A stretch of DNA of 64,000 bases from Halichondria panicea (lineage: Eukaryota; Porifera; Demospongiae; Suberitida; Halichondriidae). The stretch spans positions 5,399,047-5,463,046 of the forward strand of contig NC_087388.1 of assembly GCF_963675165.1 (NCBI RefSeq), given 5' to 3'. The notes under the pieces were generated by a model. It saw only the letters and a list, made by a program, of their open reading frames with translations, was not told the origin of the DNA and did no database searches. Shown piece after piece: positions 1 to 64,000 of this stretch. A program made the translations under genes and the position numbers. Every line of letters begins with the position of its first letter. Position 1 is the stretch's first letter.

Positions 1-396
1 TAACACAGCTACTCAAAACATGTGGGAATTAATCTTGTAATGAAGAATTGTGTCTCTGGCTTTTTTGTTTAGAGAGAGTACATAATTCATAATTATGTAA
101 ATGTGTGATATTCCATCTGAAACAAGTTTTTTTTACTACGTATGCAATCTTCAACAACTTTTGACCCGTGTGACATGCTGTTCAACATACTGACAGTGTG
201 TGTATGGGAGAGGGAGTCTTTACAATAGTACCTGTATTAATGTAATGTCAGTCTTCGTAACACTGACAGCTAGGGATTCAACTCTTGATTGGTTTCATGG
301 AACTGTTCTTATTATAACTTATCCTCAGGCCATTAATCTTTATTCTCACATCATCACTATGAACCCTGATGAACCATCTCCCCTCTCTCCCCCCAG
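1..396 (+). other. ITPR intron (3' part), no gene seen
   Basis: AT-rich sequence ending in a CT-rich tract and the acceptor CCCCAG at 391-396. It contains no match to the conserved N-terminal IP3-receptor segment (the IGD...SLY motif), so the first coding exon lies upstream of the window. Confidence 0.7.
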
Positions 397-3300
397 ACTG
401 GTTGATGACAGGGTGGTAGTGAACCCCTCCGATGGTGACCTCAATAAACCCCCGGCCAAGTTCAGAGGTCAGTTATAAGATTAATTTTTGTCTACTAATT
501 ATTTTGATAACACTATATAAATGCAAAGAATGTTCAAGTTCTGTATAGTTGTACATGGCTGTATATTGTACATGGCCTCTTCTGTGCACGTATAATACAT
601 AATCCACTTATTACTACTCTCCCTCCCTCCTCCCAATATTCCCAGACTGTATCTTCAAGATCCTCCCGATGCAGCGCTACTCTGCTCAGGAACAGTATCG
701 CAAGGCCACCTCCTCCACCAGCACCAAGAGCATGCCAGAGATTGTCATTCAACAGAAACTAAAGGTGAGCTGAATGAACTACACGTTGTCTTGGTTAAAG
801 CATAATTATTGTATGAGCACTTGTGTACATAGTCATCATGAGATCAACATGTTTGTTATAAGAGCTTTGTTATTGTGGCCTGTGGGAGTGATGCCGGTTC
901 CTTGTGCTATGTAAACCACTAGTTATTTTTTTATGACCTCCAGCTGGTTCCAATTACCTCCATATAAAAATTGGAGAGATAAATATAATTTCATGGCCTT
1001 AGATCTATTCATGTACTCCCCCATCTTCTAATGTATTTAATCAGCTCCCGTGAATCTCCTTCCCTCCAGTTGGCGGCAGATCAAGAGAAGAACACGAGTA
1101 AGACAGAGACTGAGAAACTCTGGGGCACTCCAGTGCAGTATGGGACTACCATGATACAGGTGAGGTGGTGTGGTGTGTGTGTGTGTAGTGGGGGCGTGTG
1201 ACAGCTGACCGAAATGTGTGTGTGCGTGTGTGTGTGGTGCAGCACAAGACCACCACGATACAGCAGGTGAGGGGGCGTGTAGTGTGTGTGGTGAGGGGTT
1301 GTGTGGCTGGGTTCAATTGAAATGTGGCATTTTGCAACTCTCACATCACATCAGTGTTGTATTAGCTCATTAGCACAATGCTGTGGACCTGGTAATGTGA
1401 GTGACAATGCTCATATTTCAGCAGGATGTACCTACGTCAGCATCCTCAGGGCATATAGTAATGCCGTATGTGGTATTGGATAGCAACCTTTGTAACTCTG
1501 ACTGTTACAGCTGAGCGTGTTATTGGTACCTGATACTAACTCCGCTGTCAGTGTGTGGTCATATTGCTATACATGTACGTATAGTTCTTGATTACATGCT
1601 ACACTGCATATTATAATCATTATTCGGAGAAGTGAACTGAAACAGTGCAGTTATGTGTGTGTTTGAGCATCTGTGTTTGTGGAATGAAAAGCAAAGCCAG
1701 CTTGGATTATAACATTTTCAATGGCAAACTAAACATTGTCCCCCCCCACACACACACACACAACACACACACACATGCACACAACACACACGTACATTCC
1801 CCCCCACACACACACAGCTTCTCCACGTGAAGAGTAACAAGTTTCTGACGGTGATGAAGCGACTGCCTGCTCTGGTGGAGCGCAAGTCAATGAGATGCTC
1901 ACTGGATGCTCAGGGATCAGAGGCTGCCTGGTTCTATATCTCCCCCGTCTACAAGTTGAGGGCCTCAGGGGAGAACGTGAGTTTGTGCTCAGGGATATAC
2001 AAAATGCTAGTTTTTTGTATGAGAGTGAGTGTTTGGGGTATACAAAATTTGTGTATAGCTCAAACAGAATGCTCAATTAAAAAATTAATCTTACGGTTGG
2101 TGTGAACATTAATTCTGAGTGATGGGAGATGGTCGCTACTGCTAAAGATAAAAACTCTATACAAGTTTTTGTTACACAGCTGAGATGTATAATATAATTA
2201 TGTCCTGTTTGAAACTGGTAGATAATTAACAACCATGCATGCAGTGTTCTATAAAATATATCTTCTCCCCTCCGTTCTTCAATAGGTGTATATAGGAGAC
2301 AAGGTGGTGCTGCAACCAGTCAATGCGGGGCAGCCCCTCCACGTTAGTGACCTCATGTTATTGGACCATCCAGAGTGCAAGGAGGTCAACGCTGACCCGG
2401 CTGGTACCTCCTGGAAGATCTGTCTATTCATGGAGTGTCGGGAGGACAAGAACGACATCCTCAAGGGGGTGAGTGTGTGTGTGGGTGGGGTGGGCGGCTG
2501 CTGTTTACCTGATGTGCCCACACTGTATGGTCAGTGGTTGGTACTAACCACCACTAAACAAAAAATAACCACGTCTTAGGCCTATTAATTTACCACATTA
2601 TAGGAATACAAGAGGCAAATTTGTGTGTTGAGGATTGAAAAAAGCCACCAAAATATTATGGGCACGTCACTGTTCTTTCTTGATATTCATACACATGCTC
2701 ATCTCCCCCATGCAGGGTGACGTGGTTCGGTTGTTCCATGCTGAGCAGGAGAAGTTCCTCACTGGGGACAAGTACAAGGACTCCATGCACGTCTTCCTAC
2801 GCTACACTGCACGAGCTCGTAAGACCGACGCCACCTCCTCCAAGGCTATGTGGGAGGTAGAGGTATGTCTGTGGGGGGTATTAGAATATGGTGTCTTTTT
2901 AGAGCTTTATTAGTACGACTTTTACCGAAATTAAGCCCATGCATCTTGAATAAACGCCCATCCCCTCTTTTGCTTCGAATTTCTTACACGAGGGTATTTT
3001 CACTCGATTATACGCCCACCCAGAATGAGGAGTTAGCAGTAGCTAAATGCCACATGTTCATAGTGAAAAAGTATATGTTTATTTGTCGTCTCTAAAGTGT
3101 ACGTACCATTTTAATTATAGCGTAATTATCCTCTCAGGTGGTGAACCATGACGCCTGTCGAGGAGGAGCTGGGCACTGGAACAACCTGTACCGATTCAAG
3201 CACTTGGCAACCGGCCGTTACCTCGCTGCTGAGACCGATACCGATACGTCCTTTGACCCCATGCGCCAGAAACTGAGAGGAGCCTCTGACCAAGTATTCC

Positions 3301-6300
3301 ATCTCGTGTTAGACACTGAAGCCATGGAACAGTTTTACACCATATTTGAACTTGTCTCCACAACTGTATCTCGTACTGACCAGATGGTTCCCAGGAACTC
3401 TTACGTAAGATTACGTCACATGTTTACACAGACGTGGGTACACGCGACCTCCATTTTCATCGACAAAGAAGAGAAACCGGTCATGACTAAAGTTGGTCTA
3501 GCACAGAGGAGAGAGGATAAAGAGGCGTTTGCTATAGTGCCAGTGCCAGCTCAAGAGGTGAGGGATCTGGACTTTGCCAATGATGCGGCCAAAGCTATTC
3601 AGAAAATCTCTAAAAAGATGGAGCAAGGACAGAACATGACCCCCAATGAGAGAAAGTGAGTAGAATATGTGTTTATAGTATGGTACATGTATACCAGCTT
3701 CTGTATACTGTGTACATACATCGTAAACCAGCCACCTAGAGGATGAAATTAATACAGTAAATGTGTGTAGTACGTACTACATAGGTACATGTATATAATT
3801 ATGCAGCTTCTAAAACCACAAAATCGGTATGAGTGTGCTTTTATAATCACCCCAAAATTTATCATGTTTAATGTAGTTTGGAATATCCTCAATTGAGTGA
3901 ATATTTGACCCAGCATCTCTGCAATGAATGTGACTTGATTCCTCCCCCACTAGGTACATCACAACCCTGTTGGAAGATGTGGTGTTCTTTGTGATAGGCA
4001 AGGAGAACCAGGGAGCCCAGAGACCAGAAGCCCTCACCGAGGCTGGCACACCGGACAGGGACAGACAGAAGCTCCTCAGGGAACAGTACGTCCTCAAAGA
4101 GGTGGGTGTGGCTTTTACCAGTACTGTATAGAGGATGCTTTTCGTACGGTTAATATGAATTATTTATCGAACTGGTATTTGGCCAACAAAAATCCTCTCC
4201 TATAATGTAATTTATTTCCATTTGGTAATGGTCCGGCCTATAACTTATAATTATAGCTAGGAGTAACATAACACCCCCATTAGCGTGTGTATAACACATA
4301 TTGTACACTAGGTTTTTAATTACATCGATTTTAAGAGTTTAGAATATCAGTCACATTCTTTTGTAATATTAATGCTTCAGTGTACGCATGTGTAACAGCA
4401 GCATACGATAATCAATTTGTGTGCGTGTGTATCCATGCAGCTGTGTAACTGCTCAACAATCAAATTGACAATGCATCGTAACACTATAATAATTATATAG
4501 GCTTTTGGCATTTGGGATCTTGATTGTTGGATTTGCAAAATAGCTTCGTTCTCGAATTATGCATGGCTATGAACTTATCCGGCTCATCACAGTAGTCTGT
4601 ATTATAGTTTTATTTGCCATGGAATCTCAGAATCAGACGTAACAAATTTTAATTCTACTTAGTAATTTGCAGAGCCGCTAGCTATATTGGTAGCTGCAGG
4701 GGTGAGGAAAGAGTTGCAAAGCTGCACTACCAAAATGAGTACAATCTATTATGAATTTACTGGAAAATTGACTCATCTTTCTTGAAAATAGTGGCCGCAT
4801 AATGCGCTTGCGTTACGAGCTGGTATAAGCAAACGAATGAGCTCTGCATGAGGTATCAGTATCGTCGTCGTCTTCATTCTATTTTGTCATAAATATATTT
4901 TTGTACTAGGTTTTCTATGCGAGTATACGTTTTATTAGTACAGTATAGTACGTACTTGTAGTTCTGCATGTATGCATATATTGACTCTGAAGTCCATTGA
5001 TCCGACTATATTTCTGTACATCTTGCGTAGCCTCGATTCCAGGCCGCAAAGAGAAAGGCGGCCTAGCTGGTATATACCTTGTATGCGCATGCGCGTACAT
5101 TACCCCAAAAAGGGGGTAATCCGTGTATTTGTGGATACTGTCAATAAAGTAAACAGTATATACTATTTTGTATTCTGAAGTTGTAGTCCGTTACATAGAA
5201 GAATTGTGCAAAGATGGCTGACTCCTTATGCCCTTTATATATCAAGCCAAGTCTCTACTTAACGACACCCTATACACTGCATGTAAGGCTACAGGAAAGG
5301 CATGATGTGTTCCTGTGGGTCCCCTGATGAGGCTGTGGTAATATGGACCAGGCAAGTGTTCTGCTACCAAATTTTGCCTTTATGTTGGACAAGAAGTCAT
5401 TGCTGAAGATAAAGAAGCTAATGATCATTCCTGAAAGCTTTTAATAAGCTTTTAACTCGACACTCAGGAAGTTATTCACTCAAGATCTACTGATGATTAA
5501 AGAGTTCACCACTCTTAGCTGGCAGCTCTAGCTGTCTGGGAGGCCTTCTTGAACTGCCTCTTTGATAAACAGAGCTAGAAGAAGCAACACTGCTGCAGCA
5601 TAATTATTCTACTTTAATTAGTGTCTCTGAAAGCTGCCAATTGTGTGTCATCAACATTTTACCACTAACCACATGGTCATACGTATTCTTCCTTTTTGTA
5701 ATTTTGTCTTTTTTTATAATTTGTATGATGAAATTGCTGTCAAATATTTCGCGCATGCGCATACAAAGTACCGTATAGCGGGTATATTTCAAGGGTATAA
5801 ATGTTCGCGGTTTTCGCTGATTGAGCCTCTACCGCGAAAATTTATACCCACGAAAATTTATATCTTTATTGAATAGTAGGCGTGTTCAGTATTATTGACC
5901 ACACCTATCGACAATAAGAGGTGCCTCACCGTTATAGGCTAGGCCTGGATTCGAGGCTAACGGTGTGGTGGTAACAGCTGCATGTTGATGTGCGCATGCG
6001 CCAAAAGGCTGGAACTCAGACCACGAAAATAAAATCCGCGAAATCCTTTGTAATGGTCCATCCGCGAAAATTTATACCCTCGAAATATACCCGCTATACG
6101 GTATACTAGGCCGCCTTTCTCTTCGCGGCCTGGAATCGAGGCTAGTACATTCTGTTGCAGCAGATAAAGTTTCATGATAAAGATGCTATAATGACAATTC
6201 TAAAAAACAATACATGTCATGTTATACTCTATATACATACATTCATCCCAATCTTGAGTTTCTATGTTCTACTTTGTGTTCACTAATAGTCCTAATATTG

Positions 6301-9300
6301 ACTGTAAGTTATAAGCTATAAATAAAGTTCGTTAATCAGTTAGTGTATGTACGGACACTCTGTTGAGGATGGGGTGACAGTAGTTCCGGCACAGGACAAA
6401 CCACCGCAGCATTGTAGGTAAACGTTGTGAGTGTTCGTGATACTCAAGCCTTGACAGGATAGTGGGTCAGTGCAGAGGATGTTGCAGCTGTGGTCTCCAG
6501 TGGGACAGGTCACTCGGGCATTGTTACAAGAGTACAGGCCGTCACAATGTATCGTACAATTGTTGTTGTTTGGGCAGGTGATTCTTGCACTCTGGCATGT
6601 GCTTCCACCAGTGCAATTTATGCTGGCTGTATCGATATTGGGAAGTGTAATAGTTGCACTTCTGCAAGAGGACTGGCCAGTACAACTTAAAGTTCCTGTG
6701 CCAGTGTTAGGAAGAGTGATGGTCGCAGTACTGCAAGAAGACTGACCGCTGCAGTTTATCGTACAGGTGTTATTATACGGGCACGATATTCTTGTGTTTT
6801 GGCATGAGGAGGATCCAGTGCAACTTAAGCTGCCTGTCTCAGTGATGGGAAGTGTGATGGTTGTACTTGTGCAGGAAGATTGGCCACCGCAATTGATCAT
6901 ACAGGTATTGTTATGCGGGCACGTTATTCTGGCACTCTGGCACGAGGAAGATCCAGTACAACTTAAGCTGCCTGTCTCAGTGATGGGAAGTGTGATGGTT
7001 GCATACCTGCAAGAGGATGAGCTCCTGCAATTTATTGCACAGTCGTTGTTAATTGGACAGGTTATTCTTGTGTACTGGCATGAGGAGGATCCAGTGCAAT
7101 TTATTGCACAGTCGTTGTTAATTGGACAGGTTATTCTTGCACTGTAGCATGAGTAGGATCCAGTGCAATTTAAGCTGGCTCTATCAATGTTAGGAAGTGT
7201 GATGGTTGCACTGTAGCAAGAGTACTGACCGCTGCAACTCAAACACTCTCTGCCACGACCACAGACAATGGTTGAAGACTGGCAAGAAAAGTACCCACTG
7301 CACTCTACACTACAGTCCCCACTCTCTGAGGGGCAGGCGATGCGAGAGCGGTAGCATTGGCGGCCGTTGGATGTATCTCGACCACTACAGGAGATACTGC
7401 AGGTACTGTTCTCCTGGCATGAAATGGTCGTCGACCTCCCAATATAATCAGTGTAGCGGTTCTCCCCATGGAAATTGAACAAACAGTTTCCTTCACTGGG
7501 ACATATGAGTTGAGAGTCTTGACAAGCACCATCACCAGTACAGTTGACAACACATAGTCCATCTGGTGAGCAGGAGACTGTTGAGTATCGAAGAGAACTC
7601 AAACCTCTGCCATTTACCGTACAGTTGCCACTGGCACATTCCATGTTTGAATTAGAACACGACTCTTGTCTCTGACAGTTGAAGATGCAGTTGTCTCCAG
7701 AGCATTTAAAAGCTGAGCTCAAACATGTGTAGTCATTCAGGCAGTTCACAATGCAGTCTCCCTGAGGGCATGTTGTGTTAGCTTGTAGACATGCATAAGA
7801 GTCGTCACAGTTGAGCGTACAATCTCCTCTCCCACTCGGACAATACACGTCAGTCTGGAAGCAAGCGTACGATCTTGAGTCATAGCAATCTACAGTGCAG
7901 TTATCTTGTTCTGGGCACACCAGCTGTTCATATCGGCATGTTGTATCTTGACAATCTATCATAGCTCTGTTGGGTACAGCACCTGCATAATTATGTATTG
8001 CACAGCTTTTATTTGTTGAGTTAGTTAGTTACTGCATTTCTCAATTCTCTACTTGTGCTACTAACAAATGTATTTCTGTAACACTACTAATTATACTACT
8101 ACTTTATATCAAGCTCACATGTTGGGTCACTTCCGCTCCATGTTCCTATAGTAACAGTCCCTCCGCTAGTGTCCTGACAAGTCCTAGTGACATCACCAAC
8201 CAGAACATGACCTTGGTTACAGGTGTAGCTGGCAGTAGTACCCACACCAAGCAGAGTAGAACTGATCACAAGGGTGCCGTTTTCAGGAAACGATAACTCA
8301 GCGCAAAAAATCACTGTACACAGTGTGATTATTTATTACTGTAGCTACATGCTGTCAATAAATTATCGCTTAAATTGATTCATACGAAGTTTTTCTCACC
8401 TTGACATTCTGGCATTGCTCCAGTCCATGTTCCCACTGAGTCACTGTCTGGGTCCGCACAATTCCTGGTGGTGGTTCCCAGGAGGGCGTATCCTGGGTCA
8501 CATGAGTAGGTAGCCACTGACCCCACACTGAGGGGGTTGAATCCAGAGCTGACCGTCACACTACCATTTCCAGGGGCCGTTAGCACAGGACAGTAGACTG
8601 CCTCTGTAGACGTTAATGAATGTGTGTATATAGCATCCATTTTAGCTACTATTTAATAGCAAGCAGATTAAGGTGTAATTGTACACATATTGCTTTTACA
8701 TAGTGTACAGTTGTATTTATATGTTCACCTCTACAAATCGGCGGGTTTACACTCCAAGCTGCTGAAGCTCCCCCATACAAGCTCTGACACACTCTGGTGG
8801 TGTGTCCCACTAGTACATAGCCGAGGTTACAGGAGTAGGTAGCCACTGAGCCCAGTCCAATGTTGCTGTTGTCAGCACCAGGAGTGAATGTGATAGCTCC
8901 GTTAGTTGGGGGACTTATTGAGGGGCAAGTAAGTATCTCTGTGTGTTATGCAATTTTTGTGATTTCGACAATAATTTTTATACGTTGAATTGTTTAAATA
9001 CCTTCACAAGTTGGTTCAGCTCCACTCCATGTTCCAGTAATCCCCCCACCACTAACACAGGTCCTGCTAGCTTGTCCCACTAGTCCGTGACCACTGTTGC
9101 AGGAGTAGGTTGCTATAGCTCCCACACCAAGGTTCACTCCGTGTGTACCAGTAGAGATACTGATTACTCCATTACTCGGCTGAGTCAATGGCTGACATAT
9201 GATGATCACTGCATGTGTGTTTGTGTGTGAGTGGCTTTTTACTGTTATGTCTCGATAGCATTTTGTTTAGACACAACTGAACTCCTATGAGAAAATAATA

Positions 9301-12300
9301 CTTTAAAAAAATTCCTTGCTGTTTTTCTTACCTTCACAAATGGGCATGGTTCCGTTCCAAGTTCCGATAGTTCTGTCACTTCCCTCCTTGCAACTTCTTG
9401 TAGTATCACCAGCTAGAACGTAGCCTTGGTTACAGTTGTAGGTAGCTATGGTACCCACTAGTAGAGCTGGGTCACTGAGTACCACATTTCCATTATTAGG
9501 TGTTGCAAGCTCCGAACAATGTATATCTGTTTGTGTGTAAAATGTTTTGTAACTCGCATTGAATTATTAAATTGGAAGACTTTTTACTTTGTTTAGCATT
9601 TTTGTGCCGTATAAATTGTTATGTATAGTGTACCTTGACAAAGTGGTAGTGCTCCACTCCATGTTCCCATGGTGACTGTTCCTCCGTTATTGTCCTGACA
9701 AGTCCTGGTCCTCTGTCCCACTAGAGCATAGCCTGGGTCACATGAGTAGGTAGCCACTGAGCCCAGTCCATAAGTTAGTGAGTTTGGACCAGCCTGTACA
9801 TTGACACCTCCATTAGTAGGTGGGGATAGTCCTTCACAACTTAATGCCCCTGAGGATGAAAAATATTTTAATTTTTGCACAGTAAAAATCTTACTTACTT
9901 TGATCAATATCTGTTGCGTTTAGCTCCCTAAATTTGTATTCAAGAGTTTCAACATTTGTGCTTGTTTCCGTGAGATTTGATTCCAAAGTTTTAATGTCCA
10001 TTTGCATTATTTGAATTGCTGTGTTTGAGTTGTTTGCTTGCAGCTGTAGTGCATTGATTCCCTCTGAACACTTGGTGGCCTGTAGCTCGATATGTTGGCT
10101 GACATTTCTCTGTGTCTGCTTATTCAGAGAGACAACAGTCTGTTTGCAGTCGAGGTACCTCTGATTGTGCATCTGGGTAGTGTTCTCGATTTTAGCCTCA
10201 ATGTTTTGATCTGCAGCAGTTAGCTGAACCAGTTTCTGCTGCATGCCTTGAATGGAGTTATTCAACAGTTGTTGCATGGCTTCATTTGTTTTGTGCAGTT
10301 GGTTTTGAACCTCTTGAATCGTTTGATTTGAGTTCAACTGTAGCTGTTGATTTGAGTCACTTATCTGTTGTTGCATTTCTTGTATTGCGTTTCCATAAAG
10401 TTGCTTTAATGATGAAATGTTGGAAGCATGTTTAGTAGCTTGTTCGCTGACGAGCTCCCTCAAATTCTTCATCTCTTGTTCGAGCAGTTCCACCTGATCA
10501 CTAGATGCGCTGGTCTCAGTCTTAGACTCAGTTGTCGTGGGTCTGAACACAATAATGGCGATCACTCCGACCAGAGCCAGCACTACAAGAGCAGCAAACG
10601 TGGCTAGTGCACATGTTCGACCAGGGACTTTCTTTCCAGAGGTGTACTTGGGCCTTGCATTGCCTCGGGCTGTGCCTTCAGACACTTCAGACGTGGAGGG
10701 TTGGTCTGGAAACTCAAACACTGGGTTCTTTTCCATGGCTGTGTTATATGTCTTTCAGTGAAAGTGATCACAGATGAGCGCCTTTTATAGTCGATGGTTT
10801 TAGCAGCACACACTTTTCATGTTATCGTGATATATGTCATTGGTGGAATCTGTTACCTTACACTCTTGAGAATTGTTTGTTATTTCTTTTAATATTTTTG
10901 CTGTTGTTGTGTTACTTGGGGGAATTATTGGGTCTGTTTTGTTGAATAATAATAACAGTACTCGTTGATTGTTTGCATTCAACACTCGTTGCTTTTAATT
11001 CCATCGGTCCATCATGAATTGTCCCATAAATCTATTGCATCTGTCTAATCAATATCCCTCTCTAACGAACTGTTGTTTTTCTTCCTACAGATATTTGGTC
11101 TCCTTCGTATCCCGATGAATCGTCCGAGTGGGGGGATGCCCCTGTTCCAGATGAGCGACCTCATGGACAAGAGATATGAGTCCCTCCGCTATATCTTCCA
11201 ACTCTGTTACAGAGTCATCCAACATTCACAGAAAGGTTATCGAAAGAATCAGGTGAACACAACCTTCCCCACACACAAAAAATACCTTATTCCCGCCTAC
11301 ACACACACACAACGAATAACTTACTCCCCCACACACACGCACACAGGAGGAGATAGCCAACAAGTTTCTGCGGACAATGCAGAGTCAGATTGGGTATGGT
11401 GTGTTGGCTGAGGACACGATAGCTGCTCTGGTCAACAACAACAGCAAACTGCTTGAGAAGTATATACATGAGAACGAGATACAGATTTTTATACAGCTGC
11501 TGAGAAACAGTCGACAAAACAAGTGAGTGCAGGTGGTCCATTACAATGTGTAGCTTGTGTTTAGGAGTAGCTGATTGTATGTAGTAACCCTCAATAATAT
11601 ACGGTTAATGGGCTCCGTAGCATAACGAGCTTCAACTTCAGCAGGGCCACCAACAAGTTAATTTCGCTGTACGTAGAATTTTAATTGGTATCAACAAAAG
11701 CGTTTCGTTTCTTTATAGTCAGTCTGAATAATTATGGCTTCTATGCATCTACATCCTGTATAACTCTTTTTACAGATTTCTGACGTACATTGGTGACCTG
11801 TGTGTGTGTCAGGGAGTGCCCATTCAGAAGGTGCAGAACATGGTGTGTGACACTGTGCTCAAGGAGGAGAACTCGGACGTCCTCATGAGAGTCAGGTGAC
11901 TAGGGGGTGTGGTCTTGAGGGGGTGATTCAACTACACAACACATTGCAAATTGATTGTAACTGGCATCTAGAATTTATTCATCGTGTGAATTTCAACGAT
12001 TGATGATTTATCACTTTCAACCATTAATTTTTGTTTGTTTGTTTGTTTATTCTCTTTTGCTACCGCCCACTCCACCCCACACACACACACACACCCTCTG
12101 CAGTGTTGAGGGAGACGAGGTAATGCTTCATTGGACGGTGGATGGACAAAGCCGCTCCAAAAGTCAGGGGGCGTTGGCCAATGGGGCGAGGCGGCGAATA
12201 CCGGACGACATGAAGAACCTCGACTATTTCCAGTCCCAACTTGAGCTGTTTGCCAAGATGTGTCATGGCCGACAATACCTCGCCATTAAGAGGGTCAAGG

Positions 12301-15300
12301 AACAGCTGCCAATAGATGTAGTACTGAGGTGAACGCATTGTGAAAGTGTTTTGATAAAGCCAGTATGTTGTTTGTTTGTTTGTGTTTATGCAAACACGTC
12401 AGCACAATACAAACTGTATAATCAGCTTTCGTGTGTTGTACGTGCTATCTTGTATTGGTTTACATTCTCTACTTAATATCCCATTAAAATGGTCCCCACA
12501 CAGATGCATGGAGGACGTCTCTCTCCCATTCAGCCTCAGGGCTGCCTTCTGTCGTATCATGCAGTGTGTGCACCTGGACATCAGCCCTCAGGAGACAATG
12601 AGTGCCGTCAAGTATGCACGACTCTGGGACGCCATTCCTAAGAACACTGTCTTCAACGACTACTCTCCTTGGAAAACGTTGGGCCTCTCTGCATTTAGCA
12701 TAAATATATACGATTAACTAAGTTTGGTACACTTTGAATTATGTTCACCTTTATTGCTTTACAATTTGTAATCTCTGAATTTATAAATGTATAGTTAAGA
12801 AGAAACCCAAAAACATGATGGTACTATAATTAGGTAATTATGTACAACTGCTATTGCTGTTATGCACATTTGTATCTCCCTCCCTGTAGCCGTGGTAATG
12901 GTGGCGCCAGCTGTGAGATCAGCACTGAGAGTGACTCTAAACCCTCACAAAATGAACTCGATATCAACGAAACAAGGTGCGTACCACATCCACTGCCACC
13001 GTGCATGTATTTGGTGTATGAGAATAAAAAAACGGCGATTTCAAAATTATGCTGTACATGTGTGACGAGAAATGTATTTACCTATATATGACATTTTGGT
13101 ACGAGTACAGTGTACTTGCATGTATTCTATAATTGCCCTACATGTATTTAAGACCATTCTGTTTAGGAAGTACTTGATTGCACACCCTCCTCCACCACAC
13201 CTATAGTGAGCCGGCATCCATTGGCCCGAGTCTAAAGGTCCCAGTGGAGGCTAAGCGGATGTGGTTCAGTCAACAGAAGAGAGCGGAGACTGAGGCCGTC
13301 ACACTGCAGAAGACCACCTCATTTGTTGAGAGCTATCTTGGCAGCATTGTGTGGAGTTTCTCAGATAAGGAGCAGAACTTACTCACTAGAGAGGTATGTA
13401 TAGGTGGAGAGAAGACCGCTCAGCTAGTGCTGCACAGTGAACCTGTTATATAGCTGTTGTCCCTCTCATGTATAAGAAGTGGCCTACTATATCAAAACAC
13501 AGTCATGCATATAGAAACTTAGGCCCCATTAACCTAACTTACGTTGACGCCAGAGCACAACTTCCAATATTAAATTCTTGCTGTGGAAGTTGTATCAATA
13601 GCTAACCCCCTCCACACACACACACACACACACGCACACACACACAGGTTGTCTGTCTTGCCAGAATGATGGTGTACTTTGGGTTCTACAATTTCTCCAA
13701 GCTGCTCAACCTGACACGGGTGCTACTAGACGGACTCGATCGCAAATCAGCGTCTCGTAAATCAACTGCCGGGGGTCTCTTTGGTGTGGGCAATCTCGGT
13801 GAGGAGGGTAGGTCCGGGTGGTAGCTATGGTAACAATCTTTGTCTATGCATGGGGAAGCACAGTGGCCAAATAAACTTAGACTATGAACCTCTAGCTGAA
13901 TGTATATACGTAGCTCTTGCTATAATTATATATATTCCATTATTTTTAGATGCATAGTGGCATAAAATTAATATTGTGTGTGTATTTTGCCCCCCTCCCC
14001 TCCCTCCAGGTAACAAGAGTGATAGAGTTGAGAGTGGGACATCGTCAGCACTGGGTCAGTTTGTCATGGCAACAGCTACACCCTTCCTAGGTAACGCTAT
14101 GGCCGACGATCCGGACGACAGTTGGGTAAGTGCACGTGCTCTAGCTTGTTTCAATTGGATGGTTTGTTAGTAGCTATTTATAACCATAGATAGAATAGAG
14201 GAGAGATTGGAAACGGATTTGATTCACGTGATGTTTTTACATACGAAGTGGCTCTGTGACATTGTCATTTGAACTTGTTACTGGCTGCAACTTATTATGA
14301 GTCTCGCATCATTTGCTCTCTTTCAGGACACTGGATTCAAGGACGACGTAGAGCAAGTTGTCATGGATACCAAGAACAAGATCTTGGAAATTATCCTGTT
14401 CATTATGGATGTACGACTAGACCTACGCATCACCAACCTCCTGGTGCTCTACAAGAAGCAGTACCTCGAGCTCGAACAAGAGTTCTCCAGTCCACCTTGT
14501 GAGTGAAGGGATTGTTTGGTTTTTATACATGTAGCTACAGTACATCTATAGCTCCAACTTTAGGGCCAATTAATCAACTAGCTCATTCCTTGTTATAGAT
14601 AGGTTAATTGTCATTTATTCAGTAATCTGTGATTACAGGACAGTAATTTTGGAGACAGAAAAGCACTATCCCTTATAGAGAGACGGTATTCAATACTGTA
14701 TGTGTTTGGGAGGTTCCACTGTGTTGCTGTTGAAGTAACAGACCGTAACAGTTTGTAGATATAGACTGCTTTAGTTCGTAATGTTCTTCCGGCTAGAATG
14801 TGTGTAGTAGCCACTGTCTCTTGTGTGTTTCTGCAGCTGCCTCCGAGATCAGCCTCGATGAAATTCTTGACGAGTTTGAAGGAATATTTTACGGCCGGTA
14901 AGTGCATTTTAAACCGGTGTAATGATACACATGCAGTCAATGCATTAATAACGAGTTTGTTTAATTACTGACCCCCCCCCGCAGTGATGGGATAGATATG
15001 GATCTAGATGGGGTCAAAGGTCGACAGTTACTGCGTATCCTCATCCAGATGGTGATGGCCAGCCACGCCTCCCTCGCCTCTAATGCTCTCAATCTACTCA
15101 TACGACACTTTTCTCAACGCAAGGAGATGGTGCAAGGGTTCAGACAGGTGGGTGTGGCAGTGGGTGTGGCATTGTAACATTGTGTTCCCTTGACTTTTCA
15201 TTTTCAAACTACTATAACGGCCATAACTTGAGTTCCGCTCACCCAATTTCGTGATTTTCTAGACGCTTCATATGTATGGCGTACTCAAATCAAAGATTAT

Positions 15301-18300
15301 TTTCAAGGCCGTTTTGACAAAAAAAAGAGAGTGAAAAGTGCAAATTTGGATACAAGCTGCATCTGATGAGCTTTCAGAAAATCACAAGATGTTTAAATTG
15401 AGCCAGCAGAACTAAAGTTATGGCCGCTGGAAATATCGATTGCTTAATTGTTTTAAATATTTATTTTTACGCTGCCCTTTAGTATTTTTGCTCCCCCACT
15501 AGGTCCAACTGCTCGTGTCTGCTGAGGACATTGACAACTACAAGACAATACGTAAGAACTTGGACAAATTGAAGGCTCTCGTTGAGGAAGCGGAGCTTTG
15601 GGTACAGAAGACACCGATGTTGTCAGAGCAACGGCAACCTAAGGTGAGACGATGTAACAATTTCAGACTTACAATTTAAACTCTCATTACAAGTGCTTAT
15701 TTTGTTAAAAAAGTTATTCCAAATCCTTTATACGTACTTATAGTGTTATGCGTAGTGTTAGATGAAGGTGTGTGTATACTTGACGTGTGTAGACAGTATA
15801 CACATATGTACGCACATAAAACATGTATGTCACGGTGTGTGCAGTCTTGCCTTTTTCTTCTTTATCTCCTCCTTTTACCCTCCAATATATATGCAGTTGT
15901 CTCGTAAATCAAGTGTGGCCGGTCCCATTGCAGAGGAGGTGGCGGCCATTGCAGCTGTCACCAAGTATATCTCTAACCCCAACGCGACCAGACGACCTAA
16001 GATGAAGGTGATCATGGAGACTTGTATTATTTGTTTAGCATAATTATTTGAGTATCGTAATTATGAAAACACATTTCTGTTTTCTGTAGCCACATTCAAA
16101 GCCTCAACGGTTGCCTAGCGATGCTGTAGGTGATGAACCTTCATTCAAGGATGCCTTGGTCAAGTACTCCAAAGTTAGCGAGGTGAGCAATATTAATGTC
16201 AACATCATTACTGTGGAATTCGAACAATCGAAATTAACCGAGGGTTTAGCACTTCTCGGCTGTTCAAAATATGCATGGCAAAGAAGCCTGGAGTCAGATT
16301 ATAAATATGGGGCTATCAGCAAATAAGCCTTCCAAGACAACAAACCGCTCCAGCTTTTTTAGTGACCCGGCCTCTTTTGTTGTGTTCCTGGTACGGGATC
16401 ACTTTAGATGTAAATAAGTGCCTCAAATATAGCTCTGCAGTCATGCACCGTGCAAGTTCTATTTCTTAGCCTTTTGCTCGCTTTTAACTATAACCCGTGA
16501 CCTCCCACGCACCTCGGGTTATTAAGGCGAGCTCGTAGTATTGCTGTCCGTAACATAACCGGCCCCCCACACACACACCACACCCCCCACACACATAACC
16601 GCCCACACCACACACCACACACACATGCAGATACTCCACGAGCTAATAGACCTGTGTAAGGGCGACAATGTTGCTCACAAACAAAGGTTGCTAAGGAACA
16701 TGAAGGCCCAGGAGGTGGTCCTGGAACTACTACAAGTTCCCTACAAGGTTATTTCAGCATCATGATAAGTATTAATAGTTAGCCGATAATAAAAATAATA
16801 TATAGATAAAATATATAAATGCTTATACTGAAATGTATACCACAATTAACGCTGCGATTGTAAAACTATATATACCACCAGGAATTCATTTAAAACTTAT
16901 CATCGTACAACCCCCCCCCCCACACACACACACACTGCAGTCAGAGGACTATCGTATGAGGGACATAATGAGAACAGCTCACGTGTTCTTGCAGCATTTC
17001 TGCAAGCACAACACTCCAAACCAAGGACTCCTCTACAGACACCTCGAGCTCTTCCTGCAGAGTGGCGATAATGTGAGAGCAGATGACACACACATTCTAT
17101 TATGATCATGAGCATTCAAGTTGTTCTGTGAAATACTCTGTACTCTGTATTCAGCAACGACCAATTAATAGATTGGTATCTAGATAATTATTTCTTTGAA
17201 CACTAACTTTCTTTAACCATACCATGTAATAGTATACGCTTCACCTTTTTGTTGAACATGCTCTGATCACTCAGTGTTAAATGAAAGTAGAAATAGAAAT
17301 TGCATGCACTAAATTCAGTTTGCGAAGGTACATACAGTATACGTGATCATGGTTCGCTTTTGTGAGTTAGTAAAAACAGCCTTTTTACTCAAAGTATACT
17401 GCATGTATGATCCACACCCCCCCCCCCACTCCTCACAGGTGGTTGAAGCCGAGACCCTCACTGAGATATTCCGTGATAACGCTCACCTGTGTAGCAAGGT
17501 GACAGAGTCGGAGGTACAACACTTCGTCCATTGTATAGAGAAGAGCCGCAACGTCAAGTACCTCAAGTTCTTTCAGACCATCGTGCAGGGAGGGAAAGGG
17601 AGCAGGCGGGCACAGGAGATGGTCACTGAGGAGGTAATGGATCCTCTGTGCATGGTTGTTTGTTATTGTATAACTAGGGTGACACAAGGTGTCATGGGGC
17701 GAGCGAGCGTGTTAGCACTTGCTTGTCTTTCTTGGTCACTCTGTCTTCGAAGCCTTTGGGATATCCAGCCTTTATTGTTTATGTTTGGCTAGCCTGACTT
17801 CTTTCTCTTCAGCTGTTTCTTGGGCTCTTGCTTGTCTCTCTCGATCCCTCCTTATTCGAAGTCTTTCTTGTTTGCGTTCGTTGTCAGGAATACACGAAAT
17901 TGGTAAGGACCGCGTGTGTAAAAACCAGCTATCAGGCCGTGCCCTACGTACCATTACATACATACAGAGAAATTTCCTACCGTCGTCACTAAGTTAAGGC
18001 TCGCTACGCTCGCCCCAATTATTGTGACTGTTGTTTAGAACTCCCTGTAAGCATTGAAGGTATATAGGTAGTAAATATAGTTACTGCATGACTTGCAGTG
18101 ACAGCTAAATTACATGCAGTGCACATTGAACGTGTAGTTTTCTTTATAAATGTAGTTGTATATTATTATGTTTCGTAGGTTCAAGAATCCTTTCTAATAA
18201 TTATGTCATTCACAGTGTAGTAAATTCATTAAGTACTACTACGTATTTTCAGTCAAAATGAGTGCAAAATAACTAATATAGCATCATTTTTCCCACACAA

Positions 18301-21300
18301 ACTGATGACTCTGTTCTCTCCATAGTTGGCAAGTGCCGGAGAGGATGTGTTACTGTTCTACAACGACCAGGCCTTCCCCACTCTCCTCCAACTCATGAAG
18401 GACGACCCTGGTGACCAGGTGGGGGATCTTGCTTATCATCTCAACCTCGTTAAACTGCTCACGTACTGTACCGAGGGTAAGAATGTTTCCACGGAGATTA
18501 AGTGCCACTCCCTCCTACCACTGGACGAGATTGTACGCGTGTGCACTCATCCTGACTGTATACCAGATGTAAGTTAAATTTGTTGTGTGTGCTGGTTTAT
18601 GCATGTGTACAGATCGAAACTTGGTAACGTTAATTGTTATCATGCATGCATACTTGGAACCAAATTTATTTCTAAGATCATGTGTATGCATGATACTGTC
18701 TGTATACTTGTATACTCGTTCTTATAATAAGATAGCAACTGGTCCATATATAATATTATATTCTCATCAGGTCAAGTATGCTATTAATTTCCAGTTCCTA
18801 TTAGTATACCAATACGTAATTATTCCATTCCCAGGTTAAGAACACCTATGTTCAGTTCCTATACCATTGCTACGTTGACACACAAGTGGACAACAAGGAG
18901 ACATTCACTAAGGAGCACGTTTGGGACCTGTTCAAGAACTTTATGATAGACATGGAGAACATATGCTCTCCACGGAGACTGGCCCTGGGCAGTGCGGAGG
19001 ACACTATCCTGAGGGAATATGTATGTGAAACCATGCCAATGGTTGTGTCTGACTTTTTCAGGGCCGGTAGTCTGGCACTCAGTCAGATGAAGGTGCCGGT
19101 GAGTGGATAGGCAATCGTTGATGTAACAGTACTAAAAGGAATTTAAGCAGTTGTATAATATTTATACCAGTGACAGATAATTATACAGGTTCATGAATGT
19201 CATTGTATATTTCTTCTGCGATACTGACCAATGGTATATATAGACTGTATATCTACAGTTCCCCATGTGTTTCCACAGGCTCACCAGCAGACGTTCAAGG
19301 ATCTGCTTCAGTCTCTTGTGAAGCTGCTTCAATGTAGCTATGTCCAGGACAATGACAATGATGAAATCAGAACAGAAATTGACAAGTGTATCAAGCTCAT
19401 GCACAAAATTTGTAAGGGGGGGGGGGAGGCGGGGCATGTCTTAAGTTCTACAATAAATACTGTGTAGTACTAATTTCTTGCAGTGTGGCTTGTTGGTCTA
19501 GGGGCATGATTCTCGCTTTGGGTGCGAGAGGTCCCGGGTTCGAATCCCGGACAAGCCCATTCTTTTTTTTTATTGTCATGTTTGCTTGGGGTTGGAAGGG
19601 TCTCTTGTTAGAATCCCGGACAGGCACATTTTTATATCTTAATATTTTTTCTCTGCACAGCCAAAGATGAGGCCATTCCTTTACCAGCACAGCTAGATGA
19701 TCAGCTCGTTAACTCAATGTCAACTAGAGGGGTAAGTAGTACAATTCAAATGAGAGAACGTTGCAACCTTTATTACTGCCCCTCTCCCAGGCTCGTATCC
19801 GAGGTCTCCAGTGGAGGAACAAAATAGTTGAAAAGAAGAAGATCAGTATGGCCAACATCCCAGCTGCTCAAGATAACGCTAACAAGGCAAAAACTATCAT
19901 TGATGGAGCCACAGTGAGTGCAAACGTGTTACTCTACTGCATGCATAGTCTATAGGATAAATAAATCAACAATAAATTAATTACAACAAACACACTGACC
20001 AAAATCCCCCCCCTAGAATGTGATGATGCACATCAACGACAAATGGAAAGAACTGACGATTGCTGAGCAGTCTGTCCTGGTCAACATCTTCCATTCCCCT
20101 GAGGCCGTTTTCATTCCTGGTACCAAGACCTACAAAACATGTCGCCCTCGATTCATCTCGAGCATCATACTACACATGGAGAGCGATGTGTTCATAATGG
20201 ACGAGGACCTGTGTGTGTGCGTGCTCATGAACATACGAGGCATGCTGGAGAAACCACCAGAACTTATGGAGGCCGTGAGTCACGTGATCGTAGGCATTTG
20301 TCATGTTAGCTTAGGGTATACTAGCTGATTTTTTTTTATCAGCCTTAAGGATATGAGACGCATACGTGTATATACCATATCTTTACTTAATAGGGAACTG
20401 CCTTGAGGGAGAAGTTGTTGCAGGTGTACTTTTCCACTTATGTTCAGCAGCAGTACCTCAATCCCATGCCTGAGGGCAGGGGAGGCCTGGCTGCCAAGGT
20501 AGTGTATATGATCATGCAATAATTAAATTAGAATAGACTGATAATTATGTCATTGAAAAAAGGTGTGTCATCGATCAGTGTAACTATCGAAATAAATGCT
20601 GCTTAGGCCTATACATGAATATTGAACTTGTGTATAGTTATAGTATACAGTTCTGTGTTTTATTATCCTCCAAATAGTTATTTGTGTGTTATTATAGTGT
20701 CATATTTCTGCTCTGCATGTTCCTCAGATGCGTAAATTGAGCATCGCTAGTCGAGTGTCCCGACTGTCGGACCCACAGCAGCTGGCCGTGTGTCTGGGGC
20801 CTATTATTCTCAAACTGGAAGAGGTTCAGTCACGACTCAATAGGTACGATAATGTTCGTATTGGGTGAAAAATGGGCCCGTTGAGTTGAATTAACATACC
20901 ATCTGAAAAAGCTGTTAAGCTTTCTAAAATTTGACGAACAGCACATAGTTATTGTTGTTTAAAGAAGCATAATTATGATTATGATGTCCGTGTAAATACT
21001 CACAGGCACGGGCTGACCCAGCTGATCATTAAGCTGATGACAGATAGTGCCCACAACAACGTGATCCTGGAGACGGTACAGCTGGCTGTTTCCCTACTCA
21101 AGGGAGGCTACGTTGAGGTCCAGGTCAGTCATCATGTGACTCACAAATCACCCTGCATGCATGGGTCTTAACCACCAAAAAACTGAACACGCAATATGCT
21201 TGTATGGTGTTCTAGGCAGGAAATATCTTTGTATTATAAGCAAACGGTATAAATTATTTTATACGAATAACTCATAATTATAGTGTAGTATTGTCTACCT

Positions 21301-24300
21301 GATCATAATACGTAAGAGTCGCAATAAGTTACATGGTCACTATATACCCACTTCGAATCACAATGCACAGGAGACGTTTCAACAGCATTTGTCTTACCCT
21401 CACTCTGAGAAGTTCTTTCAAGCCATCCATAACCGTTTCCAAGAGGCCCAGAACGAGGTCAAGCTCAACCCCATGGGCTTCATCGTCACTCAAAATGTTG
21501 GTGTATATAGTTATGTGTATATCTATTTTTATACCTATTACTACACAATAAAAGCATTATTTTGTGTTCAGTGGACTGTGTATATTATCGCCAATGTTCA
21601 TTAAACATGTACAACTTTGACCCTAGGAGGAGAGTACGACACTAGTAATGACGGGGGCGGGGCAGAAGTCCAGTTTCAACAGATCCTCCCCTCTCATATC
21701 TCACCTCTCCATGGACGTACAGGTATAAGCCTGCACGTCATGTGACAACTTCTATATCTATCTATCTCACAACTACATGTCTTTATTTTTTTAATCTTTA
21801 GTTCACCATTAGTCCCTTTTACAGTACACTCGTAGAAAGACAGTGCATACTACTATCCCTGTATCTCAATCCTCGGTCTTTTAATTTGTTCCTTTATCAT
21901 GTGCCCCTCAATGATCCCCTGGTCTTCTGTAGGAGCAAATTTCTCTAGCAGCGGCTGCTACTCAGAACACTGGCCGGAGTGGGCGTAGTCGCAAGCGGGC
22001 AATGTCGTCAGAATTCATGGACCCCTCTCCCATTAGTATCGTTGCCGGGGAAACAGTGATGGAACAGTCGGAGCTGGTTGTCATGACACCACTCATACAC
22101 TTCCTGCAACTGCTCTGTGAGAATCACAACCACTTCTTACAGGTGAGAGAATCAAATCAACTCTCGAGTCGATTGGCTCATGTACAGCAATTTGTGTTAC
22201 TCATATATATAGCTACATCATATTAGCTGTACTTTTTCAATTGCCTTTGTGATAAATTAAATTAGCATACAACTATAAATGCATGCACTCTATAATTATA
22301 TATTCTGTTTTTATGACATCTAGACACTAAAGATTTATAATACAAAATCTCTTTTAAACTGTTCAACTACACACACCCCCACGTTCCACAGAACTACCTC
22401 CGCAAGCAGGACTACAGCAAGACCAGCTACAACCTGATCCTGGAGACCCTCCGCTTCCTCGACTGTCTGTGTGGGGCCACCACCGGAGGACTTGTGTTAC
22501 TCAGTCTCTACATCCACTCTAATAATGTGTGTCTCATCAACCAGTGCCTGGCCGCACTCACCGAGTACTGTCAGGGACCATGTCACGATAACCAGGTGAG
22601 CTCTTACCGTTAAATTTACTTGTGCCAGCTACGAAGTGATGAAAATTGTTTTGTAACCGTATATACTAAGTCAGCTATAGCTACTTAACTAATGTTACGT
22701 GTGTACGTATAGGCAAATATTATTAGGGAGTCTTAAAGATGATATAATTATGTACATACTTTCTCCAATTGCTATAACTATTGTTCTATAAACTGGCACG
22801 TTTTGTCCCTACAGAAATGCATTGCGAGTACAGAGTCGAGTGGTATTGACATCGTTGTTCAGATACTGCAAGCGGAGCTAACTGCTCTGGAGGACCACCA
22901 AGACCTAGCTCTGGAGCTAAAGGTATGTATATGGTATTATACGTACAGGGACAGGGTTCTATCTAGTGGGGGGGGCAGGGGGGAAGGGGGGAAGCTTCCC
23001 CCCCAAACTATCCAACTTCCCCCCCAAACTATCTAACTTCCCCCCCAAACTTTCCAGCTTCCCCCCTGGTACCTTCTTGCACTTACACTGTACTAATACC
23101 GTATAGCGGGTATATTTCGAGGGTATAAATTTTCGCGGATGGACCATTACAAAGGATTTCGCGGATTTTATTTTCGTGGTCTGAGTTCCAGCCTTTTGGC
23201 GCATGCGCACATCAACATGCAGCTGTTACCACCACACCGTTAGCCTCGAATCCAGGCCTAGCCTATAACGGTGAGGCACCTCTTATTGTCGATAGGTGTG
23301 GTCAATAATACTGAACACGCCTACTATTCAATAAAGATATAAATTTTCGTGGGTATAAATTTTCGCGGTAGAGGCTCAATCCGCGAAAACCGCGAACATT
23401 TATACCCTCGAAATATACCCGCTATACGGTACCCACTTTTGCATACTATTGTGGAGTACATGCAGATTATAGTACTGCCATAGATACTATATTCCCATAG
23501 ATACTATTTTCCTATAGTATCTATGGTATTATACTGCACTGTACTATAATTGGGTAATCTATTAACTAGTGCTCTAGAAGAAGTTATTTATCACTACAAA
23601 CATTTCAAGCAAAGAAGAATAATGCTTTAATAATTATACACATTTGTGAACCTCTATTTGTGCACCTTAAATTTTTAAGTAAAAGACCTTATTTGGCTCA
23701 AATTGCGTCTCTGGCCATCTAGAATAAAAAATTTTCCGGGGGAGGACCCCTGGACCCCCCTTTCAGCCTACGGCTCGTGCTTTGCACTCGCCGTAGGCTT
23801 CCCCCCACAAAATATCTTCCCCCCCAAAATATTTCCTCTAGATAGAACCCTGAGGGAATACTTGTCTCTTGTGTTTTAAATTTACTATTTTTTATTCGGA
23901 TCGATGGTAAAGATCAAAATTAATGGAGGCATTGTATTAGTATAAATATAGCATCTAGCAATTAACATTCTAGGGAGGATAAATGAATTAAGTTGAACTT
24001 GTGATAGAAAAAGAAAAAATTTAATACATACAGCCAGGTTAAAATGCCCCCCTCTCCCCCCCCCCCCCCCAACTCTCCATAGCATATTTTCAACTTGTGT
24101 TAGCAGCTAGGCCATGTCTTTATTGCCACTGGTGTCCTCCTCAGAACAATGCTATCAAAACACTCCTCGCTGTCATGGAGAGTCACCAAGACACTGACAT
24201 CATCGACCGAATCATGGTCAAGATTGCCAACCCTCCTGAAGTACTGGTGAGTTTATTAACGTACCTCAGACAGAATAGGCACGTACGTATACAATCCTAT

Positions 24301-27300
24301 ATGCAGAGACTCATTGATATAAGTCAGCTAGAACCAAAGTATACACAAGTCGTGTAATAAATTAGTCACTGAATTGATGTTGATGAGTTTTGAACATTCC
24401 ATGAGAATTTTGACTAGTTCATACCGCGATAAGAATGGAAAATGACACATTTTCAGCAGGAATAGGATTGACTAGAGAATTTCGATATCAATAGTAATTT
24501 ATTATACTAATGCCCCCACGCTACTACCACAGATCGATGTTTGCTCAGCTATCTACAAACAGTCTTCCAGTGGCCGGACCTACAATGAGGAGAACTCTCC
24601 ACTGGTGGTGGGTCACAACGTGTACATCCTGGCCTATCAGCTGGCACAGTACAAGAAGGAGCTGAAGGCAGCACTAGACAAGGCCACCAGCAAGGGGGAA
24701 GCTATTGGATACTATGCCAGGAACACTGCTCAGATTGAGGTGGGTGTGGTCAGATTGAGGTGGGTGTGGTCTGATTGCGTGTTTGTTAGTTAGCGTTAAA
24801 TTTTGTTTCTGTTCCCACCATCCCACTCTCTCTCTCTCTCTCTCACTAGTACACAGAGTCCTAATGTATAATATTAATTCTCTTCTCTTCTTTCCCTACT
24901 ATCCTCCACTGTCAATTACACTTCTTCATCAATGATGCTAATAAATAGTATGCGATCAAGACCAAGTACTATAGCTCACTCATTCTATTGATTGATAATG
25001 TATATGTACATAGATTCTAAACATGTATGGTAAACACTGTCCATTGGGGATTGATTTAACCACACCCATTGCCCCTCCCCCCACAGGTGGTACGTAAGGA
25101 CCGTACACTGGAGCAGATCATCTTCCCCATCCCCAGTGTCTGCCATTACCTCACGGATGAGTCCAAGGCTCGGGTCATGATCGACACGGAGTGCAACGAA
25201 CAGGGGAGCAAGGTCGACGACTTTTTTAAAAGGACCAACGAGCTCCACGAAGAAATGGAGTGTCAAAAAGACCTGAGAGGTATTGTAGGCGGATTACGAG
25301 TACCTATAATTATGTTGTAGTGTGAGTGGCCTGTGCATGTGATACAGAGCAAAACAATAGTTAGAAGTATAAGTTCCTTGAACCACTGTTATCAAGTTAT
25401 ATAGCTGTTTAAATTAAGAGTTGAGTTTATGATTGTACAGTGTATCGCTCTTGCACTGTCTAGATACACGTATAGGTGTAGCATCTTCGAACTTTATAGT
25501 TCTTGAATCAATATATACGTGTGTGTATAGACACTTTTCTAGGCCCTGATAAATTACTCTTTTTTTCTAATTAATCCCCCCAAAAGTTGACGTAATTAAC
25601 AATTAAGACCAAATTAAAACGTGCAACTGACACACGACATAGTTAAGTGTTATGATTCACCAACCATTTTTTGCCCTGAAAATGTCGTTATGCAAAATTT
25701 AATGTAATGATCTTTACCAAAATGAATATTGTGATGCCTATTATTCCCAATTTTTATTGAGACACCTTGTTATGCTAATTATTCCAAAAGGGCCTAACTG
25801 ATAAATTATTCCTCCTTCTTTCTCGTCTCCCCTCTCCCTCAGATCGAATGGTCCAGTATAAGATAGCTCGTCACATGGGTCTGTGGTCCAGTATCTCGTT
25901 CTACCTTGCCTTCTGTCTCAACATGATGGTGGTCTTTCTCTACCCCTTCGACAAGGGCTCCAATTACATCAGTGAGTACTGCACAAGTGCTTCTGTTAAT
26001 AATTATAGCACTGTTATAGTACACACTGTATGACTGGATACTTGTACTTCATTTCCCTTAGTTAGCATTTACTCCGAGTACTTTAAAATGTATATACATT
26101 GTATAATAATTATATCATAGCCACCATGTACCCCGATGGCTATGGACTTTGTGCAAGAGCTGATCGAGCAACTTTTATTCAAAATAATTATTGGTCCTCA
26201 TAATTATAAACGTGCATTTAGTGACTGGTGAAGTATTTATGCCCCTCCGATAATTCCAGACTCTATGGATTTGAAGACGTCCATGTTGCTATGGATGGTG
26301 TTAATTGCTTCTATACTACTATTAATCTATGGAGACAGGAAACACATCAAGCGCTACTCTGTGTCTTTAGCGGCACTGGCTGTTATCAGGAGTCTGGTTA
26401 CCTTGGGGATGCAGCCGACACTATTCCTGCTCGGATTCTTACAGGTATACTCCTATCTTAGCGGCCCCTCACTCAAGTATTTTAATAAAGGAAAATCAAA
26501 ATTTGAGGTTTTACCAATTCAAGATTATGATAGTTTTTGCATAATGTGGACGGTATACTGGTAGCGTGTGTTTTGATTGTAGCTGTGGACAAATCTCTGT
26601 TTAATTTTGAGGCTTATAGAACATGTTAAGGTGTATTAGTTGAACACCTTTTATCCAATAATCTTACCTCCCCCCCCCCCCCCACACACACACAGCTTGT
26701 CAACAAAGGCGTGTTCATAGTGAGTCTATTATCAAATCGTGGCATCCTTCGTAAGCTGTGGACTGTTCGACCACGACGGGCCACAAAACATTATTTTCAG
26801 TTTATTCGTGAGCTGAGCTCTGACCTCTTCTTCAGTCCCCACCTCCCTTATTATTGGATGCAGTTCACATTCTGTTTCCTGGGGTTCAGTATACACGAGT
26901 TCTTCTACTGGGTACTGGTGAGTGTGGTGTGTGGGTGTGGTGTGGAGTGGGCGTGCTCGCGTGTGTTGTATGGTGTGTGGGTAGGTAATTGAATGTGTTT
27001 ACTAGTGTAGTGGGGTAATTATGTAGCTTCTGTTTACATTCAGTCTAGAAATTGATTTTGAATCCATGCAGCTGTCACACACAATAGCCTTGAAACCAAT
27101 TACATGTGCTTCAACCTGTGTTCACTGTTTGTCTAAACTTAACCAGAGTCGAACACTATGGACAGTCTTCACTGCATGTACATTCATATGAATATAGCTA
27201 CCGTTAGAATCCACGATTGTACACACACTACACACACACACGCACACGCACACGCACACACACACACACACACATGCACACACACACACACAGCTGATTG

Positions 27301-27836
27301 ACATAGTCTATCGCTACGACACGCTGATGAACGTGATCAACAGTGTTCTCAGGAACTACCAGTCCATTCTCCTCACTACCATACTCGCCATTATCATCAT
27401 CTATCTCTACGCCATCATCGGGTACTTGTTCTTCGCAGATGATTTTAGACTGGTCACCAACCCCCTCCCAATGATTGCCGGGGAGTGTCAAGGTGAGGAG
27501 CGGGGTTATTGATAGTTGGTGAGATTCAATAAGGCTAGGTATTGTACCAGGAGTGCACTCCTGATTGTACTTATATGTACTTATAGTTCCTGAAAGATCT
27601 AACACAGATATTATGACTGTACAGTGTTAAATGAGGAATATTTGTTCTCAATAGGAAAGAGAATTGTTCCCTAGGGTTAGAGTTAAAGTGCATGTGAAAG
27701 GCAATAATTCAGGAAGCTTTAAAAAACTTCGCTTTTGTAAACAAGGATGTTACTGCCTGAAACAAAATGTTTTCTCCAGCTTACAATAATCACGTACTAA
27801 TCCTGGCTCGATACAATACTCCACATACAACACACG

Positions 27837-27897
<61 letters not shown>

Positions 27898-30383
27898 CTG
27901 ATGGTGTAGGTTGCAGCGATTCCCCTGCAGAGTGGCCGGTAGTGATGGAGAAGAGCTGTGATACTCTATTCAACTGTTTCATGACCACCATTAAAGAGGG
28001 CCTGAGGGCAGGGGGAGGGATCAGTGATGTCCTCAGGAAACCATCTAGTCAGGTAAGGGAGGGGGAGGGGCAATGTCATCCAGTTGCAGGGAATTATTAG
28101 TTTACAGCGATTTCGGCTTAAAAATTTTTAATAGTTTGTATTCGTATGTAATGCTCAGGGGGGGGGGGGGTGGGGCACAGGGCACAGGTATACATGCCAC
28201 ATGCCTTGCCCAGCATTAAACAAATCTACTTAAAAAGGCGAACTCCTTACTGCCTAGTGATTATTTGTTTATCATTCTTCCTCTTTTGCGCCACATTCTC
28301 TCCAGGACCGTCTGTATCACCTGCGGACAGCCTTTGACCTCACCTTCTTTTTCATCGTCATAGTGATTATCATCCAGAACCTCATCTTTGGCGTCATCAT
28401 CGACACCTTTGCTGCCCTCAGGGCTGAGAAGGACCACAAGGAAGAGGTGCTCAAGAACACATGCTTCATCTGTGGTAAGGGGTCATTTAATATACTAGCG
28501 CTTCGTGTTCCGTTATAATATTATGATGCCTGTGTGATAAATGATAAAACGGGTACAGGATGTTCATATATAAGTGACAATGCCTGATTGCTGCAACTCA
28601 GCCTTACCTGCTTGTGCATGTGTAATATACCCTTTCCTGTACTACTGAATCCCCCCGCACACACACTTACCCACCTAGCTCCCACACACCTTCCCACCCC
28701 CATGCACACACCCATGCACACACCTTCTCCACCCCCACATGCACAGGTCTCCCGCGAGGTGCCTTTGAGAACAAGGACGTGACGTTCCACAAACACATCA
28801 TTCAGGAGCACAACGTTTGGCACTACCTCTACTTTATAGTGCACCTCAAGACTAAAGACACCACTGAGTTCACTGGACCGGAGAGCTACGTATTCAAGAT
28901 GATACAGCCTTCATTCAACGTAAGTCACAAATTAAGTTAGGAGATATTGACCTCTATGATTACCTCGACCTTGAGACAAGGAAATGATGAATCATCTAGT
29001 CATAAGTTGGCTTCTGTTGCTCTTAGATCATCAATGCTGAATATGCTATTGAGAGTGATGCTAGGCCAGGCTCCTCTTCACAAGGAAAAGCTCCTGACTT
29101 GGAATGGTTTCCACGATTGCGATGTATGTCACTACTAAATCCTGAAGAGGTTGAACAGGAGCAGTACGAAATGAGAGACCTTCAACTGCAGTTACTCGAG
29201 ACCAACATGCTCGTCAAGAGCCTGTCAGTCCAGCTCAACGACCTTAAAGAGCGGGTGAGTGGCACAAAATTATGTAAATATTACATGGAACTTTAGTTGG
29301 GTATAGATGCAATACAGAGGAGGGTGGGCAGGGTCAAAAGGTCACTAATGAATCATCATATGAGCTTATGTTTTGTGCAGTAAATTTGCAAGTTTGACTG
29401 CACATCGCGCCCTGATTCTTGTGATAAAGTAGCCCCTTCATGTTACTGCTGCTGCAAATTAGTTAACTTTTAGCTACTGCTCCCCTCCAGAGAAATCATG
29501 CAGTGCCAAAAAGGGGTGACCTCTCACAAAGGTCGTAGTTCTGTCATGTCAAACTGACCTCTGACCTTTATAAAGTAGGAGCTACCGTGCTGTAGAGTGA
29601 ATGTATAGCTCAGCTATATCATCATCAAGTATACTCTTGTTTCCAGAATGAAAAGGTGGCCTGCTGGCTAGAAAAGAGCTTGATAAAGTAGGTTCAAGTA
29701 TTTTAATAAAGACTACGCCATTATTAACTTTTTGGCTTCGTGACCAACCTCCTCTGGATGCAATATGCAATAACTTAGTAAAAAGAAGGAAACCCATCCA
29801 TCATGGCTTGCATGCATGTCACTGAGTTGTCAGCATAACTATATGAACTATGCATGCATGTAAGACTGACTTATTTGTTGTAACTCTGTTGTTCAAAAGT
29901 TCATTATTAAACTCCTGGTGGTATAAAATTGCAATTTGGAAAAGGTGACCTTATGCGGCCATGCACAACTTGTGTAGAACCCACTCAATGCCACAGGTGC
30001 ATGGTTGCCATTAGGCTTCACAAGAGTCCATAATAAAGTCTTACCTTGCATCACAAGTATTCGGAAAGTAACGTGACTTCCTGCATGCTTGGTAATTGCC
30101 AATCTGAGTGGCTGGAGCACTTGCCTATAATCATAGAGGCAGCAATAATATTATGATTTGAGTTGATCACTCATTTCACGTTATTTCTCTGAATACATAA
30201 GGCAAGGATACGTACTTTTATAATGGACTCTTGGCATTTACTCATGTAAAATTGTTGCTTCACTGCATTTTTTTACAGATGATAGCTCAGCGAAAGATGC
30301 AACAGCACAGAACGCTGCAAGACCGGTTACCAGGCAACGCTCCACAACACGTTCGAATGTCATCTTATCCAATGGGACCCTAG
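397..30383 (+). CDS. ITPR: Inositol 1,4,5-trisphosphate receptor, 5' partial, 52 exons
   Basis: ER calcium-release channel gated by IP3 and calcium. Exons: 397-467, 646-764, 1070-1159, 1818-1976, 2286-2468, 2716-2862, 3138-3655, 3954-4101, 11091-11252, 11347-11522, 11776-11895, 12104-12328, 12504-12677, 12890-12976, 13207-13393, 13648-13807, 14010-14125, 14327-14498, 14837-14897, 14985-15147, 15503-15643, 15897-16007, 16090-16182, 16631-16747, 16941-17072, 17439-17633, 18326-18568, 18835-19098, 19279-19411, 19661-19731, 19791-19913, 20017-20274, 20394-20498, 20728-20843, 21006-21123, 21371-21496, 21627-21722, 21933-22142, 22392-22595, 22815-22922, 24145-24246, 24533-24739, 25087-25279, 25843-25971, 26260-26444, 26696-26917, 27294-27492, 27898-28052, 28306-28474, 28747-28919, 29027-29254, 30279-30383 (TAG stop). 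Phases agree throughout and give about 2755 residues, close to the roughly 2700-2760 of vertebrate IP3 receptors. The first exon, with the start codon, is upstream. The exon 13 donor (GTTGGG at 12678) is weak and its border is the least certain. Similarity to ITPR1 is unmistakable from end to end. Confidence 0.96.
1243..1266 (+). other. Candidate 24-nt in-frame microexon in ITPR intron 3
   Basis: A CAG acceptor, eight codons (HKTTTIQQ) and a strong CAG/GTGAGG donor lie between exons 3 and 4. Inclusion would insert eight residues into the suppressor domain without changing frame. The stretch closely resembles the end of exon 3 plus its donor (1145-1170), so it looks like a tandem duplicate of that junction. 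The acceptor is preceded by GT-rich rather than pyrimidine-rich sequence, which argues for weak or no use. Confidence 0.3.
4420..4830 (+). repeat. Diverged copy of an interspersed element (family also in RTK A and B)
   Basis: Sequence around 4430-4600 (GCAGCTGTGTAACTGCTCAA, then a CTTTTGGCATTTGGGATCTTG segment) is a diverged match to the bodies of the insertions in RTK A (from about 37070) and RTK B (from about 47620). It ends near TAATGCGC, as those do. It has no coding capacity. The flanking intron sequence 4102-4419 and 4831-5027 shows nothing recognisable. Confidence 0.45.
5028..6144. mobile_element. Mutator-like non-autonomous element with nested MITE
   Basis: Terminal inverted repeats of about 40 bp begin TAGCCTCGATTCCAGGCCGC and end with its complement GCGGCCTGGAATCGAGGCTA. 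Flanks GTACATCTTG and GTACATTCTG are an imperfect match to a target duplication. No transposase is present. The TIR family is shared with the elements at 41368-42455 and 61596-61642, which have perfect 9-bp duplications. A 331-bp MITE (5771-6101) is inserted near its right end. The left 190 bases recur, inverted and truncated, at 62404-62591. Confidence 0.65.
5771..6101 (+). mobile_element. 331-bp MITE, copy 1, TA target duplication
   Basis: Begins CCGTATAGCGGGTATATTTC and ends with its inverted complement, flanked on both sides by TA. Length and sequence match copy 2 at 23099-23429 almost exactly, in opposite orientation. The TA duplication suggests mobilisation by a Tc1/mariner-type transposase (inference). 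There is no coding capacity. Confidence 0.85.
6340..7982 (-). other. Cys-rich repeat domain of the nested gene
   Basis: The last exon encodes more than 20 repeats of about 20-24 residues. Two types alternate in the second half: a four-Cys turn (ITCP-NN-C-INC-G-SSC) and a turn in which the CP pair is replaced by LP ([17 protein letters not shown]). The regular Thr/Ile-x-Cys ladder suggests a disulfide-stapled beta-solenoid, which is inference. Near-identical DNA blocks (6820-6863 with 6960-7003; 7027-7070 with 7097-7140) show recent internal duplications. I cannot name the family. Confidence 0.7.
6340..10736 (-). CDS. Type II membrane protein: coiled coil, six sushi/CCP domains, Cys-rich repeat domain
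   Basis: Complete gene nested antisense in ITPR intron 8. Exons in transcript order: 10736-9899, 9849-9634, 9526-9332, 9208-9002, 8938-8729, 8603-8400, 8313-8119, 7982-6340 (stop included). Every internal intron is phase 1 and the total is 1235 residues. No signal peptide is seen. A roughly 40-residue cytoplasmic tail precedes a membrane helix at about 43-64 ([17 protein letters not shown]...), so the C-terminus is predicted extracellular. Residues about 75-275 form a Gln/Asn-rich coiled coil with many N-x-S/T sequons. Residues 280-688 hold six sushi domains, each with four Cys and a Trp near the end (for example TWSGALPLC). Residues 689-1235 are more than 20 short Cys-rich repeats. A surface recognition, adhesion or scavenger-like role is plausible, but I do not recognise the protein. 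The start is the first ATG in the membrane-anchor exon. Confidence 0.85.
10737..11090 (-). promoter_or_regulatory. Presumed 5' flank of the nested antisense gene
   Basis: This 354-base stretch separates the start codon of the antisense membrane protein from ITPR exon 9, so its promoter and 5' UTR probably lie here. I see no clear TATA box or initiator, and the placement rests on position alone. Confidence 0.3.
15217..15430. mobile_element. Small TIR element (MITE-like) in ITPR intron 20
   Basis: CGGCCATAACTTGAGTTCCG...TTCGTGATTTTCT at the left is matched in inverted orientation by AGAAAATCACAAGATG...AACTAAAGTTATGGCCG at the right, giving imperfect inverted repeats of about 45-50 bp around a short core. 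No clear target duplication could be fixed by eye. Confidence 0.45.
16183..16630 (+). other. ITPR intron 23, nothing recognisable
   Basis: A 448-base intron ending in a CCCCCACACAC-type tract just before the exon 24 acceptor. No gene, TIR or RNA structure was noticed. Confidence 0.6.
17680..17963 (-). pseudogene. STPR-like repeat coding fragment in ITPR intron 26
   Basis: The minus strand encodes a Glu/Arg-rich stretch, [16 protein letters not shown] followed by [20 protein letters not shown], and then after a break [15 protein letters not shown]. The spacing fits the 23-residue STPR repeats found in some DNA-binding proteins and in many invertebrate mobile-element proteins. It has no proper start and is frame-broken, so it is probably the relic of a transposon gene. 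The rest of the intron (17634-18325) is AT-rich with no other feature. Confidence 0.4.
19487..19558 (+). tRNA. tRNA-Pro (anticodon TGG)
   Basis: A 72-base cloverleaf within ITPR intron 29, on the same strand. The acceptor stem GGCTTGT pairs with ACAAGCC, followed by discriminator C. The anticodon stem CTCGC/GCGAG closes the loop TTTGGGT, giving anticodon TGG at 19519-19521. The internal B box GGTTCGAATCC is perfect. The sequence is nearly identical to animal tRNA-Pro(UGG). A T run that can serve as a pol III terminator begins a few bases downstream at 19562. No CCA end is encoded and there is no intron. Confidence 0.96.
19588..19629 (+). pseudogene. tRNA-Pro 3'-half fragment
   Basis: About 40 bases resembling the variable region, T arm and 3' acceptor strand of the adjacent tRNA-Pro (GAATCCCGGACA kept, then AGGCACA for AAGCCCA). 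The 5' half is missing, so no cloverleaf can form. It is probably a degenerate tandem duplicate and is followed by another T run. Confidence 0.55.
22952..23852. mobile_element. hAT-like non-autonomous element in ITPR intron 40, with nested MITE
   Basis: Ends are CAGGGTTCTATCTAG at the left and CTAGATAGAACCCTG at the right, a perfect 15-bp inverted pair resembling hAT termini. Inside are three tandem 21-bp units of the CTTCCCCCCCAAACTAT type near the left end, a C-rich right end with a short hairpin around CCTACGG/CCGTAGG, and the MITE at 23099-23429. No 8-bp target duplication could be confirmed and no transposase is present. Confidence 0.55.
23099..23429 (-). mobile_element. 331-bp MITE, copy 2, TA target duplication
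   Basis: Same element as copy 1 (5771-6101) in the opposite orientation and of identical length. It begins CCGTATAGCGGG and ends CCCGCTATACGG, flanked by TA on both sides. Only a few base differences were seen, so transposition of the family was recent. Confidence 0.85.
25280..25842 (+). other. ITPR intron 43, nothing recognisable
   Basis: A 563-base AT-rich intron with no TIR, RNA gene or coding similarity noticed. It ends in a CT-rich acceptor tract. Confidence 0.6.
27219..27293 (+). repeat. (CA)n microsatellite forming the acceptor tract of ITPR exon 47
   Basis: CA/CGCA repeats run without interruption into the CAG acceptor at 27291-27293, taking the place of the usual pyrimidine tract. 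Confidence 0.85.
27829..27897 (+). repeat. (CA)n microsatellite forming the acceptor tract of ITPR exon 48
   Basis: About 30 CA units end exactly in the CAG acceptor before the pore-filter exon. Length is likely polymorphic. Confidence 0.9.
29255..30278 (+). other. ITPR last intron, nothing recognisable
   Basis: A 1024-base intron before the final short exon. AT-rich, with no credible coding exon, inverted repeat or RNA gene seen on either strand. Confidence 0.55.
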
Positions 30384-30386
30384 TGA

Positions 30387-30392
30387 AATAAA
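30387..30392 (+). terminator. Possible ITPR polyadenylation hexamer AATAAA
   Basis: AATAAA begins four bases after the ITPR stop codon. If used, the 3' UTR would be only about 20-30 bases. No stronger signal is obvious in the next 200 bases. Confidence 0.35.
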
Positions 30393-30844
30393 CTCATTCT
30401 TCTTATTTGTCCAATTTGATATCGTATAATTGAAATTATTGTGATGAAGTTGGTAGATTAACAACTGATTTGTTTCATTACACAATCATGATCATGATTT
30501 TATCCACTAGGAATTCATAATTATATGCATTAGTGTATTTTTACTATGTCTTGTACAATCTATAATTATTGTAACGATGTTGTCTCATTTAGTTGCCTTT
30601 TGGATCTCTGAAAATCAAAGGAAATTAATGCAGTGGGGTGTTAATTTGCATATTGCACTTTGGTCAGTTCTGTACCGTTTAGAGCTAAATTTTTGAGGAG
30701 CTTGTTTTCGTGGGTTAGTAATCCTACACGAAAATTATGCTATAGACATCTACATGCAAAATTTAAAGGTGTGGCCTGGGGATGCTATCAGAAATGCTTT
30801 CAGAGACCAATTCCACTTGTGCTATAGATAATATCAAGGAATCT

Positions 30845-31000
30845 CGTATAGCGGGTAATTTTCAGGGGACAAAATATTCGTGGTTCAGACATTTCGTGGG
30901 GGTAGGCAAGGTCGCTTTATTCGTGGGTAAAATATTTGTGGTCAGCCAACCACAAAAACCACGAATATTTTGCCCCCACGAAAATTACACTCTGGGATAC
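30845..31000. mobile_element. MITE-like element between ITPR and RTK A
   Basis: GTATAGCGGGTAATTTTCAG...CAAAATATTCGTGG at the left matches, inverted, CCACGAATATTTTGCCCCCA...GGGATAC at the right, giving imperfect inverted repeats of about 42 bp. The outer end resembles the 331-bp MITE family but the body differs. Otherwise the 722-base intergenic region holds no gene. Confidence 0.6.
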
Positions 31001-31085
31001 TACAACCAGCCCATGTAGAAACTTCCTAAACAGTGTCTAACTATTATGTAGTCTACGTAACTATGCATGGCTGATGGTTCTAGCT

Positions 31086-31105
31086 AGCTTCATTAATATT
31101 CAGAA
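31086..31105 (+). promoter_or_regulatory. Conserved upstream block of RTK A (shared with RTK B)
   Basis: The 20 bases AGCTTCATTAATATTCAGAA just before the RTK A start recur before RTK B (43631-43650). They may be 5' UTR or promoter sequence carried along in the duplication. Function is not shown by the sequence. Confidence 0.3.
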
Positions 31106-34100
31106 ATGGCTATGTTAGTAACTCTCTTTGCCTTGTTTCTGCTGCAAGGAGCAGCTCATTCTCAATCATTCTCCTTCCAAGACTCTACCAATGTCCCAGG
31201 ACTGCAAGTGCAGGACTCCACTGGGAGAACATTCCTTACTGCAGACAACTACCTTTATAGACTGAATGCTCAGCTAATACAAGAAGAGAAAGTTGATGTA
31301 GGAGCTAATGTCATCAATAGAGGACTGGCCCTGAGCTCTACTGGGATGGTGGTGGTGTGTTTAGAGGATCTCTCTTGCTCTGTGTACAATGCAAGCAACC
31401 TCAGTAATGGTCCTATCAGGAGTGTCAGTAATGCTATAGCCTCAGCAGATCCTAACTTTGGAGCAGCGATCTTTACGTCAGGAGACACTTTCTACACTGG
31501 AGCATCAACTGGTGCAGGATTCGAAGAGAAGATGGTACTGCAACAATTCGGAGAGGGGTTGAATAGATCGTCCGACAACAATCGTAATGAACTGATTTTT
31601 AGGGTTAGTGAATTCTCCAGACAATTCTATGGAGGATTTGTGAGTGGTAACTTTGCCTACTATGTTGTCGCTGACTACCAACCTGCTGATACACGAGCTA
31701 TAAGACTGTTACGTGTTTGCAACATGCCTGATTGTGGAGGCCCAAGTACCTGTGGAGTGACTGCTTTGTATGAACTGGGGTTCGATTGCGGACATCAGAC
31801 AATCAGTCAACCTACTCGTGTGTGTGGGGTGTCATTAATGGATGACTTCAGTGGGATATCTGGACCCACAGCTGTGGTAACTATTTGTACACCTATCTTC
31901 ACTGATAGAAGTTTTGTTTGCGTGGTCAATGTCACTGCCGTCAATGAAGCTATGGATGCTAAATATATCTCTTGTATTGCGTCATCGAATGGTATTGAAG
32001 ACATTGATTTAGCATGGAGAAGGTCCTCAGAAAGCTGCAATAACCTACCTCAGGTTCGTAACTATATATAATATAGACTGGGGTCAGGTTTCATTCAGAG
32101 GGGGAGCTCTGCATGCATGCATGGGATTCCCCCATAGAAATCTAAAAATTGATCATATTGATTCATAATTATCTTGAACTATAGACTAGTGTTTGAAGCA
32201 TGCAAAAACTCACATTTCCTGGGAGAAGAATTAACGTCCCAGCTAAAAATTCTGTGGACCGTATTACTAATTATCAAATCAGTTCTCATATTTCGATAAT
32301 TTTTCAGGTAACTGGGAACAGATGTGATACACTCACTCCCGTCGGTATTCTCGCCCCTTATGGTGGTAGGGACAGTATAGCACCAGTTCGTATCAACTTT
32401 GTTGGGGGTGCTGTCCCCACTGCTTCAGTAGCTGTGAAGGTGGAGCAGTTTTCCTTTGTGTTTGTGGCAACTGATGATATGAGGATAAGAGGAGTAAGTG
32501 GTTGGGTGAGTTAGTGTGTATAGTTAAGGCATTGTTTGTCTTCACAGTACGATGTCAATGGTATATCTACTATATTCTACAATCAGCTGGTGACCTCTCT
32601 TGTACATCAGTTGTCATGGCAGGAGGGACTGAACTACATCACAGCAGCCACTGCAGACGCTGTGAATTAATGATTTATGTCCTACCTTATCCATTATCCT
32701 CACCCCTCTGCTGTAGGTGTTTCAAGTACCCATAGAGGAGTGTTCCCAGCGTATAGACTGTACCAGTTGTACCAATGACCTCAACCCGCTGTGTGGGTGG
32801 TGTGTGGTGGAAAACAAGTGCTCTCGTCAGACGCAGTGTCAGAACTCCAGTCTCTCCAGTAGATGGATACAGGACAATGTCTGTGTTACTGCCACTGTGA
32901 ACCCTATGCAACATGTGCTTGACCAAGCAATTCTTCCTACAGTGGTAAAAATCATAATTATAAAGTTTCTTTATGGTCAATTATGGCTTCATTTATGCTT
33001 TGTGTGGTGCAGGGACACTACATAGAGAAGTGTTAACTTTTAGCTAGTTAGGTTACAGATCTATAGCATATAGATAGAAGCACTTTTATGGTATATGAAA
33101 CTTTGATGTTCAGTAAAGTATGACAAAGTTATGACAACTTTATGAAGGTCAAACTCAACACAAATAGACTTTAGTTGTGTTTGAAAGCATTTATGATCAG
33201 TGACCCCCACACACACAGCTCACAGTGACCCTGGTGTCCCCTGGCCTACCTTTCCTCATGTCTGGGGAGACCTTCTTCTGTCATCTGGCGGACGGTGAAG
33301 GACGTTTCCCACCCATCATAGTACCAGCTGTTGAGGTCACCCCAGGAACATCGTTCAGTTGTGATATTGAAGGACTGGTACCTGACTATCCTGGAGTGAC
33401 TTCAACCATCAACCTGGGATTTCAGAGCTCTCTGTTCAATGAGCCATTTGATATCACCAACCAAGCGCTCACCATCTACAGGTGCTCAGCAGGAGAAAGG
33501 TATCACCTCAATATTCAAATTCAATATTCATGGTACGTACATTTAGTTGCAGTATAGTCATGATTATCAACTCCCCAATGACTGCATGAAGTCCATTTTA
33601 ATGATGAATAGTTATATAAGGCACCACTAAACAGCGAGACTATAATTATGTACGTGCGAAATGTCGATGAATGCTATAATTATATGGAGATCTTTCATTC
33701 TCACTGCACAGTTGTAAGGATTGCCTTGGGCTCGACAGTCCTTGTGGATGGTGTAACCTCAACAAGCAGTGCAGTGGAACATCAGCTCCTTGCAGGAATG
33801 TATCTCACTTCCTACAGGTGAGCTCAGTAATCATGGTGACCTGTGACTCTGTACACATCCTCTGTAAAGGTGTCTGGAGGCAACAACTTCACTGCCGAGT
33901 GCCCCTTATTGGACACGCCCCCCTCTGGTGAGTACACTCAACCAGTAAGGGTGGCCCAGGACCTTCGACTGACTACCAAGAACCTTATTTCACCTGTAAG
34001 TCACATGACATCCGTACCTGTTTGTTTAATGGCTTCCCTCTCCATTAGACGGATGGCTTTGAGTACTGTTGTGTTGTGAATGGAGTTAGTCTGACAGCTC

Positions 34101-37100
34101 GGTATGAGAACAAAAACTCCATTCTGTGTACAGTGGGCAGCGGGCAAGTGAGTGGAGACAATAACGTTCTTATGATCACTTGTTGTGTTTACTATCTCAT
34201 CCTTAAGTGCTTATCTTAGTCACTGGAATATCACATATAAGTATTTTCACTTTCTGCAACACAAGACAAATGCTTTTACAATTGCTTGCCTCAAATAGTG
34301 ATGATCTTGTGTACAGCTCACACTACCTGCTGGTGTTGGCAGTTCCACTGTAGATGTCAAGGTGATGTGGTTAGGGAATGGCATCAACCGCCTACTGAGC
34401 AGTATCATGCAACAGACCAATGGTACATGCATACACAGCTAATGCAGGTAACAGATGTTTCAGTATAGCGGCACCAGCACATGTACGTGCAGTGCATGCA
34501 ACATTTTTACTGCATGCGGAATGTTGTGCAAACGAGTGGGAATGATCGACTATGATATATAGTTGCTAAAAAGTGGCCAAAAGTTCGAAGTATTGGTGCA
34601 TGGTCAGTGGCGGATCCAGAGGGGGTTCTTTGGGTTCAATTGAACCCCCCCTTTGAGAAAGAAGTGAGTGGGAGGCTCAAGCAACTAATTAGCAAGTTGT
34701 TCCTTTCTTACTAGCTTTCACATGCACTTCTCACTTACCTTTAGTCGATCCTTGTTAGTCCTGCGAAGCTTTATCTGTGCAGTTTCAGTGACTATGAAGG
34801 CTAAAAACTCTCCAGCGTAGTGCATGCAGACTGCTTATGAAAGTGATGACCTTTTTTTTAGGAAAAAATTCGGTGTGTTAATGCACATGCTCATTGTTTC
34901 GAAGAAGTTACGACGTCTTTTTTTAGGTAAAATGTAAAATTTACAATCCTTGACCTGCTCAGAGCCCTGGAACCCCCCTTTCAAGATTCCTAGATCCTCC
35001 ACTGAAGGTGTAGCCTCTTTTTTCCATCTTGCAGCTACTATAGTCCTATAGCTAGCTAGCTTTCTGCATACCGTATACCTCACTTGCGCACGCGGAAACT
35101 GAGGCATAATTATTACGCTTACCACCCTCCCCCTATACACACACACAGTGACTCTGTATGATTGTCGTGATTTGGCCAGTGGGTGTTCAGAGTGCCTTGC
35201 GTCCATACTGGGATCAGAGTTCACGTGTGGGTGGTGTGTGATCAGGGAAAGCTGTGAGGTGTTGCAAGAATGCACCAATGATGTTTGGGTTACTGAGGGG
35301 AGAAATTGTCCTACCCCTTTCATCAACTCAATCTCTCCAGAATCTGGTAACTGAATGTATAATTATAACCTGATATTATTACACCTATATACAGGACCAG
35401 TTGAGGGTGGTACAGCAATCACTGTCAGAGGGACTGACCTCGGAGTGACCTTTTCCGACGTTCAGAGCTCCACGCTTACATTAAGAGGCGTGGCCTGCAC
35501 TCCCATCAATACTGACTATATACCAGGAAGGCAGTTTGTGTGTGTCACCAACCACTTTGGAAGTACAGGAAGCAATGTCTTCACTATGGTCCTCTATGGC
35601 CATATAGACGTCAATATAAACGCCGATCCCTTTATTGCATTGAATCCTAGTGTCAGGAGCGTCAAACCGACCTTTGGGCCCATGGCCGGAGGTACCAAAC
35701 TGACTGTGGGGGGTAGAGAGTTAGGAACTGGTAACCTTGAGAACACTAGAGTCACTATAGAAATCAATGGAGGGGCAACCTATCCCTGCAGCATGATGTA
35801 AGTGGCTATAATTATTAAATAAAATGCAGTAGACAATGTTTAAACCTTTCCGTGCAGATCAGTCTTTTCTCAAGATATTGAATGCACCACTACGGCAGCA
35901 AACCTCGCCTCCGATGCAGAGGTGGTGGTTACTATTGATGCTGCTAGACTGACTTTTGGAGTGGTGTTCAGTTACCGTAACAACCCCAATGTAACTGCCG
36001 TGTTTCCTAGCAACACCATTCCCAGTGGAGGCATCACACTAACCTTTACTGGACTGGATTTGGACGTGGTACAACAGCCTGTATTGGAGGTGTATAGAGG
36101 AACGGGGTCTCCTCTGGTGAGCCAGCAATAATGTCTGTACATGATGTATTACTCTCTCCCCTTATATAGAGAATCTACTGCATTGTTGTGAACAGTATCG
36201 CAATCACATGCTCTACTCCTAGTCTAGGGACGACCTCACTGACCCCATTGAACTATTCCCTGTTGTTTGATGATGCCCCACCCACTACACAAGCACGTCT
36301 CCCCATCACCGTCCAATCAGATCCCTTCAATTTTACACTAGAGGGTTCTCAAGAGGTCACCAGTGGCACAGTGACCCTCATACGCATTGTGGTACATCCT
36401 ATAGCTAGTACAATGACCCTATACTGTACCATGTGTGTATCCAGGGTGAAAATCTCGACTCAGTGGAGACCAGTGAGATACGAGTGACCGTGGGAGGGGA
36501 GGAGTGTGTCAAGATACCCTCCAATAGTAGAGGTAGTGACATCATCTGCACTGTCCCCTTGGAGCGGCCAGGAGGGCAGGAACTAGCCATCATAAATGTG
36601 AGTAATTATCTATAAAAAATAACTGTTTGTCATTGTCTCCTTCAGGTGACCATTGGGAGCAACATCTCTCAAGTATTGGACCGTCAACTGACTTATCCAT
36701 TGCCTGAGGTAACGGTTATTGAGCCAACAGTTCCTCTGGAGATCATCATTCCAGTTATTGTTGTTATCTTTGTATTGGTCGTGTGTTTACTGATGATTGT
36801 GATTGTCTGCTTATATCTGAACTCGAGGAGAAAGTCCATGTCGATTGCTATGCACCAACAAATGGTGGAGCTTGTGGCTACTACTGGGTAAGTAACGCTA
36901 TATAATTATATACCTACTTATGTCGCTTTTACGGTTGTATTAGGAAAACTCCGGAGGCAGTGGATGGAAATAATGCACTCGTTATGCCTCGAGGCGTAGC
37001 CGCACGAGGGATACGGTAAAGCTGACTGTGTGTGTGTCTGTCTGTCTGTCTGTCTGTGTGTGTGTGTATTCCAGCTATAACTGCTCAACGGTTGCAATGT

Positions 37101-40100
37101 AACGAAAACTAACAGCTTCTATAGGCTTCTAGCCACGTTCTCTTGGATTTTGATTCGTGGATTAGCAAACTAAAGCTTCTTTCTCGAGTTATGGCTAGTT
37201 TGACTCACATTGAAGGCTGTTGCAGTCTCTTCAGAATCTTTCATAGCATCATCTGTCCGCACAAACTTTCTATTCAACATATGAGTTAGCCTTGCACTAA
37301 AGCGCTAGCTTTTTGTTAGCTACAATACTCAGAAAATATCTTTTAAAACAGCTAGCTAGCAGTAGCCATTTGTGAAATTGATCTCTTTGGACACACCCTT
37401 TAATTATTCCTGTGGATGTAATGCGCATGCGCGCTCATTCCCCATGTGTGAGAAAATAATATCCCAAGATCCTCCTGGCAGAATCATCTTTGTCTTGAGG
37501 GCCTGGTATATAAGCCACAAAACACTACCATATAACAATATAGATAACAATATGCATGTACACAGGTCTTTTCTTCTTAGATATTATATACACTGAACTA
37601 CAGATCCTGGAAGAATCAATTTTCTTCTTTCTTGAGATCCTGGTAAGCCACATAATACAACAATAGATGCATGTAAATAAGTCTTTTCTTCTCAGTGACT
37701 TTATATAGATAAGCTAACTTTAATACTAATATAACACTCTAATACTTTTAAGCGAAAGCAAAAACATGGCGAGAGGCATTAGCACAGCGCCAGCTTGAAC
37801 ACTAGTTAGTAAGTTAGTACATGTGTATAACTATAGTCTATAGTTATATTCATTGACCTACAGAATCAGAGCTTGATGAAATTGCCAAGTCCATCCCAGA
37901 CTCATTCAAAATACCAGCCTCCATATTGAAGCTCTCCAGTACTGCAATTGGACAAGGTAAAGAAAGATGTGCATTTCACTTAATTTATGGGATGTCACTA
38001 TACAGGTGAATTTGGCGTTGTGTACAAGGGAGTTCTGACAGACTGGAACAAAGTACCTATGCAGGGGGTGGCCGTGAAGACATTAAAAGGTGATATCAAT
38101 TGAAAACACATTAAAATGTTTATCTTACATGTACATGTTACTGTTATATCGACCACACGTTTTTCTGGTTCTCATGCTATGTTTTTTGCTACTACATAAA
38201 AAGTACAATTTCTGGCCAACAGCTAACAATACAACACAGTCAACCAACGTTGCATTTCTGATGAGCCATGCAGTTAATCATTTTTATACTCTATAATTAT
38301 GCATGCAGGTCTGTTCTCGTTGTCGGATGTTCAGAGCATGGTGTGTGAGGTGAACAAGATGCAAGACTTTGACCATCCTCACGTCATGTCCCTGATTGGG
38401 GTGTGTCTCGATGCTGGCCCCGGGATTGCCATAGTGATGCCATATATGGCCAACGGGAGCCTTTTCGACTACCTCAAGAAAGAAAGGGATAATCTGGAGC
38501 TGGACGATGACTGTGAGATTGATCAGGTGTGTGTGTGTGTATTTTAGCAATTTTAATTAGCACTATTATATAAATACACCGGCCCCAATTGCAAAGCATA
38601 ACTACTTGAGTGTAGAAATTAATTTGTATGCATGCGTATATATAGGGACAGTACAGAGTGGTTTCAATAATAATTATTGAAGGTTAGAGCACCACCAAAT
38701 GATTTTGATCAGCGTTGTCCTTTTCATTCTCTGTATAGATTCTGGCAGTGAGGAAACTGCTACTAAAAATGTGCCATCAGATAGCACTGGGAATGGCCTA
38801 CTTGGCCGAGCAGAAGTTTGTCCATCGAGACCTTGCAGCCAGAAACTGCATGTGAGTGACTACGTGTAGTGAGAGACGTCAGTGTTAACAATAATCACAT
38901 GTAAAGCTACAAAGATAATTCATTGCTAACGTTACTATTATCGTAGCAGTATCACAAATCAACAACTCATCCAACTCTTCATGAAAATTGATTTACGTGC
39001 ATTGTTAGCGTGGTTTCATCTTGTACATTCCTATAGGCTGGACTCGGGAGGGGGTATCAGGGTGGGGGACTTTGGTCTGGCTGAGGACGTCTATGCTAGC
39101 GGCTACTTCAGACAGAACGACCGATCCAATGTGAAGGTGCCCTACAAATGGATGGCCTTGGAGAGTCTCAACGATGCCATCTTCACAGAGAAAACTGATG
39201 TGGTCAGTCAGCAGTGCATGGTAGACCAGTATGGCCTAATAAGCACTCCAGGAAAATTTCAAAATTTTCTGTGCATTTATTGGTATTGTAGGTATATAGA
39301 CCTCCTGCATGTACAAAGTTTACGACCAAACACGAAAACATTTATAGCAAGACATAATTATGCTCATTCAGTGGTCGTACGGTGTGACTGTATGGGAGGT
39401 TTTCAATGGAGGACGGACCCCCTACCCTGCCGTGGACCCACTGTCCCTCATCCAGCTGCTGGGAGAGGGGCGGAGACTAGAGAGACCTCTCACTGCAGCC
39501 TGTGTCACCGAGATGTGAGTGTATATACTCTTTGAGTTGTAGCATGCAGTAATTTGAGTACTGCATCACTGTGTGCAACTCTCCCCCCCTCCTAGCTCGG
39601 AGTTGGCTGTAATTGAAGCGGGGAAAAGTTGTCAATACCATTTTAATGTTGCATGCTCTCTTGTGGTTCCACACTTTTGTTCTAACCGAGGCTACTGTAT
39701 ATATGCATTACCTCCTCACCCAGTTCTGTGGTGATGCGCAAGTGTTGGAGGGAGGACCCAGAGGAGAGGCCAACCTTCTCACAACTGTCCTCCATTGTGG
39801 AGAGGCTACTGGCATCCATCTCTGGCTACACTGAGCTCGGAATGGTGCTAGTGGACACCAGTAAAGAGGAGGAGGAGCTCAGTAAGTGTATAAATTATAT
39901 GGACTTAAATTTGTTAGCCATGCAGCTTTTATTTTGTTTGCCGTATGCTATAATTATTGTATGTGTACACTAGAACCTCGATTATCCGGACACCTTGGTT
40001 CCAGAGGCAGGCCGGATAACTGAATATACGAATAGATAAACCACGCCTTGATCCACCCACTTTATTGATAAACAACAGTGCCACCTGGTTGTCTGCGCAT

Positions 40101-40508
40101 GCGCAGAAGATAAACAGACTTGTCTCCATAGTAACAGCTGCAATGTGCATGTGCATTTCAGGGACAAGCCCATTTCTAAATTATTATATCTGAAACTTCC
40201 AAGCCGGATAATGAGGTTCCGGATAATGGAGGGCCGGATAATGGAGATTCTGTTCTACTGTATTTTGAAAGAAAGTGTATAACTTCTTGCATGCATGGCC
40301 ATAGGAGTCTTTGCATAATTTGTAGACTGTCATTATTATAACTCGAGGCTTGTACGTCAGAAATGTCAAATTTCTTAATACCACTGCAGAATATGACTAT
40401 GTCCCCACGTCCACGGAAGCCTCTCATCGCTATGGCAACTTTCCATTAAGTGACCCTCTAACAACTGACAACAGTGCGTACGGCCTCAGGGAAGAGATAA
40501 CTACATGA
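31106..40508 (+). CDS. RTK A: plexin-type ectodomain receptor tyrosine kinase, disrupted at exon 16
   Basis: Twenty-four exons: 31106-32053, 32308-32493, 32548-32661, 32717-32944, 33219-33499, 33712-33817, 33870-33995, 34049-34147, 34317-34422, 35149-35346, 35395-35797, 35858-36116, 36170-36391, 36445-36597, 36646-36887, 36944-36984, 37864-37956, 38006-38089, 38309-38526, 38739-38851, 39037-39202, 39372-39514, 39724-39881, 40390-40508 (TGA). With ancestral splicing the protein would have 1601 residues: signal peptide, Sema (exons 1-3), PSI1 (4), IPT1 (5), PSI2 (6), IPT2 (7-9), PSI3 (10), IPT3-6 (11-14), membrane helix (15), kinase (17-23) and tail (24). Kinase motifs are intact ([16 protein letters not shown]). 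However, an insertion begins at the last base of exon 16 and removes its GTAAGT donor. Skipping the 41-nt exon, or using the nearest cryptic donor, shifts the frame, so the kinase is probably not made from normal transcripts. The exon 3 donor (GTGAAT) is also weak. Confidence 0.82.
34605..35004. mobile_element. hAT-like relic in RTK A intron 9
   Basis: Starts CAGTGGCGGATCCAG and ends with the inverted, slightly diverged CTAGATCCTCCACTG. G-rich and C-rich subterminal stretches (AGGGGGTT, AACCCCCC) are typical of small hAT derivatives. No coding capacity. It is absent from the matching intron in RTK B and C, so it inserted after the duplications. Confidence 0.5.
36984..37804 (+). mobile_element. 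Interspersed element inserted at the RTK A exon 16 donor
   Basis: The intact RTK B and C loci read GCACTCGTTA/GTAAGT at the end of exon 16. In RTK A the same sequence is split by about 820 bases starting ATGCCTCGAGGCGTAGCC and ending near CAGCTTGAACACTAG, after which GTTAGTAAG resumes. A GT/GTCT microsatellite lies near its left end. A related, longer copy sits in RTK B intron 8 and a diverged one in ITPR intron 8. No transposase is encoded. The family is not identified. Confidence 0.75.
39968..40260. mobile_element. Pogo-like MITE in the last intron of RTK A
   Basis: CACTAGAACCTCGATTATCC at the left and a degenerate inverted copy ending TTCTACTG at the right, flanked by TA. The terminal GAACCTCGATTATCCGGA motif resembles pogo/Tigger-type ends. 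The same insertion occurs in RTK B (52603-52891) but not in RTK C. Confidence 0.7.
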
Positions 40509-41358
40509 CTTGAATTATATTTAAAATACAGCCGAACTACGATGTCTGCATTATGTAATACAATTGCATTGAGCTTTGTTTTTACTAATTAGATTTAGTT
40601 AAGTATTGACTTACATTCAGCTGCTGCATGCTTATACATAATTATAATGACCACTTGTATATTACTTAGTGCATGGCATTTATAATTAGAATACTGTCTT
40701 TTTCTTATAGTGCCATGTACCCTAGCCAACTTCATAATTTAATTATATCTCACGGCAGTTCACCTGAAATTTCAGATAACCTTTTTGTAAGTGTTGAATG
40801 ACTCCAAAGAAGATGTAGCGAATGGACACTCGTATTTCATTCCGTGTATGCATGGACAACTTGCTTAAAATAATTTTGTTATACTGATTGATACAGAGTA
40901 GCGTAAGTGACAATCACATTCCCGACGATTGATGATTGCTCATTTATATACATTTCCTGCATGAGATTCAATGAATGCGTAAGCTAGCTATCATCAGCCC
41001 CTTATTCTAAGCTAGCTCCTCCCCCAAAATTACTTTGGAGGTGTGTGCCCTGAGTCACACCCATTGTATACCAGGGTGTGGTCTAGTTACATTGCATTGC
41101 AAAATTAGGTACAGTAACATGTACCAATGCAAAAACTTGAAGTAGATCTAGATCTAGTTCAAGATATTGCACTGTCAGCAATGAATCATTATAACCTCAT
41201 GGCCTAGTAATCAAAACCATGTGATGATAATCTACTTTCAGTTTGCTTGGCATAATAACCAGTGGCGTGTACAATGGCTTTGGGGGCTTGAGCACCCCCC
41301 TGTCCTCCCAGACAACCATGAAACTAATCGTATCACTCAGTAGCTAGCTAGCTAACTG
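40509..41358 (+). other. Downstream flank of RTK A, shared with the RTK B and D flanks
   Basis: About 750 bases after the stop are closely similar to the sequence after RTK B (from 53139) and after the RTK D relic (from 62788), so the duplication unit extended past the gene end. The last part (from about 41262) resembles a degenerate CAGTGGCG-type element end. No gene was seen. Confidence 0.7.
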
Positions 41359-41367
41359 TGCAGCTCT

Positions 41368-42455
41368 TAGCCTCGATCCCAGGCCGAGTTTTCGCTTTTA
41401 TAACGGTTAGGCGAACAACTGGGCCTGGTACTAGTTGTCTGCACATGCGTCAAATTTTCATTGTATATTTGTGGTCGGCAAAAATATTTAATAAATCAAT
41501 AATTGAAATTTGTACACAGAAAATGCACAGAGTGAGTACACAAAAGATGCACATAGGGAGCTGCTTCACAAAGGCCTGGGGAGTTGCCAGTTGTGCTGCA
41601 GCACAATTACAGTGACCCAGGGCAACTTCAGGATGATTGAATGCCTTCAAATTACGTTTCAAAAAGATTTAGCAGGCTGCTGGACTTCTCTGATTCTAGG
41701 CCCCAACTCGTAACTCATTGCTTGAGAAAATGTAGATTCTCTTGATGTCTCTGAGCTACCCAGCAACGCTCGAATGAGCAGGTCATACTCCAGTCCTGTG
41801 TCTGTGAGTATAGGACAATATTAAAAGAAACCAAAGACGGTTAAACCCTTACCTCAAACTGTCCAGTCTCGTCCGTTAGTATAGCCAAGAGGAGCACTGT
41901 TGGGATAGCTGGATATTAGCCATTGCTCCTGTACAGAGAAGTAGACATTTTAAATACATGTAGATCTATACATATTAAATTTCTCGGTTATAGTGTCATT
42001 GTCGACGAGCTGATGATGGCAGCACCAAGTTCTCTAGCTCACACTCTTCACTTGATCCACCATATTAATGATGAAACTATAGTCTACCTACATTCTTGCC
42101 AAACATGAACAAGACTTGATAGCATAGCCGGCCATAGGGCCCATACAAAAATATCTGACCTTAACAAGCTTGACAAAGCTTTATACCTCTTCCCTTGTTG
42201 TTCAGTCTTCAGAATAAGCTTCAGAGAAGAGAGAAGCTTCAGCTAAGAGCCATTCCAATCGATTCCAATAATGATAAAACGGGAACTGACTTCTAGTACA
42301 CGATAGTACACGAATATAAATGTCACGAAAGTGAACGAGAATATCCATTCGTCAGAATCTGACGAACGATTGACGCATGCGCAGACAACTAGTACCAGGC
42401 CCAGTTGTTCGCCTAACCGTTATAAAAGCGAAAACTCGGCCTGGGATCGAGGCTA
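41368..42455. mobile_element. Mutator-like non-autonomous element, perfect 9-bp target duplication
   Basis: Inverted repeats of about 85 bp begin TAGCCTCGATCCCAGGCCGA and include CTGGGCCTGGTACTAGTTGTC. They are bounded by the direct repeat TGCAGCTCT at 41359-41367 and 42456-42464. The 9-bp duplication with long TIRs is the hallmark of Mutator-type elements. Small open frames inside lack transposase motifs. Confidence 0.85.
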
Positions 42456-42543
42456 TGCAGCTCTATCTCATTGACACAACGATTATAAGTCATGACCACG
42501 CCCAATTGAGCATGTGCAATCAGTATTGCCATTCCAATGTTGT

Positions 42544-43500
42544 TATGTAATATGGAACGCCGTTTGCGACAAAATTCAGGCAGAATCTGATAGGCGTGTG
42601 TATCCAATATAAAATCGATTTTTGAAGATCGATTTTTAATAATCGATTTTTTACAGTTGATTTTCGATTTACACGTGAACGATCTTTGACAATCGATCTG
42701 ATAATCGATTTTTGAAATTCGATTTTTGATAATCGATTTTTAATAATCGATTTTTGAAATTCGATTTTTGATAATCGATTTTTAAAACTCGATTGCAATT
42801 GATTGATATACTAGCCTCGAATCCAGGCCGATTAAAATGGATTCAAGGCTACAGTTAGGCCGCCCTTGAAACTCAGAACATGCACAAACTCCTTCTCCGC
42901 GGCCTGGAATCAAAGCTTGGCTTGGTTAGCTATCTCACATGATAGACTATAACGCAAAAGCGAAACATTATTGTTTTTTGGAACCATTAAAAAGGAGGGC
43001 CATAAGTCACAGTAAAAATCATTAATTTTAGAACTGCTCAGTTGGTGCTATCTTATTTAGTTTCTTCATGCACCCATTTTTGTATGCTTTCTCGCCAGCA
43101 CTGTTTTATTTGGCCATCTTGTGTGTGCTTAGAGAAAGAGCTGAGAAAGAGTTTGGTGATTCCAGATAGAATAGAAGTCATGAATAGTGGCTTCTTCAAT
43201 GGATAGTATCACAGCTTTAGACAGGGGCCCCCCCAGCCCACCTTCAGAGCAGTTCTAAAATCCATTATCAAACATCGATTATCAAAAATCTAATCGATTA
43301 TCAAAAATAGATTATCAAAAATCGAATTTCAAAAATCGATTATCAGATCGATTGTCAAAGATCGTTCACGTGTAAATCGAAAATCAACTGTAAAAAATCG
43401 ATTATTAAAAATCGATCTTCAAAAATCGATTTATATTGGATGCACACGCCTATCACATTCTGCCTGAATTTTGTCGCAAACGGCGTTCCATAATGTAATG
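42544..43500. mobile_element. Long-TIR element built of ATCGATTTTT repeats
   Basis: Inverted arms of about 240 bp run from ATGGAACGCCGTTTGCGAC inward and back out through GTCGCAAACGGCGTTCCAT. The inner part of each arm is a quasi-tandem array of AATCGATTTTTGA-type units (42610-42795, and inverted 43255-43435). The two arms match almost base for base and could fold into a very long hairpin. The core (about 42800-43250) contains a degenerate Mutator-like end at 42812-42851. No open reading frame of note. Confidence 0.7.
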
Positions 43501-43659
43501 CTAATTGCATTATAAGATGACACTAGTGTCACGCACACACACGCGCATTCAGTGTGAATTCCAGACACACCCACAGTGCCACACCCTAATGCTCTTCATT
43601 TTGTGTTACACTCTATGGCCGGCCGGCTCTAGCTTCATTAATATTCAAGAATTTTGGCT

Positions 43660-46600
43660 ATGTTAGTAACTCTCTTTGCCTTGTTTCTGCTGCAAGGAGT
43701 AGCTCATTCTCAATCATTCTCCTTTCAAGACTCCACCAATGTCCCAGGACTGCAAGTGGACTCCACTGGGAGAGCATTCCTTGCTGCAGGCAACTACCTA
43801 TATATACTGAATGCTCAGCTAATACAAGAGGAGAGGGTTGATCTAGGAGCAAATGTCATCAATAGAGGACTGGCCCTGAGCTCTACTGGGATGGCGGTGG
43901 TATGTTTAGAGGATCTCTCTTGCTCAGTCTACAATGCAAGCAACCTCAGTGCTGGCCCGATCAGGAGTGTCAGTAATGCTATAGCTTCAGCAGATCCGGA
44001 CTTTGGAGCAGCTATCTTTACGTCAGGAGACACTTTCTACACTGGAGCATCGACTGGTGTAGGAGAGAGGATGGTACTGCAGCAATTCGGAGAGGCGTTC
44101 AATAGATCTTCTGATAATAATCCATCTGGCTCATTCAATAACCTGATTTTTACGGTTAGCGACTTTGCACGACAATTCTATGGTGGATTTGAGAGTAGTA
44201 ACTTTACCTTCTACGTTGTCGCTGACTACCGACCAAATACTATTGATCGATCTATAAAACTTCTACGTGTTTGCAACCTGCCTGATTGTGGAGGTCCAAG
44301 TACCTGTGGAGTGACTGCTTTGTATGAACTGGGATTTGATTGTGGAGATCGAACAATCGGTGCAACTACTCGTGTGTGTGGAGTGTCATTAGTGGATGAC
44401 TTTAGTGGAATATCTGGACCCACTGCTGTGGTAACTATTTGTACACCTGGCTTCACTGGTAGAAGCTTTGTGTGTGTGGTCGATGTCACTGCTGTCAATG
44501 AAGCTATGGACGATAAATATGACTCTTGTATTGTGTCACAGACTCTTGGGGAAGAAAGTGGTTTAGCATGGAGAGCAGGTTCTTCACAGAACTGCAATAG
44601 TCAGCTTCAGGTTTGTATTAACTATTAGTAATACTTGCATGGTATTACTCACAATTCGATCATATCCAGGGAACTGGCGACAGATGTGACACACCCACTC
44701 CCCTTGGTACTATCCTTCTGAACAATGTAGCATCAGTTCGTGTTAACTTTGGAGGTACTATCCCCATGGCCTCAGTAGCTGTGAAGGTTGAGCAGTTTTC
44801 CTTTGTGTTTGTGGCAACTGAAGATTTGAGAATGAGAGGAGTAAGTGGTTGAGTCAGTCAGCGTTTATAATTATGACATTGTTTGTCTCCACAGTACGAT
44901 GTCAGTGATATATCTACCCTATTCTACAATCAGCCAGTGACCTCTCTTGTACATCAGTTGTCATGGCAGGAGGGATTGAACTACATCACAGCAGCCACTT
45001 CTTCCTCGGTGAGTTAATGCTTGCATGTATGTGTTCTACCCTATATTCATTTACCTCCCCCTCTGAAGGTGTTCCAAGTACCGATAGAGGAGTGTTCCCA
45101 GCGTATAGACTGTACTAGTTGTACCAGTGACTTCAACCCGCTGTGTGGGTGGTGTGTGGTGGAGAACAAGTGCTCTCGTCAGACGCAGTGTCAGAACTCT
45201 GGTCTCTCCAGTAGATGGATAAATAACAATGCCAATTGTGTTATTGCTACAGTGGATCCTATGCAACTTGTCCTCGACCAAGCAATTCGTGGTGGAGAGG
45301 TGAGGCGCTTGCATGTATATAGTTGTATATGATAACACACCTATACATCCGATAGTTCAACGTGACCGTGACCCTGGCTTCCCCCAGCCTGCCTGACCTC
45401 CTACCTGGGGAGAGCTTCTACTGTCATCTTGCAGACAGTGAAGGACGTTTCCCTCCCATTACAGTACCAGCTGTTGAGGTCACCCAGGGAACAGTGTATA
45501 ACTGCAATATTATAGGACTAGTACCTGACTATCCTGGAGTGACTGCAACCATCAACCTGGGATTTCAGAGCTCTCTGTTCAATGAGCCATTTGATATCAC
45601 CAACCAAGCACTCACCATCTACAGGTGCTCAGCAGGAGAAAGGTATCACCTCAATATTCAAATTCAATATTCATGGTACGTACATTTAGTTTAGTTTAAG
45701 GTCATGATTATCAACTCCCCAATGACGGAAGTCTAAAGTATTCATAAATAAGGCACCACTATAAACAGTGAGACTATACGTACATGCAATTTTATACATA
45801 AAATATATCTATGCAGATCTTTCTTTCTCACTGCACAGCTGTAAGGATTGCCTTTGGGCCAACAGTCCGTGTGGATGGTGTAACCTCAACAAGCAGTGCA
45901 GTGGAACATCAGCTCCTTGCAGGAACGAATCTCACTTCCTACAGGTGATAGCTCAGTGATAATCATCTTGATGACCCGGCCCTGACTCTCTAATGCCTAC
46001 ATCCTTATACATGCAGGTGTCTATGTCTACACACATCACAGACCTATGCCCCCTGTTAGACATGCCCCCCTCTGGGGGATACACTCTACCAGTGAGGGTG
46101 GTCCAGGACCTTCGACTGATCACCAGAAACCTCATACCCCCAGTAAGTAAACATGACCACCTCTGTACCCTGACCCTTTCATGTCTTCCCTATAGACAAA
46201 TGGCTTCAATTATTCGTGTATTGTGAATGGAGTTAGTCTGACAGCTCAGTATGAGGCCAATACCTCTATCCTGTGCAATGTGGGCAGTGGAGACGTAAGT
46301 GCTGACACTGTAATAGTGCAGTACGCATTGAAAACTGCATGGACAATTTCACTAATGCTATTGTGATTATGCCTCGAGGCGTAGCCGCACGAAGGTTATG
46401 GTAATTAAAGTAGTCGAGCGCCGCCGCCCTCCTTGAAGGAGGTCGGGAATCAAGCCTATCTACAGTTTTATTCTGGCCTGTTACGCAATAATATCATGAA
46501 TATCATTCATTCTATGTGGGTGCGTAGCCAATAGCGATGAATATCGTGGGTGTTGGCCACGCCTCTCAGTCAATCCAACGTGTGCAAAATTCACATGCAT

Positions 46601-46754
46601 GTGGTAAAGTTGAGTGGGTGTGATCAATCCACTTGAGATACTGCAATCTGATTGGAATTCCACCAGCAGAAAAACTGTGGATAGGCTTGATTCCCGACCT
46701 CCTTCCGGGCAACGGTAGAGGGTGGTGGCGCCCGACTAATGGTAAAACTGACTG

Positions 46755-46830
<76 letters not shown>

Positions 46831-47569
46831 TGTGTGTTTATAGAAGGTATACAAAAGGTATAGGGTGGATGATGGCTTTCGACCATACATCCTATCTTAT
46901 TCAACACGGAATGCTCAATTCAAAATTTTCATTTGGAATCCCATCTCTGTTGCTACCTTACTTACTGTATACCTTATATATCAGTATAGGACTTAGGTTC
47001 TAGTTTGAATTCAATGTGGGCAGTGGTCATCGTCAATATACTAAAAAATAAAAACAGACGAACAAACAAAGGAGCAAACAGCACAAAACCATACAGGTAG
47101 AAAAATCAAACAGATGCCCGACCTTGAGAGTCGAGAATGATGGGTTAAAGAGTCTTTAACGGTGCACCAACCCTCCCCACTCATCTGTTGCATTCAGAAC
47201 GACTAGTATACTCAATAAGCTACTTACTTGGGGCCATGCTGATTGTAAGCTATATTCACAATTGAGGTAATGCTGACATAAGTATAGAACTTATCTTATA
47301 GACTTGATATTGGCTGCTGTAATACTTAGCTTGCATGGCTGTGTGCTTTGTGTGAACTAAATCTGACCTTGAGGGAGGCTTAATTTACAAGTACAGGCCT
47401 GTATTGTCTGAGCCAGGTTTTGTGGTGGTACTATCTGATAATGGGGATGGGTCTATGTGGTTCTTCTAGGTGGCAAGCACAAAACAAGCATTAACCTCAA
47501 ATGTTGGTTCTTAGAATGAGCGATAGGCATTAGTAAAAAAAATAGATAGAGTCTAGTAGTGTGTGTGTG

Positions 47570-47601
<32 letters not shown>

Positions 47602-50600
47602 TGTGTGTGTCTGTTTTCCAGCTGTAACTGCTCAACGGTTACAATGCGACGATTACTAACAGCTTCTATAGGCTTCTAGCCACGTTCTCTTGGATTTTGA
47701 TTCGTGGATTAGCAAACTAAAGCTTCTTTCTCGAGTTATGGCTAGTTTAACTCACATATTAAAGGCTCTTGCAGTCTTCAGAATCTTTCGTAACATCATT
47801 TGTTCGCACAAACTTTCTATTCAACTTATGAGTTAGCCTTGCACTAAAGCGCTAGCTTTTTGTTAGCTACAAGAGTCAAAAAGAGCTGCTAAAGAAGCTA
47901 CTAGCTATAGCCATTATTGAACTTGCAGACATTATTCCTGGATGTAATGCGCATGCGCGCTCAATACCACGTGTAAGACAATCCATTTGAACCCCAGATC
48001 CTGGCAGAATCAATTTTCTTCTTTGTTGAGGTCCTGGTAAGCCACAAACCAACCTTTTCTGATAACTTTTAGACTGATTGTTATAGATACTATATACTTT
48101 CTGTGATTGAATTCTGCTTTTTTATCTCACAGACTACTGACTGTCTTTGTCAAAGGTTTGCTCCCACTTGGCTACAGGCCGATCAGTATATGCACTATTA
48201 ACTGTGGACATCCCTTTCTTGTCAAATAATCAAAGCACATTGCAAATTATTTACCTCTTCTATAACACTCTAATACTTTTGAGCGAAAGCAAAAACATGG
48301 CGAGAGGCATTAGCAAGAGCACGCTTAATTGCAACACTCGTTTAATTAGCGTTGCATTCTATAATACCATACATGCATGTCACTGACACACAGCTCAACC
48401 TGCCTACTGGTAGTGGTAGATCCTCTGTAGTTGCTACGGTGATATGGTTCGGGAATGGCGTCAACCACCCACTCAGCAGTGTCACACAACAGACTAACAG
48501 TACGTACTGCTACACCACCAACAGTTGCATTTATACACAACCTCTGTCTATCACATGCCCTCCCCCCACACACACACATTGACATACAGTTACGTTGTTT
48601 GATTGTCGTGATTTGGGCAGTGGATGTTCAGAGTGCCTTGCGTCCACATTGGGGTCAGAGTTTACATGTGGGTGGTGTGTGATTAGAGAAAGCTGTGAGG
48701 TATCACAAGAATGCACCAATGATGTTTTCATTACTGAGGGGAGAAATTGTCCTACCCCTTTCATCAACTCAATCTCTCCAGAATCTGGTAATCATTATAA
48801 CCTGTATTGTATGTATAAATTAATTATGTGTCATACACACCACTCCACCCACAGGACCAGTTGAGGGTGGTACTGCAATCACTGTGATGGGCACTGACCT
48901 CGGAGTGACCTTTGGTGACGTTCTGAACGCCACCCTTACATTAGGAGGTGTGGCCTGCACTATCATCAACACTGACTATATACCAGGGAGGCAGTTTGTG
49001 TGTGTGACCAACAACTTTGGAAATACAGGCAGCAATATCTTCACTATGGTCCTGTATGGCTTTATAGACGTCAATGTAAACGCTGCTCCCTTCATTACAT
49101 TGAATCCCTTTGTTAGTAGCGTCAAACCTACCTTTGGGCCCATGGCAGGAGGTACCAAACTGACTGTGAGGGGTACTGCACTAAGAGTGGGTAACCATGA
49201 GAACACTAGAGTCACTCTGGTCAGCCGAGGGTCAATCTACCCCTGCAACATATTGTAAGTCGCAATATCGTGAACTAGACAATGTTGAAACCTTTCCTTG
49301 TAGATCAGTCTTTTCTCAAGAGATTGAGTGCACCACTACAGTAGCAAACCTCACCTCCGCTGCAGAGGTGGTGGTAACTATTGATGCTGCTATACTGAAC
49401 TTTGGAGTGGTGTTCAGTTACCGTAACAACCCCAGTGTGACTGCCGTGTTTCCTAGCAACACTGTTCCCAGTGGAGGCATCACACTGACCTTTACTGGAC
49501 TGGATTTGGACGTGGTACAACAGCCTGTGTTGGAGGTGTATAGAGGAACAGGGTCTCCTCTGGTGAGCCAGCAACCATGTCTGTACATGATGTACTTACA
49601 CTTACTCTATCCCCTTATATAGAGAAGCTACTGCATTGTTGTGAACAGTACCGCGATCACATGCTTGACTCTTAGTTTAGTTACGACCTCACTGACCCCA
49701 TTGAACTATTCCCTGATGTTTGATGATGCCCCGCCCACAACACAAGCACGACTCCCTATCACCGTCCAATTAGATCCCTCCAATTTTAGACTAGATAGTT
49801 CTAATATTGTCACCAGTGGCACAGAGACGCTCATACGCATTGTGGTACGTCCTATAGCTAGTACAATGACCCTATACTGTTACCGTGTGTGTATCCAGGG
49901 TGATAATCTCGACTCAGTGGAGACCAGTGAGATACGAGTGACCGTGGGAGGGGAGGAATGTAACAAGACAACCAGTAAGTCAAGAAGGAGTGACGACATT
50001 GTCTGTACTGCCCCCTTGGAGCTACCAGGAGGAGAAAACCCAGCCATGATTCAAGTGAGTGACTATAATTATATAACTGTACAGCTAAACTGTGTTACTG
50101 TCCTATTTAGGTGAACGTTGGGAGCAATATCTCTCAAGTATTGGACCGGCAACTGACTTATCCATTGCCTGAGGTAATGGTTGAGCCAACAGTTCCTCTG
50201 GAGATAATCATTCCAGTTATTGTTGTTATCTTTGTATTGGTCGTGTGTTTACTGATGATTGTGATTGTCTGCTTATATCTGAACTCGAGGAGAAAGTCCA
50301 TGTCGATTGCTATGCACCAACAAATGGTGGAGCTTGTGGCTACTACTGGGTAAGTAACGCTATATAATTATATACCTACTTATGTCGCTTTTACGGTTGT
50401 ATTAGGAAAACTCCGGAGGTAGTGGATGGAAATAATGCACTCGTTAGTAAGTTAGTACGTGTGTATAACTATAATTAGTTATTCACTGACCTACAGAATC
50501 AGAGCTCGATGAAATTGCCAAGTCCATCCCAGACTCATTCAAAATACCAGCCTCCATATTGAAGCTCTCCAGTACTGCAATTGGACAAGGTAAACAAAGA

Positions 50601-53138
50601 AAGATGTGCATTTCACTTGATTAATGGGCTGACACTATACAGGTGAATTTGGCGTTGTGTACAAGGGAGTCCTGACAGACTGGAACAAAGTACCTATGCA
50701 GGGGGTGGCCGTGAAGACATTAAAAGGTAACATCAATTGAAAACACATTAAAATGTTTATCTTACATGTACACACGTTACTGTATATAGGTTATATCAAC
50801 CACACGTTTTTCTGGTTCTCATGCTAGGTTTTTTTGCTACCCCCTACATAAAAAGTACAATTTCTGGCCAACAGCTAACAATACAACACAGTCAATCAAC
50901 GTTGCATTTCTGATGAGCCATGCAGTTAATCGTTATTATACTCTATATGCATGCAGGTCTGTTCTCGTTGTCGGATGTTCAGAGCATGATGTGTGAGGTG
51001 AACAAGATGCAGGACTTTGACCATCCTCACATTATGTCCCTGATTGGGGTGTGTCTCGATGCTGGCCCCGGGATTGCCATAGTGATGCCATATATGGCCA
51101 ACGGGAGCCTTTTCGACTACCTCAAGAAAGAGAGGGATAATCTGGAGCTGGACGATGACTGTGAGATTGATCAGGTGTGTGTGTGTACTTTAGCAATTTT
51201 AATTAGCATTATTATACATACGCCCCAAGGCATAACTACTTGAGTGTAGAAATTAATGCAAGTATTGTATATATAGGGACAGTACGGAGTGGTCTATTGA
51301 AGATTAGAGCACCACTAATAATAAGCACCACCAAATGATTTGATCAGCGTTGTCCTTTTCATTCTCTATAGATTCTGGCAGTGAGGAAACTGCTACTAAA
51401 AATGTGCCATCAGATAGCACTGGGAATGGCCTACTTGGCTGAGCAGAAGTTTGTCCATCGAGACCTTGCAGCCAGAAACTGCATGTGAGTGACTACGTGT
51501 AGTGAGAGACGTCAGTGTTAACAATAATCACATGTAAAGCTTGAGACCAATTCATTGCGACGAATCTAACATTACTATTATCATAAGTATTACAAATCAA
51601 CAACTCATGCAACTCTTCATGAAAATTGACTCACGCGCATAATTATGATTGTTAGTGTGGTTTTATCGTGTACATTCCAATAGGCTGGACTCGGGAGGGG
51701 GTATCAGGGTGGGGGACTTTGGTCTGGCTGAGGACGTCTATGCTAGTGGCTACTTCAGACAGAACGACCGAGCCAATGTGAAGGTGCCCTACAAATGGAT
51801 GGCCTTGGAGAGTCTCAACGATGCCATCTTCACAGAGAAAACTGATGTGGTCAGTCAGCAGTGCATGGTAGACCAGTATGGCCTAATAAGCACTCCAGGA
51901 AAATTTCAAAATTTTCTGTGCATTTATTGGTATTGTAGGTATATAGACCTCCTGCATGTACAAAGTTTACGACCAAACACGAAAACATTTATAGCAAGAC
52001 ATAATTATGCTCATTCAGTGGTCGTACGGTGTGACTGTGTGGGAGGTTTTCAATGGAGGACGGACCCCCTATCCTGCCGTGGATCCGCTGTCCCTCATCC
52101 AGCTGCTGGGAGAGGGGCGGAGACTAGAGAGACCTCTCACTGCAGCCTGTGCCACCGAGATGTGAGTGTATATAGAGTTGTAGCATGCAGTATATAGTAT
52201 AGTATATATTTGATTACTGCATGTGTGCAACTCTTTCTTCTTCCCCCCCTTGGTGTCGGCTGTAATTGAAGCGGGTAAAAGTTGTCCGTACCATTTTAAG
52301 GCTGCTCTCTAGTGGTTCCACACTTTTGTTCTAACCGAGGCTCACTATTATACATTACCTCCTCACCCAGTTCTGTGGTGATGCGCAAGTGTTGGAGGGA
52401 GGACCCAGAGGAGAGGCCAACCTTCTCACAACTGTCCTCCATTGTGGAGAGGTTACTGGCATCCATCTCTGGCTACACTGAGCTTGGAATGGTGCTAGTG
52501 GACACCAGTCAAGAGGAGGAGCTCAGTAAGTGTATAAATTATATGGACTTAGCCATGCAGCTTTTATTTTGTTTGCCGTATGCTATAATTATTGTATGTA
52601 TACAGTAGAACCTCGATTATCCGGACACCTTGGTTCCAGAGGCAGGCCGGATAACTGAATATACGAATAGATAAACCACGCCTTGATCCACCCACTTTAT
52701 TGATAAACAACAGTGCCACCTGGTTGTCTACTCATGCGCAGAAGATAAACAGACTTGTCTCCATAGTAACAGCTGCAATGCGCATGTGCATTTCAGGGAC
52801 AAGCCCATTTCTGAATTATTATATCTGAAACTGCCAAGCCGGATAATGGAGGTTCCGGATAAAGGAGGGCCGGATAATCGAGGTTCTACTGTATTTTGAA
52901 AGGAAGTGTATACCTTCTTGCATGCATGGCCATAGGAGTCTTTGTATAATTTGTAGGCTGTCATTATTATAACTCGAGGCTTGTACGTCAGAATGTCAAA
53001 TTTCTTAATACCACTGCAGAATATGACTATGTCCCCACGCCCACGGAAGCCTCTCATCGCTATGGCAACTTTCCATTAAGTGACCCTCTAACAACTGACA
53101 ACAGTGCGTACGGCCTCAGGGAAGAGATAACTACATGA
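43660..53138 (+). CDS. RTK B: plexin-type ectodomain receptor tyrosine kinase
   Basis: Twenty-four exons: 43660-44610, 44670-44840, 44895-45008, 45069-45299, 45356-45642, 45839-45944, 46017-46142, 46196-46294, 48394-48499, 48590-48787, 48855-49254, 49304-49562, 49623-49844, 49899-50054, 50111-50349, 50406-50446, 50497-50589, 50643-50726, 50957-51174, 51372-51484, 51684-51849, 52019-52161, 52371-52525, 53020-53138. Total 1598 residues, all phases consistent. Signal peptide and Sema to about 412; PSI1 413-489 (CGWC core); IPT1 490-585; PSI2 585-620; IPT2 620-730; PSI3 731-796; IPT3-6 797-1142; membrane helix near 1172-1195; kinase about 1245-1560 with [23 protein letters not shown] and WSYGV. 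The tail has YDYV, a possible SH2-docking site. The ATG used by RTK A is TTG here, so the start is taken as the next ATG, two codons later, which keeps the signal peptide. Ligand unknown. Confidence 0.9.
46411..46738. mobile_element. Nested MITE inside the RTK B intron 8 insertion
   Basis: Left end TAGTCGAGCGCCGCCGCCC and the inverted right end GGTGGCGCCCGACTA. Subterminal AAGGAGGTCGGGAATCAAGC is matched by GCTTGATTCCCGACCTCCTT. No clean target duplication. The matching position in the RTK A copy lacks it. Confidence 0.65.
46758..46838 (+). repeat. (TG)n(CGTG)n microsatellite
   Basis: About 20 TG units followed by eight CGTG units. A second, similar tract lies at 47561-47608. Confidence 0.9.
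52603..52891. mobile_element. Pogo-like MITE in the last intron of RTK B
   Basis: CAGTAGAACCTCGATTATCC at the left and its inverted complement ending TCGAGGTTCTACTG at the right, flanked by TA. It is orthologous in position to 39968-40260 in RTK A, so it predates the A/B duplication. It is better preserved than the A copy. Confidence 0.8.
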
Positions 53139-53937
53139 CTTGGACTATATTTAAAATACAGCCGAACTACGATGTCTGCATTATGTAATACAATTGCATT
53201 GAGCTTTGTTTTTACTAATTAGATTTAGTTAAGTATTGACTTACATTCAGCTGCTGCATGCTTATACATAATTATAATGACCACTTGTATATTACTTAGT
53301 GCATGGCATTTATAATTAGAATACTGTCTTTTTCTTATAGTGCCATGTACCCTAGCCAACTTCATAATTTAATTATATCTCACAACAGTTCACCTGAAAT
53401 TTTAGATATTAACCTTTTTGTAAGTGTTGAATGACTCCAAAGAAGATGTAGCGAATGGACACTCGTATTTTTATGCATGCATGGACAACTTGCTTAAAAT
53501 AATTTTGTTATACTGATTGATACAGAGTAGCGTACGTAAGGACAATCACATTCCAGATGATTAACGATTCAGTGCTCGTTTATATACATTTCCTGCAAGA
53601 GAAGCGTAAGCTAGCTATCATCAGCCCCTCATTTAAGCTAGCTCCTCCCCCAAAATTTTATTGGAGGTGTGTGCTCTAAAATAATGAGTCACACCCATTG
53701 TATACCAGTTTGACATTGCATGGCAAAAACATGACATGTAATGCAAGAACTTGAAGTAGATCTAGTTTAAAATATTGCACTGTCAGCAATGAATCATTAT
53801 AACCTCAACCATCTAATTACAAAACCATGTGATGATAATCTACTTTCAGTTTGCTTGGCATAATAACAGTGAACATACCAATGCTGCTAAGTTTGTATTT
53901 AATTAAGGTTACCCTTAATTGTCCAATGCTAGAATAG
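53139..53937 (+). other. Intergenic region RTK B to RTK C
   Basis: The first 730 bases match the downstream flank of RTK A. The final part (about 53885-53937, ending CCAATGCTAGAATAG) matches the sequence just upstream of RTK E (to 63424), so it probably holds the RTK C promoter or 5' UTR. No gene seen. Confidence 0.6.
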
Positions 53938-56900
53938 ATGGCTATGTTAGTGGCTTTCTTTGCTTTGTTTCTGCTGCAAGGAGCAGTTTATTCTCAATCA
54001 CCCTCCTTTAATTTTTTTACAACTGACGACTATCTCCCAGGACTGCAAGTGGACTCCACTGGAAGAACATTCCTTGCTGCAGACAACTACCTGTATAGAC
54101 TGAATGCTCAGCTACTACAAGAGGAGAGAGTTGATCTAGGAGCTTTTGTCCTTGAAGAAGGACTGGTCCTGAGCTCTACTGGGATGTTGGTGGTGTGTTT
54201 AGAGGATCTCTCTTGCTCTGTCTACAATGCAAGCAACCTCAGTACTGGTCCTATCAGGAGTGTCAGTAATGCTATAGTGGGATATTTTGACTCTGGAGCA
54301 GCTATCATTACGTCAGGAGACAGTTTCTACACTGGAGCAATAACTGATAAAGGTGAGAGAATTGTACTGCAACAATTCGGAGAGGAGTTCAGTAGATCTT
54401 CCGACAACAATCCATCAGGCACACGCAATGAACTGGTTGTTGAGGTTAATCATTTCTTTGAACGAGACTTTTATGCATTTGGTGGTTTTGTGAGTAATGG
54501 ATTTGCCTATTATGTTGTTGTCGATTATCAACCTGCTGATGCACGAGCTATAAGACTATTACGTGTTTGCAACATGCCTGATTGTGGAGGCCCAAGTACC
54601 TGTGGAGTGACTGGTTTATATGAACTGGGAATCAATTGCGGTCTTCAGGGGATCACTGAAAATACTTGTTTGTGTGCAGTGTCATTAATGGAGGACTTCA
54701 GTGGGATATCTGGACCCACTGCTGTGGTAACTATTTGCAATGACACTACTAACTCTATTTGTGTGGTCAATATCACTGCTGTCAATGAAGCTATGGACGC
54801 TAAATATGACTCTTGTATTGTGTCACGGACTGCTGGAGAAGAAATTGGTTTAGCATGGAGAACAGGCTCCTCAGAAAACTGCGATACCCTGCCTCAGTCT
54901 CAGGTACGTTTGTATAATTATAGCATACTGGTCTATTTATATAAAATCAACAATGCACAGGTAACAGGGGACAGATGTGACACACCCAGTCCAGTCGGCA
55001 TTCTCATTCCAAATGGTGGTATTGACATAATAGCACCAGTTCGTATCAACTTTGGAGTTGACCTTGTCTCCTTTGCTTCAGTAGCTGTGAAGGTGGAGCA
55101 GTTTTCCTTTGTGTTTGTGGCAACTAATGATTCTAGAATAAGAGGAGTAAGTGTGCATGATTGTGTATAATTATGACATTGCTTGTCTTTACAGTACGAT
55201 GTCAGTGGTACATCGATCCTGGGCCCTGATAGCTATTTCTACAGTCAGCGAGAGAGATATGATGTATATCTTTTGTCGTGGCATGAGGGACTGAACTACA
55301 TCACAGCAGCCACTGCATACTCTGTAAGTTCATTATGGCATGCATGTACGCATATATATGTCCTATACCCTATCCATGCATTATACCCCTTTGTAGGTGT
55401 TCCAAGTACCCATTGAGGAGTGTTCCCAGCATACAAACTGTACCAGTTGTACCAATGACCTCAACCCGTTGTGTGGGTGGTGTGTGGTGGAGAACAAGTG
55501 CTCTCGTCAGACGCAGTGTCAGAACTCCAGTCTCTCTAGTAGATGGGTACAGGACAATACCAACTGTTTTACTCCCACTGTGGATCCTATGCAGCTTGTC
55601 CTCGACCCTGCAATTCTTGCTAATGTGGTAAAAGACTTGCATGTCCATGCACTAATGTGACTGTCTGAGGTTATATAAGTTATCCCCACAGGTCACGGTG
55701 ACCCTGCCTAACCCCCTGCCTGGAGAGAATATCTCCTGTCATTTGGCGGACAGTGAAGGACGTTTCCCACCCATCATAGTACCAGCTGTTGAGGTCATCC
55801 CAGGAATAGTGTTCAGTTGTGATATTGAAGGACTGGTACCTGACTACCCTGGACTGACTGCAACCATCAACCTGGGATTTCAGAGCTCTCTGTTCAATGA
55901 GCCATTTAACGTTACCAACCAAGCACTCACAATCTACAATTGCTCAGCAGGGAAAAGGTATAGGTACCTCAACCATATTCATGACCTGCTGATCACACTA
56001 TGAATGTGCAGCTGTAAGGATTGCCTTAGGCCCAATAGTCCGTGTGGATGGTGTAACCTCAACAAGCAGTGTAGTGGAACAGCAACTCTGTGCAAGAATA
56101 CGTCTCACTTCCTACAGGTGATAGCTTGATGACCCCTGACTCTCTAATGTCTATACCCCTCTATAAAGGTGTCTATATCTACAGACTTCAGAGCCCTATG
56201 CCCCCTGCTAGATACGACCCCCTTTGGGGGGCACACTCTACCAGTGAGGGTAGTCCAGGACCTTCGACTGACCACTAGGAACCTGATACCACCAGTAAGT
56301 CAACATTAACTCTGTACCCTGACCCTTCCATGGCTTCTCTATAGACGGATGGCTTCGAGTATTTGTGTATTGTGAATGGAGTTAGCCTGGCAGCTCAGTA
56401 TGAGAATGAGACCTCTATCCTGTGCAATGTGGGCAGTGGAGACGTAAGTGCTAACACTGTAATACAATACAATGTAATGTAATGTAAACTGCACGGACAG
56501 TTTCACAATGACCATTAAATGCTGATTGTGATTTAATTAGTGTTGCATTCTAGTTATCACAATACCATACATGACACAGCTCAACCTGCCTACTGGTAGT
56601 GGTAGCTCTTCTGTGGTTGCTACGGTGATATGGTTCGGGAATGGCATCATCCACCCACTCAGCAGTGTCACACAACAGACTGACAGTACGTACACCATCA
56701 CAGTAACTACAAAAGTTGGACTAACATTTATACACAACCTCTGTTTACCATATGCCCCTCCCCCTCCCCCCAACACACACAATGACATAAAGTTACGTTG
56801 TTTGATTGTCGTAACTTGGGCAGTGAATGTTCAGAGTGCCTAGCATCCAGACTGGCGTCAAAGTTCACGTGTGGGTGGTGTAGCCTTAGCGACAGCTGTG

Positions 56901-59900
56901 AGGTGTTGCAAGAATGCACCAATAATGTTTTTGTTACTGAGGGGAGAAATTGTCCTTCCCCTTTCATCAAATCAATCTCTCCAGAATCTGGTAATCATTA
57001 TAATTTTACCTACTATATGCCATGATACTTCCTACACCCACAGGACCAGTTGATGGTGGTACAGCAATCACTGTGATGGGCACTGACCTCGGAGTGACCT
57101 TTGCTGACATTCTGAACGCCACCCTTACATTAGGAGGTGTGGCCTGTACTATCATCAACACCAACTATATACCAGGGAGGCAGTTTGTGTGTGTGACCAA
57201 CAACTTTGGAAGTACAGGCAGCAATGTCTTCACTATGGTCCTGTATGGCAATATAGACGTCAATGTAAACGCTGATCCTTTCATTGCGTTGAATCCCTTT
57301 GTTAGTAGCGTCAAACCGACCTTTGGACCCGTGGCAGGGGGTACCAAACTGACTGTGAGGGGTACTGCACTAAGAGTGGGTAACCATGAGAACACTAGAG
57401 TCACTCTGGTCAGTGGAGGGTTAATCTACACCTGCAACGTATTGTAAGTGGCAGTATACGTCTGGAAATGTTGAAACCTTTCCTTGCAGATCAATCTTTT
57501 CTCAAGAGATTGAATGCACCACTACAGCAGCAAACCTCACCTCCGCTGCAGAGGTGGTAGTTACTATTGATGCTGCTAGACTGGACTTTGGAGTGTTCTT
57601 CACTTACAGTAACAACCCCAATGTAACTGCTGTGAGTCCTAGCAACACCATTCCCAGTGGAGGCATCACACTGACCTTTACTGGAGTGTACTTGGACGTA
57701 GTACAACAGCCTGTGTTGGAGATCTACCAGCCCATGGAGGAGGATCCTCTGGTAAGCCAGCAACTATAATTATGTCTGTATTATTTACTCTCCCCTACAG
57801 AGAAGCAACTGCAGTGTTGTGGACAATACAACCATCACATGCTTGACTCCTAGTCTGCTAATAACCTCGCTGACCCCATTGGACTATGCCCTACTGTTTG
57901 ATGATGTCCCACCTATCACACAAGCACGTTTTCCCATCAGCGTCCAATTAGATCCCTCCAATTTCCGGCTGGAGGGTTCTCAAAAGGTCCCTAATGGCAC
58001 AGAGACGCTCATACTCATTGTGGTATGTAATATTAGCTAGTAAACCGACCCTATTAATTGTTATTGTGTGTGTATCCAGGGTGATAATCTCGACTCAGTG
58101 GAGACCAGTGAGATACGAGTGACAGTGGGAGGGGAGGAGTGTGTCAAGACACCCAGTAGCGTAAGAGGGAGTGAATTCATCTGTACTGCCCCCTTGGAGC
58201 CGCCAGGAGGGGAAAACCCAGCCAACATAAATGTGTGTATGACTATAATTATACGTAACTGTGTCACTGTTCACTTCAGGTAACCGTTGGAAGCAACATC
58301 GCTCAAAAATTGGACCGGCAACTGACTTATACATTTCCTGAAGCAACGGTTTTTGGGCCAACAGTTCCTCTGGAGATCATCATTCCAGTTATTGTTATCA
58401 TATTTATAATGGTTGTGTGTGTACTGACAATTGCTATTGTCTGCTTGTATCTGAACTCAAGGAGAAAGTCAGTACCAATTTATATGCATCAGCATGAGCA
58501 AAGGATAGAGCTCACGGCTACTGGGTAAGTAATGATAATATTATATACTGTTGTTCAATTTGCAAATTAATTTGTTACAGGAAAACTCATGAGGTAGTCG
58601 ATGGTAATACTGCACTCGTTAGTAAGTTTTCTTTTCTACACACACATGTATAGTCCCTGTTACATGCAACAAATTATATTCAGAATCAGAACTTGTTGAG
58701 ATTGCTGAGTCCATCCCAGACTCATTCAAAATAGCTGCCTCAAAATTGAAGCTCTCCAGTACTGCAATAGGACAAGGTAAAGAAAGATGTGCAAATAATT
58801 TGATTTTGGGATGTGACTATACAGGTGAATTTGGCGTTGTGTACAAGGGTGTTCTGACAGACTGGAACAAAGTACCTATGCAGGGGGTGGCCGTGAAGAC
58901 ATTAAAAGGTTATAATTATCATTATTGTTGTGAGATGAATATTACACAATGAAACCTTTTGAACACAGAAACTATAAACTCACGATTATTTCGCGATCAT
59001 TCCCTCTATAGACATGTTAACCTAAATTCCGGTCTGCAGTCAGTTATACATTTTCTGAGCCCTAGAGATTCATTTTTCTGCAATTGTAACACACAACATT
59101 TCATTTCTGATGAGTTAGTTCTTCATTATTTATACAGGTCTGTTCTCATTGTCGGATGTTCAGAGCATGGTGTGTGAGGTGAACAAGATGCAGGACTTTG
59201 ACCATCCTCACGTCATGTCCCTAATTGGAGTGTGTCTCGATGCTGGCCCCGGTGTTGCCATAGTGATGCCATATATGGCCAATGGCAGCCTTATTAGCTA
59301 CCTCAAAAAAGAAAGGAGCAGCCTTGAGTTGGACGATGACTGTGACATAGATCAGGTGTGTGTGGTGTAGGGTGCATACGAGTAGTAAATAGCTCAGTAT
59401 CTATGACGACTACCTTTTGGTTTAGAGCATGTATAAGTAATATACTATATAATTATGGTATTAGTGTGAGCATTGTGTGGGTGTCTCAACAGAAAGGTAT
59501 GTGGGGCTGCATGATTACTGTGATCCATGTGTATAGAGAGATGCATGCTACATTCCCATCAGCTATACTGGGTCAAAATATATTTCTTTTTGACCACTTG
59601 ACCAGCCTATTTTACTGAAACAACATGCATCAGCCTTATGGTCTGACCATATTCCACAACAAATCACGTTCACTATAGCTATGCATGCATATATATAGTG
59701 CAAGGTGTACAAAATGATAGTTAAAACTGGCGCATGCAGAATGCAGGGAAAGAATGACTATATAGCTATAATTATCTAGAAAGAATTTTTTCAATTTGTG
59801 TCAGCAGCGTGATCGATTGTGGGGATAATACTGACTTGGAGTATATAAAATTATGATGAGCTTTTCCAGAACTTAGTCAAAAATCAGAGCACCAATAAAT

Positions 59901-61276
59901 TATTAATAATTTGTAAAGAAGTGGTTGCCATTGATACAGATTCTGGAAGTGAGGAAACTGCTACTAAAGATGTGTCGTCAGATAGCACTGGGAATGGCCT
60001 ACTTGGCTGAACAGAAGTTTGTCCATCGCGACCTTGCAGCCAGAAACTGCATGTGAGTGAACGATTGACAGTGTGCACGAAAGAAATCATGACACTAAGT
60101 ATAATCATGCAAAGTTCATGTTTTTATAGCCACGGTAACGTTATACTATAGTTGGAGCATTCTTCCTTGCATGCGACAAAAATTATATCCAATGGTATGC
60201 ATCGATATTGTAAAAATATCACTAGCATACTAGCTGGTTAGCATTTTACATAATTGTTTCCATGAGGTTTTATCTTGACATATAATACATTCAGGCTGGA
60301 CTCGGGAGGGGGTATCAGGGTGGGGGACTTTGGTTTGGCTGAAGACGTCTATGCTAGCGGCTACTTCAGACAGAACGACAGAGCCAATGTGAAGCTGCCC
60401 TACAAATGGATGGCCATGGAGAGTCTCAACGATGCCATATTCACAGAAAAAACTGATGTGGTGAGTCAGTGCATGATCACAAGCTCTATAACTCAGTAAT
60501 AGCTTTATTTTCGTGAACACGCTCTATCTAACCTCAACCCCTAATTTGTGTCTGAAATACATTTTCCTTTCATAATCATTTACTTGTCGTCCATGTGCCC
60601 ATGCAGTGGTCGTATGGTGTGACTGTGTGGGAAGTCTTCAATGGAGGACGGACCCCCTACCCTGCTGTGGACCCACACTCCCTCATCCAGCTGCTGGGAG
60701 AGGGGCGGAGACTAGAGAAACCTCTCAACGCAGCCTGTTCCGCCGAAATGTGAGTGTACACTCTCTGAGTTGAGTATCGTAGCAGTTGCATTGAGCTAGT
60801 TGTTGTGTTGGGTGGACTGAGATTTGGAATTACCATTTTGTTCCAACTGACTGTACATCCCTCTACACTCACTCAGTTCTGAAGTGATGCGTCAGTGTTG
60901 GAGGGAGGACCCAGAGGAGAGACCAACCTTCTCACAACTGTCCTCCACTGTGGACAAGTTACTGACATCCATTGCTGGCTACACTGAGCTCGGTATGGTG
61001 CTACTGAACACAGTTCAAGAGGTGGAGCAGCTCAGTAAGTGCATAATTAAAAGATAGTATGCTACTATAAATAGCAGCTCTTAATGAATACTTACTTAGT
61101 GTAGTATACTAAGACATGCTAAAAATCATTATTCATTCCATGCTTTTACTGCAGAATGTGACAATGTACCTTCACCTACTGAAGACGCTAATCGTTATGT
61201 CGATGGTCCACCAGGTCACCCTCTAGCATTCAAAAACAGAATGTACGAAGAAGAATTTACTGCAACAGACGATTAA
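53938..61276 (+). CDS. RTK C: plexin-type ectodomain receptor tyrosine kinase
   Basis: Twenty-four exons: 53938-54903, 54961-55146, 55195-55323, 55397-55627, 55692-55957, 56012-56117, 56169-56294, 56345-56443, 56580-56685, 56793-56990, 57044-57443, 57490-57751, 57801-58022, 58080-58232, 58280-58524, 58581-58621, 58684-58776, 58825-58908, 59138-59355, 59940-60052, 60295-60460, 60607-60749, 60877-61034, 61155-61276 (TAA). Total 1610 residues, frame closed throughout. Domain order is as in RTK B. PSI cores CGWC are kept in exons 4, 6 and 10. Kinase essentials are kept: the VAVK lysine, a Glu in the CEVNKM helix, [12 protein letters not shown] and KWMAME. It is the most diverged of the three full genes and carries no large transposon. 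Its tail replaces the YDYV of A and B with CDNV and ends in an acidic MYEEEF stretch, so its docking partners may differ. Confidence 0.92.
59356..59939 (+). other. RTK C intron 19, nothing recognisable
   Basis: A 584-base AT-rich intron, longer than the matching introns of A and B (about 200 bases). No TIRs or coding similarity noticed. Confidence 0.55.
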
Positions 61277-61452
61277 CTAATTATAGCCTTTAGCTAGTGA
61301 GTTGTCCCTGTACATATAGCGTGTATATAAACGTACAATTCCAGCTGCTTTAATCTTTAGTACAACCGTGCATGATACAATCAGTTTACTTTATTCTTTA
61401 TTAGTATCATGCATGTATACACATGGTACCATAGCCTATTATTGTTTTACAC

Positions 61453-61458
61453 AATAAA
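61453..61458 (+). terminator. Probable RTK C polyadenylation signal AATAAA
   Basis: A canonical hexamer about 175 bases after the RTK C stop, followed by GT-rich and T-rich sequence. Confidence 0.5.
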
Positions 61459-61595
61459 GTCACATGCAATGTTTCCCGTCTTAATAATTTTGTCCTCAAT
61501 TAACTATTTTCACATGCAGTGCCTATAATATTATATAGGCAGTCTTTTTACAATTTGAACAAAAAATATTCCGGAATATTGGTTTGGCACAGACC

Positions 61596-61642
61596 TAGCC
61601 TCGAATCCAGGCCGTATTTTAATCGGCCTGGTCTCGAGGCTA
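61596..61642. mobile_element. 47-bp mini-element with Mutator-like ends and perfect 9-bp target duplication
   Basis: TAGCCTCGAATCCAGGCCG and, inverted, CGGCCTGGTCTCGAGGCTA are joined by only a few AT-rich bases. The direct repeat GCACAGACC flanks it at 61587-61595 and 61643-61651. It consists of little more than two TIRs, yet the duplication shows that it transposed. Confidence 0.8.
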
Positions 61643-61809
61643 GCACAGACCTAGCAATGGGCAAGGGAATATATTGATGTGTTTACTGATAATTATTGAT
61701 AGTAGCATGATGCATAAGTGACATTCCAAGGATTGTTATGACAGTACACATCACATGCAGCCAGTCATAATAATGCATACTTTGTATTTATGTACTGACA
61801 ATTCGGTGT

Positions 61810-62176
61810 ACAGCTTACGTTTTCTGCTGTATAGGGTCGGCTGCTCTGGTTGTCATGGTAACCTGGACGCATCAACCACCCACTGAGCAACATATTGAAA
61901 CAAATTTCAAGTATCATTTCTTTCTGTCAACAATCATTGTTATACTCTATATGCATGCAGGTCTGTTCTCTTTGTCAGATGTTCAGAGCATGGTGTGTGA
62001 GGTGAACAAGATGCAGAACTTTGACCATCCTTGCGTCATGTCTCTAATTGGGGTGTGTCTCGATGCTGGCCACGGGATTGCCATAGTGATGCCATATATG
62101 GCCAACGGGAGCCTTTTTGACTACCTCAAGAAAGAGAGGGATAATCTGGAGCTGGACGATGACTGTGAGATTGATC

Positions 62177-62210
<34 letters not shown>

Positions 62211-62787
62211 TTTAGCAATTTTAATTAGCACTATTATACATATGCCCCAAGGCATAACTACTTGAGTGTAGAAATTAATTTGTATCAGTACAGAACATCT
62301 TTTATTAAGCTTTATCAGTATACGGAAGTTCCCGAAATTAATTTGTATCATTATTTGCATGCAAGTATAATTATTATTGTATATAGGGACAGTACAGAGT
62401 GGTCATCTTTGCACAATACTTCTATGTAACGGACTGTAACTTCAGAATACATACAAATAGTATACGGTTTATTTTACTGACAGTATCCACAAATACACGG
62501 ATTACCCCCTTTTTGGGGTAATGTACACGCATGCGCATACAATGTATACCATGCAGGCCGCCTTTCTCTTCGCGGCCTGGAATCGAGGCTAATAATTATG
62601 TAGACTGTCATTATCTGTAACTCGAGACTTGTACGTTAGAAATGTCAAATTTCTTAATACCACTGCAGAATATGACTATGTCCCCACGCCCACGGAAGCC
62701 TCTCATCACTATGGCAACTTTCCATTAAGTGACCCTCTAACAACTGACAACAGTGCGTATGGCCTCAGGGAAGAGATAACTACATGA
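61810..62787 (+). pseudogene. RTK D: relic with traces of exons 9, 19 and 24
   Basis: A degenerate copy of exon 9 (about 61812-61905, with CATCAACCACCCACTGAGCA preserved) is followed directly by the 3' end of intron 18, then a near-intact exon 19 (61961-62178) with good splice sites, a truncated intron containing a fragment of another element, and an intact exon 24 (62669-62787, TGA). Exons 1-8, 10-18 and 20-23 are missing. In exon 19 the conserved DHPHVMS reads DHPCVMS and AGPG reads AGHG. The catalytic loop, DFG and membrane helix are absent, so no kinase can be made. Confidence 0.85.
62404..62591 (-). mobile_element. Truncated Mutator-like element inside RTK D
   Basis: An inverted copy of 5028-5217, including the ATGCGCATGCG and GGGGTAAT...ATTACCCC palindromes and the GGCCTGGAATCGAGGCTA end. 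The other end is missing. It replaced the RTK exons that should lie between exons 19 and 24, so it may mark the deletion that created the relic. Confidence 0.65.
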
Positions 62788-63424
62788 CTTGGACTATTTA
62801 AAATACAGCTGAACTACGATGTCTGCATTATGTAATACAATTGCATTTGAGCTTTGTTTTTTAACTAATTAGATTTAGTTAAGTATTGACTTACATTCAG
62901 CTGCTGCATGATGACCACTTATATATTACTTAGTGCATGGGATAATTAGAATACTGCTACCTTTTTCTTATAGTGCCATGTACCCTAGCCAACTTTATAA
63001 TAGTTAAAAGCAATAATTATGTCTCACGGGCAGTTCACCTGAAATTTCAGATAACCTTTTTGTGAGTGCTGATTGGCTCCAAAGTTGGAATATGTAGCGA
63101 ATGGACACTCGTATTTTTTTTAGTCACACTAATTGTATACCAGGGTGTGGTCTAGTTACATTGCATGGCAAAATTATGTGCATGTACATGTACCAATGCA
63201 AAAACTTGAAGTTCAATTATCATTAAAATATTGCACTGTCAGCAATGAGTCATTATGACCTCATGGCCTAGAGTCAACCACATCTAATTACAAAACTATG
63301 TGATGATAATGACTTTCAGTGGGCTTGGTTAACCGTTTCACTTTGCTTGGCATATAATAACAGTGAAGTATCAATACTGCTAAGTTTGTATTAAGGTTAC
63401 CCTAATTGTCCAATGCTAGAATAG
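62788..63424 (+). other. Intergenic region RTK D to RTK E
   Basis: Parallels the B-C intergenic region almost throughout, including the RTK C-type block just before the start codon (about 63377-63424). No independent gene seen. Confidence 0.6.
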
Positions 63425-64000
63425 ATGGCTATATTAGTAACTCTCCTTGCTTTGTTTCTGCTGCAAGGAGCAGCTTATTCTCAATCACCCTCCTTTGATT
63501 TCATTTCAGCTGAAAATCTCGGACTGCAAGTGGACTCCACTGGGAGAACATTCCTTGCTGCAGACAACTACTTGTATAGACTGAATGCTCAGCTAATACA
63601 AGAGGAGAGAGTTTATCTAGGAGCTAATTTTTATGTCATTAATGAAGGACTTGCCCTGAGCTCTACTGGGATGTTGGTGGTGTGTTTAGAGGATCTCTCT
63701 TGCTCTGTCTACAATGCAAGCAACCTCAGTGCTGGTCCCATTAGGAGTGTCAGTAATGCTATAGCAGGAGATTTTTACTTCGGAGCAGCTTTGTTTATGT
63801 CAGGAGACGCTTTCTACACTGGAGCAATGACTGATGAAGGACAGAGAATGGTACTGCAACAATTCGGAGAGGGGTTCAATAGATCGTCCAACAACAACAA
63901 TCCATCAGACACGCGTAATGAACTGGTTTTTGGAATTAGTTCGTTTACGCGACAATTCTATGCATATGGTGGTTTTGTGAGTGGTGGATTTTCATATTAT
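63425..64000 (+). CDS. RTK E: N-terminal Sema exon of a fifth receptor, cut by the window end
   Basis: The frame is open from ATG to the window edge (192 codons). Signal peptide [20 protein letters not shown], then the family Sema segment with [20 protein letters not shown] and [18 protein letters not shown]. Closest to RTK C by eye, including the upstream sequence. Whether the remaining exons are intact cannot be judged here. Confidence 0.88.
   Translation, partial: MAILVTLLALFLLQGAAYSQSPSFDFISAENLGLQVDSTGRTFLAADNYLYRLNAQLIQEERVYLGANFYVINEGLALSSTGMLVVCLEDLSCSVYNASNLSAGPIRSVSNAIAGDFYFGAALFMSGDAFYTGAMTDEGQRMVLQQFGEGFNRSSNNNNPSDTRNELVFGISSFTRQFYAYGGFVSGGFSYY

Follow-up and report, generated by a model that had tools for sequence, protein, structure and literature searches.

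The stretch of DNA analysed here, referred to as the window, comprises 64,000 nucleotides of the contig that we label C12 (C12:5399047-5463046, in an assembly of 131.5 Mb) and carries part of a tandem array of genes predicted to code for receptors with a plexin-type ectodomain and an intracellular tyrosine kinase. Exons were predicted with a codon and splice-site model and then corrected by comparison among the copies, which gave the following features:

31106-36887, + strand: gene A exons 1-15, putative Sema-PSI-IPT ectodomain and transmembrane (TM) segment, from open exons and comparison of copies
36984..37806, no strand assigned: gene A, inserted repetitive sequence of about 823 bp (ends approximate) sitting at the splice donor of exon 16, from comparison with gene B
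37864-40509, + strand: gene A exons 17-24, putative kinase and tail, from open exons; the gene spans 31106..40509 and is broken at exon 16
43660..53138, + strand: gene B, predicted complete receptor, from splicing, Pfam and plexin-A1 alignment
43660..45008, + strand: gene B exons 1-3, predicted signal peptide (by eye) and Sema, from a plexin-A/B profile match, with Pfam Sema negative
45069..45299, + strand: gene B exon 4, PSI1, from Pfam PSI
45356..45642, + strand: gene B exon 5, probable IPT1 region, from plexin-A1 collinearity, with no Pfam TIG match of its own shown
45839..45944, + strand: gene B exon 6, PSI2, from a PSI stretch and plexin-A1 collinearity
46017..48499, + strand: gene B exons 7-9, probable IPT2 region, from TIG_2 (E 0.059) and plexin-A1 collinearity
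48590..48787, + strand: gene B exon 10, PSI3, from a PSI stretch and plexin-A1 collinearity
48855..50349, + strand: gene B exons 11-15, IPT3-IPT6 from Pfam TIG, and a TM segment read from the sequence
50406..50589, + strand: gene B exons 16-17, juxtamembrane (JM) part and start of the kinase, from the spliced model
50643..52525, + strand: gene B exons 18-23, tyrosine kinase with catalytic motifs, from PF07714 and PDB matches
53020..53138, + strand: gene B exon 24, C-terminal tail, from the spliced model
53938..61276, + strand: gene C, predicted complete receptor, from splicing and Pfam
61774..62787, + strand: relic copy between genes C and D, reduced to exon 19 (kinase) and exon 24 (tail), from tblastn
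63425..64000, + strand: first exon of gene D, which continues past the window to C12:5470043 with 24 exons, from tblastn and a gene model

Genes B (24 exons, 1598 amino acids) and C (24 exons, 1610 amino acids) have GT-AG boundaries at every intron and identical exon phases; the model of C was curated by hand, the automatic one having skipped its exon 10. For both we predict the order Sema-PSI1-IPT1-PSI2-IPT2-PSI3-IPT3-6-TM-tyrosine kinase. A preliminary description of the window had proposed the same order up to the TM segment for A, B and C alike; it stands for B and C, with the qualification that Pfam does not recover Sema and that the kinase join of A is doubtful. The motifs singled out there, namely IYRCSAGE followed by CKDC, WLGNG/WFGNG, and CGWC in the three PSI cores, are all present. 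Profile searches, suggested there as a check, located PSI2, PSI3, TIG and the kinase (PF07714, E 7.8e-80 in B and 1.3e-80 in C): each protein contains four TIG and three PSI stretches when counted at a lenient E<=10, PSI1 searched alone matches Pfam PSI at E 3e-8, and the PSI2-PSI3 part yields two PSI stretches at E<=0.1. In gene B the portion PSI1-IPT1-PSI2-IPT2-PSI3-IPT3-5 forms one collinear match to plexin-A1 (5l56; query 2-625, E 9.3e-57), whereas MET (7mo7) matches from the third PSI onward (query 321-719, E 1e-30). The assignments of IPT1 and IPT2, made from this collinear alignment together with the hint of a TIG_2 match in the IPT2 region, are supported less strongly.

The Sema assignment, too, is supported less strongly than the rest of the domain order, and its first third is unconfirmed. 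Pfam Sema is absent from B and C at E<=10 and from eight of eight Sema-PSI sequences at E<=1, and a search of the genome with it returned four matches elsewhere and none inside the window. A Sema-PSI profile of eight sequences, from seven array genes and the plexin P1 described below, was searched against the PDB and matches plexin-A1, A2, A4, B1 and C1 and 'Plexin A, isoform A' (best E 1.1e-17); these matches begin at profile position 163 or 266 and leave the first third of Sema uncovered. Semaphorins match the profile weakly (4D, E 0.0049), and there is no MET among the 24 PDB sequences listed for it at E<=1. An AlphaFold2 model of the Sema-PSI part from three input sequences was useless (pLDDT 31.8).

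Set beside known receptor families, the predicted ectodomain resembles that of class A type plexins in its order, its three PSI domains and its collinear match; the difference lies in the cytoplasmic part, where B and C carry a kinase instead of the RBD/RasGAP, with plexin GAP matches found elsewhere on C12. The earlier proposal that a kinase has replaced the plexin GAP agrees with the gene models of B and C and is doubtful for A. With MET and RON the array receptors share the order Sema-PSI-IPT-TM-kinase and a kinase for which these two are among the best PDB matches, but they have three PSI domains, where MET and RON have a single PSI followed by four IPT domains, and MET has no counterpart of PSI1-IPT1-PSI2-IPT2 in the alignment. 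The TAM receptors (AXL, MER, TYRO3) are about equally close in the kinase C-lobe, but their ectodomain, which consists of Ig and FN3 domains, is not of the Sema-PSI-IPT kind.

The kinase itself, with its catalytic motifs including DFG intact, is of the Met/TAM class, within which Met and TAM are inseparable here; the preliminary description was right to call it Met/Axl-like. Among the best 60 of 2261 PDB matches the bit scores are 216.0 for MET, 213.7 for MER, 209.9 for AXL, 207.2 for RON, 203.2 for RET and 195.7 for FGFR2, the list being topped by an EGFR chain in which the kinase matches twice (162 bits each time, 327.5 in sum). Identity over the C-lobe is 46% to MET, 47% to MER, 43% to AXL and 42% to EGFR. 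A kinase tree, one of two phylogenies that had been proposed, joins the array kinase to TAM and then to MET with weak support (142 C-lobe columns, 13 sequences); it leaves out five of the nine sponge loci tried (L005-L008, L036), in which a regular expression found no kinase. A related kinase on contig C6 matches exons 17-19 at 64-68% identity, and its exons 18 and 19 begin at the residue where those of the array begin. Upstream of it lie a TM segment, recognised by eye, and a segment resembling fn3, which Pfam fn3 matches below its cut-off (E 0.012); in the 3.2 kb read near this kinase there is no match to the ectodomain exons. This combination suggests that the array kinase may have existed earlier with another ectodomain.

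Gene A adjoins intact copies of the family. The insert at its juxtamembrane splice donor is flanked on both sides by TTA, and stretches of its sequence are found again at other places in the 201-kb region of the array. Within the 87 bp examined at exon 16 there is no GT donor with the phase for exon 17, two weak GC sites being the only phase-fitting donors. An unrestricted gene model bridges the gap via exons of 6 and 17 nt and a restricted one via a weak GC donor, and read-through beyond exon 16 stops shortly past the membrane segment. Because of this insert and the want of an in-phase GT donor, the join between ectodomain and kinase in A is doubtful, and A may be a receptor lacking a kinase, a damaged copy or an unusually spliced gene.

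The array reported in the preliminary description is indeed a tandem array, and it greatly exceeds the window, with 13 genes of this kind (G1, G2 and A-K) in a contiguous 201 kb (C12:5360001-5561000). By tblastn all 24 exons are present in nine of the 13, the other four lacking only the short exon 16. Twelve could be modelled (1538-1604 amino acids), K having no start codon and no model; exon 10 was missing from the automatic models of C, F and H, as was an 84-nt exon from that of J. The introns before and after exon 16 measure 47-67 and 50-71 bp, respectively, each in 11 of the 12 modelled copies. Genes D and I are near-identical over exons 1-12, and a second relic with exons 19 and 24 only lies between H and I, as the first does between C and D, which suggests that a block has been duplicated. 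On C12 as a whole we found at least 28 full copies of exon 1 among the best 38 of 327 candidates, not counting that of P1 or a partial copy interrupted by a stop; each of the 28 listed is followed by a same-strand kinase exon at a distance of 4.9-9.8 kb, within the limit of 12 kb. Five of the 33 listed exon-19 matches on this contig have no paired exon 1. Exon-19 matches at 80-88% identity occur elsewhere (at least one on C2, two on C4 and four on C5), with remoter ones on C1, C5 and C6 among the matches listed, and all such genome-wide counts are lower bounds.

Divergence among the 13 genes was measured as dN/dS by NG86, leaving out pairs with dS <=0.05 or undefined, so that 68-77 of the 78 pairs were kept depending on the region. 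Median dN/dS is lowest in the kinase (0.19), intermediate in the TM/JM part (exons 15-17; 0.38) and the PSI/IPT regions (0.32-0.47), and highest in the tail (0.56) and Sema (0.62). Median dS is 0.245 in Sema and 0.238 in the kinase and higher elsewhere (0.32-0.41). The kinase is constrained and Sema is faster-changing at equal dS; since dS in these two regions lies below that of the others, some homogenisation at both ends of the genes is possible. In sliding windows over Sema exon 1 the ratios lie between 0.28 and 1.43 for 12 genes, I being omitted since it hardly differs from D; just two of the 32 windows exceed 1, which is no firm signal of positive selection in this exon.

Two plexins on the same contig bear on the origin of these genes. 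The exon-1 match of P1 lies at C12:6736191, and each of its exons 1-12 has a counterpart in the array RTKs, with 66-86% identity when the better-scoring of B and C is taken; by eye, GT/AG signals occur at the corresponding sites, the end of exon 11 being the one exception. Mean P1-RTK identity equals RTK-RTK identity in exons 4, 6 and 7 and falls below it in the remaining nine. Further downstream, in the same orientation, come a Plexin_RBD domain (E 3e-14) and pieces of a RasGAP domain (E 1e-6 to 5e-33), and from order, strand and distance we infer that P1, from ectodomain through GAP, is one gene. The second plexin, P2 (about C12:6482501-6491525), has GAP, TIG and PSI exons and is about 30-38% identical to the array in the clearly matching exons (4, 10 and 11). 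Over exons 1-12, dS between P1 and the RTKs is 0.491-0.591 in 13 of 13 comparisons, against a maximum of 0.409 and a median of 0.314 among the 78 RTK-RTK pairs; by this measure P1 would have split off before the RTK radiation, at a divergence that is unsaturated.

Receptors of this type are already published as Met-LPs, Met-like RTKs with a complete plexin ectodomain (Junqueira Alves 2019, PMC6374515), a point on which the preliminary description could not pronounce. The accessible text of that paper reports them from an annelid, a mollusc and a starfish (Lophotrochozoa and Echinodermata), with one copy in the annelid and the mollusc and four in the starfish, where a Met-LP gene adjoins a Plexin-B gene; it describes Met-LPs as polyphyletic, suggesting that the kinase was acquired independently in two lineages, and places the origin of Met in Bilateria. 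For the sponge Amphimedon the same text gives six plexins, four of them with short intracellular parts, and four semaphorins, and lists no Met or Met-LP. This was the only directly relevant paper found: our literature search, which covered mostly open-access main texts, returned no report of a sponge plexin-kinase receptor, and none appears in the accessible text of PMC8662651 (holozoan kinome), PMC6792448 (choanoflagellate) or PMC8242945. The last of these reports that in Halichondria panicea LPS is followed, at 6 h, by a rise of a Sema-domain gene and of a putative semaphorin receptor of the plexin group.

Like Met-LPs, the array receptors would pair a complete plexin ectodomain, here recognised for Sema by the plexin profile only and for IPT1-2 by collinearity, with an intracellular tyrosine kinase, here of the Met/TAM class. 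The union of a single TM segment and a kinase in one protein is predicted, from genes alone, by the in-frame models of B and C and by the 28 pairings, A being doubtful. The differences are that the array ectodomain is closest to that of a GAP plexin of the same genome, and that the sponge has about 30 tandem copies against the one or four of the animals above. Thus, the sponge receptors are apparently of a known kind, in a new phylum, of a third origin and in a far larger expansion.

Since P1-RTK dS exceeds all RTK-RTK values yet is unsaturated, we favour a lineage-specific fusion of a P1-like plexin ectodomain to a kinase, followed by tandem amplification, and together with the receptor signalling set out below we regard this as the probable explanation. 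A duplicated plexin ectodomain close to that of P1 would have been joined upstream of a pre-existing receptor kinase within this sponge lineage, and tandem duplication would then have multiplied the fused gene to about 30 copies. The reverse direction, in which the RTK family is the older and P1 acquired its ectodomain from it, is unlikely. The second of the proposed phylogenies, a protein tree of the ectodomain rooted on the very long branch of plexin-A1, does place P1 inside the RTKs, its own node having an SH-aLRT of 98.6 and an ultrafast bootstrap of 65 and the nodes concerned SH-aLRT values of 84-98.6, and the equal average similarity in exons 4, 6 and 7 points the same way; however, ultrafast bootstraps at these nodes are 36-65, the AU test (p 0.41) neither rejects nor establishes RTK monophyly with P1 as an outsider, and dS sets P1 outside all 13 RTKs.

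The preliminary description had left the choice between an intermediate form in the plexin-Met relationship and an independent fusion. Because the same genome has a GAP plexin with a close ectodomain and because dS is unsaturated, the independent fusion is favoured and the intermediate disfavoured: the fusion is probably fairly recent and independent of the mollusc, worm and starfish receptors. An animal-wide ancient fusion would be expected to yield saturated dS, unless gene conversion, which could have reduced dS, had kept the genes alike. That the array is a survivor of a plexin-to-Met transition common to bilaterian Met or Met-LP is therefore very improbable, even though MET, Met-LP and the array receptors have a common general layout (PMC6374515, accessible text) and MET is by a small margin the best single-domain kinase match; the 66-86% identity to the GAP plexin at a dS of about 0.5, a C-lobe as near to MER as to MET, and the reported polyphyly of the bilaterian Met-LPs themselves all speak against it. 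Least credible of all is that a gene for a truncated plexin-like receptor and a neighbouring kinase gene were mistaken for one, as gene A and the four Amphimedon plexins with short intracellular parts might be taken to indicate, given the identical phases of TM exon 15, JM exons 16-17 and the kinase exons in B and C, the invariable pairing among the listed copies, the dN/dS of exons 15-17 and the short introns flanking exon 16.

Under the lineage-specific fusion, an intact gene would encode a single-pass receptor tyrosine kinase with a complete plexin ectodomain (Sema, three PSI and six IPT) outside and a Met/TAM-class kinase inside. We infer the single ectodomain-kinase protein, the direction of fusion, the ligand and the signalling alike: most likely, these receptors are ligand-dimerised kinases that read a semaphorin-type or related cue. 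A semaphorin-like dimeric ligand would bind the Sema domains and bring two receptors together, and each of the paired kinases would phosphorylate tyrosines in the activation loop and tail of the other; a cue of the plexin type might thereby be read as tyrosine phosphorylation rather than as GTPase inactivation, the output of plexin signalling. In the same genome, contig C15 encodes a transmembrane semaphorin-like protein (Pfam Sema 60.8 bits, PSI 31 bits, TM read from the sequence).

A bolder proposal, which we put forward tentatively and think rather unlikely as a whole, is that plexin and kinase were fused here recently and independently, for the third time overall and the first outside Bilateria, and that this has given a neuron-free animal a repertoire of about 30 recognition receptors for self/non-self or microbe sensing, with a fast-changing ligand-binding Sema and a near-constant kinase; the recognition part is drawn entirely from the copy number and the contrast between Sema and kinase. 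If the lineage-specific fusion is true, attachment of a kinase to a plexin ectodomain recurred in sponges and would be a recurrent route to new receptors instead of one bilaterian event, and the published bilaterian start of Met-type receptors would need the qualifier "by descent". As a closely related plexin persists on the same contig, the fusion should be datable and its junction mappable, and the variable Sema beside the constrained kinase would let one test, in an animal of an early-branching lineage, whether a receptor repertoire is diversifying.

As a separate observation on this genome, one that points to a demosponge as its probable source, a silicatein-type pattern has 23 matches (16 in the reversed control), three of which, at C2:656-668 kb, read Cys-Gly-Ala-Ser-Tyr-Ala-Phe, which we take to be the silicatein motif with Ser replacing the catalytic Cys; a silicatein query matches the same interval exon by exon, at up to 88%.

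Relatives of the array kinase are encoded on other contigs of the assembly:

C6:2349801-2353000, related kinase gene (L056)
C2:7388794, C5:2107615, C5:2132270 and C5:5939681, close kinase relatives off C12

L056 displays an fn3-like segment (Pfam fn3 match below cut-off) in the position occupied by the plexin ectodomain in the array genes, and none of the ectodomain exons matches within the 3.2 kb covered there. At the C2 and C5 loci TIG matches are found a few kb upstream of the kinases, and the matches listed include no counterpart there of exon 1 of the window ectodomain. Numerous similarly scoring protein kinase matches were also observed on both strands of C1:15.5-17.4 Mb.

Within the array, we observed a repetitive insert and two relic copies:

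window 36984-37806, repetitive insert at the exon-16 splice donor of gene A
window 61774-62787, relic between C and D, reduced to exons 19 and 24
about C12:5524630-5525465, relic between H and I, reduced to exons 19 and 24

Gene B has pieces of the insert in its long intron, and others are present at further places in the 201-kb region. Upstream of the array, plus-strand frames at window 1713-2105 and 3126-3659 contain IP3/ryanodine receptor domains (Ins145_P3_rec, E 1e-18; MIR, E 7e-30).

Further loci in the genome comprise:

C15:2839028-2839465, semaphorin-like transmembrane protein (L009; Sema, PSI, TM)
C6:2383538-2384083, minus strand, TIG domains inside a 10,065-aa open frame
C2:656-668 kb, silicatein-like gene cluster

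We propose the L009 protein as a candidate ligand for the array receptors.
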